64,000 bases of DNA from Branchiostoma floridae (taxonomy: Eukaryota > Chordata > Leptocardii > Amphioxiformes > Branchiostomatidae), in contig NC_049980.1 of the NCBI RefSeq assembly GCF_000003815.2, forward strand, positions 1,763,960 to 1,827,959, in the 5' to 3' direction. Shown in pieces: positions 1 through 64,000 of this stretch. Numbering within the stretch: the first letter of the stretch is position 1; each line of letters opens with the position of its first letter. The position numbers and the translations under genes are program-made. The notes beneath the pieces were generated by a model. It searched no databases and had not been told where the DNA came from. It saw nothing but the letters and a program-made list of their open reading frames with translations.

Positions 1-120
1 TGGACTGAACCGGACTGACTTTCTGTACTGCTACCCACCCCACTAATAATGTCTTTACCGTACATCCAGGGGCCATAGCGATGACCATGTACTATAACTA
101 CTCGCTGCACCCTAACCGCG

Positions 121-2109
121 ATGGCAACATACCAGGATGCCCCTCACCAGGCCAGTACATCAAGGCTGCTTCGGCTGCGCAGAACCCACGGTGATGACAC
201 CCAACATGACATCACAGACATCAACATGGACGAGCTGGACGACATCGAAATACTTCCCAGGTCACGACCTCCCTCCTGTCCGCCCAGCAGGACCCCCAGT
301 GTGCAGGTGAAAACACCTGGAACACCTGGCATCGCGGCGGGAGCGCCGAGCGTTCTTGAGGGTTCCGTAGCAACGCCAGATCTCCACAGCTCCCTTCTTA
401 AAGCGGTCATGTCCGTGTTGGACGTGTCTACCACTGAAGCAGACGAAAGGCTACCACCAGCCAAATCTTGCCCTGATATATATAATGAGCAGAGATGCCT
501 GTCAGAAACATCAAGTAAGGTACAGAATGATACTCTCAAGTCTTCCTCACAAGAAGCACTGCATGCTGGAGTTAGGGGCCTAGGGAAGGGGATGTGTAAC
601 CTGTCGTTCGCAAAGTCTGAAGAGGTGCTCAGTGAGTGGGGTAAGACGAGGGATTCCTCCCCACCTAGAATCATCATTACCCCCTGTAGTCCCACTGACG
701 GTAGCAACAAGGGAAGACAACACCCCAAGGTTGTTGTACATAGGATGGGTTTTAAAGAAGGGAATGGAAGACAGGGTGTCAGAATGGGAACTGCTACATA
801 TCTTAAGAAACCCGAATGGAAAAAGACCCCTGTAGAGTCGAGGATGGGTGAAGATGATCCTGATAATGGCACAGTAACACCACGCAGTGGTGAAGTTAGC
901 AAGTCCCCAGGGTTAAGGAAGAGGGAGGGTTGCAGCCCCGCACATGTGCCAGTCAGGATCAGGTTAGGTACAGGTTCACCAAGGGTTGGAAAGAGAGGTC
1001 AGGAAGTTGCGAAGGAAACATGGGAGGACATACATCTCACTCCCAACGCTCCATCTGGGAAGGCAAAGAAGGCTCTAGAGTTCACTGAGGGAAGCAAATG
1101 TAGCTCTGCCCCAAAACAAAGCATGATCAGAGGTACTGCCAAGCCAGTCAGTAGCACAGCAAGTGAAAAACAAAATCATCCCACTAAAATATCATCAGAA
1201 TATAAGGACGAGAAAATGCATCAAAAATGGCCGCTAACTCTGAAAAGCGAAAGAGGCAAAGCAGGGAGGGACAGTAAAGACAATCATAAGAACTCAGATC
1301 TTGCCAAAGAGCCTGGCAATCACAGTACAGAAATTCCTTGCAAGGTCGACAAGATTTCAGATTTTGGAAGTGTTCAAGGAAAAAGAATCGATGCTTTTAA
1401 ATCCAGTGACTCTGTTGATGTCAACAAAGTTGGTACTCTGCCAGCGAAGAAAACTTCCCCACTGAAAAAGACTTCAAAAGAAGGAAACAAAGAAAACCGT
1501 TCACCAAAGGCTCAGAAAACTGCAGCAATCCTTGAAACAAGTCAAAGTCCAACCAATAACACTAGTGGCTTAACCATGCAAACCAATACTGCCCCTACTG
1601 TAACCACAAGTGACACAAAGATTGAAAAGAAGCAACCAGTCAACTCTGAGAAGGTCTTCCCAAAGCTAAGGGATTCCCCATCCTTGTCCCGGAAGTCCCT
1701 TTCCAAAATTCCATCCAATGCAGTTTCGGCAAAACTAACACAATTCCGCACGATGACACCCCCAGATAGTCCAGTAAACCCCTCACCCATCCCAAAGAAG
1801 CTTGACACCAAAGTCTCAACTCCAAAGAAAGAGAAAGGGAGACAGTCCCTGGCAAACATACCAAAGAACACAGTTGCGGAGAAGCTGAATAAGTTTGGCA
1901 CCCCAGAGAAAGATGACAGGAAGCAAATGCTCTCTTCAACCAAGGTAGGGCAGGCAGAATTAAGATCTCACTCAGCTGAAGTTTCTCAGAAGGAAGATAC
2001 TGGACCTACAGTTGGGCTTAAGGGGTTAAAACCAGCCAGGAAGTCACTTGCAAACATTCCCAGAAATGCAGTGGGAAGCAGAGTTTCCAAGTTTGACTCC
2101 ATAGTGTGA
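121..2109 (+). CDS. Basic disordered protein with three KSLxxIP repeats, probably a terminal coding exon
   Basis: An open frame of 662 codons ends in TGA. I do not recognise the family. The protein is rich in Lys, Ser, Thr and Pro and shows no membrane segment or folded domain. An acidic patch near residues 34-42 (DINMDELDD) is followed by many Ser-Pro and Thr-Pro sites of the kind proline-directed kinases use. Near the C-terminus a motif occurs three times, at about residues 524, 574 and 640: basic-Ser-Leu-x-x-Ile-Pro-x-Asn-x-Val, then a basic/Leu stretch ending in Phe. The last copy is almost at the C-terminus (ending KFDSIV). Such basic Ser/Pro proteins are often cytoskeletal or chromatin-associated, but that is only a guess. 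The ATG at 121 is the first in frame; in-frame stops at 76-84 rule out simple upstream extension. Splicing into the frame from further left is possible. The real start is uncertain; that the long frame is coding is fairly sure. Confidence 0.7.
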   Translation: MATYQDAPHQASTSRLLRLRRTHGDDTQHDITDINMDELDDIEILPRSRPPSCPPSRTPSVQVKTPGTPGIAAGAPSVLEGSVATPDLHSSLLKAVMSVLDVSTTEADERLPPAKSCPDIYNEQRCLSETSSKVQNDTLKSSSQEALHAGVRGLGKGMCNLSFAKSEEVLSEWGKTRDSSPPRIIITPCSPTDGSNKGRQHPKVVVHRMGFKEGNGRQGVRMGTATYLKKPEWKKTPVESRMGEDDPDNGTVTPRSGEVSKSPGLRKREGCSPAHVPVRIRLGTGSPRVGKRGQEVAKETWEDIHLTPNAPSGKAKKALEFTEGSKCSSAPKQSMIRGTAKPVSSTASEKQNHPTKISSEYKDEKMHQKWPLTLKSERGKAGRDSKDNHKNSDLAKEPGNHSTEIPCKVDKISDFGSVQGKRIDAFKSSDSVDVNKVGTLPAKKTSPLKKTSKEGNKENRSPKAQKTAAILETSQSPTNNTSGLTMQTNTAPTVTTSDTKIEKKQPVNSEKVFPKLRDSPSLSRKSLSKIPSNAVSAKLTQFRTMTPPDSPVNPSPIPKKLDTKVSTPKKEKGRQSLANIPKNTVAEKLNKFGTPEKDDRKQMLSSTKVGQAELRSHSAEVSQKEDTGPTVGLKGLKPARKSLANIPRNAVGSRVSKFDSIV

Positions 2110-3609
2110 GACCTTTGAGTCTTTCATTTCCCTTTATCTGCAGTGTATACGAACCAAAGATCACTTGCCAGGCCTTAATTGTTAGGATTTAAATGATGAC
2201 AATGAAATGTGAATACAATGTACTTATCATTGTGACTGCAGGAAAAAGCTAGAGATCGGTGCCAGAAAGTTTAATCTTTGTCCGCAAACTTTGACCGATT
2301 GGTTTGAACAGGGATATGACGTTGTGATCCATGGATGTGAAAATCCTACTTTCTCAGAGTTTATATTGTCTATGTATCCATCAATTAGTATGTATTTGGT
2401 ACATGTATGAATTTTAACCTTAACCTAAAAAAAGCTATTTTAGATACAAGATTTTATATTAATGAAGCTAACAGGTTGCTTTGTATTTCCACTAGTGGAA
2501 GGTACATGTAATGTCATGACCTTACAATGTACATAATTTCTATACATGAGTCAAACTAAAGCTTTCTTCACAAGGAGAGATAGCAATTTTATATGTGGCA
2601 TAGAATGTGTAACCTTGAAATCTATTTACACATTAGTATATTTAATTATGGCTCATTACACATTTAGGATTTTAACTCAATGAATTTGCACATTATAATT
2701 AATGTACATCTAATGATATTATAGAATGACATTTATACATTCAAGTGTGTTTTTATAAGGAGCTGAATAGTGTATTTTATAAGAAATATATGTATGTAAG
2801 TCCTAATGAAAAAGGAATTGCTTTTTATGGGTTACATGTGCCCTGGGGTATCTCTATAATGTTCCCTGATCAGGAAAACATTTTGTTTTTGCTGGTGTGT
2901 TCTTTCTTTTTTGTTCTTCTGTCATGCAGTTCATTTCATGACTGCTAGGAGGCGCTGGTAGAATGCAGGCAAATACTGTCTGCACACTTATACATAGCTT
3001 CTTCGATAACTTATTCAACTTTATGTTCTTTCTTCTTCTGTCATTTTTGGCGATGCCTCAGGGGTAAGCCTAGTTTTTCTGTGCAAGTAGCTTGACAAAA
3101 GGCAAATTATTGGGAGGATTTCGATCCTCGAAAATGTTGGCTTTCTAGTCACCTCAGGCTTTTACTTTTACCCAATTATAGAAATGTTGGGGTAAATCTA
3201 AGAATCTTATCGGATCATAATTGAAAGCAGTGTTTTGTAGCCCAGTATACTACACTGTATGTTATATTCAGACAATCATGGTGTTTTAATGATGATACTT
3301 ACTACAATGTACATGCCATGTCAGACTAAGTCTAGCAATGTGTCCATGTTGGTTAATAAGCAACTTGATGTAAGGATGAATTACATTGTTATGTATATCA
3401 TATTCTGTATTACCCCCTTTTAAAATGGTTATTACTAATGCTGCAGTGCAGAAAACATGCAAATTTAGAAAGAGTGGAATGTGTTGGACAGACAGGACTT
3501 TTGTTGCTTTGTACAGATCCACCTGACATGTCTTTTGAATCATGATGAACTGGAAATTTGTGGTAGGAATCAGTATCAAAGATATTAGTTTGTCAGCATG
3601 GAATGCAGT
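2110..3609. other. AT-rich 3' flank of the first gene
   Basis: No coding frame of substance is seen. The first part is probably 3' UTR of the upstream gene: it is AT-rich with TATATA and TACATGTA stretches. I see no repeat family here that recurs in the window. Confidence 0.4.
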
Positions 3610-3619
3610 GATGGCAGTT

Positions 3620-4690
3620 AATTACCTCCATGAAATGTCATGGAGGTTATATTTTACCCTGCGTTTGTGTGTGTGTCTGTCTGTCTGTCAACAAGATAAC
3701 TCAAGAACGGCTGGATGGATTGGTTTCATACTTGGTGTGTTGGTAGGGTGTGATGAAAGCTGGAAGTGATTAGATTTTGGGCCCCCTAGCGGCTTCCCTT
3801 GGTACTGCAGCGCAACTTCTGGTTTTGCTATCTCGTGTTCTGAACAAGCTATGGTCCCAATTTTTGGGTGTTAGATAGCTCTTGCGCTCAGGAATAAGTG
3901 ACATAAGTTTGGGCCCCCTAGCGTCTAGTTTTGGGATAGCAGGGGCATTTTTGTCAAAAACTTCTGAAGACGATAACTCAAGAAAGGAACAGCGGATTTT
4001 CATGATTTTTGGTATGTAGGTACCTCAGACAATGTTGTACAAAATGAAATACTAATTATGCAAAATTATATTACATTTGCATAATTAATGAGAATATTCT
4101 ATCATAGCAGTTTTTTCTATGTATCTCTTGTCCCTGACGTGATATGGTCTTGACATTTGGGTGGTAGATAGCTTTCAGTGTCATGACAAAGTGGGGCAAG
4201 TTTCAGCCCCCTAACATTTAATTTGGGAACTGCAGGGGCGTTTTTGTCAAGACATTCCAATGAGGATAACTGCAGAAAGGATTGACGGATTGGCATCATA
4301 TTAGGCATGCGGGTACCTTAGGCAAAGATGTTCATAATGATATACATGTTATGCAAATGAGAGCTTAATTTGCATAATTAATGAGGAAATGGTATAATTC
4401 CATTGTTTTCAATAACTGGACTTCAATAAATGTAACACATGTTAATTATGATAGGTAGAATATAAGCAGATACCTAATATGGTAATGAGGAACTTATTTG
4501 CATAATTTATGTAAAAATTGCAAAACCGCTTTATGATTAATAATGGGAATTTTATAATTGTGACATGTGTACGTTAGTCAATGATGAACAACACCATGCA
4601 TAAATTATGTTAATGTGTTAGTCAATTGCATGAAATTTATGAAAGCTCTAAATTTTCATGGAGGTATGAGGTCGCCGAACTCTAGTTGTT
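3620..4690. repeat. Interspersed repeat of about 1 kb bounded by CATGGAGG
   Basis: It begins with a short inverted motif (CCTCCATGAAATG then CATGGAGGTT) and ends in CATGGAGGTATGAGGTCGCC followed by GAACTCTAGTT. Internally it has two related segments with CCCCCTAGCG and GATAACTC motifs and runs of TTTGCATAATTAATGAG. The same 3' end recurs at 58120-58345, and an inverted fragment lies at 26625-26720. No transposase frame is visible, so it is a non-autonomous element or an internal deletion. Confidence 0.65.
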
Positions 4691-4940
4691 AAGAAATTTG
4701 TCTAGTTTTTTAAAAACTAGTTTGGTGCTGGGATATCGATAAATGTATTGGGAGGACTGAAAGATTAGCATGTAATTTTCCACTCACTGTATCTAATACA
4801 ATATCACAGCAAAGAAACTTTGTTCTATTGTCATTTCTTTACACCAAAACAAGTAGAGAAGCCTTGTAGTTAGGCCATACTAATTGTTTTACATGGATGA
4901 CATCCTCTGGGCACCCTAAAACTGACACAAAATAGTGGTA

Positions 4941-5399
4941 CAGTCAAACCTGTCTTTAGCGGCCACTCAAGGGACTGGAGAATGTGGGCACTATACAATA
5001 GACAGGTGGCCACTATAGAGAAAAAGCTGATAAATTGACCATGAGTTCATGTTAAACATGATTTCAGTACCAACTGATCTTTCTCACCAAGTAGTATTGT
5101 CTCAATACAATTTGCAGACAAAGACTTGCGCTCTAACGTTCAGGGCACGTGTACCTTCCGCTACTGCCAAAATGACCCTGTTGGGACCTCCAAATCCTCA
5201 CAAATGGTGAGATACGGCCGCTGTATGGTTGCAAAAGGCAGTGTTCCTGTATCTACAGGACTGAAAATCCTGTGGCAGTGGCCGCATTGGACAGGTGACC
5301 GCTATGCTCAACAGGAAAAAATCCAAGGGACCGACAAAAAGTGACCGCAATAGCCATGTGGTCACTATGCAAAGGTGGCCACTAGTACAGGTTTGATTG
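4941..5399. mobile_element. TA-flanked MITE, CAGTCAAACCTG family, copy 1
   Basis: Ends are CAGTCAAACCTGT and, inverted, ACAGGTTTGATTG, with TA on both sides, as expected for a TA-targeting (Tc1/mariner-like) non-autonomous element. The interior has repeated gtGGCCACTA motifs near both ends. Copies 2 and 3 are at 8637-9030 and 34108-34582. Confidence 0.7.
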
Positions 5400-6504
5400 T
5401 ACATTTGTATTATGTTGTGTGGCTAAACAAATGACTGAACGTGTTTTTTCTAAGTGGCTAAACAAATGACTGAACACACAGAACATGCATACAGTATACC
5501 AAAACCAATATATTCTTTATTTTTGTCCTTTCACACCTTTGACTTGGGAAGACTCCAGCCAGTAGTATACGGCATGTAAACATACATTTGCTCACTTTGC
5601 AGCTTCTTTATATGATTTACCATAGTGTCACAAACATTTTTTTGAAATATGAAAATTGATGCGCGCAAAGATGTCATACATATATGAAGTTAGTGTGGCC
5701 TTTGGCATAATGTATTCTTGAACTTGCCAAAAAAAGAAGAGCAAACAGTTGGTTTATCTCATAATATTATATTTTTACAGCATCCAAACACAGCCCATCA
5801 CCACTTCAGTACATATTTACAATGTAGCGTATTTAATTCAATTTAATGATTATCGATTTCAAACCACCTGTGTAAGAATAGGGTACAATTTTCATAAAAT
5901 GTGAATGTCCCAGTCCAAGAAAAAGTGTCAGCATTGATCAAGGTGACCATATCAAATGTCCATATACATGTACAAGTATTACGAGACAATCTCCACAAAA
6001 ACTGTGCAACTTTTCTGCAGCTTCTTTTTTGCTTGTTTCCAGTTAAAATAAGCTAGAATCCATTCCATTACAGTGGGTATAAATGGCTGAGACAAAGTAT
6101 TAAATTAATTTTGGTCATATAATCTTAAATATGATAATATACACAAAATCTTGAATGCCTAGCACCACAGGACTATGCCAACTTAAAGCAAAGTATTATC
6201 ATCTATGCAATAGTACAAATTTTGCACTTACAAATGTACATGTACCTAATAAAGTATATAGTCCCCACTATTATTTATACCGGATGAACAAAGTTGTATG
6301 ATACAAAAAGAAAAAGACTTTCAACATTACTTTGCAACTTGCTATATATTATGGAGCGACATGCACCATAAGAATATACATAATATGTATTTGTCCAGTA
6401 ATTTAGACATAATTAAGTTAGCACAACAGGTTAGTTAGTTTAAAAAACAGCAACAATGAATTCCCCATAATTTTTTTCTTCCTAGCAGTAAAGCGCAATA
6501 ATTT

Positions 6505-7036
6505 AAAGGGGCATTCCACTCCACACGGGAGTGTTATTTTCCGATAGATATTAATTTTTGGAAGTGATAACTGCATTACTACTTCACATTATACGATAAA
6601 GTACCCAGTTGCTCCACATGCCTCAAAAGCATTCACTCTTCTACTAAACTCCCCAAGTACCCTCTAATTGAATTAATCCTATGGCTGAATACAATGCAAA
6701 ACTTTTAGGTAAGGTTACAAAAAACTAATTTCAGGTTCGCTAAGAAATCTCGTCTTGTTCTTGTATTCTTTGCTATCTTATGAGCAATTTGCCTTCTCGG
6801 TGTGCTTAGCGTACCTCATTTATCCCAAAAATATGTACGATAAACAAAGTGTCTATGCGTATAGGGAATGCATGGGTAGGGTCTGCATGGGTTTAGTGAG
6901 TGTCATTATTGTTTTATAAAATACACATCACGTAATTCATCCCAAGGTGAATTCCACAAAATTCGGCTGATTATGTATTCATTGACACATTATCTATTGG
7001 AAAACAAGACTCCCTTCTAGAGTGGAATGCTCCTTT
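6505..7036. mobile_element. MITE with AAAGGGGCATTCCACTCC termini, copy 1
   Basis: The left end TTTAAAGGGGCATTCCACTC and right end GAGTGGAATGCTCCTTTAA are inverted repeats about 530 bp apart. A second copy in reverse orientation is at about 48736-49273 and shares the TTTTCCGATAGATAT subterminal segment. No coding capacity. Confidence 0.7.
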
Positions 7037-7067
7037 AACTCAGCATTGAATGACCACAACTAGCTAT

Positions 7068-7531
7068 AGGGGTGGGGGCCGGTACATTGTACTGGTACAA
7101 AACTGTTTTTTTCTTTTTGGACCGGTACCCCAAGAAAATGAACCTAAAAAAATCAGTGGACCAGATTTGCACCATTTAGAAAATAAGCAAACTGTCACTG
7201 ACCCTGATATATCGGCAGGCGTCCACACATTTGAGGGCTAAGCGGTCCAAGAAAATAAACAAGAGTCTCAGAAAAGGAGTTATTTCCATCAACTTTTTAC
7301 AGTCAAACGTACAGAGGCAGTTGGTCTTGTTTACATGAAGATAGGATTTTAAAATGCCAGTGGGAGTTGGATACTTCAATAAACAGATTCATTTGTATCA
7401 AAATGAATCTGTTTTGAGTATCACCCTTTCACATGTTTTCACACAGACAGTCGGGTCCAGACCTGGACCTGATCCTCTGGACCTGAACAGGACCTGTACC
7501 TGGAATTTCTGTACCGGTGCCCACCCCTGAC
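7068..7531. mobile_element. Terminal-inverted-repeat element rich in GGTACC/CCTGGACC
   Basis: Left end GGGGTGGGGGCCGGTACA and right end TGTACCGGTGCCCACCCC are inverted repeats. The interior has several GGACCTG and GGTCCAG motifs. The interrupted interior and absence of a transposase frame suggest a non-autonomous DNA transposon. Confidence 0.6.
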
Positions 7532-7556
7532 CACAACCATTGCTCCTTTGCCCAAC

Positions 7557-7809
7557 TACCCTGGGGGCCAGCCAGGATCGGGCAGCTAGGACAGTTTATT
7601 CGGTGGCCCTAGACAGTCAGGCCCGCCGATTTCCTATTAGCACACAAGAGAGTCTAAGCCCGATGAGGTCCACCTGTCCTTGAAAAGGGTAGCGATAACT
7701 CCTTTGGGCTTAAACTTCCCGGAGCGCTAATGTGAGATCGGCGGGCTGACTGCCTTGCGTCCCCGAACAAAACTCGCTAGCTACCCAATCCTGTCTGGCT
7801 CCCAGGGTA
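7557..7809. mobile_element. Small hairpin MITE with TACCCTGGGGGCCAGCC ends
   Basis: Left TACCCTGGGGGCCAGCCAGG and right CCTGTCTGGCTCCCAGGGTA are inverted repeats. A second internal inverted pair (CAGTCAGGCCCGCCGAT against ATCGGCGGGCTGACTG) makes most of the 250 bp self-complementary. It ends about 60 bp from the BSDC1 stop codon, so it probably lies in or next to that gene's 3' UTR. Confidence 0.65.
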
Positions 7810-7871
7810 TTGCACAACACAAAATGTTCCAGTGTTAGCCACTGATGCCAGCAGCTGCTGTGATTGGTCCA

Positions 7872-10800
7872 TCATTCCCAGCTCTCCCAATCATCATCCA
7901 AGTCTCCAGTGTCCTGAAACAGTATCAAAACTTAAAATGAGATGACATATTTGAAGTTTTCCCTTTGTTATTGTTATTATTATTATTGTGATTGGGTGGG
8001 CCGACTACTCTCTCTTGGCAGCCAGGGGCAGAATTGCGAGGAGCTTACAATAGGTGGGGCTAAATTGCAAGGGTCTGGAGCGAGCTGCCATTCGGCGCCA
8101 CTCAGGTGACCTCAATACGACTGTCGCAAATGTCTGGAGCGAGCTGCCATTCGGCGCCACTCAGGTGACCTCAATACAAAAGTAATTGCCCCAGGTGTAG
8201 CCAAGGGACTGCTACATTTGAAAATTTTGATCTAGGCACCGATTGGCTCTTGTCCATAACAGGCCAAGCTCATGAATATTTATAAGCAGGACCATTGAGA
8301 CCTATGGCATGGGCAAGTCTGTCAGAGTTACTCCCACTTAAACATTCCATTCGATACCCTATGATTCCATTCAGTTGTTTATTTTCCAGAATACCACAAC
8401 ATGTATATATTGTGGGTTCATACATTACCTTCCCATCTTTTTCCAGAGCAGCTTGAGCAATCCTCATTTCTTCCTCTGTTAGGTCCAGGTCAAAGTCTTT
8501 TTCCCAATCATCGCTCAGGCTCTCTGAAGAGTCTATAACACATGGGCATACTTGTAAAATTTCATTGCATACGTGTAGCTAGAGCATCCAGAACAGTCAA
8601 TCGTATGGTATGGATGCAATTAAGCAATCTAGAATACAGTCAAACCTGCCCAAGCCGCCATCTCTTTAAGCTCCCAAAAACTTTCCCCATTGATGCAATC
8701 TTTAACTGAAGTGACCTTCCCAAGACAGTCGACCTATCCACATGGCCACGTTGAATGAGGACTGGAGAGGGTCCCAATCCCTGCCCAAGATAGCCTTTTC
8801 AATCATGTGTCTACATTCATTTACTAAGGCGAAATCTTGGTGAAATTGGCCACTTTGCCTTACATTTTGACAGCAAAATGTCACTGGACAAATAGAGCAC
8901 TTGTGGGTTGGGGCAGTCTACTGCAATATGGGTGGAAACATTGCCACAGTGTAGTAATAAAAGCTGGCCACCTGGCAAAAATTTCACTTTCGTCTGGTCC
9001 CCCGGTGGCTGTCTTAGGCAGGTTTTAGCATACTACCAGACATTAAAAACACTCTCTCACCTTTGGCCCCACTGCTGCCCCCAGCAGAAGCTGGTGATGC
9101 CCGATCTATCTCTCCTTCTTTTGCTCCTGCCAGTAGTAATGGTTCACCCACTTCTTTCACATCTTCCTTCTTACTCGCAGCTGCAGGCACTTGTGGTTCA
9201 CTTTCTGGAGCCTTTTCCTCTATCTTGTCTGAAGGTATCCTGACTTGGGCTTCCACTTGTTTAGCCAGACTATCTACGATTGTTTCTTCTGTCTTTTCTT
9301 CAACGACCTGCTCAGGCACAGATCCCTCTGTGTCCAAGGATTGCTGTGGTTTTGGCTCAGTTCTTTCAGCAATCTTATCTTCAACATCTTCTCCCTTTTC
9401 TACACTTTCTTGGGTAACCGGGGGAACAGGAACCACTGAAGGCTTTTCAGATTTCTCATCAGCCGGGGAGGTTTCTTGTACTTGCACTCCAGTCTTTGTA
9501 CTTGCTGTTTCTCTTGTGTCTTCGATGCTTGGTCTGTCGACAAGCACGACATCGGAGGAATCTGATGACGTGGGACTACTCCTCTTGGGTGCTGCTGTGG
9601 CCAGGGTTTCATCGGATGACACGGAGGCTTCTGAGGAAGGTTTCTCCAACATGACAAGTTCAGATGACTCCTCGGATGACACAGCACTGGGGCTTCGCTC
9701 TTCCTCTGGTAGGACAAGCTCTGCTTCCCTTGGGGCTGATTCCTCTTTTGGTTCTTCCTTTGGACCTACAAAACAATGAACACACAATTGTCTGTTATAA
9801 CCAGACCTATAAGATAACGTACAATGACATCTGAATAGAAAATAAGTATAGTTGTGCTTGTACATGGATAACAATTACTATGTAACAGACATTTCTTTGA
9901 TGCAACAAATGCTAGATGTAGCCTTACATATGCAAGTAAGGTCTTATCTACATTGATTCACAATTTAAGTAGTCAACACTTATAGTTATATGAAGTATCT
10001 TCCTTAGATGCAAAACATGCTGCTTTCAGGGGAAATTCTGTTGTTATCGTTTTTGCTTCCCTTTACCTCATTTGCATTCTTTGTTAGACCTGTTTGAAAA
10101 AAAGGGGCCTTTTCTCTTGGCAATGGTACGGTATTAGTTCACATGTCTCAATTGTAGGGTTTTGCTATAGCCACGAGATCTACATGTTAGTGACACACAG
10201 TGTCTGAATGAAGATTAGAGTGAACTTTTCTTGGTGAACTAGTACATTTGTGATATCCTACTCAAAGAAAAGTTGAGCCTGACCCAAACATGTCACTTTA
10301 CCTGGTTGTGTTGCTATGGCCCCTTCACTGATAGCTGGCAGAGTGGAGGCATCAGGAGTCTCCCAACCCCACTCATCTTCATCTGAAACATAAATGTACC
10401 AACAATCTCTCACTAAAATGGGACTGCTTTCAACAACCTAATACAATTTGTAACACTAACAGTCTACATTTGGTATACAATATACCTTTGGAGGCTCTGC
10501 TAAACCGGGCTGAAGTTTCCACTTCATTTGTGGTTGTGGCCTAGACCTAGCTGTCAACCTATAAGAGAACTGCTTTACTTTGGAAAAGCATTTAAGCACT
10601 GTAAACAACAGACTACACAATGTACATTCTTTTGCATTACAGACCAAATTTGTATCCACAGTAAGAGAAATACAAATGATAACTTGAATTTCATATCTAA
10701 TATTGTACCTTTCCAAGGTGGTATGTTGATTTGTTCTTTAACACAGCAAAACCAATCATCTGTAACTAGCACTTTATACCAAGCCCTGGGTAAATGACAA

Positions 10801-13800
10801 CTAGAAGGAAGGGTGATATCTCTACCCTGCCCAGAGCCTTATCTGCTGGGTACTACAGTTCACACTCACCGTCCTCCCAGCCGAGGTCATCGCTGGGGCT
10901 GGTGTTGTCAGCACGCTCCATCAGAGCTGCTCGACGGGCCTCGTCCTGCATGGGGAGACAAACACAAGGGTCTAGATCAGTAGCTCTCATAAAAACTATT
11001 CAATTTCTTACCATCCTAAATATTAACCCAGGTACTGCAGTGTAAATGCAGAAATCTTAACTGTGGTTTCATGCTCACGGCTTTTACGGTGGCTGCTAAA
11101 CCATGAATTCAATACCATCGCGAACATTTTTCTATTACACAATTTACAGCATGTGACTACAGTGAATGGCACTACCGTGAATTCAAAACTCACAAACACC
11201 CCATCTTACTGCTACCGCAAAATTAAATACCAGCAAACGAAATGCATTTACAGTACCTGTTGCCATCTGCAATGATTTTCAATCTACCAGTTTGACTGAC
11301 ACTTTATTTCTTGACTCTAGAATGTTTGTTGTAACTGTAAAACATTTGTAGTGAGGATCTTACCTGCTGCAGCTGGTGGAGCTTGTAGAAATACCTCTGC
11401 CAGAACTCGGAGTGGGAAACAGCTGATGGCACCTGGGAAAACAAGTGGATCAACAGTGGTGAGCTTGCCTAATGAGGTGGAGAGGAGTCCAGATAAACTA
11501 GAAAGGCAACATCTTTTAAACATTAACATAATTTATGCAACTGGAGTCATTCATTGAATTACTGCAATAATAAACAAACATTTTTTGTGAAATGTTTTGG
11601 CATACAATGAAATTTGCCTAATTGTTTCTTGACAAAATCAAGTACATTGTACTTTGAAATTAAATTTTTTTCATTTATGTGAAATAGATGTAACATGGCC
11701 GTTTTAAGGAAAGTTGAACAACATTATTAAGTATAAGAACATTTAAATTAAACTTTAAATTGATAGAGCTACCACTGTGCAGCCATTTGGTTTTTTGACC
11801 GAAGAAGAGCCAAGTAGAGTGTGGTTTATATGTCATTTCGTGTACCCTTGATAATTTATCGCATGCATGTACCCTTAATCCTAAGGATCAACTAAAGTAT
11901 GGTCTTCANNNNNNNNNNNNNNNNNNNNNNNNNNNNNNNNNNNNNNNNNNNNNNNNNNNNNNNNNNNNNNNNNNNNNNNNNNNNNNNNNNNNNNNNNNNN
12001 NNNNNNNNACTCACAAATTTGGCCGTCGCTCCTGTACAGCGTTTGGTTTGGTTTGATAAAAATCTCCATTAGCGACTGATATGTCACTATTCTTCCTGGA
12101 GATTTGTAGAGAATCACCAATTCTAGAAGGAAGGATTTGCACCATCGCACACCACACCATCGCATGTGTGGGGGTTCAACGTGCATGGCTCTCCCCAAAC
12201 ACGGGATCTCCATTTAACGTCCTATCCGAGGGACAGCCCTAGCCAAAGGTACTTATCTAACCTGAGTAAAGTGAGGAAAGCCATGTAAAGTGCCTTTCCC
12301 AAGGGCACAAGATCAGTGACACGGCAGGATTCAAACTCAAGACCTCTCAGTCCCGAGCGAAACATGCTGCCGCTGTGCCACGCAATCTCACTTTGCACCT
12401 GTTGCACAGACATACCTGTGCCCTGCCATACACAGCAGTTGGCGAGGCCGGACCGATACGAATCTCTTCCACATCATCATCATCCACAGCCAGACTCCGA
12501 GAGATGGCGCCAAGAAAGTTGGAGAGGCCTTCCTTTAGAGTACCTCCTGTTGCTGACTGCTCTGCCTTCATAGAACACATATCAACAAAAGGTTCTATTA
12601 CCACAAAGTCTTCAAACATTACGCACACGCTTAATGGAGAAGTATGAAATCAAGGCAGCTTTAGAGATAACTTCTGAATAAAACAATGGGAAAGTTCATT
12701 GACTTCATTGACTCTGTTGACAATGTTCATTTTATCATATGGATGACATCCACATTTCCATCAATTTTTGGCCATTTCTAAAAATGAAACCACAGAAAAA
12801 CTTAACCACATTGCAGGGCTCTAGCCAGCATCCGTTTTTCCGTCAATTGACGGAAATTTGCTGCGTGCGACGGAAAAATTTTACAACCAATCCGTCAACC
12901 TTGATGAACAAAAATCCTTGGTGGAAGCTACAAGCGGCTTGGGGACGCCGATCACGGCCATAAAAGCCACAAACTGTTTGTTTTGCTATTCTTATGATTG
13001 TTGACAATGTGTGTCGGTGCCCTTTCGCATACGATAATCTCATTAAAACACGTTTTTCAAGGTCTCAGTTCAATCTCTCTAACTCCTCGAATAGTGTTTT
13101 CGCAACAATGGGCATTGGCTGACGGAAAAAAATTTCGAGCTGGCTAGAGCCCTGCCCCATTGTAAATTGTGCAAAGCAGCTGAAAATTATCACTTACTGT
13201 AAATTGAAATTTGCATAACAGATACTTATGGCATAAAATGCCAACATCAAAGAAGATGTGAAAAAAACAAAAATGAAAACAAGAACGTTCAGTCATTTGC
13301 TCAACCTTCCTATCCACTTAGATTTCATAATGAAGGCAACTTTTTTTTGGGCCCAACATTTTTATTCTCACAAGTTTTGGGGTTCCCAGAGGATGTCAGC
13401 CAAGATAATCAAATCAACATGGCCTTCATTACTAAAAAATGACCATTTTTCTATCCACTAACATTATGTATCAAAGATTTAAAGCTTCTGCATCCATTAT
13501 TTATATTCCATATTATCAGGCCTGGATGGCTAGTCATAATAAACGTCTATAGGCATTTATGGCTCCCTAACATATACATTGTATATACATGTGACAAAAA
13601 GTTTGTATTTCTCATTTATGCTATTCCATCACCAAACAGAAGATATGACAAGTTACTTGTATTTTCATCCATTGGTTAAACTTAAAAGCACTCCAACCAA
13701 GCCACCACCAGACATGCATTTACATCACACAACATCAAACATACCAGTTCTGATGGCTGAGAAATCTGGTGTTCCTGTTTGAAAAACCATAACTTTTAGG

Positions 13801-16800
13801 ACTCCAAAGGTTACTTTATATTAGATTACTACCACCACGTAAGAAGAGGATTTAGCTGGTGCAAGAATTGAAGCTCCATTTTGAAGCCACATTGCCATAA
13901 TGTGTCATTGTTCCTTACATCACAGAAAATTAATTTGTAGGTTGATTCTTGGATTTAGTAAAAAAATCTTTTGAAGTACCCCATAGAAAACAAAACCCTG
14001 ATGTTAGGTCATATAGCAAAGAGAAAGCAGGCACTTCTTTTGCAAAATTACGTCAGAAAGAACTTTTAATGGCTCCCATTAATGTAGGTCCCATTTAGTT
14101 CTGCTAGTGTGACTTTACTTACATGCAGTTTGGACTTGACAGTGGTTGCTGTAGAAGCTACAGCTGTTGCTGTGTCCTTCTGAACAACTGTGGAGAACTC
14201 CGTCAGGTCTCTCTTCATGAAGTCAAACACTTCACCTGACTAAAACACAGTCAACAGAAACAAAGCATTCAAATGAACAGTTCGGACATATCTATCAGCG
14301 TTCCCGCCAGGTTCTTGAAAGTATGCGTCCAAATATTTGGGAGGGAGGTATTGAGCGCCGGAGGCGCGATACGAGCGCCGTAGGCGCTCGCATTTTAGGG
14401 GGGTCGGGGGGCATGCTCCCCCGGGAAAATTTGGATTTTCAAACCCTCTAAAACACAATTTCCCGCAATTTGAGAGGAAAATCATGCGCTTGAGATTGGA
14501 TGTCGGTTGCCTCTTTACTCTCGTTATTCAGTAATCGACAACCGCCCTCTCTCAAAAAATACACTATAGCGCGGGGAATCAGCCGTCCGTGATCTGGCAC
14601 GGGTATAATTTCTCCAGACATGAAAATTTTTGGATTTTTTATGCTTCGCAACAGGGCTCTAGCCAGTTCGTCAGCCCATGGAAAAATTCTGCCAACTTCT
14701 TCCGTCATTGAAAATGTCGACCTCGTGCGATCGATGTTGCGCCCTCCTTCATCAGCTCATCAAATAGTTTTCCGAGACGATAAAATAACGACGCCATTAC
14801 ACTTTGTGTTTTTTCTTCTATTTTTCGCGATGATTTTACTGAAATTTTTCGAATCGGTGGGGTTTTACAAGGCCGTGCCGTCATTTTCCACGAGCGTGAG
14901 TTTGTTTCCTGCGACCTCAGGTAACCCCGTTTTCGGCGTGAAGTCTTTGGCTGGATTTCTTTTTAAATAGACCAAGAACGTTATACATTACTCGAAGGAG
15001 GACGATCTCTTGCCTCTTTGGAAGTGATCAGTGCCGGGGTAGCCTTGAAGTAGTAGCCAGAAAGACGTTCCACCGTGCTGGGCGCTGCGATCGACGGTCC
15101 ATCTTGGGAGGGGGGCGTGCCGCGCCATGTGCCACGGAGGCCAACACCAGTGCACAGCCGACTCGATCGACGCTTGACAACAATATTGTGGCCCCTTTTC
15201 TGCCACAAATTTTGTCTTTTTGAAACAAAACAAATTTGGAAATAAGAAATAAAGAGTATAGTTTTGGATTCTTCACTTATTTACCGCGCACCGCTTTTTT
15301 AACTTGGATAAATGGGGAAACTTTAATAGTAAATTGTTAGCAGCTAGGGAAGAAACTTGCCAGACGACACGGGCGGCTACCAATATCACAAAACAACGTC
15401 ACGTGCGCTAATACTCGGTAACTTTTCTCCGATGACCAATGACAGAGTACATCATTACATTTATCAAACGCTGATTGGTTATTAAGATGATTAGATTTGG
15501 ACCTCGTGGCCAATCTAGACTGCTTGGCGCCGGCGGCCTGTTGTCAAAGATACCGACTGCCAATCAACTGCCCACAGCGTGAGAACTTTTGTTGAGATGT
15601 GCAACACTCGCGCAAAACAGTTTGTTTGTTCAATACTAGTATTATTAGCCACAAATCTTTACCAAATACATGAAAATGAGGACAAGTAAGTATCATGTTA
15701 AAATCAGAATATAAAATCTGCATAAGATTTCTTCCAGTGTTACAGAATGCTGACTGTGAGATGTATTTCACGGACTACAAATAATTATATTGCGCAACGG
15801 ACAGCTCAGACTGGCGCGTGGATGGGTTTGTCGCACATGGGTCCGCTAGTTGTAAAACGTGCCGCGCTCCGCCCCATTCACAGACTACTGGGATGGCCGG
15901 AAAGTGAACAATTTGAAGTATAAATTGTAAAGGTAGGATTCCTTCTTATAAAGACAGATTTTTTAAAAAGATTCCAGATACATTTTGTACACTGGTGGTA
16001 CAGGTCAGCCTTTCTTACAGATTTTTTTATGGACGCATTCAGCCGAGCCGAGTGCGTCTTTCCAGAAAAAAATGCGTCCAAAGACGTAAAGACGTATGCC
16101 TGGCGGGAACGCTGATATCTATAATTAACAGCATAATTAAAATCCATCCAATTTGACTACCTACAGAATACAAAATCATATAGATGGGTAAAATCTTCCA
16201 ACTTAGCCTCTGGAAATTTTCAACTGCAAGATAATCACATCTGTCATCGCTGATTCCGAGTCTACTTATCTGTAGACTAGTCTTTAAAAAGTGCTTAAGC
16301 TTGTTTACGTACAGGTACACAAGTGTTTTGGTCCGGGCCTCACCTATACAATTTGACAGGTACGGTACAGGTGCGGGCCGGGTATTTAGGTACACAGTTA
16401 TGGGCATAAATATAGAATACAACACGGTGTATTCCGTATCGCTCAAGGTATCAGCCCGACCACGGGTCGGATCGCCTGACGGCCGAAAGCTGGAGGGTGA
16501 TCTGACCCACGGGAGGGCTGACACCGAGGGTGATGCGGAATACACTGTGTTGTATTTCATCTATGTTATACCCACCTGAGAAAACCCATGTTTTGATGCA
16601 AAATTAGGCTGAAGTTGAACAAATTTGGTGCCCTCGAACAATAAGTGTTGCAACAGTAATGTTCCAACGTCCGAATCAGGTACTAGTGAATTGCCAACCG
16701 TGCCGTATTCGGCCCGCTCCAAACAGTTCGATTTATTCGAATGGAGCCTGTGTGATACGCCTTTCGAACCTGTGCGATACGGAAACGTACGGCCCGGTCC

Positions 16801-17690
16801 AGAACACCCATATCGAACGTTTTCGCGTCACAGGTATGACAAAAAACTCCTTACAAAATGTGTCTTCAAGTATCCCCTCAGTGCTATTTGTAATTTCATA
16901 ACACAGTAGTACACATAAATGCGTCAGCAATCGCAAACAATCAACGTCCCCATATAAAGTTAGCAACTAATACTAGTAATAGCCTCTTATCATAAATTAC
17001 GCAGATGACACCTTCAATTAAATTACACATGTCACACCAAGTGTATATATGGAATTTGGGTAAAGTTAATTCGTGAAGGTTACATCATCACAAAAATAAA
17101 GGGGGGCTGATGACATATATAGGTCTGGGACTCTAGGACATGGGGGTGACGACTTAGGACAGAACTGAGGGGGGTTGTAACCCTTAGCACAGTGGGACAG
17201 AGGGGGGAGAATTGGGGGCAGCAGAATTTAGGGGATTGAAGTACTAGTAGTGTCACCGACCCCCTCTATTCTATTGCTTTTCCCCCTTGGAACGGCCCAT
17301 TTTGACAGATTTTGTTGCCATCACACTTATCACTGTTGCACTGCAAATTATACTGGTAACGTAACAGTTTTGGGTTCCACATTCAATTACAGAATGGTTT
17401 AGACAGTGTATGTCACTCAGAGCTTTGTTGTCACTCCTCTTATTGTTCACATAGACAGTCGCCCAGAAAACTGTGTCGTCATCTGGTTCAGTGAAACATT
17501 CCGTTCCTACCTTGTCTTTGGCTGCTTTAACCCAGCCGCCGAACCACGTGTCGCCTCCCCTGGTGATACAAACCAACATTTGTGAGACTAAGACTAAATT
17601 CGGCAAACTTCATACAGTAAAACAGACGAAAATGTCAAGAAAGAAGCACCAAAACAACTCAGAGGATTACGTCACTCACCCTTCCGCCAT
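7872..17690 (-). CDS. BSDC1: BSD domain-containing protein 1 orthologue, ten visible exons, one exon missing
   Basis: Exons in transcript order: 17690-17680, 17559-17511, 14239-14123, 12565-12416, [missing], 11432-11364, 10945-10870, 10382-10302, 9765-9061, 8532-8429, 7913-7872. All junctions are GT-AG and phases agree. The N-terminus (MAEGGGDTWFGGW) and the next exon (FMKRDLTEF, then VVQKDTA) match vertebrate BSDC1. The 11432 exon encodes the conserved VSHSEFWQRYFYKLHQLQQ of the BSD domain's second half. A long acidic/Ser-rich linker (9765-9061) follows, then DDWEKDFDLDLTEEE and a C-terminus ending WESWE. Visible exons encode 467 residues. An exon of about 60 codons for the start of the BSD domain is absent between 12416 and 11432, where the assembly has a 100-N gap. 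BSD is a small helical domain first described in transcription factors, synapse-associated and DOS2-like proteins; the molecular role of BSDC1 is poorly known. Identification is firm; the missing exon is inferred. Confidence 0.93.
8076..8178. repeat. Two-copy tandem repeat in the last BSDC1 intron
   Basis: A segment starting TCTGGAGCGAGCTGCCATTC and ending CTCAATAC appears twice, 58 bp apart, with nearly perfect identity. Probably a recent local duplication. Confidence 0.7.
8637..9030. mobile_element. CAGTCAAACCTG-family MITE, copy 2 (decayed right end)
   Basis: The left end TACAGTCAAACCTGCCCAAG matches copies 1 and 3. The right end (GTCTTAGGCAGGTTTTAG) is degraded, so the boundary is approximate. 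It fills most of the BSDC1 intron and ends about 30 bp from the 9061 exon border. Confidence 0.55.
11033..11255. mobile_element. TACTGTAAATGCA-family MITE, decayed copy
   Basis: It begins near TGTAAATGCAGAAATCTT and ends AAATGCATTTACAGTA. The interior retains the TCGCGAACATTTTTCTAT and CTACCGCAAAATTAAAT segments of the better preserved copies at 22398, 58836 and 63211, but most CpGs are mutated, which suggests an old insertion in the BSDC1 intron. Confidence 0.6.
11909..12008. other. Assembly gap (100 N)
   Basis: Exactly 100 N bases, a conventional placeholder for a gap of unknown size. It falls inside a SINE copy and in the BSDC1 intron expected to hold the missing BSD exon. Confidence 0.98.
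12009..12392 (-). repeat. tRNA-derived SINE, truncated by the gap
   Basis: On the minus strand the head has an A-box-like TGGCACAGCGGCAG (about 12368-12381) and a B-box-like GAGTTTGAATCC (about 12326-12337), the layout of an RNA polymerase III promoter from a tRNA. The body and tail (minus-strand CTCCAGGAAGAATAGTGAC) match the copy at 58379-59200. The tail is lost in the N gap. Confidence 0.7.
12814..13154. mobile_element. MITE with CAGGGCTCTAGCCAGC ends
   Basis: Left CAGGGCTCTAGCCAGC and right GCTGGCTAGAGCCCTG are perfect inverted repeats. The motif TCCGTCAATTGACGGAAA and related TGACGGAAAAA stretches occur near both ends. A fragment with the same left end lies at 14651 inside the larger element at 14295-16115. 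Confidence 0.75.
13160..14122. other. BSDC1 intron sequence without recognised content
   Basis: AT-rich intron between the exons at 12565 and 14123. I see no coding frame, repeat family or RNA gene in it. Confidence 0.5.
14295..16116. mobile_element. Large terminal-inverted-repeat element, about 1.8 kb
   Basis: Left end ATCAGCGTTCCCGCCAGG and right end CCTGGCGGGAACGCTGAT are inverted repeats, flanked by similar ATATCTAT sequence. Next to the ends are GCGTCCAAATATT and AATGCGTCCAAAGACG. The interior has a GC-rich GAGCGCC palindrome at about 14354-14390 and a CAGGGCTCTAGCCAG fragment of another element. No long transposase frame is visible, so it is probably non-autonomous or deleted. It sits in the second BSDC1 intron. 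Confidence 0.65.
16199..16940. repeat. Segmental duplicate, copy 1 (counterpart upstream of gene A)
   Basis: Blocks TTTTCAACTGCAAGATAATC, GTCTTTAAAAAGTGCTTAAG, TTGTTTACGTACAGGTACAC, and later CTCCTTACAAAATGT, CCTCAGTGCTATTTG and ATAAATGCGTC recur in the same order at 19403-19730. This copy is longer because it contains the hairpin element at 16418-16557 and further unrelated sequence. Confidence 0.75.
16418..16557. mobile_element. Short hairpin MITE inside the segmental duplicate
   Basis: AATACAACACGGTGTATTCC and GGAATACACTGTGTTGTATT are inverted ends about 140 bp apart. Interior stems (CGACCACGGGTCGGATC against GATCTGACCCACGGG) extend the pairing. It is absent from the matching segment upstream of gene A, so it inserted after duplication or was lost there. 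Confidence 0.75.
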
Positions 17691-18823
17691 GTTGACTGCC
17701 CGTACTGAGCATGCGTGGTAACCTTTAACCTTATCGATAACAGGTGTTATTCAGTACCCTCCAAGCAGAGGTTTGGTTCCGGCTGTTTTTGACGTGTTTT
17801 TAGGCGGTTTTGTCGGCCCCTCTCTTTTCTTTATGTCTGCTGGCCGAGTCGAACCTCTGTTTTAACGTCATGAAAATGGAGAGTAGGCCACAGCATGCAA
17901 TGTACTTTTATCGATAATTTCAACGCACTCATTCTCATTAAGTATTGCCTGATTTTGAAAAAAAAAGAAAAAGAATTTCCCTGACCCGGAAATGGTAAAC
18001 ACGACGAGCTCGAGAACGTACAGAAATTGGAAAATATATTGTGTCGTAGCCTTGGTTGTACTTGTACAAGTGACTAGTAGGGAGTACATGACTAGTAGGG
18101 AGCATGTCGAAGTGAAACTTGTTTTGTTGTAAAAATTTCTGTATTCGAGAAGCGCACAAAGTGACACTAGTATCACTATAACTACACTCAAGACTACCAC
18201 ACTAGCGACACTCTCAAATGCTAGGGTAAAAAAATTTATTGTCTTTTTTGAATGTCATCCATGAAATTGACTTGCTGTAGCCCACTGTGGCTATGGCCTT
18301 ACATCGCATTTCTCGCCAATGTTTAACACTAAATAGTCTACGTTACCGTCTGTAGTAATTTTGCGTTTCTGAAAAAAAGACTTCCAAAAGTCTCAGCCCT
18401 CCGACGATATGTAACGTCAGATAGCAATCAAAAGATGGCAAGGGTATACCGTAAATGCAGAAATGTTCGCAGTGGGTTTATGTTCTCCTTTTTCGCTGTG
18501 ACCGCTTCACCGCGAAAAAAACACACCTGAAAAAAAGCTTTGTTCTGCCCTCTCCATGCCTAACCCCTTGTCTAAACGCTACATGTAACGTTATACGTAA
18601 CGTTACGTGCTAATACACGTTTGTATAGTATTATGGCAGGTGCCTGTTACGGTGAAGATGCCAAAATACATTTAACACAAATTAAACACAGACCCAACCT
18701 TTGACCATTGAATGTATATCTACCAAATATTGCTACGTATCCAGAGGATGTGTTATGTTTAATCAGTGTCAGTTGATCATGCCAGACTTTAACAGCAGCA
18801 TTATCGCGTGGCAGTTCGATGGC
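17691..18823. other. Upstream flank of BSDC1 with repeat fragments
   Basis: This holds the presumed BSDC1 promoter on its left side. At 17935-18320 are fragments shared with 44080-44520 and 59330-59520 (GTACTTGTACA; TGTCATCCATGAAATTGAC; GACTTGCTGTAGC). A partial TGTAAATGCAGAAATGTTCG element is at 18446-18527. No gene is seen. Confidence 0.45.
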
Positions 18824-18826
18824 GTT

Positions 18827-19060
18827 ATACCCCTGTCACCGTTGGCGAAAATCGATCGGACGACGATTCTGCGGCAATCGCCCGAGCCTCACTTATAATA
18901 ATAACTTTATTGCACAACAATTGTACAAGGTACAAAGTATGGGTTATATGTGACAGGGACGGTTTTCAGGTGAAAAATACGCGCAACCCTCAGTCGATCT
19001 TAAATATGGCTGATCTTCCATCGAGACGCCCGAACATCGTGGATAATGTGACAGGGGTAT
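18827..19060 (-). mobile_element. MITE with TACCCCTGTCACA ends, copy 1 (inverted)
   Basis: Ends TATACCCCTGTCACCGTTGG and ATAATGTGACAGGGGTATA are inverted repeats of a roughly 235 bp element. The interior CGATCGGACGACGATTCTG and CTTTATTGCACAACAATTG segments match the copies at 21071 and 23577, which lie in the opposite orientation. Confidence 0.8.
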
Positions 19061-19402
19061 AAGCAAGACTAACGTCATTTACAGCGACCGATCCTGATAA
19101 AACTTGTAATTAGGTTGGGTGAAATAAAACATACAAAGGGCACTGATTGGATGGAAGACTAGTACTTATGAGGGTCGTACAGTGTTACGTCATAGGTATA
19201 GTATAGTACAAATTTAAGGTACAGGTACAGGCACGGGTTTAGGTACAGGTCCGGACCATATCATCGGCTGTACCTACATAAGTTTGATAAAGTATACGTA
19301 AGCTTAACATGTAGCTAACTGTCTGTTTAAGTGATAAATTGTAATCTTTGCATGGGGAACTACTTATATTTTTTTTTTATTTGACTCTCAAAACCATTTA
19401 TT

Positions 19403-19730
19403 GTTCTCTTAATTTTCAACTGCAAGATAATCACATTTGTCATCGCTGATCCCGAGTCTACCGTTATCTATGTGACTAGTCTTTAAAAAGTGCTTAAGCT
19501 TGTTTACGTACAGGTACACAGGTGTTTTGTTCCGGGCATGTGCCCATTCAATTTTACAGGTACGGTACAGGTACGGGTATTTACGTACACAGTTATGGGC
19601 GTCAAAGTCCTTACAAAATGTATCGCCTATACAAGTTTCGCCTAAGGCATTAGCTGCCCGTCACCTCAGTGCTATTTGCAATTTCATACCTCAGTAGTAC
19701 ACTTTAATAAATGCGTCGGCAAACAATAAA
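19403..19730. repeat. Segmental duplicate, copy 2, abutting gene A
   Basis: Counterpart of 16199-16940, shorter and without the inserted hairpin. It ends about 75 bp before the gene A start codon and contains an upstream in-frame ATG at 19711. The gene A promoter or 5' UTR may therefore lie partly in duplicated DNA. Confidence 0.7.
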
Positions 19731-19803
19731 AGGTGACTTCCTCTTTTCAAGTTCCCCACCAAATGACCTTTGTTCGACCCCCCTTTACTGCACTTGGGGC
19801 AAG

Positions 19804-22800
19804 ATGGCGGGCCGCGGTACGCTAGAGACAGTGGAGTGGATCGACTACAGGGATTTTAGCCCGGAGGAGTTTCTCGAAGAAGCCAATGACTTTCCCCAGA
19901 TGGTGCAAATAAGCGAGGGTTTCTACGGAGACGGAGAAATGTGGAGTTTCTCCTCGGGACAGATCTTTAAGATCCACGGCGTCAAGACGCAGGAGAAAGT
20001 GGTGACCACGGTAGAGGGAGGGCGCGACACACCCGGAAGTAAAGTTGAGAAACTTCACATCCCCCTCAACTATGGGGGGTATTTTGAAGTTTTACCGTCA
20101 GAACAAGAAGGTACAGACGTTGTCTACAACAGTGTAAGAGAGGTGGCGAAGAACTTTCCACGCTTCGTTTGTGTGGATACGGACATGTCCGTCACAAGTG
20201 ATATGGGAGGGGTTCGGCTGCACCGCGGGGACCAGTTAGAACTGTTGGAAAACGCCAAGCGACCCACCAAGACTGGTCTGAGACCCTTTCTCAAGTGCCG
20301 CGTGAACGATGACAAGGAGTGCTTCCTGCCTCACGAATGCCGGGGAAGGTTTCTGGTGATTCCCGACGAGAATTCGTACACCATCTCAGAGATCATAAAA
20401 AGGTGGGCCCACTTGAATAAAATTTATTTATGATGTTTTTTTAACCACCAGGTGTACAAATCCTTTGGTAGTAGACTGTACATGTAGGTGCCACACATTC
20501 CATGTTAGGGCTATTCCGACTTCCGCGAATACTTCTTCCCTTGCTTCCACGTGAAACTAAGAAACACAATGGTAAAGACTCGTGGTTTATTGTATCTGAT
20601 ATCTGTGATGTGTATATGAAATGCTTGACTATATGGCTATCAAGCTGAGGCTTTTAGTGAGTCAGTGATGAGTCCATGCGTCTTTTGGACGCGTTATTCT
20701 AAAAACAAGAGAGGAAATGGAGGCCCATGAAATGTAAGACCCTCCCAAAGACGCCCTTACCCAGTGAGGAGCAGATCCTATGACAAGCATAAATTCTGAT
20801 TGACCAGGGATGCTACCAGATCACGCATGTAGCCAAGGTCGTAAACTGTAATTGTCATTCGTGTGACCTGTCTGACAGCACATTTGCCCCTCAGGAAGCC
20901 CCATTTTCTCTAAAAAAACTGTCTGAAACTCCACACCCTGGAAGGGGGATTGTTTGGGGATGCCCCGGACCCTCAACAATACTCGCGACTCTCAGTCCGA
21001 CTGGGAAACGTAGACACCTTATCAACATCAACAATGTAACATTAGATATTAACATTGATGCGTATCGCTAATACCCCTGTCACATTATCCACGATCTTCC
21101 GGCGTATCGATGGAAGATATTAAGATCGACAGAGTGTTGCGCGTATACGTATTTTTTTTTACCTGAAAACCGCTCCTGTCACATATAAGCCATACTCTGT
21201 ACCTTGTATAGTTGTTGTGCAATAAAGTTATTATTACAAGCGAGGCTTGGGCGATTACCGCGGAATCGTCGTCCGATCGATTTTCGCCTAATGTGAGGGG
21301 GGTATAAGGAAGAGGCTTTCAGTTAGGCATGTATGTTCAAACCTCCCTTCACAACTTATCTGTCAATACAAGTGATTGTATAAAAATCTTAGATCTGAGT
21401 ATGGAAACTATGATACATATGCCACACAGATTTTGTCCACTTTATGTTAAATGAGAATTAGTGTTCATTCGCCTGAAAAGGGCAGATACTTACCCAAGAC
21501 GAGAGAACATGCAAATATTGTATCAGGAAAGCAATGGAAGATGAACTACATTTTATCTGTTAATGTTCACAGTGAGAAGTGAGCTATTCCTAAAAATCTA
21601 CAAAGCAAACTAGGCTAAATCCTATTATAAGTTCCTTGTCATTCTCTCAAGGAAGGGAGTAATGTGTTCTTCTGTGTTTTTTTACTTTCTGGTCTAATTG
21701 ATGAGATATTTCACTACATTGAAATTAATGTAAAACTACATGAACCTATAAAAATGCATTTAGCCACGAGGCACTTTCTCGCTGACACGGGTAACAACAC
21801 AACTGAAGCCCAGCTAGCGCGCGGCTATCAAACATTGCCTGCTAGTCTTAAGAATGGTCTGGTCTTGTTTAGACACAGCGTCTATCGGCTGTAGCAGTTA
21901 GTGTCAGGCTACAGATTATTAATGAATGAAGGAAAGACCTTTATTGTATATTCATGCCTCGACGGACTAGGTACAGGTCACTGGTAACAGGCATAACAGA
22001 CATGTGCAGAGACAACAAGATGCAATATTATTTCTCCATGTTGATTTCCTTCATTATTTATAACTACTAGTATTTGAAGGTGCTAAGCTAACAGGATGGT
22101 TAACATCTTCTCGCTTCTTTGTACAGGTGTAGATATAGGAACTCTCACTCTCACTCATCCTCGCCGATATAGGAACAGATAATGTTTGATATACAGAAAC
22201 CCTGATCTAGGCGCATCAAAAATAGAAATTTATCCGTTGCATTAAGATGTTCAAAATATGGAAACCCTTTTCTGATTTATTCATAAAGCACAATTCGTTT
22301 CTTGTGGTACAATCTACAGTGTAATATGTTTAGGGAAACGTTCGGGTTATTGACTGACAAAATGAAGTACACTTCAGGAGCAAACTTACGTTGGGTATAC
22401 TGTAAATGCATTTAAGTTCGCGGGGATTTAATTTCGCGGTAGCGGGAAAAGGGACTTTCGCGGTGGATTTAAGTTCGCGGTAACACCATAGACTGCAGTC
22501 TAAAACCATAATAAAAAATGTTCGCGGTGGTTTTAAGTTTTCTGCATTTACAGTATTATCGTCTACTTAGGCCATGTTGATTTCCTTCATTGTCTACAAC
22601 TTGCCAGGTTCCCCCTCCCTCGGCGTGTGCAGTTCTACGGCGGGTACATCAACTACTGCTCCCCGGAGGTCATGCAGTCGCTGGGGTACTCGTTCGATGG
22701 CATCCTGCGCTTAGAGGGGACCACGCTGGAGAAGTACCTCGTCGCCACCACTCAGGGTCTCACCCAAAAGACCAACGAAAACAAGAAAGATCTCCTGGTT

Positions 22801-25800
22801 ATGCCTATCAAGGCGAAAGTGGGTCTTGAGGGCGTTCTTTTGCATCCATTTTCATCTTCCTAGTAGTCATGTCGACGTCTTCACCTATGTAACGCTAAAT
22901 TCACCTTTATCCGCGGGGTAACCTATATCCGATAGGGATATCAAGTCGACGGACGGTGCATGTAGTTTGAAACTGCGATGTGTTCAATTATTCCAGTTTG
23001 AAACATCGTCCATCAAATTGACATCCCTAAATGCTCTAAACGACGGATTTAGGTCCCCCCACAGAATTGACATCCATAAATGCTCTAGATTTAAACAACG
23101 GATTTAGGTTCCCCCTCAGATGAAGATAAATTAGCGTTAGAAGCAAATTTGTCGTTGTTTTTCAGATCAAGTTTTTAGTCGCCAAGGGACTGTTCGAACG
23201 AAGCTCCGAGTATGAAACAGTTTTGACAGCCTTCAGTCGTGACTTTGACGTAGACAGGATGTCGGAGCACCCGTACATGAGTTTTGAGTTCGCCCCCCTG
23301 ACGTACCCCGACGAGGAACCGCCGCCACCCCCAGCTCGGGGCCAGTGCGAGGAGCCGCCCGTGCCCGGAGCAGACGAGGCTCCGCCCAATGTGGACCGCT
23401 CCAGCAAGCCGGACAGCCTCGTGAGAGAGTTAACTACTCCGCGAGCATCAACATCTTCACAAGCTGAATCAGGTGAACAATAGTCAACCGTTGTAGTGTT
23501 TCAGAGGGTTTTTAAGATTGCTATATTTCATATTACCCCTTCCAGTTCACGTATTTTGTCTGTCATATGGCGCCTAATACCCCTCTCACATTATCCACGA
23601 TCTTCGGGCGTATCGATGGAAGATCGGCCATATTTAAGATCGACAGAGGGTTTTGCGTTTATTTTTAACCTGAAAACCGTCCCTGTCACATATAAGCCAT
23701 ACTTTGTACCCAGGACAATTGTGCATTGCGTAATAAAGTTATTATTATAAGCGAGGCTCGGGCGATTGCCGCAGAATCGTCGTCCGATCAATTTTCGCCA
23801 AATGTGACGGGGGTATAAGGAAAATTGTCAATCTGACATCTGAGTCATCAAATTAAAAAAGAATAGTGTAATTCACACGCAGATTAAGGTCTTGACGGTT
23901 CATGTTAGAGTGTTGCACTTCTTTGATTGATTGATTGATTGATATACTTATGCTTTTAATTTGTTTATTGTTTACTGTTTATCTGCGCATACATGTAATA
24001 CAAAAAAAATCATAAGATTGCAAAGGGTGAGAATAAAACATGTAGGAGGAACCAAAAATCCAAAAGGTTTATTGTGGGTTTCCTCTTACTTTAACTAAAC
24101 ATTTCTGGGCCTAGTGGCAGTTTCAAAGACTTGAATGGTACATGCTGCTTTCTATACTCCGTACTCAGCATCGGAGAAAGTGTACGAGAGATTACTTCCT
24201 GTACACTGAAATAGCCCTACCGCTATAGTGATTGCACAACGCTGTGTGGCCCAGGGCCACAGAAACGGAGATAGGCGTCGACAGATGCGCCATGTTTGAT
24301 TCGAGAGGGACTTCAATTTTTTAATGGTAATTTGATTATGTGAATTTCTAATGGTATACATCGTTTAATCATTAAACTTTCTACTCTACTCCAGAGAACT
24401 ACGATTATGACAGTAATGAGGAAGACTATGAGACCATATCGGACGATGACTATGATAGCGTGCCGGAGGGCATAACACCTCCCGTAAAAGGTTTGTAGAC
24501 ACTAGTTTTACCTTTAATTATTTCATGTGATTCTATAAAAGTGCATCTTAAATAATAATATAACGTTAGTATAGCTTCCAATAGGCTATAGAGTATAACA
24601 CCTAAAATCATGGCCTTGTTCGAATACTAGGCACTTATTAGAGTCCATTCCAAGACACCATGAGGGTTTTTAGGCGATATTTATAACTAGTCTGAATTAT
24701 TTTCAATCAAAGAATATCTGAGTCACAATGATTAAATTATTTTCAAAAACTTGACTAAGAAAATACTCATTTATTTGAATTTCTTTGAATATTTTAGAAA
24801 CATTTTGAAAGTAACTGTACAAAAATATCTTTACTTAGAATAATTGTGAAACCTCTCTGTGATTATTTCACATTTACAAATATTTACAAAAAATGGTAAA
24901 CCTGGCCAAATGGTAAAATTAGTTTATTGCCCCCATAAAAGTAAGCCCTATTGTTGTATCTGTATATTTTTAGATTTCACTGCTGGGCACTGGTGGATCC
25001 TTTGTGGTGGGCCTTTGTTGCATGGCACCCAACCATACTTTGCAAGGATGTGTGAATTGCTATATTCCCAGCCCACCGAACCATTTACAAAAAATAGTAG
25101 AAAATGGTAGAAAATGGTAAATAATGGTAGAATGCTGTTATCATTATTTAGAAACCATTAGAAGTATCCAATTCCACACCATGAATATTTCCAAAGTTTT
25201 ACAGGACCAGGGAAATATCTATAAAGTTGAAACAGTGTTAAAAATATTTCTGAAGTATCAAATGCCCTAGACATATAATTACAAAACTTTAAAATCAATT
25301 CTAAACAATGGCAACAAACATCCGCATGGTGTCTTGGAATGGACTCTACAATACCGTGAAAATAATCCAGGTACAGGATAAAAATATTAGATATCAATGT
25401 ACTGATCACTGTTCCTGAATGGATTTACACTCAAGTATTGGCTTATTCTGTTACTTAAAGCATGTGACTCCTACCACGTGCACAAAGAGCACAGATAAGC
25501 ACTGGAAAAATATGAAAACATTTGCATATGCAGTTGAACCAGTACCATCTTTGTTTCTCTCGAAGCACATGTTCTCTGAAGATACCTGAAGACTAAATAC
25601 TATTCTGTTCACTGTTTATCCATGTCTCTGTCCTCAATGAAAACCGCACTTTAGTTTGTCAAGTTGTTCATGTACAGGTACAGGACCTGTACCTAAACCT
25701 CTATAACTGATCACCGTACATTTACCAGGTGTAACGTTTAGGTACACATCCCTATGGCATCTGTTAATTTTATTTGTGGCAAATGTAAACAAACAGCTTT

Positions 25801-28800
25801 TAATGTACGCGCACAAAGTCGTTATAAGAACCACAAATGTTTGAGATACATGTGATTTGGGTTGGGCTATTCTTCCTCAGATCCAAATAACACCCGTGAT
25901 GTTTTTATTTCTACCAGGAGAAACCAGACCTGCAATACCACCAGAAGAGGGAGAATACGAATACATCGACGAAGACAGGTCAGCCATATTTTCATTTTCA
26001 ATCCTTTCTTCTGACGTACTTACGTACGTTGACCTCTGTGCTGTGTTTACGTTCTGAAGGCATAGCGGGTGAACTTTACCCCCCATTGTTCTCAGTCAGT
26101 TTTGGCGAGCGTTCCGGTGACTACCATGAAAGGAATCAGCTTGTGCCTTCAGGGTGTTCGCGGGAACCGAAACGAACCCCAAATGTCAGAAGAATTCGAG
26201 CTTGACATTTTGTTTTTGCCCGAGTTTGTGATTGTTTTTTATTTGTCATCAAATGAGGGCCGTATTTACAGAACACCCATAACGCAGCTCTTGTAAAGTG
26301 TTAGATCATTTGGAGAAGGTAGTTTATAGATTTATATACGCTCGTCGCGATCGTAATTCATGGAATGTGCGTTAAGTGTACTTTCCAAGTAGAGGTTGGT
26401 GGGAAAGACTTTGACCTCCTATCCGTTTGCACTGATAAAACAGTAATGCCGATAAGGAAGTAAATTCCTCAAGAGTAATGCCACTTGGTGGAACATGATA
26501 TGCATATTGATGTTGTCGTGTTTCCGTTTTGCCGTTTTCGGTTACATTTTTCGGCAGATTATGTTTAAACTGGTAGACAGAAATACGGGATAGGAAAACA
26601 AAATGTGGAAGAGACTGCGTCACAAACTAGAGTTCGGCGACTTCATGCTCCATGAAATATTCAGAGCTTTAGTAGATGCAAACGAATACAAAATTTACAT
26701 AATCGATGCATGGCTATGTTTACCTGACTTATCGCTTGACTTGACTTGACTTGATTTTATTTAGATCCACTTTTAGCTAACAACATTATGTTGCCAGCTA
26801 TTCTTCCAGTGGTCTATATAAAATACATCACTACACGCACAACATTTCACACATACATAACATAGTATGTACATTACAAGCTATACAGCTGAGAGAAAAT
26901 ACAAGTTTAATTAGTAACCATTCGTTAGAGGAAGCGCTTCTTTTCTGCATTGGTCCTGGGTTTTGACAGTTTGATGCAGTTTGTTGTTGTTGATCGTGTT
27001 TGGTACCGACTGTTGGTTGACTGGAATGTGAGTTGGGTGTAAAGTGGTTTTGGTAGTCCTGTGTGCACTATCCTGCAGAATGTGGCAAAACTTCTTTTTT
27101 GTATTCTTTCCTTTACTGGTGACCACCCCAAGATGTGTAACCTTGTTGCACTGTCCGTCTGTATCACAAATATGACATTCTTATCATTTCCCAATAAAGA
27201 GTTATAGCATAATAATTACCAAATTAGGTCCAGATCACAATTCGTATCTGGTTATGTTCCTCCTCTCATGGAACATACATGTGTTACATACATTGATGTC
27301 ATATTAAGAAAAAATGGAATCATGGATTTTTACATTATTAATGCTAACTCATCTTTGCTATGTTTACGTTATCTGCATGACCAAAATGATATGAATTGGT
27401 CCTTCTTTTCTTTATCCTCTTTATGTTTAGGAGTTTCTTTTGCGACTTCGTAGGTTTGTGGACACTCTCAGGCCGAAGGGCTACAAGTCTGTCCAGCAGT
27501 TATTGGGTTATCTTTTTCACAACCAGACACACGCACAAACGTTTCTTAAAACATACCATCCCTTTATCCTTGTAGTCCAGGATAAAGCTAAGGGCACAAC
27601 CCGCCGTACGTGCAATTTGTCCGTACGTTTTTTTGGCAGGCCACGTCCACCACGTATTTCTGAAAACGTGGGGACGCTCATTGGCTGTACAGGGCAGGTG
27701 CGTCGCCCGTACTGGCACGTACGGGGGCGAATGCGCAGCCCGATTGCCTGCACGTTAAGTTCTAGGGCGTGTCTGTGTGCTCCTAAATCCGTCGGATTCC
27801 CTACGAGTTCGTACGGAGGCGGTACGTACCACTTACGGATCCCAAAAGATTGCTTATTTGCACATACGGCGGGTTGTGGCCTTAGCTTAACACTGTTCGT
27901 TCTCTTCCGATTCAGGTGCACTTCGCCTGGCGGCGCTGCTGCGGCTGACTCAAGGCAGAAGGCACCCCAGGCCCAGGCCCAGCAAAACCCTTTGGCAACG
28001 GAACTCAAAAATCTGTTCTCCCAGCGTCCACCACCCACCAAGACAACAACTCCTATCCGCCAAGATCCACATGTCAGTAAAGGACCACCTCCCATACCAT
28101 CCGTGGCACAAGCAGCGCTTCCTCCTTTCGGTGGAGTGAAATTGCCAACATCACCAAAGCCTACTTCAAGTCCAACCAGCACAGGAAAAGTTGCACAAAG
28201 CCACAAATCCGCTTCCCCCAAGACCCCTATCCCTAAACCTCCTGTTGCGCCAAGACGAAAAACATCATCTTCCTCAGATATAAAATCGGTTGAAGGCTCG
28301 GCCAGTCCTAGCCAGCCGCACAAGCCTGACCCGGGCACAAAGCCATCAAAAGTGACGGGTCGGGTCTCACCACTGCGGGCAGTTAAACCTGTGGGAACTG
28401 AAGTTAAAGCTGAAGACAAGAAAGAAGAAGGCGAACACATTGGCGTAATCCACAGTGCACAGAGGAAAGCAGCAAGTGGGCAAAGAGAGGTAAGTGTTTT
28501 CCTTAGATATGCTAAGGCAAACGACACATTTGCGCAAAGGGACCCGGCCGAGCAGTTTTGGGGAACGAAAGATATAAAACAAAAACGCAAAACGGACCAA
28601 AATAAATCAACGACAAGCCTTGGGCATATTTATTGGCATAAACTTAACTTTTTCGTTTCCGCAAACAGCCCGTCAGCCCCCGGGTAGGAAATGTGACGTA
28701 GACCTAATAAGTAATTGATTATAAATTCCGCGTTGTAAAATGGTGTAAGAGATCTTTGTATGCTGGTCTTTGTTTTCAGTTGACGTTCTTACGGTGCATG

Positions 28801-30763
28801 ACCATGAGTTAAAAAAAAACATCCATTGCGAGTTCAAGAACATGTAGGTCTTAAACCCCAGGGTCTTTGTACTTTTTTTAGTCATGACGTCAATAAATTT
28901 TCTTTCCTTCCTTGTTGTTTGTGTAGACGTTCTCCAGTCTGAGTGATGTGCCGGCAAACCTCTCCCAACTGTCCATCAAGCAAGTCAGCAACTGTCTCCA
29001 GCTGCTCAACATGGCCGAGTATGTCCCAAGGTCAGGAAGTTTTCACTAGAGGGAGAAGATTCTAGTCTCCAAGCAGACCATACGGTGCCTCAGAGATAGT
29101 ATCAAAGCTGGTCAGGGAGTATAGTGCCCGTTTGGCTCCCTCTGGCCGGCTATACTCCTTGGCCAGCTTTGATACTTTCTCTATTATAAAGGCACCGTTG
29201 GGTCTGCTTGGAGACTAAGAAGATTCAACACAAAGTAGTGGTTCTATAGTCTCCAAGCAGACCCTACGGTTCCTTAGAAATAGTATCAAAGCTGGCCAAG
29301 GACTTAGTATAGCGGCACCGGTGCCCGTTTGACTCCCTTTGGCCGGCTATCTCCCTTTGGCCGGCCATACTCTCCAAGCAGACCATACGGTGCTTCAGAG
29401 ATATTATCAAAGCTGGTCAGGGAGTATAGTGCCCGTTTGGCTCCCTCTGGCCGGCTATACTCCTTGGCCAGCTTTGATACTTTCTCTATTATAAAGGCAC
29501 CGTTGGGTCTGCTTGGAGACTAAGAAGATTCAACACAAAGTAGTGGTTCTATAGTCTCCAAGCAGACCCTACGGTTCCTTAGATATAGTATCAAAGCTGG
29601 CCAAGGACTTAGTATAGCGGCACCGGTGCCCGTTTGACTCCCTTTGGCCGGCCATACTCCTTTGCCAGCTTTGATACTATCTCTTTAGGCACCGTTGGGT
29701 CTGTTTGGAGACTAGTGGTTCTACTGCATCTACATGACTGTCTCACCTCACTAGTCTCGTAACTACTCTAGAAGCCCTCCCAGAAGCCCTTTCGTATACA
29801 TTCTATTACGCAGTCATGCGGGCGCGACAAAACTCTGGGTAATATGTCAAAGGTAAAGTCCCCTGATATGTAAACAGTGTCCTCTCTACCATTGTTCATC
29901 TGCATATCATTGGCCAAAACGCAATGTCAGGGGCCTTCACCCTTGACATATTACCCAGAATTCCAGTCAACCTCGCGAGCGTCATCGAGGTCGCATTACA
30001 AAAATACTCATTCGTTCATTCATTCATTGCAGCTTCGGCCTTTGCACTATTTCTCCATTACATTAACCACTGAATAATTGATCCGCTAAATAATAGCTGA
30101 ATGCAAGACTTATTAGGAGTAATCACGGTAACTTCAAGTAAGTATGCACCCTTTTGCACATGTTGTCTCTTTGGATTGCTAGTACCAATCCAGTGGTAGC
30201 TGGGGCAACGATCGCAAGGAGAAAAACGTATAATTTAGCGTTGTTTTTCTCTGCAAACAACGCTAATTTCGCTAAATTGCGTTTTTCTCCTTGCGATCGT
30301 TGCCCCAGCTAATCCAGTGGCAAAGTGGTGGGTGTTCGACATGCAGTCTGTAGGTCGTGAGTTCGATCCCTGGCCGCTATTCCGGATTCTAAAGACTTTA
30401 AGAATGGTACATACTGCTTTCTCTGTTTAGCTTTCAGCATATGTTCTTTTGCATTCAGCATATGTTCTTTTGCGACCAACCTACGAAGTCGCAAAATAAC
30501 ACATGTGAACACACTGGTAGTCAGTCTGTGTGTTCACATATTTGATTCAGTGGATTGCATAAAACTGTGTGTCCAGGGTTTTGTCCGACACGTCATTTGA
30601 TTGACCCAAAGTCTTTGCCTGTAGATTCGAGAGGGACCAGGTCGACGGGAACTTGATGTGTGAGCTGGACCGAGAGATGCTGACAGAGATGGGCGTGTCA
30701 CGTGTCCACAGCATGAAGCTCAAGAAATTCATCAAGGGATGGCGGCCAAACGCAGATAACTGA
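19804..30763 (+). CDS. Gene A: THEMIS-like CABIT plus GAREM-like SAM adaptor, eight exons
   Basis: Exons: 19804-20402, 22608-22818, 23166-23472, 24395-24490, 25918-25978, 27916-28489, 28927-29030, 30625-30763. All junctions are GT-AG, phases agree, and they give 696 residues. The CABIT domain spans about residues 15-300. Its opening (FPQMVQISEGFY, then SSGQIFKIHGVK) resembles the first CABIT of THEMIS, and the core motif has Cys165 and GRF at 181-183. An acidic tyrosine cluster (NYDYD, EDYETI, DDYDSV, YEYID) is encoded by exons 4-5. Exon 6 encodes a Pro/Ser-rich linker with the SH3-ligand-like PKPPVAPRRK. The last two exons encode a SAM domain ending KGWRPNADN, as in GAREM. THEMIS and GAREM proteins are cytoplasmic adaptors linking receptor tyrosine signalling to GRB2, SHP2 and ERK; that role here is inferred. 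The start ATG at 19804 (AAGATGG) is preferred over the in-frame ATG at 19711, which lies in a repeat. Confidence 0.9.
21071..21305 (+). mobile_element. TACCCCTGTCACA MITE, copy 2, in gene A intron 1
   Basis: Begins AATACCCCTGTCACATTATC and ends TTCGCCTAATGTGAGG then GGGTATA. It shares the interior TATCGATGGAAGAT and AATAAAGTTATTATT with copies 1 and 3. Confidence 0.8.
21921..22330 (-). repeat. LINE 3' tail fragment in gene A intron 1
   Basis: Read on the minus strand it ends in AATAAAGGTC followed by TTCATTCATT, typical of a CR1/L2-like LINE end with a short tandem tail. The body (AGGTGTAGATATAGGAAC, AAAAATAGAAATTTATCCG) recurs at 38646-38970. No reverse-transcriptase frame remains. Confidence 0.65.
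22398..22555. mobile_element. TACTGTAAATGCA MITE in gene A intron 1
   Basis: Starts TACTGTAAATGCATTTAAG and ends TTCTGCATTTACAGTA, a perfect short inverted terminus. The interior has repeated TTCGCGGT motifs. It ends 52 bp before gene A exon 2. Confidence 0.8.
22891..23139. mobile_element. AACGCTAGTTCACC MITE, copy a, in gene A intron 2
   Basis: Starts AACGCTAAATTCACCTTTAT and ends AAGATAAATTAGCGTT. The interior has CGGGGTAACCTATATCC and two related CGGATTTAGGT blocks. It fills much of the short intron between exons 2 and 3, ending about 25 bp before exon 3. Confidence 0.75.
23577..23816 (+). mobile_element. TACCCCTGTCACA MITE, copy 3, in gene A intron 3
   Basis: Starts ATACCCCTCTCACATTATCC and ends AAATGTGACGGGGGTAT; same interior as copy 2 in the same orientation. 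Confidence 0.8.
24641..25346. mobile_element. TA-flanked MITE with GAGTCCATTCCAAGACACC ends, copy 1
   Basis: Left GAGTCCATTCCAAGACACCA and right TGGTGTCTTGGAATGGACTC are perfect inverted repeats, and TA flanks each side (24639-24640 and 25347-25348). This is the hallmark of Tc1/mariner-type insertion. The interior is AT-rich with a direct GTAGAAAATGGTAGAAAATG run. Nearly the same sequence is at 36247-36951. It lies in gene A intron 4. Confidence 0.85.
26620..27430. other. Gene A intron 5: repeat remnants
   Basis: An inverted fragment of the CATGGAGG repeat (AGAGTTCGGCGACTTCATGC) is at 26625-26720. A short ACTTG tandem tail (26736-26757) begins a LINE- or SINE-like stretch read on the minus strand. 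The rest, to the MITE at 27585, shows nothing recognisable. Confidence 0.45.
27585..27888. mobile_element. MITE with AAGCTAAGGGCACAACCC ends beside gene A exon 6
   Basis: Left AAGCTAAGGGCACAACCCGC and right GGGTTGTGGCCTTAGCTT are inverted repeats. Subterminal CCGCCGTACGTG and ACATACGGCGG continue the pairing. The right end is 27 bp before the exon 6 border (27916), so the element occupies the place where the branch point would be expected. Confidence 0.8.
29066..29712. repeat. Palindromic element, tandemly duplicated, in gene A intron 7
   Basis: The unit starts TCTCCAAGCAGACCATACGG and its complement ends CGTTGGGTCTGCTTGGAGA. Inside, GTATCAAAGCTGG and CCAGCTTTGATAC pair. A segment starting at 29066 is repeated from 29371, 305 bp later, almost unchanged, including the TTCAACACAAAGTAGTGGTT spacer. 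Confidence 0.8.
30197..30310. mobile_element. Long hairpin with 10-bp target duplication
   Basis: The arms at 30198-30228 and 30280-30310 are perfect reverse complements of 31 bases (AGCTGGGGCAACGATCGC...). A nested inverted pair sits in the loop. AATCCAGTGG flanks both sides (30187-30196 and 30311-30320), a clean target-site duplication. It has inserted into the head of a tRNA-like SINE in gene A intron 7. Confidence 0.85.
30311..30500 (+). repeat. tRNA-derived SINE head
   Basis: TGGCAAAGTGGTGG (30318-30331) fits a polymerase III A box and GAGTTCGATCCC (30359-30370) a B box, spaced as in tRNA genes. No anticodon arm or acceptor stem closes, so it is a SINE remnant and not a tRNA gene. Confidence 0.6.
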
Positions 30764-31854
30764 GTTTCGGTGACTATTTTAGATGTTCATGGAAGCTCAT
30801 CTGTGTTGGTAGTTTTCACAGTACATTTTAAGCTAAACTTTCTTCCAACACAAAGTTATACACGGATCAAATTTTCAACGACTACTGTTGCCTTCGTCAG
30901 GATCAATAATGATCCTAGCACGTTTGACCAATTGCTGACGTCACGTATCCGAAAGATCACGTGTCAAGACCTCTAGCTAAACTTAAGTCATAAATGAAGT
31001 CATAGTCGGCGAGAAAACGACAATGAACAGTACTATATAGCTAGTTACCTGATTTCTAACTAAAGTGATGAGTTTCAAAAAGAGAATTGTTTCAACTCGG
31101 CTGCCTTATCACACATACCTATTTTATTGCTTGTGTTCTCGACGTTACAGTCAGACTGCAATCATGCATTAGAACTTGATGTATATGTAACGCTATGAAT
31201 TCGGAAACTAATGTACATTGTCATGAATTGATAGTAAAAATCAGTCTTGGCAGTTCATATTTCTACAATGTATAATTATTAGCAACACATTTTAGATCTG
31301 CACATATCATATGCAGTATCCGTAAACAGCATAATATTACATATATGCGGCTGTACAATGAATTATTTGTATACCTGTTCCATTGGTGCTTATTTCCTAT
31401 TATATTAACGCTCCGCTGCATGGCGCAGAATTATTGGTCAAGTTCCATATATACATATTTATCAGAGCCGTCCCATACCGCACGCAAATTATAAAGTCAT
31501 ACCTTGATACCCTGCGACCATGGAATGTAATGACTATGCTGATGAGAGTACCAATACAATATGAATATGCTTTATGTTCTGTTGTAGTGTCCTCAACTAT
31601 TCACATGAAAGTAAATATGTTGATAAGCATCCTTTGTCATTTCTAAAAGCAACCATTGAATGATAAAGAAATCGTGATTTTTTAAATAAACGGATACAAG
31701 ACGGAAGATCCTGAATTTGTCTCTGACAGCCTTAGCCTTTTTTCTGTCCCATGGCACTTTCATTTTTCTATGTCCTTTCAATGAATAAAACACAGGTACA
31801 ATTTCACAGATTTACCCACTTCACTGTACATGTAAAACTTGTATACTTGGTTGT
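30764..31854. other. Convergent intergenic region between genes A and B
   Basis: About 1.1 kb between the two stop codons, AT-rich, presumably shared 3' UTR territory. I see no repeat family or coding frame of note. Confidence 0.5.
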
Positions 31855-34800
31855 TTACGGTCTCCATCCTTGTGTGAACTTCAGGATTTTCAGCGCGTCT
31901 AACTTGCGCAAGTTCATGTCCTGTGTCATAATGGTTTCGTCCACGTCGCTCAACAGGGCGCCGTCTATCCGCTCCCGCTCAAACGCCGCGATGACGTCAT
32001 CTCCGAGGTTAAGGTGACGTAGGCACGCCGTCACTTCTGAGACAGACAGTGTTGACAGGTCGTCAGGCGGGACCCATGTTGGTGAATCTGCCGACTGTCC
32101 ATGTTTGCTTTTCTCTGACGGATCCGTCAGTGCCGGTATCTCAGAATACATCTCCTCTACGTTATCGTAGTCAGCGTGTGTATTCGTAACTTCTTCTCCA
32201 ACAGGAAACTGACACGTATCGCTTCCCTCTGTACCTTGTATGTAGCCGCCACTAGGAGGTACCATCTGCACGGCTGGGCTCTTGGGGCTATCATAGGCTT
32301 GGCTATCTTCGTGGCATTTCAGTTCTTCAAGTGACTGCACGGGAATCTTGTGAGGTGGCGTCTGATATTCACTATCGCTTTTGATGTCTCCTTTTTCTTC
32401 AGGGCCACCGGATGAGGGCGGAGGGTCTTCATACTCTTCTTCATCTTGTTCAGGTTCCTTCGGCAGTGCAAGGCGTATGTTCAGTGGAGTTTTGTAAGAA
32501 ACGAGTGTACTTGTTTTGTCTGTTGATTCCATCTGCTTGACCAAGTCTTTGACGGACGCGCGCTTGTCAATGACTGGTTGGTCTCCCTCCGACGCAAGTG
32601 AGTCGTACAGGCTATTTTCAAACGTGACAAATGATGTGGGACCTTTAACGGTCGACTCGGTGATTGGCTTAAGTGTGGTGTAATTTCCGCCCGTTAAATC
32701 GGTGTAGTCGCCACTCGTGCCTTGGTCTGATGTCACTGTAGGTGCTTTGGGTCTAGGCGGTACTGGGGGCGGGGTCTTCTTGGACTCTTGTGCCTTTTTC
32801 AGCTCGCCTAAAAGTCCTACCGGCACCGCCGCTGGAGGTATCTTAGCCCTGCGTGGTTTAATTTCAGGCTTAGTGACTGTATCTGACGTCTTATCCTTCT
32901 CTGTAGGTGGTTCTACGGGGGAGTAGTACTCAACAACATTGCTCTGTTCCATAGGAGGCGCGGAAGGCACCACTGCCTTCTGCAAGTCCGGGTCCTGATA
33001 TTCGGGGGTTTCTTCGTATATAGGGTTGGTTGAGGCGATATCTCCTACATTTGCGTATGTAGCGAGATCTGAAGGTTTGAACTGCCTGGTTCTGTCCTGG
33101 TATATAGAAGAGTATGGTTTACCCATCACGAGAATGAACGAATCCATGTTCTTGCTGTCCACGAGAACGCTCGTGCGGACGTTGGACTGAAACAGGCGCA
33201 GAATTTCCTTGTTTTCCGAGAGTTCTAGGTCGGCTGGACTGAACTGGATGTCCGTGTTGATGGAAAACTCGACCTGTGAGATCTGCCCGTCGTCTTGAAC
33301 AGACGTCCCGACGATGACTTCATCCCTATAGGTGTGGAACAGCCGGACGTAACCCGTGAACTCGTCGTCGTCCCCAGGGCAGTCCCCGTGCACGAGTTTG
33401 ACGTCCTGCGGCAGTTTGAAGTTGTCGATGACGTTCTCCACCGTGTAGGTTGTACCGCTCTCGAACTCAAGCGGTTTCAGGGTGAACCGTGCTTTCAGAT
33501 CGCCCGGCAAGGTTACCAGGTCACCATCTTGGTTGCTACACGTGAAGATCATTTTTGGCCTTTGCACTTCAGGCTCTTTGTTCTCAGTGTGAGAAGTTCT
33601 TCTCCCCTTGCCTTTGAACTGTGCCCTCAGCTTGTGGCCGAGCCCTTTCTTGTGTACTTCAGGAATCTCTTGAACATGTTGCACTGGTGCTGGTTGTTCT
33701 CTTGGCTGTGCAGATACAATCATTATGACGTCACCTTTTTTACACAGGGGTTGTCGTGGACCCGTGGTCGCCATTCCCATCTCCGGAGACGCGACCCCGG
33801 CGGGAGGGAGCTCACTGTCCAGAATGTCCTCCTCTACAAGAAGCCTTACTACCGGCATCTTGGACTGCAAGTCCTCGTTGATGACTTCCTCAAGGCTTTC
33901 AAAGACCTTGACGTTGCTTTGATTTTGCAGGAGTTCGAAGCGACCAGGGTAGGCGAGCGGTATGTTCAGCTCGGGGCCCACCACAATACCACCCTCCTTA
34001 CTCAAACTCTGTGCCATGACCTTTTTACTGGTGTACGTGAAATGGAGGAGCAGTATCTGAAATAGAAGAAAACTAGACTTCAGATAAACCAACTTTCAAA
34101 TAATATACAGTAAAACCTGTCCAAGACGACCACCCGGGGGACCGGGCAAAAGCGGTCGATTTGGTCAGCTGGTCGATTAGAAGAGTGTCTACTCACAACA
34201 TGCCCGTTGCATAGTTTAAATGGTTTCCGTTGCCGTGGTGTTTAATGGCAAATAGCAAGCACACGCACGTGCATCCGACGCCATCTTTATTTTGAACATA
34301 ATATCGTAATGGTACTCAAAATCCGACGCAAACTGGCCGAATTCGGCACAAAATCGCGCTAGTTATCATTGAAAATCGATGACACCTCAAAATTTGAAAA
34401 TGACGCGGTCGTTATGGACAGGGATTTTGTCCCAGTTTTGGACGGTCGCGTTGGCCAGGTGGTCGTTGTGAAGAGGTCACTTAATGATTACGTCAATGGG
34501 CAAAATTTTCGGGACCGAGAAAAAGCGGTCGTAATGGCCAGGTGTCGTTAAGAAGAGATGGTCGCTTGGGCAGGTTTGACTGTATTACTTCGGCCCTCTA
34601 GATAAGAATACACCGTAGTTTTGTTTAACAACGTTGTAGGTAGGATTTATTCAACACATACATATAGCATGGCATCCGGCACACGTATACTGATCGCCAT
34701 TATACCCCGGGCCCCTTTCCACTAGGATGGCGCTCTCGCCGCGCGCTCTCTGCAACCTAAAATTTGACAGATCGCTCAACGAATTGTATAGAAAAGAAAC

Positions 34801-37398
34801 GAATCTTTTTACACTTTGTGCGTTTTGTTGTCTTCTTGGTCACAGTTTTACACTTTGTATGATATATCAAGTATGAAATTGAAGGTTACACATATCCTAT
34901 GTAGGTCGCTGTCAGAGCGCAGCGCGATCGCCGTCTAGTGGAAAGGGGACCTGAAGTCGTCCGATTTTGAAATCGACAAAGGGCCGTCCGTATTTTTCAC
35001 CTGAAATTCAACGAGGCTCGTGCACCTGCTAACACCGGTCGATCTCTTAAAATAGACCGATCCTGACTGTCAGAAGCGCAATTAGCAGTTCAACCAATGA
35101 GAAAATGGCAATTAGCAGCTCGACCAATGAGAGAGTGGCTTCATGTCGTCCGTCAAATATTTGTATTCTTGTGCCTTTGTTTTGAATGTCTACGTTTTGA
35201 CAGAAGCTGTGACTACTCCCCAAACAGTGGTTACACTCTGGCTGTTTTTGACATATTTTAGGAGTTTTTGTTGGGCTATCTACTTTGTACCGTAATTTTA
35301 CATAAACGTACAAAACAGAAAGCCCGACAAAACAACTAAAACGGAAAAAAACGGAGCCGGACCTCTGCTTGGAGAGTGGATTTCGCGACCCTTATAGGCA
35401 ACTGAGTGCTTACTATGACAGGTGAATGCTTGATAGTCTGGCTGTAAGAACTGAACCGTGTCTGATCAGTATGTAAATAACCGGAGAGTCGGCGTGGTCA
35501 CAGCTCCGTAAACAAGTGCCCGGGGTTAGAATTTCCAGAAACTACTGAAGCATAGGGGAAGCAAAAGGATATGACAGCTTCATAGCTATCGATATTTCTC
35601 CTCATCCATGTTTGCTTTCACCAGCAAAAAAATCCAAAGCCTGTGTCTATCAACATATTATGCATCATATTTATTTCTCATTATTTCACGTTGGAAAGCA
35701 AACAGACTGAGTTCAAACCGTGACCATATTGACATATGTGTGAGTGAGTCAGTATATATGTGTATATGTGTGTGTGTGTACGTGTGTGTGCGTGTCTGTG
35801 TATGAGTGTGCGTGTGAGTCTGTGGTGTGTGTGTGTGTGTGTGTGCATGTATGTGTGTGTGTACCTGTGTGAGAGTGTGTGAAGTGAAGTGAGTGTGTGC
35901 GTGCGTGTTTCTGTGTGTGTGTGTGTGTGTGCGTGTCTGTCTGTTTGTGTGTGTGTGCGTGTGTGCTTGCAATTTTACGTGCAACCAAAAAAGTATTTTG
36001 AACACTTTGTATGTGCACATATCACAAGATCATAGGGCGTATGAAGTTTGAATTGAAAATCAATAGATAACATTGCTCAAGTAATAAAACATGTTTCTCA
36101 TGCATATAATATATTCTGTAGCAGGCTAGACGTTACGTGCATGGTGACTGAAATGTTCCTGATCGCTGATTGGTCAACTCTGACTAACATTGTGTTTGCA
36201 CTAAACGTTGTATAAACAACATTGCCATTACATGTAAGGACCGTTAGAGTCCATTCCAAGACACCATGAGGGTTTTTAGGCGATATTTATAATTAGTCTG
36301 AATTATTTTGAATAAAAGAATATCTGAGCCACAATAATTAAATTATTTTCAAAAAATTGACTAAGAAAATACTCATTTATTTGAATTTCTTTGAATATTT
36401 TAGAAACATTTTGAAAGTAACTGTACAAAAATATCTTTATTTAGAATAATTGTTAAACCTCTCTGTGATTATTTCACATTTACAAATATTTACAAAAAAT
36501 GGTAAACCTGGCCAAATGGTAAAATTAGTTTATTGCCCCCATAAAAGTAAGCCCTATTGTTGCATCTGTATATTTTTAGATTTCACTGCTGGGCACTGGC
36601 GGTTCCTTTGTGGTGGGCCATTGTTGCATGGCACCCAACCATACTTTGCAAGGATGTGTGAATTGCTATCTTCCCAGCCCACCGAACCATTTACAAAAAT
36701 GGTAGAAAATGGTAGAAAATGGTAAATAATGGTAGAATGCTGTTATCATTATTTAGAAACCATTAGAAGTATCCAATTCCACACCATGAATATTTCCAAA
36801 GTTTTACAGGACCAGGGAAATATCTATAAAGTTGAAACAGTGTTAAAACTATTTCTGAAGTATCAAATGTCCTAGACATATAATTACAAAACTTTAAAAT
36901 CAATTCTAAACAATGGCAACAAACATCCGCACGGTGTCTTGGAATGGACTCTAACCTCTTTTAAAACAACCTTTTCATTGTAATTTAGCATGTCCAGACA
37001 CTGTGCATGGTTCAGGACGAACTAAGTTCAGCGTTGTTGCCTGTACTCAATTTGCAGTCTACTAGACCTTCTTTAGTGTATGATAATACCCACAGATGTG
37101 TACATATCATTACAAGATATAAGAGTTAATAGCCCTAAATTGCCGTACTACTATTAAACCACACGTTGCTACAAACAGAGAGTATACACCCAACAATTTC
37201 CACTGAATTTACCTCATTCTTGGATAGTCCCGGTGCCTCGCACTCCGCGTATGTCACTTTCACTAACTGAGGAAGCTTGTGTGTGTCCAGTAGGAGGTCT
37301 GGAGTCAGAAACTGTCCTTCTTGGCAACGGATGTTCTCCTTAATAGTGAAGATATCCTCGCTATCGACTGGCGCGGCCATGGATGTTACATCTGCCAT
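31855..37398 (-). CDS. Gene B: GAREM-like CABIT, proline-rich and SAM adaptor, two coding exons
   Basis: Exons 37398-37213 and 34056-31855, joined by a GT-AG intron in phase 0, give 795 residues. The CABIT domain covers about residues 33-350. The exon junction falls inside it, after LSKNE and before ILLLHF. The core motif has Cys235 (IFTCSNQDG) and ARF at 251-253. A polybasic insert (KGLGHKLRAQFKGKGRR, about 198-214) precedes the core, as in GAREM. The linker holds the SH3-ligand PPPVPPRPK and many candidate phosphotyrosine sites, including YANV (Tyr396) and YDNV (near 690), which fit the YxN pattern bound by GRB2 SH2. The C-terminal SAM (about 724-795) ends QGWRP and aligns well with GAREM1/2. 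Vertebrate GAREM binds GRB2 and SHP2 after EGF stimulation; the same role is inferred. The upstream ATG (ACAATGG) opens the first exon. Gene A lies tail to tail on the other strand. Confidence 0.92.
34108..34582. mobile_element. CAGTCAAACCTG-family MITE, copy 3, in gene B intron
   Basis: Starts CAGTAAAACCTGTCCAAGAC and ends TTGGGCAGGTTTGACTG with TA on both sides. The interior has repeated AAAGCGGTCG motifs. It begins about 50 bp upstream, in gene B orientation, of the exon 2 acceptor at 34057-34058. Confidence 0.8.
34711..34951. mobile_element. MITE with CCCCTTTCCACTAG ends
   Basis: Left GGCCCCTTTCCACTAGGATG and right CGTCTAGTGGAAAGGGGACC are inverted repeats about 240 bp apart. CGCTCTCGCCGCGCGC and TCAGAGCGCAGCGCGA pair just inside. 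It lies within gene B's intron. Confidence 0.75.
35745..35970. repeat. TG-rich microsatellite
   Basis: About 220 bp of interrupted TG repeats with GC, TC and AG interruptions. Long His/Thr-rich open frames on the minus strand come only from this repeat and are not genes. Confidence 0.9.
36247..36951. mobile_element. GAGTCCATTCCAAGACACC MITE, copy 2
   Basis: Near-identical to the copy at 24641-25346, same orientation, TA flanks at 36245-36246 and 36952-36953. High similarity suggests recent amplification. It lies in gene B's intron, about 260 bp from exon 1. Confidence 0.85.
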
Positions 37399-40197
37399 TG
37401 TTTCTTCCAACTTGAGTAACCGAAAGTACCGTGTACAGAGCTATTAGCTACAAAGGTTTGGGCACGAAATCTACCTACAACATGGGACCATCCAGAAATT
37501 GGCAGAAAGGCAGAAGGAAGTACAGAGTTTTGCCTGAGGGAAATGTCACATCAGATATACTGTATAAAGTCCGGACACAAAAACCCAGGTACCGACACAC
37601 GTCCGCAGTTGGTTTCAGCTGTGATACAGCATACACAAGAAAAATGAGACAACGTTCCAGTTGTAAGTAGCTGTTGGAAATCAGGTAGATCTTCACCCGA
37701 AAATTATCGACTTTCCAACTGGCGGCTGCTGTCAATTTCCCCACCAACACCCGGAAGTAGATTTTCGTCCCAAATGAACCGCCCCCAAAGGTGTTCGTAA
37801 CATGAATAAACATCAATTCTAGCTGCGTTGAAGGAAGCAATAACTTTTTTGTTCTTTTGACATCAGAACGTTTATTAGTACCCTGCATAAGTGTCAAGTT
37901 TGGAAGGAAACGTATAACATAGAATGATATTTGAAGTGGTAATGAAAGTCGTAGTGAACATTTCGCTGCGGTCGGTACGTGCAACCTGAAACCTGTTTAG
38001 GTACAGGTGAGTCTTTGCTGTGTGACCAGGTGTATGACGTCATCAGGCTGTCTCTGGGGAAATCACGTGATCTGAGTCACAGGGAAACTCAGTGAAATGA
38101 TACACACTTCTATTGCTTTGGAAAAAGTTTTTTACATTCATTTGTTAATGATTTACTGATCAATAAAGTTTAGAGGCAAGTGTAGTTTGAAATTCTTTAA
38201 ATTTGTGTATGTATAACTGTACGAGCAGACTACAAAGGGTTCTAGAAATAGAGAAAGGTGGTATGGTTGGTTGTCTTCTCTCTCGCAGATTTTCCCCGAT
38301 GCACGGGCAATAGTTTTACGTACTTTATGCATGGTTTCATTTGATCACATAGGGAGATGAAATATAAATGAATGAATGAATGAAGACCTTTATTGCACAT
38401 TTTTGCCACGCCGGGCTAAGTACAGGTCACAACAAGACATGCTGAAAAGATACAGTTCACAGATACAAAAAAATGAGACTATTGCTGGATAAATTCAACT
38501 TCTCCTCGCAAAATATAACCACACCCCCAGATAGGGATCTCGGGTAAAATCTCAGGACTGTTCGTGCAACTGCAGGTGTAGGCCGCCTCTCCAAGCACGC
38601 CGGGCATCACACTCTACTCTCTTCGATAAGTGTGTTGGGCTCTTTAATGAATGAATGAAGACCTTTATTGTACATTCATGCCTCGACGGGCTAGATACAG
38701 GTCACTGATAACAGACATAACAGACATATGCAGGGACAACAAGATACAATTTAACTAATTGAAGGTACTAAGCTAACATGATGGTCGACATCTTCTCGCT
38801 TCTTTGTACAGGTGTAGATATAGGAACAAATAATGTTTAATATACAGGGTTTATCTAGGCGCATCAAAAATAGAAATTTATCCGTTACATTAAGATGTTC
38901 AAAATATGGAAACTCTTTTCTGATATATTCATAAAGCACAATCCGTTCCTTATGGTACAATTTACAGTGTAAAATAAGATGTTGTTCAACTTCTACCTGT
39001 TGTAGATCACAAAATTTGCAGACTCTATGCTGCAGAGGAGTACGGTTGTGCCTTCCAGTTTCGATATGTAACTTTTGGCAACTTATCCGGAGTTTGCAGA
39101 GGGTTGATGCTTGATGCTTACACCTGATGAAGCTCCCTAATACGCGGGGCCGCTGGCTTTACGTTACTATCCGAAATGAATTTCGCAATACCTTCTGGGC
39201 CGACCCTATGATCAAACTCACAGTGCTGATAAACAAATGCAACCGTGTCGCGCACGTTTTGATATAACGTTAATAAACTAGAATTCAGTCATAACCACCT
39301 ATGTGTTTATATGTTATAGATTTATTAATAAAATACATAGTATTTCTTAGTTGGAACTTTTCTTCTGTCCGTCTTCAATTGTAACGTCATGGTAGAAGTT
39401 AAACGTGTGCCTCTCGGCGCAATGACACGAAACCTAGTCCTAATATCAAACAAATCTTTCTGCAATCATTTTTTATCTTCTATTCAATTCGAGTGTAACC
39501 TCTCGTCAGTATTGCAGGATCTTCATCATGACTCTTTTGTCTTTTTTATAATATACCCACAGAAAAAATACCATGAAGCGACCGAGAAAAGATAGAGACA
39601 TGTACACTTTCACTGCGTTCTTAAGACAAGGCAGGAAAATATGTTTTAAAAACGTTCTTGCCATTGTAATCCAATTTTTACTAACGATTCTAAATATCTC
39701 AAAGAAAACAGCCTGGATACTATTTTGTGACGAATGACATATCTATTTATCTATCATTCTTGCACAGAGGACTTACATGGGACTTGCTTTGCTTCCTCAG
39801 ATGACTGGTTTACTACGCTGACGTTCTGGAAGTCGAAAGTGACGCCAGGAGCTAATCAAAAGTGACAGGAAGACAGAAACTATCACCGTCATGGTTCAAT
39901 AAGGGTTGGTGCGCCCTGATGTAAATTGCCTCCTTTTAAAACACATCTTACAAACCAGTCACTGAACCCTGACTGTGGAAGATTCCACTTTCCCACCACT
40001 TTTGATTCGCTCCTGACGTCATTTCCGACTTCTGGAACGTCAGCGCAGTGAATCAGTCATCTGATAAATGCCGACAAGACCGACTAAAAACTGTTCTACC
40101 AAGACAGATGCTGTGGTTCATTCGAACGTTTACGTGATATTATTCTACATCTTTTACACCTGGTAACACATTATCAATTCAATTCAATTCAATTCAA
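37399..40197. other. Upstream flank of gene B and 3' flank of gene C
   Basis: The presumed gene B promoter is at the left edge. LINE-type tails with ATGAATGAATGAA and AGACCTTTATTG are at 38367-38460 and 38646-38970 (minus orientation, same family as 21921-22330). No convincing coding frame is seen; the 169-codon frame at 37475-37984 has no recognisable features. Confidence 0.45.
39797..40064. mobile_element. Long imperfect hairpin next to gene C
   Basis: AGATGACTGGTTTACTACGC and the complementary GCGCAGTGAATCAGTCATCT start arms of about 65 bp. They continue through TGACGTTCTGGAAGTC against GACTTCTGGAACGTCA and TAATCAAAAGTG against CACTTTTGATT. It ends about 130 bp past the gene C stop codon, so it may be transcribed in the 3' UTR as a long stem. 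Confidence 0.8.
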
Positions 40198-42537
40198 TTA
40201 TATAAAAACTGACTGGACCATTGAGTCGTCCCTATTTTGTTCTTCCACCATCCGACCAGTTGCGCCTTTAGTAGTGCGGTTAGAACGTTTCATGGATTCA
40301 AACCGCTGAATCATGGTGTTGACGCTGCGTGAGGACATGGAATCATCGTCATCTGTCTCTAACCCTGACCTTATGGTGAAAGAATCTGTCCTTAACGTTC
40401 TTGGTTGCATGGCTATCTCAGTCTCTGTCTGTTTACTGTTGGGTACAGAGTGTTCAAAGACTTTACTGTTGCTTTTTGTCTCGTTTTCATGGGAAGTAAG
40501 AGCTCTAATTTCTACCCCTTTGCTAACATTAGCAGTGTTCTGTGAATACGAATTTCGGCGACTGGAGTTTGATTCCTTTTTCTTCGTAGTGAAGTTCATC
40601 CGCGGTCGATTGATGTCCTTTTCACTGTTGTTAGGTGGTGTTTCATCCGCCACTGCCGATACTTTCTTTGTTTGCGCTGGAACAACATGTGATGGTCCAA
40701 CCGTCTTCGGCTGACGTTCGGTATTTCTCGGTGGTTGTTCGGCTCTAGTCGGCTCACTCGTCGTGTTCTTCCGCCTAGCGTGCCTGGCAACGTCCGTCCC
40801 GACTGTACCTTGCCCACTACTGAGTCGTCTTTGCAACATTTGTTCTATAGTTACTGCGGCCTGTTCTACATCAATACTGTCGTTACAAAGATCTAAAGCA
40901 CTACTGTCGGTACTGATATGTTTGACATTAGCATATTTCGTGGCACTGTTAGCTTTTGGCGGCAAAAAGTCGGCTTTTGCGGAGTACTCTGTAGTGTCCT
41001 CTGGTGAAGACCGGGATGCCGTTGGTCCTTGTGAAACGTTCCCTACAGCTACCGTAGGCTTTGTGACCGAAGTTGTCCTTTTTCGCTCACCATGTTGACC
41101 ATTGTTATCGTACACGAGCTGTCTTGAGTGCCTTGGGTCGTCCTCAGTCGCCTCCTCCTCGGCAAATCTCGTGCTCTCTTCGTCAGGGAAGATCTGGGAG
41201 ATCGGCGGTGCCTGTATGGAGTCCTCCCCCTCAGAGTCATCGTACACGGACTCGTTATATTCCACCTCCACCAGGTTAGTTTCCGAAAACCTGAAAAGCC
41301 CCGTTGTCGCGCTGCTGAAGGCGTCAATGTTAAGAGACGAATGAGACACGCTGTTGTGATAACTCTGAACGTGATGTGCCCACCGCGCCACCTGGCGGTG
41401 TTTAGTTGTCTCTGCACCTTCCGCGCCCCCATCAGAACGATTGGAAGTAACAGGTTCTAGGCAATAACTACCGTAGTCTACAGATCTATCTAAGCTTTGA
41501 ATCCTGCCCGTAGCACGGACACTCAGCTTGTCGGCCTGAGAGAAACCGTTAGGTGGCGAGCCAGTCTCAGGTTTGACACCTGTAATGTTCCTATCCAACG
41601 AGCCGTAGCCTATATCATCCTCAGGTACATGTCCCATATATACTACATCGTCATAATCGTAAAGGTCAGCATCAAAAGGCATTTCCACAAACTCTGGCCT
41701 TCGAACTGTTCTTTCTTTCTTGACAGTTTTGTCAGATGCAGGCACGAGGGGATAGTATGTTTTTTCAGACTCAATTTTTCGACTGTTGACACTCGATGTA
41801 TATCTTGCATTTAGATGAATGGCAGGGGGAAAGAGTGCACTATTGTAGGGGATATCGTCCGGAAAGTCTACAACGACAATGTTGTCGTCGACTTGTCCAT
41901 TCACCAGGGTTTCTTCTGTTACATGGACCTCGAAATGTTCGTGACTGTCTTTCCGGAGTTTTGTTTGTCCTTCGCTGCCAAGGTCATTTGCTGGTAGGCC
42001 ATCGTCTACGGTAATGATAGTCGGATCCTCATAGAAGACTATGTTAGACTTACCCTTCTTTCTCCTTATACTGTCTTCTTTGGCGCGAGCTAAATCTCGT
42101 GGGATAGCGATCCCATCTTCGTCGTAAAGAAATGTACTCAACCGTCTAGATTGTGTACTTGAACTATCGTCACGTGCGTCGCTATTGTCAACATCAGCGA
42201 CAACATCGGTAAGGCCAAGATGCTTGTATCTTAACGACACATCTTCTTCCTTTGGTGGCGGTGGCCTAAGAGACTTCTGTTGAGGTGTAACCGTATTCAA
42301 GCGAGTCTGCTTGTTTGGTCGGGACTTGGGTGTTACCGGTATATCTGTGTCACCTGGTGTCGTCTGCTTCCGGGGTTCGGCTCTTGCTTCTTTGGGCGCC
42401 CTGGCGACGAGAATCCGATCCGTAGAGCGCATACTGGACCTCTTCTTGTCAGCAATGGGCTGCAGAAGGTTCGGAAATGACCTGAAACTCCGAGATTTCT
42501 TTATCAGAGCAGGTCGAGCTGTTATTTTGTCCGCCAT
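40198..42537 (-). CDS. Gene C: 779-residue disordered protein with tyrosine and PDZ-ligand-like motifs
   Basis: A single uninterrupted frame starts at AGCAATGG and ends in TAA. I recognise no domain. The N-terminus is basic (SRSFRSFPNLLQPIADKKR), followed by PRPPPPK-like proline stretches, an acidic middle rich in Asp/Ser, and a basic/Ser C-terminal third. Tyrosines sit in acidic contexts: DLYDYDDVVYMG near 292-302, YGSLD, VEVEYNESVYDDSEGED near 423-439. Two fit YxN: YDNN (Tyr476) and YANV (Tyr535); YANV is also present in gene B. The last residues VQSVFI fit a class II PDZ ligand (hydrophobic-x-hydrophobic). The length without stops and the composition make it a real gene, perhaps with a 5' UTR exon (AACCTAAACAG just upstream could be an acceptor). 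Its place inside the CABIT cluster suggests, but does not show, an adaptor or scaffold role. Confidence 0.8.
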   Translation of the reverse strand: MADKITARPALIKKSRSFRSFPNLLQPIADKKRSSMRSTDRILVARAPKEARAEPRKQTTPGDTDIPVTPKSRPNKQTRLNTVTPQQKSLRPPPPKEEDVSLRYKHLGLTDVVADVDNSDARDDSSSTQSRRLSTFLYDEDGIAIPRDLARAKEDSIRRKKGKSNIVFYEDPTIITVDDGLPANDLGSEGQTKLRKDSHEHFEVHVTEETLVNGQVDDNIVVVDFPDDIPYNSALFPPAIHLNARYTSSVNSRKIESEKTYYPLVPASDKTVKKERTVRRPEFVEMPFDADLYDYDDVVYMGHVPEDDIGYGSLDRNITGVKPETGSPPNGFSQADKLSVRATGRIQSLDRSVDYGSYCLEPVTSNRSDGGAEGAETTKHRQVARWAHHVQSYHNSVSHSSLNIDAFSSATTGLFRFSETNLVEVEYNESVYDDSEGEDSIQAPPISQIFPDEESTRFAEEEATEDDPRHSRQLVYDNNGQHGERKRTTSVTKPTVAVGNVSQGPTASRSSPEDTTEYSAKADFLPPKANSATKYANVKHISTDSSALDLCNDSIDVEQAAVTIEQMLQRRLSSGQGTVGTDVARHARRKNTTSEPTRAEQPPRNTERQPKTVGPSHVVPAQTKKVSAVADETPPNNSEKDINRPRMNFTTKKKESNSSRRNSYSQNTANVSKGVEIRALTSHENETKSNSKVFEHSVPNSKQTETEIAMQPRTLRTDSFTIRSGLETDDDDSMSSRSVNTMIQRFESMKRSNRTTKGATGRMVEEQNRDDSMVQSVFI

Positions 42538-43162
42538 TGCTGTTTAGGTTACAGTCACTATCTGGACAGTCCGAGAAACGGGCGGGCGTGTGCGCGACGT
42601 GGATATTACAAATCCGTCAACAAATCAGATGATCTGATAAAATATCCCCAAACATACCCTAGCCGTTTGTCGCATGTCCTTTGGCTAGATCACTAGGGGA
42701 CTTGCACTAATGGCAGTCCAGCCTCGCCATTATAGGATATAAATCAATACATCAATGAATCAGGCATCCAATATGTACCTGAGATATGCCATAAGATCCT
42801 TCAGAATACGTGTAAGCTATATCGCCTCACGGTGTGGGGTCCGACTCGACGATTCCGTACGTTAGAATGATTACAAACGATATGGAGATCAACAGGAAAA
42901 GATGGCTCCCATTTGTTGCTGACAGCGAGTTGAAAGGAAAGGTCACCGAAAACAAGACTTTCTACTTGGGCCTCAGACAGAGTGCGTGAGAAAATGTGAT
43001 GTGTGTGAGGCGTTCCCTGGGGGCAGGTGGGCGGTTCAAATGGCGCAGAAGGAGACATAATGGACAGGAATTCTGCGCCAGCGGGTAATCAGGTACGAGC
43101 GCAGGGTAGCTGAATGGTAGCACGGTCTCCAATCATTCCACCTGGGTGCACCATGCACAAAT

Positions 43163-43500
43163 ATAGCGCTATTTCACCTTTATCTGTGGGGTTACCTATA
43201 TCCGTTGTTTTTAGAAACGGTATTTAATGATATCATTCCACGAAATCATCTTCCGGGAGAGACATAAAACGGGGGTCCCGTGCTCGAGGAGGTGCCTCGA
43301 CCACGTCAATCAGCCTCATTACTCAATTTGGGTGCCTGCCTATGGCACTGGCTGCAAGTGCACCAGATAGATATCAAGTCAACGGACAGTGGTTGCAAAG
43401 TACAATTTTTTGAAAACATTACGGTTTGGTATAAAAACGGATATAGGTTACCCCAATATTTGAAAATCTTGCAGTTTGATGTAACAACGGATATAGGTTA
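43163..43500. mobile_element. AACGCTAGTTCACC MITE, copy b, rearranged
   Basis: It opens TAGCGCTATTTCACCTTTAT and has GGTTACCTATATCCGTTGTT. Two ACGGATATAGGTTA blocks follow at about 43437-43451 and 43487-43500, but the final GATAAAGGTGAACTAGCGTT is missing, so the right end is lost or rearranged. Confidence 0.6.
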
Positions 43501-45290
43501 GGTACCCCCCAACTTGCCGGTCAATATCAGCAACAAACGTATGGGGGCGCTTCGGAAGATTCGAGGCCTCTTTTCTGTAGACTCTACCAGGCTCCACAGG
43601 TGACTGGAAAACAGTAGAAATTTGCCAGCTAAACTGATATCATACAGATGAGTTAGCTGGCCGAGGGCAACATTTGTTGTCACCTGTGTTTTTTTACCAG
43701 CTAACTCCTATTGCATGTTGTCTGTCTATTTGGCCAATGTTTACTATTTTTCCGGTGACCTGTGAAGCCTGGTAGAAGCTAACTAGTCTGTAACGTTATC
43801 TATTTCAAGGCCGAAAAATGTTCCCACCACAATCACACACCACATGTAGACCAGTCTTCTACTTTCTGCGTATAGTGTCCAAGCAGATGTTAGATAAACA
43901 GGGAAACTGGGCAGAGACCAGGCGGAAATCATGACTAGTTTCCTTCGGAAGGGCACAGGAAGTAAATTCTATGGCAGAAATCATTTTTTTCTGATTTCAG
44001 GAAAAAAAACACAAGAATTTTCTTCGAATTCTTTTTCGGAGAAGGTCAACCTGACGAGAAAGTACCAAATGGGAAGTATGTTGTGTTGTAGCCTAATGAT
44101 TGTACTTGTACACAATGTAGAAGTGATACTAGAGAGGTAACCATGCCTGACTGAAAAGTGAAACTACTTGGATAGTTGTAAAAGTGGTACAAATATGTAA
44201 GTTAAGTCATGAGTGTATTTGCCAACTTCATAAGTGATACCAGTCTATCATACCAGCGTCACTTTTACTACACTAGTTAACTTCTTGAGTACAGGAATGA
44301 ATGGCTTCTTGGCTGTAATACCACGTTTTGTCACTCCAATTCTTGTTGCAACGTTTATGGTGTCTATTTTGAAAAATTAAGCCATCTTGTTTCTCTTTTA
44401 CCCATCTTGTTTTTTTCGCCCTATCTCACTATTTTTGCAGTCTGCAGAGGATGTCATCCATAAAATGTACTTGGCGTGGCCTAACACCTGTTTGTAGAAT
44501 GTCGGCAACTGTAATTTATTGCTGGATTCTAGGTGGTAGCCATGAGTAATTGACTTGTTAACACAGACATACACTGTTGCGTGTAGACATTTATAACGTT
44601 ATATCTGTTGAATGACTCCTGTATAATACAGTACCATACCGTAGAAACGTCTTTACGGTTACCTCTGACGTCACACCGCTTTTGTGCACTACGCTTTGTT
44701 CCACACGTTCGACCTGCGACCTTCGACCAATCACAGACGTGGGCACAAATTACACAAACCCTTAGACTGTGAACTTTGTGTTGAATTTGCTGTGTCAAAT
44801 AACGTCACGTCGGGAGAGACACCGGCCTACATTGAATGTCGCCCGCGAATAGAGGGCTAGTTTCTACGTTCAACCCAAAGTGTGACATGGCCAGAAAACA
44901 AGTAGTTCACAAGGAAATGGACGCTTCGTCACACGCGTCGTTAAATGAGACAAGCGCAATTTATTGGATCTTTCATGACCTTGTCGTGATTGAACAACGT
45001 AAGAAGATATTTTTATTTTAACCGTATTTTGCTTGCTATAAAAAATGAACGATAAACACATTGAGATCAGCAAGATCATATTAAAACAAATTGAATTTGT
45101 TTTCTAACCAGAATATTAGAGTGATATTCTGTGGTGCTAGGTCATCATTTCAGCATATGGATTTCTTTTATTGAAAGCAAAAGCCATTTGGTGACATGAT
45201 TCATAACTTTGCTGTCAAAAGCTAGGCGGAGTTATAGAGTATGTGGCAGTGCATTATCGCTTTGATGCAAACATTAAAACCGATTCAGTG

Positions 45291-45479
45291 TAACTTAAGT
45301 TCACCTTTATCCGCGGGGTAACCTATATCCGTTGTTTTCAAAAATAGGCGGTTTCAAATCGCAATACTTTAGATAGCAGTTTAAAACCACCGTCCATCAA
45401 CTTGATATTCCTAAATACTCTTTTTATTTTAAATCAACGGATATAGGTTGCTCTCGCCGATAAAGGTGTACTAGCGTTA
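45291..45479. mobile_element. AACGCTAGTTCACC MITE, copy c
   Basis: Starts near TAACTTAAGTTCACCTTTAT and ends GATAAAGGTGTACTAGCGTT. Terminal CGCGGGGTAACCTATATCCG pairs with CGGATATAGGTTGCTCTCG. Confidence 0.75.
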
Positions 45480-45820
45480 TATCTAAAGCAGTTTAACATC
45501 GTTCATGGCATTTAATGGCGATCGTTTGTAAGCTTGTACAATCTATTCTTATCTTAATTTTGGCGTAATTGATCAATCAGAAAAGAAGATTTTGGGCCTA
45601 TTTTGATATCGAAAAGAATTGTTACATAAGGTCAATAGTCCTGTTTGTTCTTTTGGACGAACTTTGACATCTGCGAATGGTCAGGGCTTAGCTTGGGGAG
45701 GAAAGCTTTGCGGTCCGCAGTTGTCCCTCCCCGTGTAAGGTTGGGTAGGCACACCACATCACTGGTACCTCACTAGGCCTAGTGGAACACGGAGGGGTCA
45801 ATAAACATGTTGGTGAATGT

Positions 45821-46040
45821 AACGCTAGTTCACCTTTATCCCCGGAGTAACCTATATCCGTAATATTTAAAAACAGTATATGATTTAGGCACATCAAGTC
45901 GACGGGTGGTAGTTTTAAACTGCAATGTACTGAAAATATTGAAATTTTAAACCAAAGTCCGTCAACGTGATATCCCCAAATGCCCTGCTTTTAAAAACAA
46001 CGGATATAGGTTACCCAACGGATAAAGGTGAACTAGCGTT
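45821..46040. mobile_element. AACGCTAGTTCACC MITE, copy d
   Basis: AACGCTAGTTCACCTTTATC to GATAAAGGTGAACTAGCGTT: perfect 20-base inverted ends. The arms continue through AACCTATATCCG and CGGATATAGGTT. Confidence 0.85.
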
Positions 46041-46412
46041 AGACATAGCCAGGAAATGGGCTTTTGGGGAAATAGTACTGCAGTTGTATGAGACAGTGCC
46101 GTCTCCAAATATAATCTAACGTTACCTGTGTTTTAACAAGTTGCCACAACAATTCATAAATAAGAACGGTAAAAATAGCTTACAAAAATACATTTGGAAG
46201 CCTAAACATCCATTTGAAGATTGTGCTAACTACGCGTGCTGCTGTTATTCTACGCGTTAAGTAAGCTAGAAGCTCTACGTAACAAAGCCTAACAAAGGTC
46301 ATTTTTTGTCTGTCAAATGTGCGATATTCGTATAGGTAAGTTATGAAATTAAACATTTTTTTTGTACAAAATGATCATAGATGTGTTGTATACATGTAGG
46401 AATAAATAGATG

Positions 46413-47468
46413 TTACACAAAAATCAAGGGCCGAGAATCCTTCCTTATGCCGGTAATGTCTATGTACGAAACGTTACTGGCAGAACGCTCTAAACCACCT
46501 GCTGGCTTCTGCTGGTCCGGAGCTTGTCCCGGGGACTGCTGCCGACGGTCGCCCTTCCAGTTGTCCCTGGGAACTTCTTCTCCCACGGTCGCGACGGTTC
46601 CGAAATGGACGCGCTTCTGTGAGTTGGACCTCGGGGGCCGGGGCGGCGGAGGACCTCGCCTGCTGGGAGTTTTCTTGACGGGGAGGGCTGTGATGTCCTT
46701 CGGTACGTGTTTCCCTTCTCCCGACACCAAAGCGTACACGTCGTCGCGACTCTTCTCGCTAGACTTTTGGACTCCTGCGTCTGTTTTCTGTGTGGACGTC
46801 AGGATAGCGCCGGTCAACCTCTCCAGTTCTAGGGCGTCAGCTTGCTCGTGGAGGATGATTTCTTCCGGTCCCACCGGATCGTACTTATCCGGGCTGAGAG
46901 AAATGCTGCTAGTAGGGAAAGTCGTGTCTTCCTCCGAGTTTCTTACTACGTCCAACGAGGCGGACGACATGTTCTCTCCAGTGTCTGATACAGTATCTTG
47001 TCCGACTGCATCATCTTTGGCATCCACGTCTCTCTGCTCTTCATCAGAGATTTGTTCATCTTTGTTGCCATCTTCTGTGACCGTTTCGTTGTCTGTCGAA
47101 GGTTTAGAAGTTGATGGGGAGTCCTTGGACACATTGGAAGGCGGTAACAAATCTTGGTAGTCACTCGTTTCCGCACTGGTAGGCAGTAGACAGGTGTAGG
47201 CGGGATGGGAGGCCTCAAAACTGGCGGTATACTCCAGCGGAGCACAGGAGTCGCTCGAGCTCTCCCCCACACGGTGGATCAATACAGTCTCCACTTTCTG
47301 CACCCGTTTCCGACCCTGTTTGCTGGTGTATATCTGTTCCAGAAGGTTCGGGACATCTCGAGAGATGTTCAGACCCAGTGACGCTACCTTCTTCATCGGC
47401 GGGGCCCGGTATCCGACTGTAGCCGGTTGGCGCACGTTCGACGTTAACGGTTTCCGCCAGGTAGCCAT
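46413..47468 (-). CDS. Gene D: 351-residue disordered protein with SH3-ligand, RVxF-like and PDZ-ligand-like motifs
   Basis: One frame starts at CAAGATGG (47468); the in-frame codon further upstream is GTG, so this ATG is preferred. I recognise no domain. The N-terminus has MATWRKPL and a stretch DVPNLLEQIYTSKQGRKR that loosely resembles gene C's SFPNLLQPIADKKR, both followed by a short hydrophobic-His/Ala-Arg strand. Tyrosine motifs include LEYTASF (Tyr80) and SDYQDLL (Tyr104). The middle is acidic. Near the C-terminus a proline-rich GPPPPRPPR fits an SH3 ligand, followed at once by KRVHF, which fits the PP1-docking RVxF pattern. The final SYIDITG and RPLIFV give a candidate phosphotyrosine site and a class II PDZ-ligand-like end. 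The function is unknown; a scaffold in the same pathway as its CABIT neighbours is inferred only from position and motifs. Confidence 0.75.
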   Translation of the reverse strand: MATWRKPLTSNVRQPATVGYRAPPMKKVASLGLNISRDVPNLLEQIYTSKQGRKRVQKVETVLIHRVGESSSDSCAPLEYTASFEASHPAYTCLLPTSAETSDYQDLLPPSNVSKDSPSTSKPSTDNETVTEDGNKDEQISDEEQRDVDAKDDAVGQDTVSDTGENMSSASLDVVRNSEEDTTFPTSSISLSPDKYDPVGPEEIILHEQADALELERLTGAILTSTQKTDAGVQKSSEKSRDDVYALVSGEGKHVPKDITALPVKKTPSRRGPPPPRPPRSNSQKRVHFGTVATVGEEVPRDNWKGDRRQQSPGQAPDQQKPAGGLERSASNVSYIDITGIRKDSRPLIFV

Positions 47469-49336
47469 CTTGGAAGAATACACGGCACTACTCTGCAGAA
47501 CGCTATATTTTGGGAAGAAGTTCTAAGTCCAAGCCTTGTTTACCAAAAGGTCATAAATTCCACCGGGCACGTCAGAACAGTGGGCCGTTTTACAATCGCA
47601 ACCAGGACACACCTATCTCCATAAATGCACTGAAACTTTGTCGTCCATCCGTTGAGACAAATCTGCGATCACCGTACACAGAAAACAAGTTCTCTATGAT
47701 ACCCTCTGTTTGACTACGTGTGCATCGCAATAGTCTCTGTTTGCCCAGTGAATACTCTGCTACAACTGCACCGTCCATGCATTCTTTCGTAACCGAGTGC
47801 CACAAAAGAGGGCCGGCACCCAAATGTCAATAAAGTGTATTTCGTTGACTAAAAAGGTTGGTCGCAGCCTGGATACAAGAGTGTATGTAAGAAAAGCCTA
47901 AACATACATGCCATGGCACGCTACTTGCTAAAGTCCACTTCTAGGACGTTTGTTGCCTGTCTGGTACCCTCGAACCCAGCAATATTGAATTGGGACAAAT
48001 AACACTCATGTTGTATGTAAACCCTGGTCAAGATGGAAAAAAATGGGGTTTGGGGGCTAAAAGATCGAATAATGCTCCCGGCTTAGGACGATGTATACAT
48101 TGCATATATTTCCCTTCTGGAAGACTAAGCACACACATTAATAGGTCTGAAGTAGAAAACAATATCAATTGAAACTGCATCTTTTATTATTATATGATAA
48201 TTATGTGTACATTTCTTGAAGAAGCCTTAACTGACGTATTCACGACATCACGAAAATGTGACAAATTTTGTATCCTTAAAATTTCTCGAACAGTTGTTAA
48301 AAGCAACCTTACCTGAATCACCCTGTTCCGTCAATACTATAAAACCCTACATCACCCCATAAAACATCAATAAATACGCAATCTACGGTAACGCAAATAT
48401 TGTCCACTCGTCTTGTTGAAAATACAATATTCAGTGATACAGGCTAAACAATCTCAGACGTACGCTAGTTACAAATAAATCGATATAAAGTAGGTTACCA
48501 TTAACGAACGTCAAACACATCAATAAATGCCAATGACACAGGAAGTTCCGTGTATGTTAGCGGCTTGTTTGGACCGTCTGTGGTATGGTGTAAACATGTG
48601 TGAGGGATGTTTGCCTTGTCTATGCGTGGTGCATGTGTGTGTAACACTGTGTGCAGTTTGCATTAGGACAAACAGGTGCAGGGAAAGTGGGATTTTCTCA
48701 CAAACTTTGTCACAGAGCAGGTAGTTGTGCTACATCTGCGTTCCACTCCAGAAGGGAGTCTAATTTACCGACAGATAATGTATCAATTGATATATAATCA
48801 GCCGACCTTTTTATGGAATTCCACTTGTGGTGAATTGCGCGAGGTGGGTTTTGTAAAACAATATGACACTCACTAAACCAATGTAGACCCTACCCAATGA
48901 TGGACGTATTTATAAGCACACCAAAAATTCCAATTGCTCATAAGATATCGAAGAACACATGATGATTAAGACGAGTTTCTCTTATCGCCCAGAAAATTTG
49001 TTTTGTAACTTAACTTTAGTAAGGCGTTATCACATTGTATTCAACCATATGCATAGGCTGAGATAAATTGATCTAATGAGAGAGTAATTAGGGAGTTTAT
49101 TGTAATACTGAATACTCTCTCGCATGCGTGGGGCTAATGGGTACTTTTGATATCGTATAATGTGAAGTAGTATGCATTTAGTACTTCCTAGAATTGATAT
49201 CTCTATCTGAAAATACCAAGGATTGATATCTATCGGAAAATAAAACTCAATTCTGGAGTGGAATACCCCTTTTGACACTGTACTACGAATCTGCGATGAA
49301 GTTCTTTTGACCTAATATCATTAAAACCGTTTTTGC
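47469..49336. other. Intergenic region between genes D and E
   Basis: The presumed gene D promoter is at the left. The only recognised element is the MITE at 48736-49273. The rest is AT-rich without a supportable gene. Confidence 0.5.
48736..49273. mobile_element. AAAGGGGCATTCCACTCC MITE, copy 2 (inverted)
   Basis: Ends GTTCCACTCCAGAAGGGAG and CTGGAGTGGAATACCCC. The reverse complement of its right side matches the left side of the copy at 6505, including TTTTCCGATAGATATCAAT. It ends about 60 bp from the gene E stop codon. Confidence 0.65.
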
Positions 49337-51181
49337 TCAGTTTGAGGGTGATTTCTGCCGGTCCGGTATGGGTGGTGGTGGGCCCGCCGGTCGGGACGTC
49401 ATTGTCTTAACGATGTTCCGCTGTCCTCCGCTAGAGGTCTTCAGTGACACCCACCCACTATCGTCCTGTGTTCTACCACCTGGACTCGTGTTGTTCTTGA
49501 GGTCTAGGTTTTGTAGACCTTCAGTGGTAGCCAGTGGGATGGGAGGGGCGGGTCGGCGGGGTTTGCTGGCTGTCTGGGGTAGTGGGGACGGGATGACAGT
49601 CACATCACTTCGTGCGGAAGTAGGCAACTCAACAGCATCTTCCCCGAACTTTTCCCACGCGGCGTCCGGATTTAAGAGACTAGTTTTCTTCGTAGGGGAT
49701 TTCTCTCCAACAAAGCTCAACGAGACCTCTTCCACCGCCCTTTCGTCCTGAGCTTCTTTACTCCCAGTCTCTTGCCCTGTGACTGTTTGTAAGGAGTCGA
49801 TAGCCTCCATCGCTTCTTTGTAGACATTTACGGCGTCGTCTGCGGCAGCGCTGTGTGCATCCGCTTTGGTGCGGCCAGCTTTCCTTTTCATCAGAGATGG
49901 CAACTTCAGTTTTTGGGAGAAGCTGGATTTCCTTGAGTTGAGGAAACTTGCCTGGGTAGTCGCAAGCTGGCTGGTTTGATGTCCATGCAGAACGTCTTCG
50001 TTAGATGGAGTGCTGGTCTGGTCAGAGGAGTACATGTCAGGTTTGAACGTGCTGTACGCAGCCGGCGACACGTTTCCATCCGTGTTCACTGTTTCTTCCA
50101 TCGGGGCGGATTTCCCTGTCGGAGTGGTGCTCGCCGCGACGCTCACAATCTTATCCGCTTCCGAGTTTCTCGGCAGGACGTTGTTCTGCGTGTGTAACCT
50201 GATCAAAAGTTCCGCGTATTCACGGGAAGATGTGTCTGCGAGACAAAACCGCAAGAGGGCGCTTGTAGACAGTTCCATTGCCGCCCTGACCTTGTCCCCT
50301 TTAATCAAAGACGCCAGAACTACGCTTTCTTTGTAAGCATCGAGGAGTCGAAAGAATGGCGTCGACTGGAAGTCACCTCTGGGTATTTCCCCGCTAAGCA
50401 ACTTCACGTCAATCGGTAGCTTCGTCTTTTCGACGATATCTTTAACTTGAAGTTGAGAATGTTCGCTTGATGTTGGTCGGACGGATGTAAAAGTCGACCT
50501 GTGTTTCGCTGGTAAATACAGCACCTCTCCCAACTGATTGCTACACACTAGATACTCGTAAACCTCCTCTTTTCCGTCAATCTTCGATCGTTCCTTTTTC
50601 CTCAGCAGGGTCCTCTTCCATTCCTTCGCGCTGCCGAAACTAGCGAGGCGGCCCATGCCCTTGTGCCCGGCCAGGCGGACTGCCTTCCCCTCGGGCAGGA
50701 GAATGTCTCCCCTCCGACACGCGTGTTTCCTATCACTGTACATCCCGAGGTTGTGAGCGACAGATTTCGGTACCCTCTCCTTGTCGCTCAAGACGACGTC
50801 CTCCTCCACCAAAACTTTGAAGACTCGCGAAGGGTCGTCTTCCACCGCTTTCAAGATCTCTTGCACGCTGTCGAAGACCCTACCCTCGCCGTACATGACT
50901 TCGAAAGTCCCGGGATAACTGTAACCAATGTTAAACATGGGACCCACCAGTCTCCCGCCCTGACGGTCCATACACTGTGCCAGAACCTTATGACTGGAGT
51001 AGGAGGAGTGCAGTAAGAGCACATCGCCTTGTTGGAGCGGGATGTCTGGGTCCGGCTGTCTCACCATAGCTAACAGCGGCAGGGCATGGTTATCGAGAAC
51101 CTGGGATATGTTGTAGTCTGTTTCCCAGCGCCACTGTAAGCCTGACACCAGGCTGCCACTTTGTAGATCCGAACTGGCCAT
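49337..51181 (-). CDS. Gene E: GAREM-type CABIT protein without SAM, single coding exon
   Basis: One frame of 614 residues starts at AACCATGG. The CABIT domain spans about residues 18-340: it opens QVLDNHALPLLAMVRQ, then LLLHSSYSSHKVLAQ, GPMFNIGYSYPGTFEV and a basic insert (KEWKRTLLRKKERSK, about 186-200). The core motif has Cys213 (YLVCSNQLGEV), but the usual Arg before Phe is displaced: KHRSTFTSV carries Arg two residues earlier. The C-terminal half is disordered, with SH3-ligand-like KPRRPAPPIPL and RPAGPPPPIPDR, and ends KSPSN. No SAM domain is present, unlike A and B. CABIT is a mixed beta module known in the THEMIS and GAREM adaptors of receptor signalling. The first-exon junction of gene B is not present here, so the coding sequence is intronless at that place. 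The neighbour downstream on the same strand is gene D. Confidence 0.92.
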   Translation of the reverse strand: MASSDLQSGSLVSGLQWRWETDYNISQVLDNHALPLLAMVRQPDPDIPLQQGDVLLLHSSYSSHKVLAQCMDRQGGRLVGPMFNIGYSYPGTFEVMYGEGRVFDSVQEILKAVEDDPSRVFKVLVEEDVVLSDKERVPKSVAHNLGMYSDRKHACRRGDILLPEGKAVRLAGHKGMGRLASFGSAKEWKRTLLRKKERSKIDGKEEVYEYLVCSNQLGEVLYLPAKHRSTFTSVRPTSSEHSQLQVKDIVEKTKLPIDVKLLSGEIPRGDFQSTPFFRLLDAYKESVVLASLIKGDKVRAAMELSTSALLRFCLADTSSREYAELLIRLHTQNNVLPRNSEADKIVSVAASTTPTGKSAPMEETVNTDGNVSPAAYSTFKPDMYSSDQTSTPSNEDVLHGHQTSQLATTQASFLNSRKSSFSQKLKLPSLMKRKAGRTKADAHSAAADDAVNVYKEAMEAIDSLQTVTGQETGSKEAQDERAVEEVSLSFVGEKSPTKKTSLLNPDAAWEKFGEDAVELPTSARSDVTVIPSPLPQTASKPRRPAPPIPLATTEGLQNLDLKNNTSPGGRTQDDSGWVSLKTSSGGQRNIVKTMTSRPAGPPPPIPDRQKSPSN

Positions 51182-54159
51182 GGTTATATTACTATAGTAT
51201 CTACCAAACTAATATTTATGTAATAAAAGTTAAGAGTAATTATGACAGTGACCGTGCGAGTGTTCCTTTCCTATGCCTGTTTATCTTCAGTAACGATACC
51301 CACGGTAGAGGCTGAGCCCTCGAGTTCCTTTCTTGTGACCTCTCCGGCGGCCTTGTCGTCTCGCGACGCCCGCACACCTTTAACAACACGATGTTTCAGA
51401 GAGTCCACAGGAAATCTACCAGCTACGACCCTTACCTGCGGCAAACCGTCACTACTTGGTTCTCCATGTTGTGCTCTGTTCATTTCGCGGTGACACGACG
51501 GTATAATATTGCTGTCATATGTTTTGGCATGTCGTACTTACAGTTCTACATTTCCCGTATAGTAAGGACGTCGCAAATCTCTCTCTTCTAGTGTGACCTC
51601 TTCGACCTCAAACTGCTGAGATTTGACCTTGAGGGGTGAATGGGGAGGGGGGGAACAAACAGACTTCGACTTAGATGCCGCTTATCTGACGCACCATCTT
51701 TCGCATGACTTGATATTGGTTTTGTCCCACAAATATGATATGGATCATCCCTTCCAGACGAACGTGATGTTGATTTCTTCTTCTTCTCGCGTAACGAGTC
51801 GCTTTGTAAAACTACCGAGCGATACTTGGCAATCCTGCGCTGCACTTTGAACTACAGCGCGTCCAGAACAAGTCCTTGGTCCAGAACAACAGTGGTGCCC
51901 TCCTTGCCGTACCACAGTCAATACCGGCAGGAAAATCCAGCCACGAAAAAAATGCTGCAACGTCTCGACAACTGTTAAATATAGATGTTTGGAAGGTCCA
52001 AATGTCCAGAGTTTTGACTGAAAAAAGCCAGCCAACAAGCAAGCAAATTCAATTCTGACTTCGTGGCATGTCGGCTGTAGTAGACACACCCAGGGTAAAG
52101 CTGTGTAATTTACAGGGCTGGGTGCACGCAATTATATTCACAACGACACACCTTACTTACTTCACAAAGCTTTGTCCCTGGTAACGTTAAAAACCTCACG
52201 TGGACTAGTACCGGCGACTTTGAAGTTGCGATTGTGGTGCAAACGCTACCATTAAATTCTGCCTTTGCTAGGCGAATGAAAAAAACAACAACACAATTTA
52301 CCACTGCACTATTACACGACAGAACGTTTCGCTCAAGCACGAGTAATCTAAAAATGAACATCTCCAAACAGATGTTAGGGGTACTTATGTTGTTCATATA
52401 CTGTCCTATTCCAATATTCGCTGACAAAGCATGATCTATATATATATCCAAGTATTTGTCTGTTTACATGATGTTGAATACGTATGTCTTTATCCTTTGA
52501 TGGCTACCCTAGCCTTGTAATGATGTGAACAGTCAAGTTTATCCAATAATTGACTTTAAAACTATTGACGAAAATTTCACCATGTTTATTTTGACTCGGA
52601 GAAAATGGCACAACAGATGTCCGAAGAGAAGATAATAGTAATACCTCTCCTATGATATTATAAGCAATTCATGAAATCGACAAATCATGAAATAAAAGGC
52701 GTTAAAATGTGAAGCAAAGGCATAGGTTTGTGGTAGGCATGCTGACGGTAACTTAAAATCACGATCAAATTTCATTAGCACTTCAATAAGCTTTGTATTC
52801 GACGAGTAAGTAGCGTTATCAAAATTGTAATCATTTTTCATCCCCCTTGACACTCATATTAATAAAAGGCGAAGTCAAAATAAAATCCTAAATAACATTT
52901 GTTTTCTTCGAATGACAGATGACGAAGTGGTGACCTTTTGTAATGGCACGTTTATCACAGATGACCGGAGATATTGAGCTACTGACTGTGGTTCGACAGG
53001 AAAAGTCAGTTTGTAGTTTGAACTCCGAACCTTGACCTGTATACATGGCCCATACAGAACCTCTACCGCAAAACATAACAACCGTACAGAGAAATCTGAG
53101 CACGAAAGAAAGGCAAACATTGAAATTTAAATCACAGATCTATTTTGTATAATGTGATATGTACAATGAAGGTCATTTAGCTACATTATCAGTACTTTTA
53201 TCTTTATTACTTCTAGATATTAAGCTTTTCAAAACAATGAAAGTACACAAAAGGTATAAAGATCACAAAAATCGCAATTAAATATCGTCTTCTGTTGTTA
53301 CAACTGTTGGGATTTAAGAAAATACCATATTTTTCTTTTTCTTTTCTTTGCTGAACTAGATGAGGTACATAATAGATAAGATGGGCAATTGTCATGTCTT
53401 TAATAGTTTGACATGTCCTTGATATAAGATCAAAAACAATAATTGATCTATATTTTCTTCACATAAGTAAATGCTTACATTCATGCTTACAAATACACTA
53501 ATTCATATATAAAATTCTTTCCATATATTAATATATTGATGTCTTTGTCAAAGGATATTGATGTATAGACTTCTTGTGTATAGTACTATCTATCTAAAAT
53601 TTAGTTTGTCATTTGTAAAATATCACTACAAATTGAAAGAGCAATGTTAAAGTGATATATATGGATGAACATACGTATATGGCTGTATTGTGTATTGATG
53701 TACATTAATGTCCTTGTGTCAAGTGCTGTCCACCCATCTTGTAATTGGTGAAATACAATGTAATAACAATCATTTTACAAGAAAATTCCATGTCAAACGT
53801 TCACGTGTGAAGTGGACTCAACCGAACCACCTGTCACACCTGGTATTTCTCAAACTATGAAAAACTTTGTAATCCTGATCTAAAACTTACACACACCTGG
53901 CCCTCATCTACAGCAGGTTTCCCATAGTGTCTCTTTCTACATCGTAACAATTCACAAAGCGCCAACAAAGTCAAGGTTCGTGTTTGGATAAAAGAGAGTA
54001 ATGTGAAATGTAACTTACAAATGTACAGTGAAGAAATGGACCTGATACTATGCAAAGTGCATGTTCTTAAGGCTAAGGTAAAATATAAACAGTCAAGGCT
54101 CACTTTAAGAGAATAATATAGTTTCTCAAGGTATCATGCCCCATGTAACGTGGTTAGTG
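51182..54159. other. Intergenic region between genes E and F
   Basis: The first 300 bp hold a short 70-codon minus frame (51483-51271) that I cannot support. The rest is AT-rich. No repeat family from elsewhere in the window is clear here and no RNA gene was seen. Confidence 0.5.
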
Positions 54160-55320
54160 TCAGTTTGGTGGCTCTGTTTCTTCTGGGATAGACTTCTCCC
54201 CCTTTCTCCTCAGAGATCTGTTCCTCCATTTCCCGATCAGGTTGATGCTGTCCATGGACGGAAACGACGACCCGCCGAGGTTAGGCCGAAAACTGCCGAG
54301 CCTTTTCCGTGTCACGCTCCCGTCGTTAGGGGTGGCCGTGGCTCGCTTCAAGAAGTCTCTGTTCTTCGGGTCGTCCGGATCGGCGGGCGCGAACTTCACC
54401 CCACAATCCACGCCAAACTCTACGGAAGAGAAACCCCCGTCTTCTTCTAGAATAGACGCCACGACAAGCTTCTTCTCGTACGACGTCAGCAGTTTGACGA
54501 GTCCCGTGAAGTGTTCGTCCTCCATGAACGCCTCCCCGTCGACGTACAGCACGTCCGCCGGCAAGTCTATGTCAGCGTCATCCACGATATCCTTCAGGGT
54601 GAACGTGGGGCCGCTCGTGTTGCGTAGAGCTACGGTCGAGAATCTGCCACTACAATAAGACGGGATACACATAATTTCACCGTCTTGGTTCATACAGATC
54701 ACGTACGCCGGCAGCGGTTTACCTTTCTTCTTACTTTTCTTGGATCCTTTCTTCTGCTGACCGCCTGCGTCGCCGTTCAGTGGGTTGTCTTCTCCTTGTG
54801 GTTCGCCATTTGTGGGGTTGAGAATCCCCCTCATGGAAAGTAGATCCCCCCTTCTGACGAGAGTTTTTGGGAACTTCCCCTTGAGTCCGGACTCTCCAAG
54901 CTCGCTGATCATCATCTGTTGTACAGAGTCTGGCAGGCGCTGTTTCTTCCATTTCATGTCTTCTTCCACCGTGAAGGTGCCAGAGAATGGCTGCGAGTCG
55001 ACCACTTCCTGCACCGTTTGGAACGACTGCGGCGCCAGCAGCCGGAACGTTCCCGTGTACGACGCCGGGATACTGACCAGCGGACCGATAGTCTTCCCAG
55101 TCTCCCGCTCCAAGCTCTGCGCAAGAACCTTCTCTTCCGAGAAGGAGGAATTCACCAGGAGGACGAGGTCTTTGCTAAGCTGAGAACGACGGTCGGATTG
55201 AGTGACCTTGACCAAAGTGGGGAGGCTGCATCTCTCAAGAATTTCCTCAGGAGTGAGGGAGTCTTCCAGCCACTTCAAGTCCTCCACTTGTTTCTTGATA
55301 CATAACGTCACGTTGCCCAT
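54160..55320 (-). CDS. Gene F: short GAREM-type CABIT protein with Met-Gly-Asn start
   Basis: 386 residues in one exon. The start is fixed by a strong splice acceptor just upstream (TTTTTGGTTGCACAG ending at 55336), which leaves 15 bases of 5' UTR before ATG; in-frame codons further upstream would be intron. The CABIT fills almost the whole protein (about 12-320): DLKWLEDSLTPEEIL, LVLLVNSSFSEEKVLAQ, IGPLVSIPASYTGTF, core Cys209 in YVICMNQDGEI and SGRF at 224-227, the closest match to GAREM in the cluster. A polybasic insert (KKGSKKSKKKGK, 190-201) precedes the core. The tail is short and basic, with no SAM and little proline. The N-terminus MGNVTLC has Gly2 and a nearby Cys7 that could be acylated, though Leu6 departs from the strict myristoylation consensus. 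Gene G lies head to head 4.4 kb away. Confidence 0.9.
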   Translation of the reverse strand: MGNVTLCIKKQVEDLKWLEDSLTPEEILERCSLPTLVKVTQSDRRSQLSKDLVLLVNSSFSEEKVLAQSLERETGKTIGPLVSIPASYTGTFRLLAPQSFQTVQEVVDSQPFSGTFTVEEDMKWKKQRLPDSVQQMMISELGESGLKGKFPKTLVRRGDLLSMRGILNPTNGEPQGEDNPLNGDAGGQQKKGSKKSKKKGKPLPAYVICMNQDGEIMCIPSYCSGRFSTVALRNTSGPTFTLKDIVDDADIDLPADVLYVDGEAFMEDEHFTGLVKLLTSYEKKLVVASILEEDGGFSSVEFGVDCGVKFAPADPDDPKNRDFLKRATATPNDGSVTRKRLGSFRPNLGGSSFPSMDSINLIGKWRNRSLRRKGEKSIPEETEPPN

Positions 55321-55334
55321 CTTTGCCGCCAAAT

Positions 55335-55350
55335 TCTGTGCAACCAAAAA
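55335..55350 (-). promoter_or_regulatory. 3' splice acceptor for the gene F coding exon
   Basis: On the minus strand, TTTTTGGTTGCACAG is followed by the exon AATTTGGCGGCAAAGATGG. The pyrimidine-rich tract and AG imply at least one untranslated upstream exon and decide the start codon. Confidence 0.65.
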
Positions 55351-57430
55351 GGATAGAACAAGAGATTTTAGTACGACAGACAAGCACATTGACAAGCCAC
55401 CATTTTGGTATACTCAGTGACCTATGATATAGTCTGTATTCAGACTAGCCCAACCCTCGGGCAACAGAGGGGAGGCCTACCTTTCAGTCATACACAAAAG
55501 GTTTAAATGACTGCAGCTTTTATATAGTAGCACACATTATCCCCCAAAATATGAACGCTAGCTTCGTACACACAGCGGCAGTGTATACGTTAGACCGTAT
55601 GGCACAGTTTAACACCATATTCATGTAATCTGCCAAAAGCCTTGTCAAACTTCAATAGAGATACGTGAGACACGAGACTCAATATTGAAAATATAACGAT
55701 AAGAGTTTCATTATGGTGTTCTTTATGGCTATTTTAGGCATGTATTTACCACTGGTTGTGTATTGGATCATTAGATTATCACTGATAAAGTAATAACTAT
55801 GGAAAAAAGGATTGGGTTCATAAAGAGGTCTGTCCATTGAGCGGTAACTTATATGTTCGTGTTTTTGCCAGATCAAATGTAGCTTGGGTATTTTGTTGCA
55901 GGCATATCACCAACGAATTATATGGCGATACAGGTGGACTGTTTGACTATCAGTCCAATGTGTCGTTTTAATCAAATATTGCAATCAGTACTCACATTTT
56001 ACTGTGGGAAAACCATCAGCTGGCGAAGCTGGACTTCGTAGCGGTTATATGAGTTTTCTGGCCAAGGAATGTGGGTGCCTCCTTCGTTTTCCCACACGTC
56101 GACCTGTTAGATGCATGTAGGTTGATGGAAGTCCACGTGCGTTTGAACACGACGAGTTATGCTGAGCCAAGCTAGCTAGTTTAAAGCTACTTAGAACGCA
56201 CGGTCGTCACAAGTCAGGACGGATGCGTCACTCATTTGAGGCACTTGGTTGAGCTGCGAGCCGCCAAACTACACAGTCTCCACCTTTAGTGAGTAGTTTG
56301 TAGCCGGACAGTGGTGAATCTTTCGTTCTCACTGGCCTGTAAAGTTTACAGCAGCGTTTGAAGCCAAGAACAGAGAAACTTGATGTCTAAACTTCAACCT
56401 AAAGCTGACTATATCTAGCTAGATCCACGATATTGGAATCAATGGCGCTGTCACGGCGACATAGCTAAGTTCATGACCCGCGAGCTCGATGCAGTCCCGA
56501 GTCGCACTCCCTTCCGATGCGGTTGGACGACACTTCAGACCGCAGCTTCCCTTTGGCAGATCACCAATTCTTCAAATCCCTCAAACATGGACCTTATTGT
56601 CTGCAAAATCACGGCTCAATGCCGGTCTTGAGTCAGTAGAACATAATATCAGCCGTCTCATGACAGATAACGTTGTCTCTACAAGAGAATTCACAGAAAG
56701 AAGTAAGAAAACGGAAAAGGTGTGCGCGCCACAGAGAACGTGTCCTCAGGAAGCTGCCCCCGCCATTGTCGTCTGTTCTCTGCAGGCCGCTCGAAGACGT
56801 GGAAGCCTGCGGATATATGATAAGCATTTCAAGAGGGTCAAAGGTCCTCGCAATTACTCTCGCAGTATGAGCACAGAAAGACCCTGTTCACACTCTGTCG
56901 CTTGATCATCCACGAATGAATCCAGAAAACGGTTCCAACGAGACACGAAATATCCTTTTATCATGTGTGTAGGAAAATCTGACAATACATTATCTAACTA
57001 TTCAGAAGTTTAAAGAAGCTGCAAGGTTATCTGACTTCTGATAGCATCAAATCCTTGGGTCATATCCCGACGTTGAAAGACCTGCTTCGTCATTTTGCCG
57101 TTGGCGCAGAGCAGACTACTCAAGACAAGCGAACACCTAAGGACAAGAGGGTGCCATGAATTAAGGCTGTGCAAGGATGGCACTGATTATTCATACCTCA
57201 ATGGTCTTGGACTTGTTGCGCTTTCACCATAAACAGTTTACATATCAATCATTTTAATCCAGTCGAAACGGAAAAAAACCTATGTTGGCTTATCACATTT
57301 TGATATTTTATGAGTTGTAAAGTTTTGAAAGTTGCTTTTAGATATGATATGTACCCCAACGACACTGCTATGCCATCTCGACAAGTCAAGTGAAGTCCCA
57401 TGTTTTGTCTATTTACACAAACCGTAGAAT
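55351..57430. other. Divergent intergenic region between genes F and G, left half
   Basis: Presumably holds the upstream exon and promoter of gene F. A 138-codon plus frame at 56489-56905 has no recognisable features and I do not support it as a gene. No repeat family is clear. Confidence 0.4.
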
Positions 57431-57690
57431 GGCCGTGTAGAGTAACTGCAGTGTATCCGGCTCAGAACCTAGTGGTCTTGGGTTCATGCCATGCTTCCCA
57501 TTTTGTGCTCTTGGGAAAGGCACTTTGCACGACTTTCCTCACTGAACCCAGGTGAAAAATGGGTACCTGACTTTGGTTGGGGAGGTAAAGGCGGTGCGAG
57601 GAGACGGGATGGGCTCTGCCTTCCAATACCGTGCCCTAGACACAGTAGATAACAACCCACTGTCCCTACGGCCTCGAAAAGGGTATGAGA
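57431..57690 (+). repeat. SINE-like element with B-box-like GGTCTTGGGTTCATGCC
   Basis: The B-box-like motif (57473-57489) is followed by GTGCTCTTGGGAAAGGCACT and a CTCACTGAACCCAGGTGAAAA block. These are common in the bodies of tRNA-derived SINEs and parallel the copies at 12009 and 59041 (CTTTCCCAAGGGCACAAGAT in reverse). Confidence 0.55.
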
Positions 57691-58119
57691 CTACCTTTAC
57701 CCTTTAGCTTTACAAACTGTTGCCTGTTAACGGTAGATTTAACCGGTGTGGTGACAGACACGAGTGGCCTAACACGCGACCGGGAGGTGGTCATCCCCAA
57801 TTTGGCCCTCAGGGTTAACGTGCTCTTACGGTGTGAGGTCAACGAGTTCAAAGATATTTGCACAACCTTTTTTTTTGATATATCGGAAAATATACGGCAC
57901 TAGCTAGCACTGCTCCCAATATTGATTGATTATTCATTTTTGCGCATGTGGCTTGTACACATGTTGATGGAATTGCTGTCCCTACATTTTCACATTTTTA
58001 CAAAATTTACAAATCAAAATACAATTTAACAAGTCATAAGGTATTAAAGATTGAATAAATGTGAAGATTATACATTAAACAATAATATCACCCAGTGCAG
58101 AATACCAATAACATCACAG

Positions 58120-58345
58120 GTAACTGCCACTTCCAGCTTCAACACTCTGTTTGTGATGAAATTAATACAAAAATTGCAAAGTCGGTTAATGATAAATGAT
58201 CATGATATAGTAAGTTCATACTTGTGACAAGTGTAATTAAGTTGAAGTTGAACATTAATTATGCATAAATTATGTAAATTGCATAAGATGATCTACAACA
58301 GCTCTAAATGTTTCATGGAGGTATGAGGTTGCCGAACTCTATTTA
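58120..58345. repeat. 3' fragment of the CATGGAGG repeat
   Basis: Matches the end of the 3620-4690 element: TATGCATAAATTATGTAAAT, then GCTCTAAATGTTTCATGGAG and GTATGAGGTTGCCGAACTC. Confidence 0.65.
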
Positions 58346-58378
58346 TGAACTTTAGTCATAGCCTTCACAAGTTCCCAC

Positions 58379-59200
58379 ATTGTTGTTTTTTTAATTTTAT
58401 TTTTTATTGGGATCTCCATTAGTGATACTAAATGTAGTATCGCTATTCTCCCTGGAGTCGTACAATTCATAAACAATAAAAACAAAACATAAGCAGCAAA
58501 TCTTGTGCAATAAGTAAACAGAAAGGTAAATCACGTGGGAGATCAGAGGTCAAATTAAAATGTCAGAAACCATTACCTAGGTTTTGTATGCAGAAGATGA
58601 ATAAAAACAATGTTTGTTTGTATTGTATACCCGGTAAACCGCCTCAAGGCGTAACACACCAGGTTTGTACCGAAGAGTACAAGCTGCATATGGGGACGGA
58701 TTTATTTGATCCACTCACATCGGAAAGGACACATACCCTTTTCAATAAGTGCGGTGGGTTCTTTAACATGCTCGAGGTGTTGCTTTCCATAAACACGGGA
58801 CCTCCATTTAGGTCCTATCTGAGGGACGACCCTAATACTGTAAATGTAGAAACTTTTGGGGTGGTTTAATGTTCGCGGTTTTCGCGGCGGCCGCCTCACC
58901 GCGAATTTAAAACGAAATATTTTTCCATGGCAGTCAGAGACTACAGTGGATGGTGCAACGGCGAAATTAAAACCACCGCGATAAGTCCATTTTCTCGCTG
59001 CCGCGAAATTAGATATCCGCGAACTTAAATGCATTTACAGCATCCGAAGCTAAGTACTTATTTGAACCTGAGTGAAGTGAGAAAAGTTGTGTATTTCCCA
59101 AGAGCACAAGATCGGTGACATATCAGTGGACATATCAGAGTAGACAACTCGGGACCTCTGCGTTCCGGGCCAAGCGCCCTGCCGCGACGCCACGCGATTT
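58379..59200 (-). repeat. tRNA-derived SINE interrupted by a MITE
   Basis: The tail at 58412-58460 (GGGATCTCCATTAGTGATAC; CTCCCTGGAGTCG) and head at 59041-59200 (minus strand GCGTGGCGTCGCGGCAGG and AGAGGTCCCGAGTTG) match the copy at 12009-12392. The two halves are split by a TACTGTAAATG-family MITE at 58836-59042. Confidence 0.65.
58836..59042. mobile_element. TACTGTAAATGCA MITE nested in a SINE
   Basis: Starts TACTGTAAATGTAGAAACTT and ends GAACTTAAATGCATTTACAG. The interior GTTCGCGGTTTTCGCGGCGG and CCGCCTCACCGCGAA pair. Nesting shows that it is younger than the SINE. Confidence 0.8.
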
Positions 59201-59329
59201 CGAATGTTTGCCATGTTTGCTAAAAGGTAAAGAGTTGGGAAATTACTTCTTTCACGCACAAGATACATCCACATTACAATTATATATAGCTATTCATACA
59301 ATTCAATAACTGAATACAGATATAAAAGT

Positions 59330-59520
59330 CTTGTTGGTGGTGACACCATGTATTGTTGCTTCAATTCTTGTTTATGTTATCTATTTTGAATATGTAGCCA
59401 TCTTGTCTTTACCATCTTGTCTCGCCCTCTGTCGTTAAATGTGGGATCTGCAGATGATGACATCCACAAAGTTTACTTGCTGTGGCCTTATCTAAGGGCA
59501 GGATGTATTTGTTCTATTGT
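59330..59520. repeat. Repeat fragment upstream of gene G
   Basis: Blocks TTCAATTCTTGTT, TAGCCATCTTGTC, TCTGCAGATGATGACATCC and TTTACTTGCTGTGGCC match 44320-44520 and, in part, 18240-18310. It lies 250 bp upstream of the gene G start codon. Confidence 0.55.
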
Positions 59521-59769
59521 AGGACGGGTGGAATGTGCCAGACATTGCTGTATAATAGAGACGTCGGACAGGTTTGACACCACGATGACCTCAGGATTTT
59601 GTCGGTGGCCTCGTCTCGGTCAAAACAACTGTAGCGTTCTAGACCTAGGGCTCCTGCCTGACATTTCTTGCCTAACAGAACATAGTTACAGGGCTGTAGA
59701 CTAGGACTAAATCTGTCTTCTGTGTTGACGACAAACTTGGCGTCGTGAGAGAGCTAGAGTTGCGGTAAC

Positions 59770-61539
59770 ATGGGGAACAACCAGGCCGCGAGGATTCGGC
59801 AGCGGGCCGAGAAGTTGGAATGGACGGACGAGATTCTCTCTCCTGGCGAAGTACTGAACGACTACGACCTGCCCGTGTTCGTAACAGTCGCCAGGGAGGA
59901 CCCTCAAGCAGACCTGGCTAAAGACGATATCTATCTGTTGCGGTCGTCTTATTCAGAGCGTGACGTGTTCGCCAGAAAAGTCCACAGGACGAGCGGTCGT
60001 CTGTATGGTCCCCTCTTGACGATTCCCCTCAAACACCCGGCAAAGTTTGTCATTTTTAAGAAAGTGTTTTACAACGGCGTGAGTGAGTTACTGCGGGCGA
60101 ACCCTTTCCCGGAGAGCTTCAGAGTAGAAGAGAATGTGACGTGGAGAGAGTCGGGGAAATCTCAGGAAGCTTTCGAGTTGTTGGGACTACTGAGTATGAA
60201 AATGTCCCAGAACCAGAGTAAAGATGGCGGCCATGTTTATGCCAAGGACATGAGTAAAATGAAGCCGAAGGTCATCAACATGTCTCCCGTGGTGGGCGAC
60301 TGTCTTACAGTCATAGACAAGACGGAACCAATCCAAGACTCTGAGGAAGTAGTCTTAGATATGAGCCAAGGTGGGGGTAAGAAGAAGACGTCGACGTTGA
60401 AAAGAATTAAAAGTTCATTTAAGGGCAAAAAGGAATCGAGGAAAACTAAGACAGTCGCTCAGCCCATGGGCTACTTGGTTTGTGCTAACCAGACTGGAGG
60501 TTTGGTATGCCTACACACGGACTGTACGGGCAGGTTCTCGGCCTACCTTCCAGAACAATACACCATGGAGGAACTACTGGAAAACTTCAAGCTACCAGGA
60601 GACGTCGAGGTGGTGGGAGGGAAGCTTCCAGACGATCACCCAAACTTCGGAGGGCGTTTGAGACTCTTGAGTTTTTGTACAGAGACTTTTCTTGTTGTTA
60701 ACGGCCTGCCAAAGCAGGGGGAGGTTACAGGAGCTGGCGTCCAAGCCGCGGTGGTGACGGAACTGTCTATAGATAGTGATGTACGGTTCACACCTGCAAG
60801 AAAATCGTCGCCACAAAACGTAGAACTGCTGAAGCTACTGCAGGGGCACCTTCAGCGCGTTAGGCCGTGCTCGGAAGGGTGCGTGGCGGCGGTCAGTGCC
60901 GGGGCGGCGACGGACGCGATGAGGGCCGAGTGGGCGGAATCCCAGGCCCGTGCAAGAGCAGCAGCTCTCTCAGCTGCACGGAGGACGACGCCTGCCATGA
61001 CGAGACAGGCCACTCAGCCTCCACCCGGCAAGCAACCCTCGTGGTGGCGCCGACTCTACAACTCCAGTCGGCGGAGATCTTCCCAGTTGACCGAGACGCC
61101 AACGGTGACCCCTCCCGGCACAAGGACCACCGGAAACGTACAGAGAACAGCAGGCTACGGGCCAAGACCACTGGACATTATAGAAGAAGCCTCGGACACA
61201 GAGAACTCGGACACAGAGAACTCAGACACAGACAATTCCAGTCTAGGTCTCGAACCCGAAGAGCAAGATAGGGTTATGAACGCTAAGAAAGGCGGCTTGA
61301 TTCCTAACGGAGGATTGGTCTCAAAAGGTGAGGTTCTAACGACAACTACTGTAAGTTCTGTACCGCTTGATAACATGCACATCAGAAATTCAGCAAGAGA
61401 CGATATTCCAAAGAAAGACGAGTCTTTCACGTTTTTAAAAACAAGGGAACAGATACAAGAACAGTTACCGAAAGAGGAAGATTCCGACGACTCGGACGAA
61501 TCTGTGAAGTTCTCTCAGGCGTGTTACGTTTATAAGTAG
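59770..61539 (+). CDS. Gene G: GAREM-type CABIT protein with N-myristoylation-like start, no SAM
   Basis: 589 residues in one exon from GTAACATGG to TAG. The N-terminus MGNNQAA fits the PROSITE N-myristoylation pattern (Gly, then small residue at position 6, no Pro after). The CABIT spans about 16-370: LEWTDEILSPGEVL, DIYLLRSSYSERDVFA, GPLLTIPLKHPAKFVI, a polybasic insert KKKTSTLKRIKSSFKGKK (204-221), then core Cys238 in YLVCANQTGG and TGRF at 253-256. The tail is disordered: an Ala/Arg-rich segment (AESQARARAAALSAARR), a basic WWRRLYNSSRRRSS stretch near 410-425, an acidic tandem run DTENSDTENSDTDNS, and the final CYVYK. No SAM and few SH3 ligands. Like its head-to-head partner F, it may be a membrane-anchored CABIT adaptor; this rests only on the N-terminal motif. 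Confidence 0.92.
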   Translation: MGNNQAARIRQRAEKLEWTDEILSPGEVLNDYDLPVFVTVAREDPQADLAKDDIYLLRSSYSERDVFARKVHRTSGRLYGPLLTIPLKHPAKFVIFKKVFYNGVSELLRANPFPESFRVEENVTWRESGKSQEAFELLGLLSMKMSQNQSKDGGHVYAKDMSKMKPKVINMSPVVGDCLTVIDKTEPIQDSEEVVLDMSQGGGKKKTSTLKRIKSSFKGKKESRKTKTVAQPMGYLVCANQTGGLVCLHTDCTGRFSAYLPEQYTMEELLENFKLPGDVEVVGGKLPDDHPNFGGRLRLLSFCTETFLVVNGLPKQGEVTGAGVQAAVVTELSIDSDVRFTPARKSSPQNVELLKLLQGHLQRVRPCSEGCVAAVSAGAATDAMRAEWAESQARARAAALSAARRTTPAMTRQATQPPPGKQPSWWRRLYNSSRRRSSQLTETPTVTPPGTRTTGNVQRTAGYGPRPLDIIEEASDTENSDTENSDTDNSSLGLEPEEQDRVMNAKKGGLIPNGGLVSKGEVLTTTTVSSVPLDNMHIRNSARDDIPKKDESFTFLKTREQIQEQLPKEEDSDDSDESVKFSQACYVYK

Positions 61540-62850
61540 AAGTATATGTTGATTGTGCTTAAAAGCTGCGATCATATTGTTTTCATTGTTTCGAAAAAAG
61601 TGCCAGGCATTGTTCCTTAAGACCGATGTTAACAATAATAATAATAATGAATAACACCAAAACAAATAGTACATGTACAAGGGGGCGTGGCTCTTTCGGC
61701 CCTGGAGCGGAATTATAGGAATGGATTGTTGTCTTTGCTGTTTGTAACATGGATTTTGCTCGAAGTACTTCTTCACAAACTAACATGTAGTCAAAACCTC
61801 AACAGCAATACCTTAACAGTACTGTAACTAACAATAACAGTAACTAGCACCTGTCACAATTTTATCTTGTATTGTCTAGATGACAATAGTGAAGTGATCG
61901 CAAAATGACAAAACGTGAAGTTTGTGTGACAATATTTTGAATACGTTGCAAGATCTAAATGCATGATTGGGAACAGAACAAAACGCACAAAACGTAAAGA
62001 CACCATGCTCTATCTTCGCCTCTAGTGGAAGGCCGTATGAGCAAAACTACAGCGGTATGTACAACATTTGAATGTGTCCTATAGTTGATAACTGTTGATT
62101 AGATGTACATGTATTTCTAAACTTTATCTATTCTTGATCCAGCTCTGTCCAAAATGGGTCGCCGCTGAGAGTCTAGCATGTTTGAAAGGGTGTATGGCAG
62201 CAGAGAGCACCACAGCGGCGGCGCAACATGAACACATATAGAACACAGTTTGTCTATATGACATAAGTTAAGGTTATATGACCAGTGTTGCTTTTAGTTT
62301 AGGAACAGTTCAGGAAAAACAGAGGGGAATGTTTTTGTGTAAAGTTATTTTTTTTCATATCAATGTAACGTTATAATTTTGTCCTGCAAAGTTCTTATCA
62401 TGGTTTTGTTATACATTCTTAGGGCCATCTTCTTTCTTGTGTGAACTGTTATTGCATTTGGTATCCTTATGTATACCGTTGTTTTGTAAATGGCATCTCA
62501 TAGTTTTCCACATTGCGTATATTGTGCAGGAGCGCCACCTTCCAAAATACATTTAAATGACATTGCACAGAACTTATTTCATATCATTCCAACATATACA
62601 TGTACATTACCTGAAGATAGAAAATATACTATGTATACCTGTTAACTCTCTTTAAATCACTTAAGATTCATCTTTGTTTTCTCATGTGGCAGTATCATAT
62701 TATAGCACCAAGTGGAATTATGAAAGTTGATGTTACCAAAAAAAGTAAATATGAGTTTATGGACTTTATGCAGAATTTGAAATAAACATAATGTTAACAA
62801 CCCCTCTCAGAAACATGGTCCAAAATGTGCTTCTATGTTTTAATGGCTTT
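61540..62850. other. 3' flank of gene G
   Basis: Contains an AAT tandem stretch at about 61633-61650 and AT-rich sequence. No gene or recurrent repeat family is seen here. Confidence 0.5.
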
Positions 62851-63078
62851 AACGCTAGTTCACCCTTATCCGCAGGGTAACCTATATTCGTTGTGTTTAC
62901 CAACATGGTATTAAGTGATATCAACTGGACGGACGGTGGTTTAAAGTATTTAAAATATGTATGTTCAAAATATTGTAGTTTGAAACTCTCGTCCGTCGAC
63001 TTAATCAACATCCCTAAATACCCATTTCTGACCGCAACGGATATAGGTTACCCCGCGGATAAAGGTGAACTAGCGTTA
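62851..63078. mobile_element. AACGCTAGTTCACC MITE, copy e
   Basis: AACGCTAGTTCACCCTTATC to GATAAAGGTGAACTAGCGTT, with inner AACCTATATTCGTTG against CAACGGATATAGGTT. Confidence 0.85.
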
Positions 63079-63210
63079 CATGTAACATCAACTGTCATAA
63101 CTCCACCAGATGCCATAATACTGTCACATATGAACGTGATTCAAAGAGATGTACCAACATGCATCAGTATACCAATATAATTTTGAGGTAACATTACATG
63201 TACTAGTATA

Positions 63211-63422
63211 TACTGTAAATGCAGAAATGTTCGCGGTGGATTAATGTTCGCGGTTTTCGCGGTGACCACTTCACCGCGAACTTAAATCCACCGCGAACAT
63301 TTTTCTATAATGGTATTAGACTGAAGTCTACGGTGTTACTGCGAACTTAAATCCACCGCGAAAAGTCATTTTTCCCGTTACCGCGAAATTAAATCCCCGC
63401 GAACTTAAATGCATTTACAGTA
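63211..63422. mobile_element. TACTGTAAATGCA MITE, best preserved copy
   Basis: Starts TACTGTAAATGCAGAAATG and ends AAATGCATTTACAGTA. The interior has TTCGCGGTGG, GTTCGCGGTTTTCGCGGTG and CACCGCGAACTTAAATCCAC in alternating orientation. Confidence 0.85.
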
Positions 63423-63777
63423 CACTACAGAATATAGATATTTTGGAGTTCATAACAATTTTGAGAAGGCCACTATATAACAATTTTTTTAATGTGGCAG
63501 TTTTATGGCACCTGGTGGAATTATAATAGTTGATGTTATATATTAGGCTACTGCATTTCCAGTCAACATTGGGCTTTGGACAGACACCTAGAAGTAAGGA
63601 GTTTTGAGAAACTTTGTGTCGCAGTTGAGATGTCATCAGAAATCCTCAGGCCCACCAGAGACTTTGCCTAGAGCTACAAGAAGGGCTGAACTAGACTATA
63701 AATCAATAATACCTCTTATCAGTCTCCTACACTGGTAATCATTTATACAGGTCCCTGATATTTAGTGGCGAAGACTA

Positions 63778-64000
63778 GAGTCCATTCCAAGACACCATGA
63801 GGGTTTCTAGGCGATATTTATAATTAGTCTGAATTACTTTGAATATGTGAGCCACAATAATTAAATTATTCTAAAAAGATTGACTGTGAAAGTACTCATA
63901 TATTTCAATTCCTTTGAATATTTTAGAAACATTTTGAAAGTAACTGTAAAAAATATCTTTATTTAGAATAATTGTGAAACCTCTGTGTGATTATTTCACA
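63778..64000. mobile_element. GAGTCCATTCCAAGACACC MITE, copy 3, cut by window end
   Basis: TA then GAGTCCATTCCAAGACACCA, followed by the same AT-rich interior as the copies at 24641 and 36247. It runs past the window edge. Confidence 0.85.

Follow-up and report, generated by a model that had tools for sequence, protein, structure and literature searches.

The question raised by this locus is whether a row of CABIT genes in one part of the Branchiostoma floridae genome arose within the lancelet lineage, or whether it preserves an older arrangement from which the vertebrate GAREM and THEMIS genes also descend. The window, by which we mean the whole stretch of 64,000 nucleotides analysed, lies at C2:1763960-1827959, on a contig of 35.1 Mb in a 513 Mb genome (513,431,437 bases, 431 contigs). 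Our reading, to which we give a probability of roughly 0.7, is that an old local cluster of eight GAREM-type CABIT adaptor genes has its left part in the window. The cluster is real, old and of a known kind, and it is no new system.

Five genes in the window (A, B, E, F and G) had been proposed to carry a CABIT domain, and all five lie above the curated cut-off of the Pfam profile PF12736 (51-97 bits against 24). Gene A scores 96.7 bits in its exon 1 and gene B 76.3 bits in its large exon, while E, F and G score 73.3, 76.1 and 51.3 bits, respectively. The gene models are predictions, made by eye from splice signals, and they reproduce both the core cysteines named in the original prediction (Cys165 in A, Cys235 in B, Cys213 in E, Cys209 in F and Cys238 in G) and its outer limits at 19804 and 61539. 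The features are as follows.

19804..30763, + strand: gene A, seven predicted coding exons (19804-20402, 22608-22818, 23166-23472, 25918-25978, 27916-28489, 28927-29030, 30625-30763), 664 aa; CABIT, proline-rich tail and SAM
31855..37398, - strand: gene B, two predicted coding exons (37213-37398, 31855-34056), 795 aa; CABIT, tyrosine/proline-rich tail and SAM
31858..32082, - strand: SAM domain of gene B, residues 721-795, by phmmer match to PDB 2dkz
40198..42537, - strand: gene C, single-exon ORF in the array, 779 aa, without CABIT
46413..47468, - strand: gene D, single-exon ORF in the array, 351 aa, with a PPRPPR motif
49337..51181, - strand: gene E, intronless open frame, 614 aa; CABIT and proline-rich tail
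54160..55320, - strand: gene F, intronless open frame, 386 aa; CABIT and short tail
59770..61539, + strand: gene G, intronless open frame, 589 aa; CABIT and tail
Past the window end, - strand: gene H, 771 aa; CABIT and SAM

The gene A model has six in-frame GT-AG introns and no internal stop, with exons 4 and 5 placed from splice signals and the open frame alone. The underlying ORFs measure 746 aa (B), 623 aa (E), 417 aa (F) and 593 aa (G), and the first exon of A measures 240 aa; in 60 simulated windows of 64 kb with the same dinucleotide make-up, the longest ORF reached 228 aa (median 167). E, F and G, as well as H and I beyond the window, are single open frames. The other two ORFs in the array, C and D, gave no Pfam match at E 1, and a genome search with C found only C itself. 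The idea that they are broken CABIT genes was dropped, as in a comparison with the nine CABIT proteins they reached no better than E 1.5.

When the search with PF12736 was extended to the whole genome, 11 candidates were obtained and all were scored; the counts are lower bounds. At least nine matches were found: five in the window, three just beyond its end and one at C2:14.48 Mb. Eight of the nine fall in about 66 kb of one contig, and the ninth, gene K, is on the same contig. According to the gene models, the CABIT genes A to J span C2:1783763-1849483. H sits about 7 kb past the window end, and H, I and J all lie within about 22 kb of it. H and I are also over the cut-off in the Pfam scan; in the genome search J scores 38.6 bits, with two stops within the matched stretch, and K scores 42.4 bits. 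The order and strands are A+, B-, C-, D-, E-, F-, G+, H-, I- and J-, with C and D as the non-CABIT members. A CABIT profile of our own, built from seven genes, was also run on ORFs of at least 25 aa in a region of 134 kb that surrounds the window and one of 30 kb that surrounds the far copy. It regained the J and K exons, matched the first exon of B weakly (E 0.014) and gave no further CABIT better than E 1 in these regions; each of the eight cluster genes has a single CABIT. The original prediction of an array of five is thus borne out as to the local clustering and falls short as to the number.

The CABIT core pattern is present in its strict form in two of the nine genes (H and J) and in a relaxed form in eight, and K lacks the cysteine. 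A PDB sequence search with F returned no match up to E 1. The F CABIT was also modelled with AlphaFold2 from the five sequences of the window. The model was weak (mean pLDDT 63.0, pTM 0.44), mostly strands with some short helices, and no PDB entry matched it in Foldseek at an E-value of 0.001 or below; we therefore withhold any claim on the fold. Within the CABIT alignment itself, with unit borders placed by eye, hhalign related the first part to the last with a probability of 94.4% (E 8.5e-8); 20 column-shuffled controls reached 0.7% at most. The core cysteine lies in the middle part, which is only weakly like the other two (4% and 1%, with controls up to 0.3% and 0.2%).

Over the CABIT, the nine genes share 20-32% identity, so that the array is neither a recent burst nor a set of haplotype duplicates. 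An assembly artefact, or haplotype copies laid side by side, is accordingly a very improbable source of the array, and nothing in its favour was seen: the copies are at most 32% identical, the repeats of at least 60 bases among those listed for 19000-64000 fall outside the modelled exons, and no run of N separates A from J. Mis-assembly had been named as the alternative in the original prediction, and these observations make it unlikely.

A second domain was found in some members. Using phmmer, H, B and the last exon of J match PDB 2dkz with E-values of 5.6e-19, 1.4e-14 and 6.8e-8, respectively. This entry is the solved SAM domain of human LOC64762, which we take to be GAREM1. Pfam SAM_1 gives B 13.2 bits against a cut-off of 23 and finds nothing at E 0.1 in H or the last exon of J, and so the SAM assignment is based on 2dkz. 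A SAM profile built from B, H and J found two further pieces on the + strand (E 3.1e-9 and 8e-4), both of which join gene A in phase as its last two exons; the next match (E 0.07) lies near K on the opposite strand. The same profile found no SAM in E, F, G, I or K. The original prediction was incomplete here as well: A extends to 30763, and A and B each have a C-terminal SAM.

Four of the eight cluster genes (A, B, H and J) consequently combine a single CABIT with a proline-rich stretch and a SAM at the C-terminus, which is the architecture of GAREM. Garem and Gareml are described as having a proline-rich region and a SAM in addition to one CABIT, and the Themis proteins as having two CABITs and a proline-rich region (PMC4082722). 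The four genes resemble GAREM1 and GAREM2 (FAM59A/B) in this respect. On the other hand, PMC4082722 gives two GAREM genes in mammals, compared with eight genes in tandem here, four of which gave no SAM match. These four (E, F, G and I) are for that reason not classed as GAREM. When compared with THEMIS, THEMIS2 and THEMIS3, the cluster has the CABIT in common, but THEMIS has two CABITs and each gene here has one; no tandem CABIT pair of the THEMIS type was found in the cluster by the scan of the 134 kb with our own profile. The differing architectures proposed for the array are hence confirmed, and its assignment to the THEMIS/GAREM superfamily holds for the CABIT and for the GAREM type but not for the THEMIS type. 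Altogether, the observation behind the original prediction was genuine, under-counted and slightly mislabelled. Our searches of the literature on CABIT or THEMIS in amphioxus, GAREM in Branchiostoma and the phylogeny of the CABIT domain returned nothing. For the serrano-like insect gene named in the original prediction, the ten papers listed out of 41 were unrelated.

We next consider how the copies are related. The human GAREM1, THEMIS and THEMIS2 sequences used in the trees and in phmmer are hand-entered versions, not database records. GAREM1 in this form is 36% identical to H over 348 aa (phmmer 3.9e-81), and its next match is B (2e-35). In a 14-row tree, H and GAREM1 pair with support of 100/99 (99/98 without the THEMIS rows), and B, E, F and G form a clade with support of 89/92 (100/99 without the THEMIS rows). 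Beyond these groups and two THEMIS pairs, the forks of the 14-row tree are open. From these sequence comparisons, H is likely to be the GAREM orthologue, and B, E, F and G probably arose locally from one another.

One account of the cluster is that it expanded in the lancelet only, from one GAREM gene, with all copies except H diverging fast. We regard this as possible, with a chance a little short of even. A tree constrained to unite the nine lancelet genes is rejected (p-AU 0.0003), and so is one that unites the eight cluster genes (p-AU 0.00005); these constraints fail because H pairs with GAREM1. Once H is set aside, the remaining eight genes (A, B, E, F, G, I, J and K) as one group are not rejected (p-AU 0.12), nor are the seven cluster genes (p-AU 0.08), and the B/E/F/G clade looks local. 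However, the low identity and the introns suggest age: no shared introns inside the CABIT were seen among A, B, J and K when the models were compared by eye. On trees with the hand-entered human sequences, the lineage expansion of the original prediction is thus rejected in its purely lancelet-specific form, and an expansion beside a GAREM orthologue is possible.

The rejection of the nine genes as one group also favours a different history, in which the cluster is a relic of an ancestral CABIT array of chordates. Several of the eight lineages would then be older than the split between lancelets and vertebrates, and vertebrates would have retained one as GAREM while one similar to A gave rise to THEMIS by doubling of the CABIT and loss of the SAM. 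We consider this history doubtful. Its second support is that A is the best, though weak, phmmer match of the hand-entered THEMIS (3e-7, with K next at 7e-4), which is no more than a hint from sequence that A is linked to THEMIS. For the hand-entered THEMIS2, however, no single gene stands out (A 0.005, J 0.006, G 0.01), and A itself has a SAM and a single CABIT. In the tree, A is placed with the THEMIS CABIT2 rows at a weak 43/79, and several arrangements are all allowed: A with both THEMIS CABIT1 rows (p-AU 0.43), J with the THEMIS rows (p-AU 0.23), K with the THEMIS rows (p-AU 0.18) and the four THEMIS rows together (p-AU 0.27). The non-rejection of the eight genes without H as one group also counts against it.

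The third line of support is chromosomal. The mammalian GAREM genes are dispersed; in human, GAREM1 is at 18q12, GAREM2 at 2p23, THEMIS at 6q22 beside PTPRK and THEMIS2 at 1p35. The human copies of EPB41, MAPRE and ASXL presumably share a 2R paralogon with GAREM1/2 and THEMIS/THEMIS2. For the linkage test, five families were chosen by their human positions, and their relatives were expected on contig C2. For EPB41 (PF05902), MAPRE (PF03271) and ASXL (PF13919), C2 was the only contig with a match. The other two queries failed, as GKAP was found on C16 and C9, contrary to expectation, and laminin II gave no match in the genome search. The adjacency of THEMIS and PTPRK on 6q is also reported in PMC4954697. 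The linkage data fit a descent of GAREM and THEMIS from one ancestral chromosome, a conclusion that depends on the human positions assumed here and on families that we chose ourselves.

In its most specific form, the proposal is that the ancestral chordate CABIT array is kept here, that GAREM and THEMIS both descend from it, and that A, with its THEMIS-like CABIT residues and GAREM-like SAM, would be the surviving sister of THEMIS. Before the genome duplications of vertebrates, a gene next to GAREM in the tandem array would have doubled its CABIT and lost its SAM, and so become THEMIS, the adaptor of T-cell selection. We hold this to be unlikely, slightly more so than the relic history in general.

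Returning to the cluster of GAREM-type genes, the tails bear on what its members may do. It was found that 9 of the 45 tail motif tests gave p < 0.05, uncorrected. The tail of H contains five SH3-type sites compared with 1.6 expected (p 0.02) and one SHP-type site, which is within chance (p 0.09); IPYDFLW is at Tyr418 and PPRPPR at 562. The B tail has six YxxP compared with 1.97 expected (p 0.008) and two YxN, again within chance (p 0.07). Five SH3-type sites are present in the tail of I (p 0.0008), the tails of A, E, J and K have an excess of PPxP only, and no motif count in the F and G tails was at p < 0.05. The proposal that all the tails are SH2/SH3 docking tails is not supported for F and G, and the adaptor set of the original prediction finds support in the adaptor-like tails of some members. 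The N-terminus of G, MGNNQAARIR, fits a myristoylation pattern, and that of F does not.

Several of these motifs have counterparts in the literature. Y453 of GAREM1, in LPYEEL, is said to agree well with an SHP site (PMC8086153), and IPYDFL at Tyr418 of H resembles this LPpYEEL. PPRPPR of H is close to the GRB2-binding motif PPPRPPK (PMC2903609). Besides its domain architecture, H is like GAREM in having an SHP-type tyrosine site and SH3-type sites. In THEMIS, PxRPxK is reported to be bound by the C-terminal SH3 domain of GRB2, which bridges to SHP1 (PMC4339124); this motif is absent from the nine CABIT proteins, with PPRPPR of H as a near form. Also, THEMIS lacking either CABIT core is reported to lose its association with GRB2 in mouse thymocytes (PMC3931654).

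We infer the signalling role, binding and expression of the cluster genes from their relatives and motifs. Through the CABIT and the proline-rich tail, the proteins would bind GRB2 or other SH3 adaptors, and phosphorylated tail tyrosines would recruit SH2 proteins, for example SHP phosphatases in H or GRB2/CRK types in B. Each copy may in this way tune a tyrosine-kinase receptor pathway to Ras/ERK, and the SAM would add assembly. Most likely, the genes form a family of tuned adaptors, in which H is nearest to the GAREM role, B is a phosphotyrosine scaffold, and E, F and G are reduced forms.

THEMIS is reported to be essential for the positive selection of T cells in mice (PMC3931654), and the bearing of the cluster on its origin is modest. 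Nevertheless, as the cluster joins the likely GAREM orthologue with seven diverged neighbours, a descent of THEMIS from a tandem duplicate of the GAREM type can be tested on it. As the SAM and the tyrosine sites are naturally present or absent on one CABIT scaffold, it would also be useful for learning the role of the CABIT itself.

Gene H, which lies about 7 kb beyond the window end, is likely a GAREM orthologue. The CABIT gene K is located far off on the same contig (C2; L numbers are handles for stretches of it). SAM was searched for in K and not found, and the core cysteine of K is substituted, the sequence there being VVRKK. To the left, a Toll-like receptor frame was observed some 12 kb outside the window, and a reverse-transcriptase fragment sits to the right of the CABIT cluster.

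C2:1749428-1752019 (L009:5469-8060), Toll-like receptor, LRR and TIR in a single frame, 864 aa
C2:1834896-1837223 (L011:6937-9264), minus, gene H, 771 aa
C2:1873997-1874713 (L015), reverse-transcriptase fragment, RVT_1 match
C2:14479158-14483302 (L016), gene K, three predicted exons

Two single-exon ORFs inside the CABIT array, C and D, are orphan genes. The Pfam search gave no match for either protein, and when C was used as the query in the genome search, the sole match was C itself. D contains a PPRPPR motif. Two other long frames in the window also had no Pfam match. An interspersed repeat occurs in the window too, and its copies, which are 90-98% alike, are intronic or intergenic.

Window 40198-42537, minus, ORF C, 779 aa
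Window 46413-47468, minus, ORF D, 351 aa
Window 85-2106, plus, long frame, 674 aa
Window 9017-9874, minus, long frame, 286 aa
Window 24638-25348, 36244-36953 and 63776-63953, repeat copies

For the CABIT domain of the nine genes, the first part was found to be similar to the last part (hhalign probability 94%), which suggests an internal repeat within the domain.
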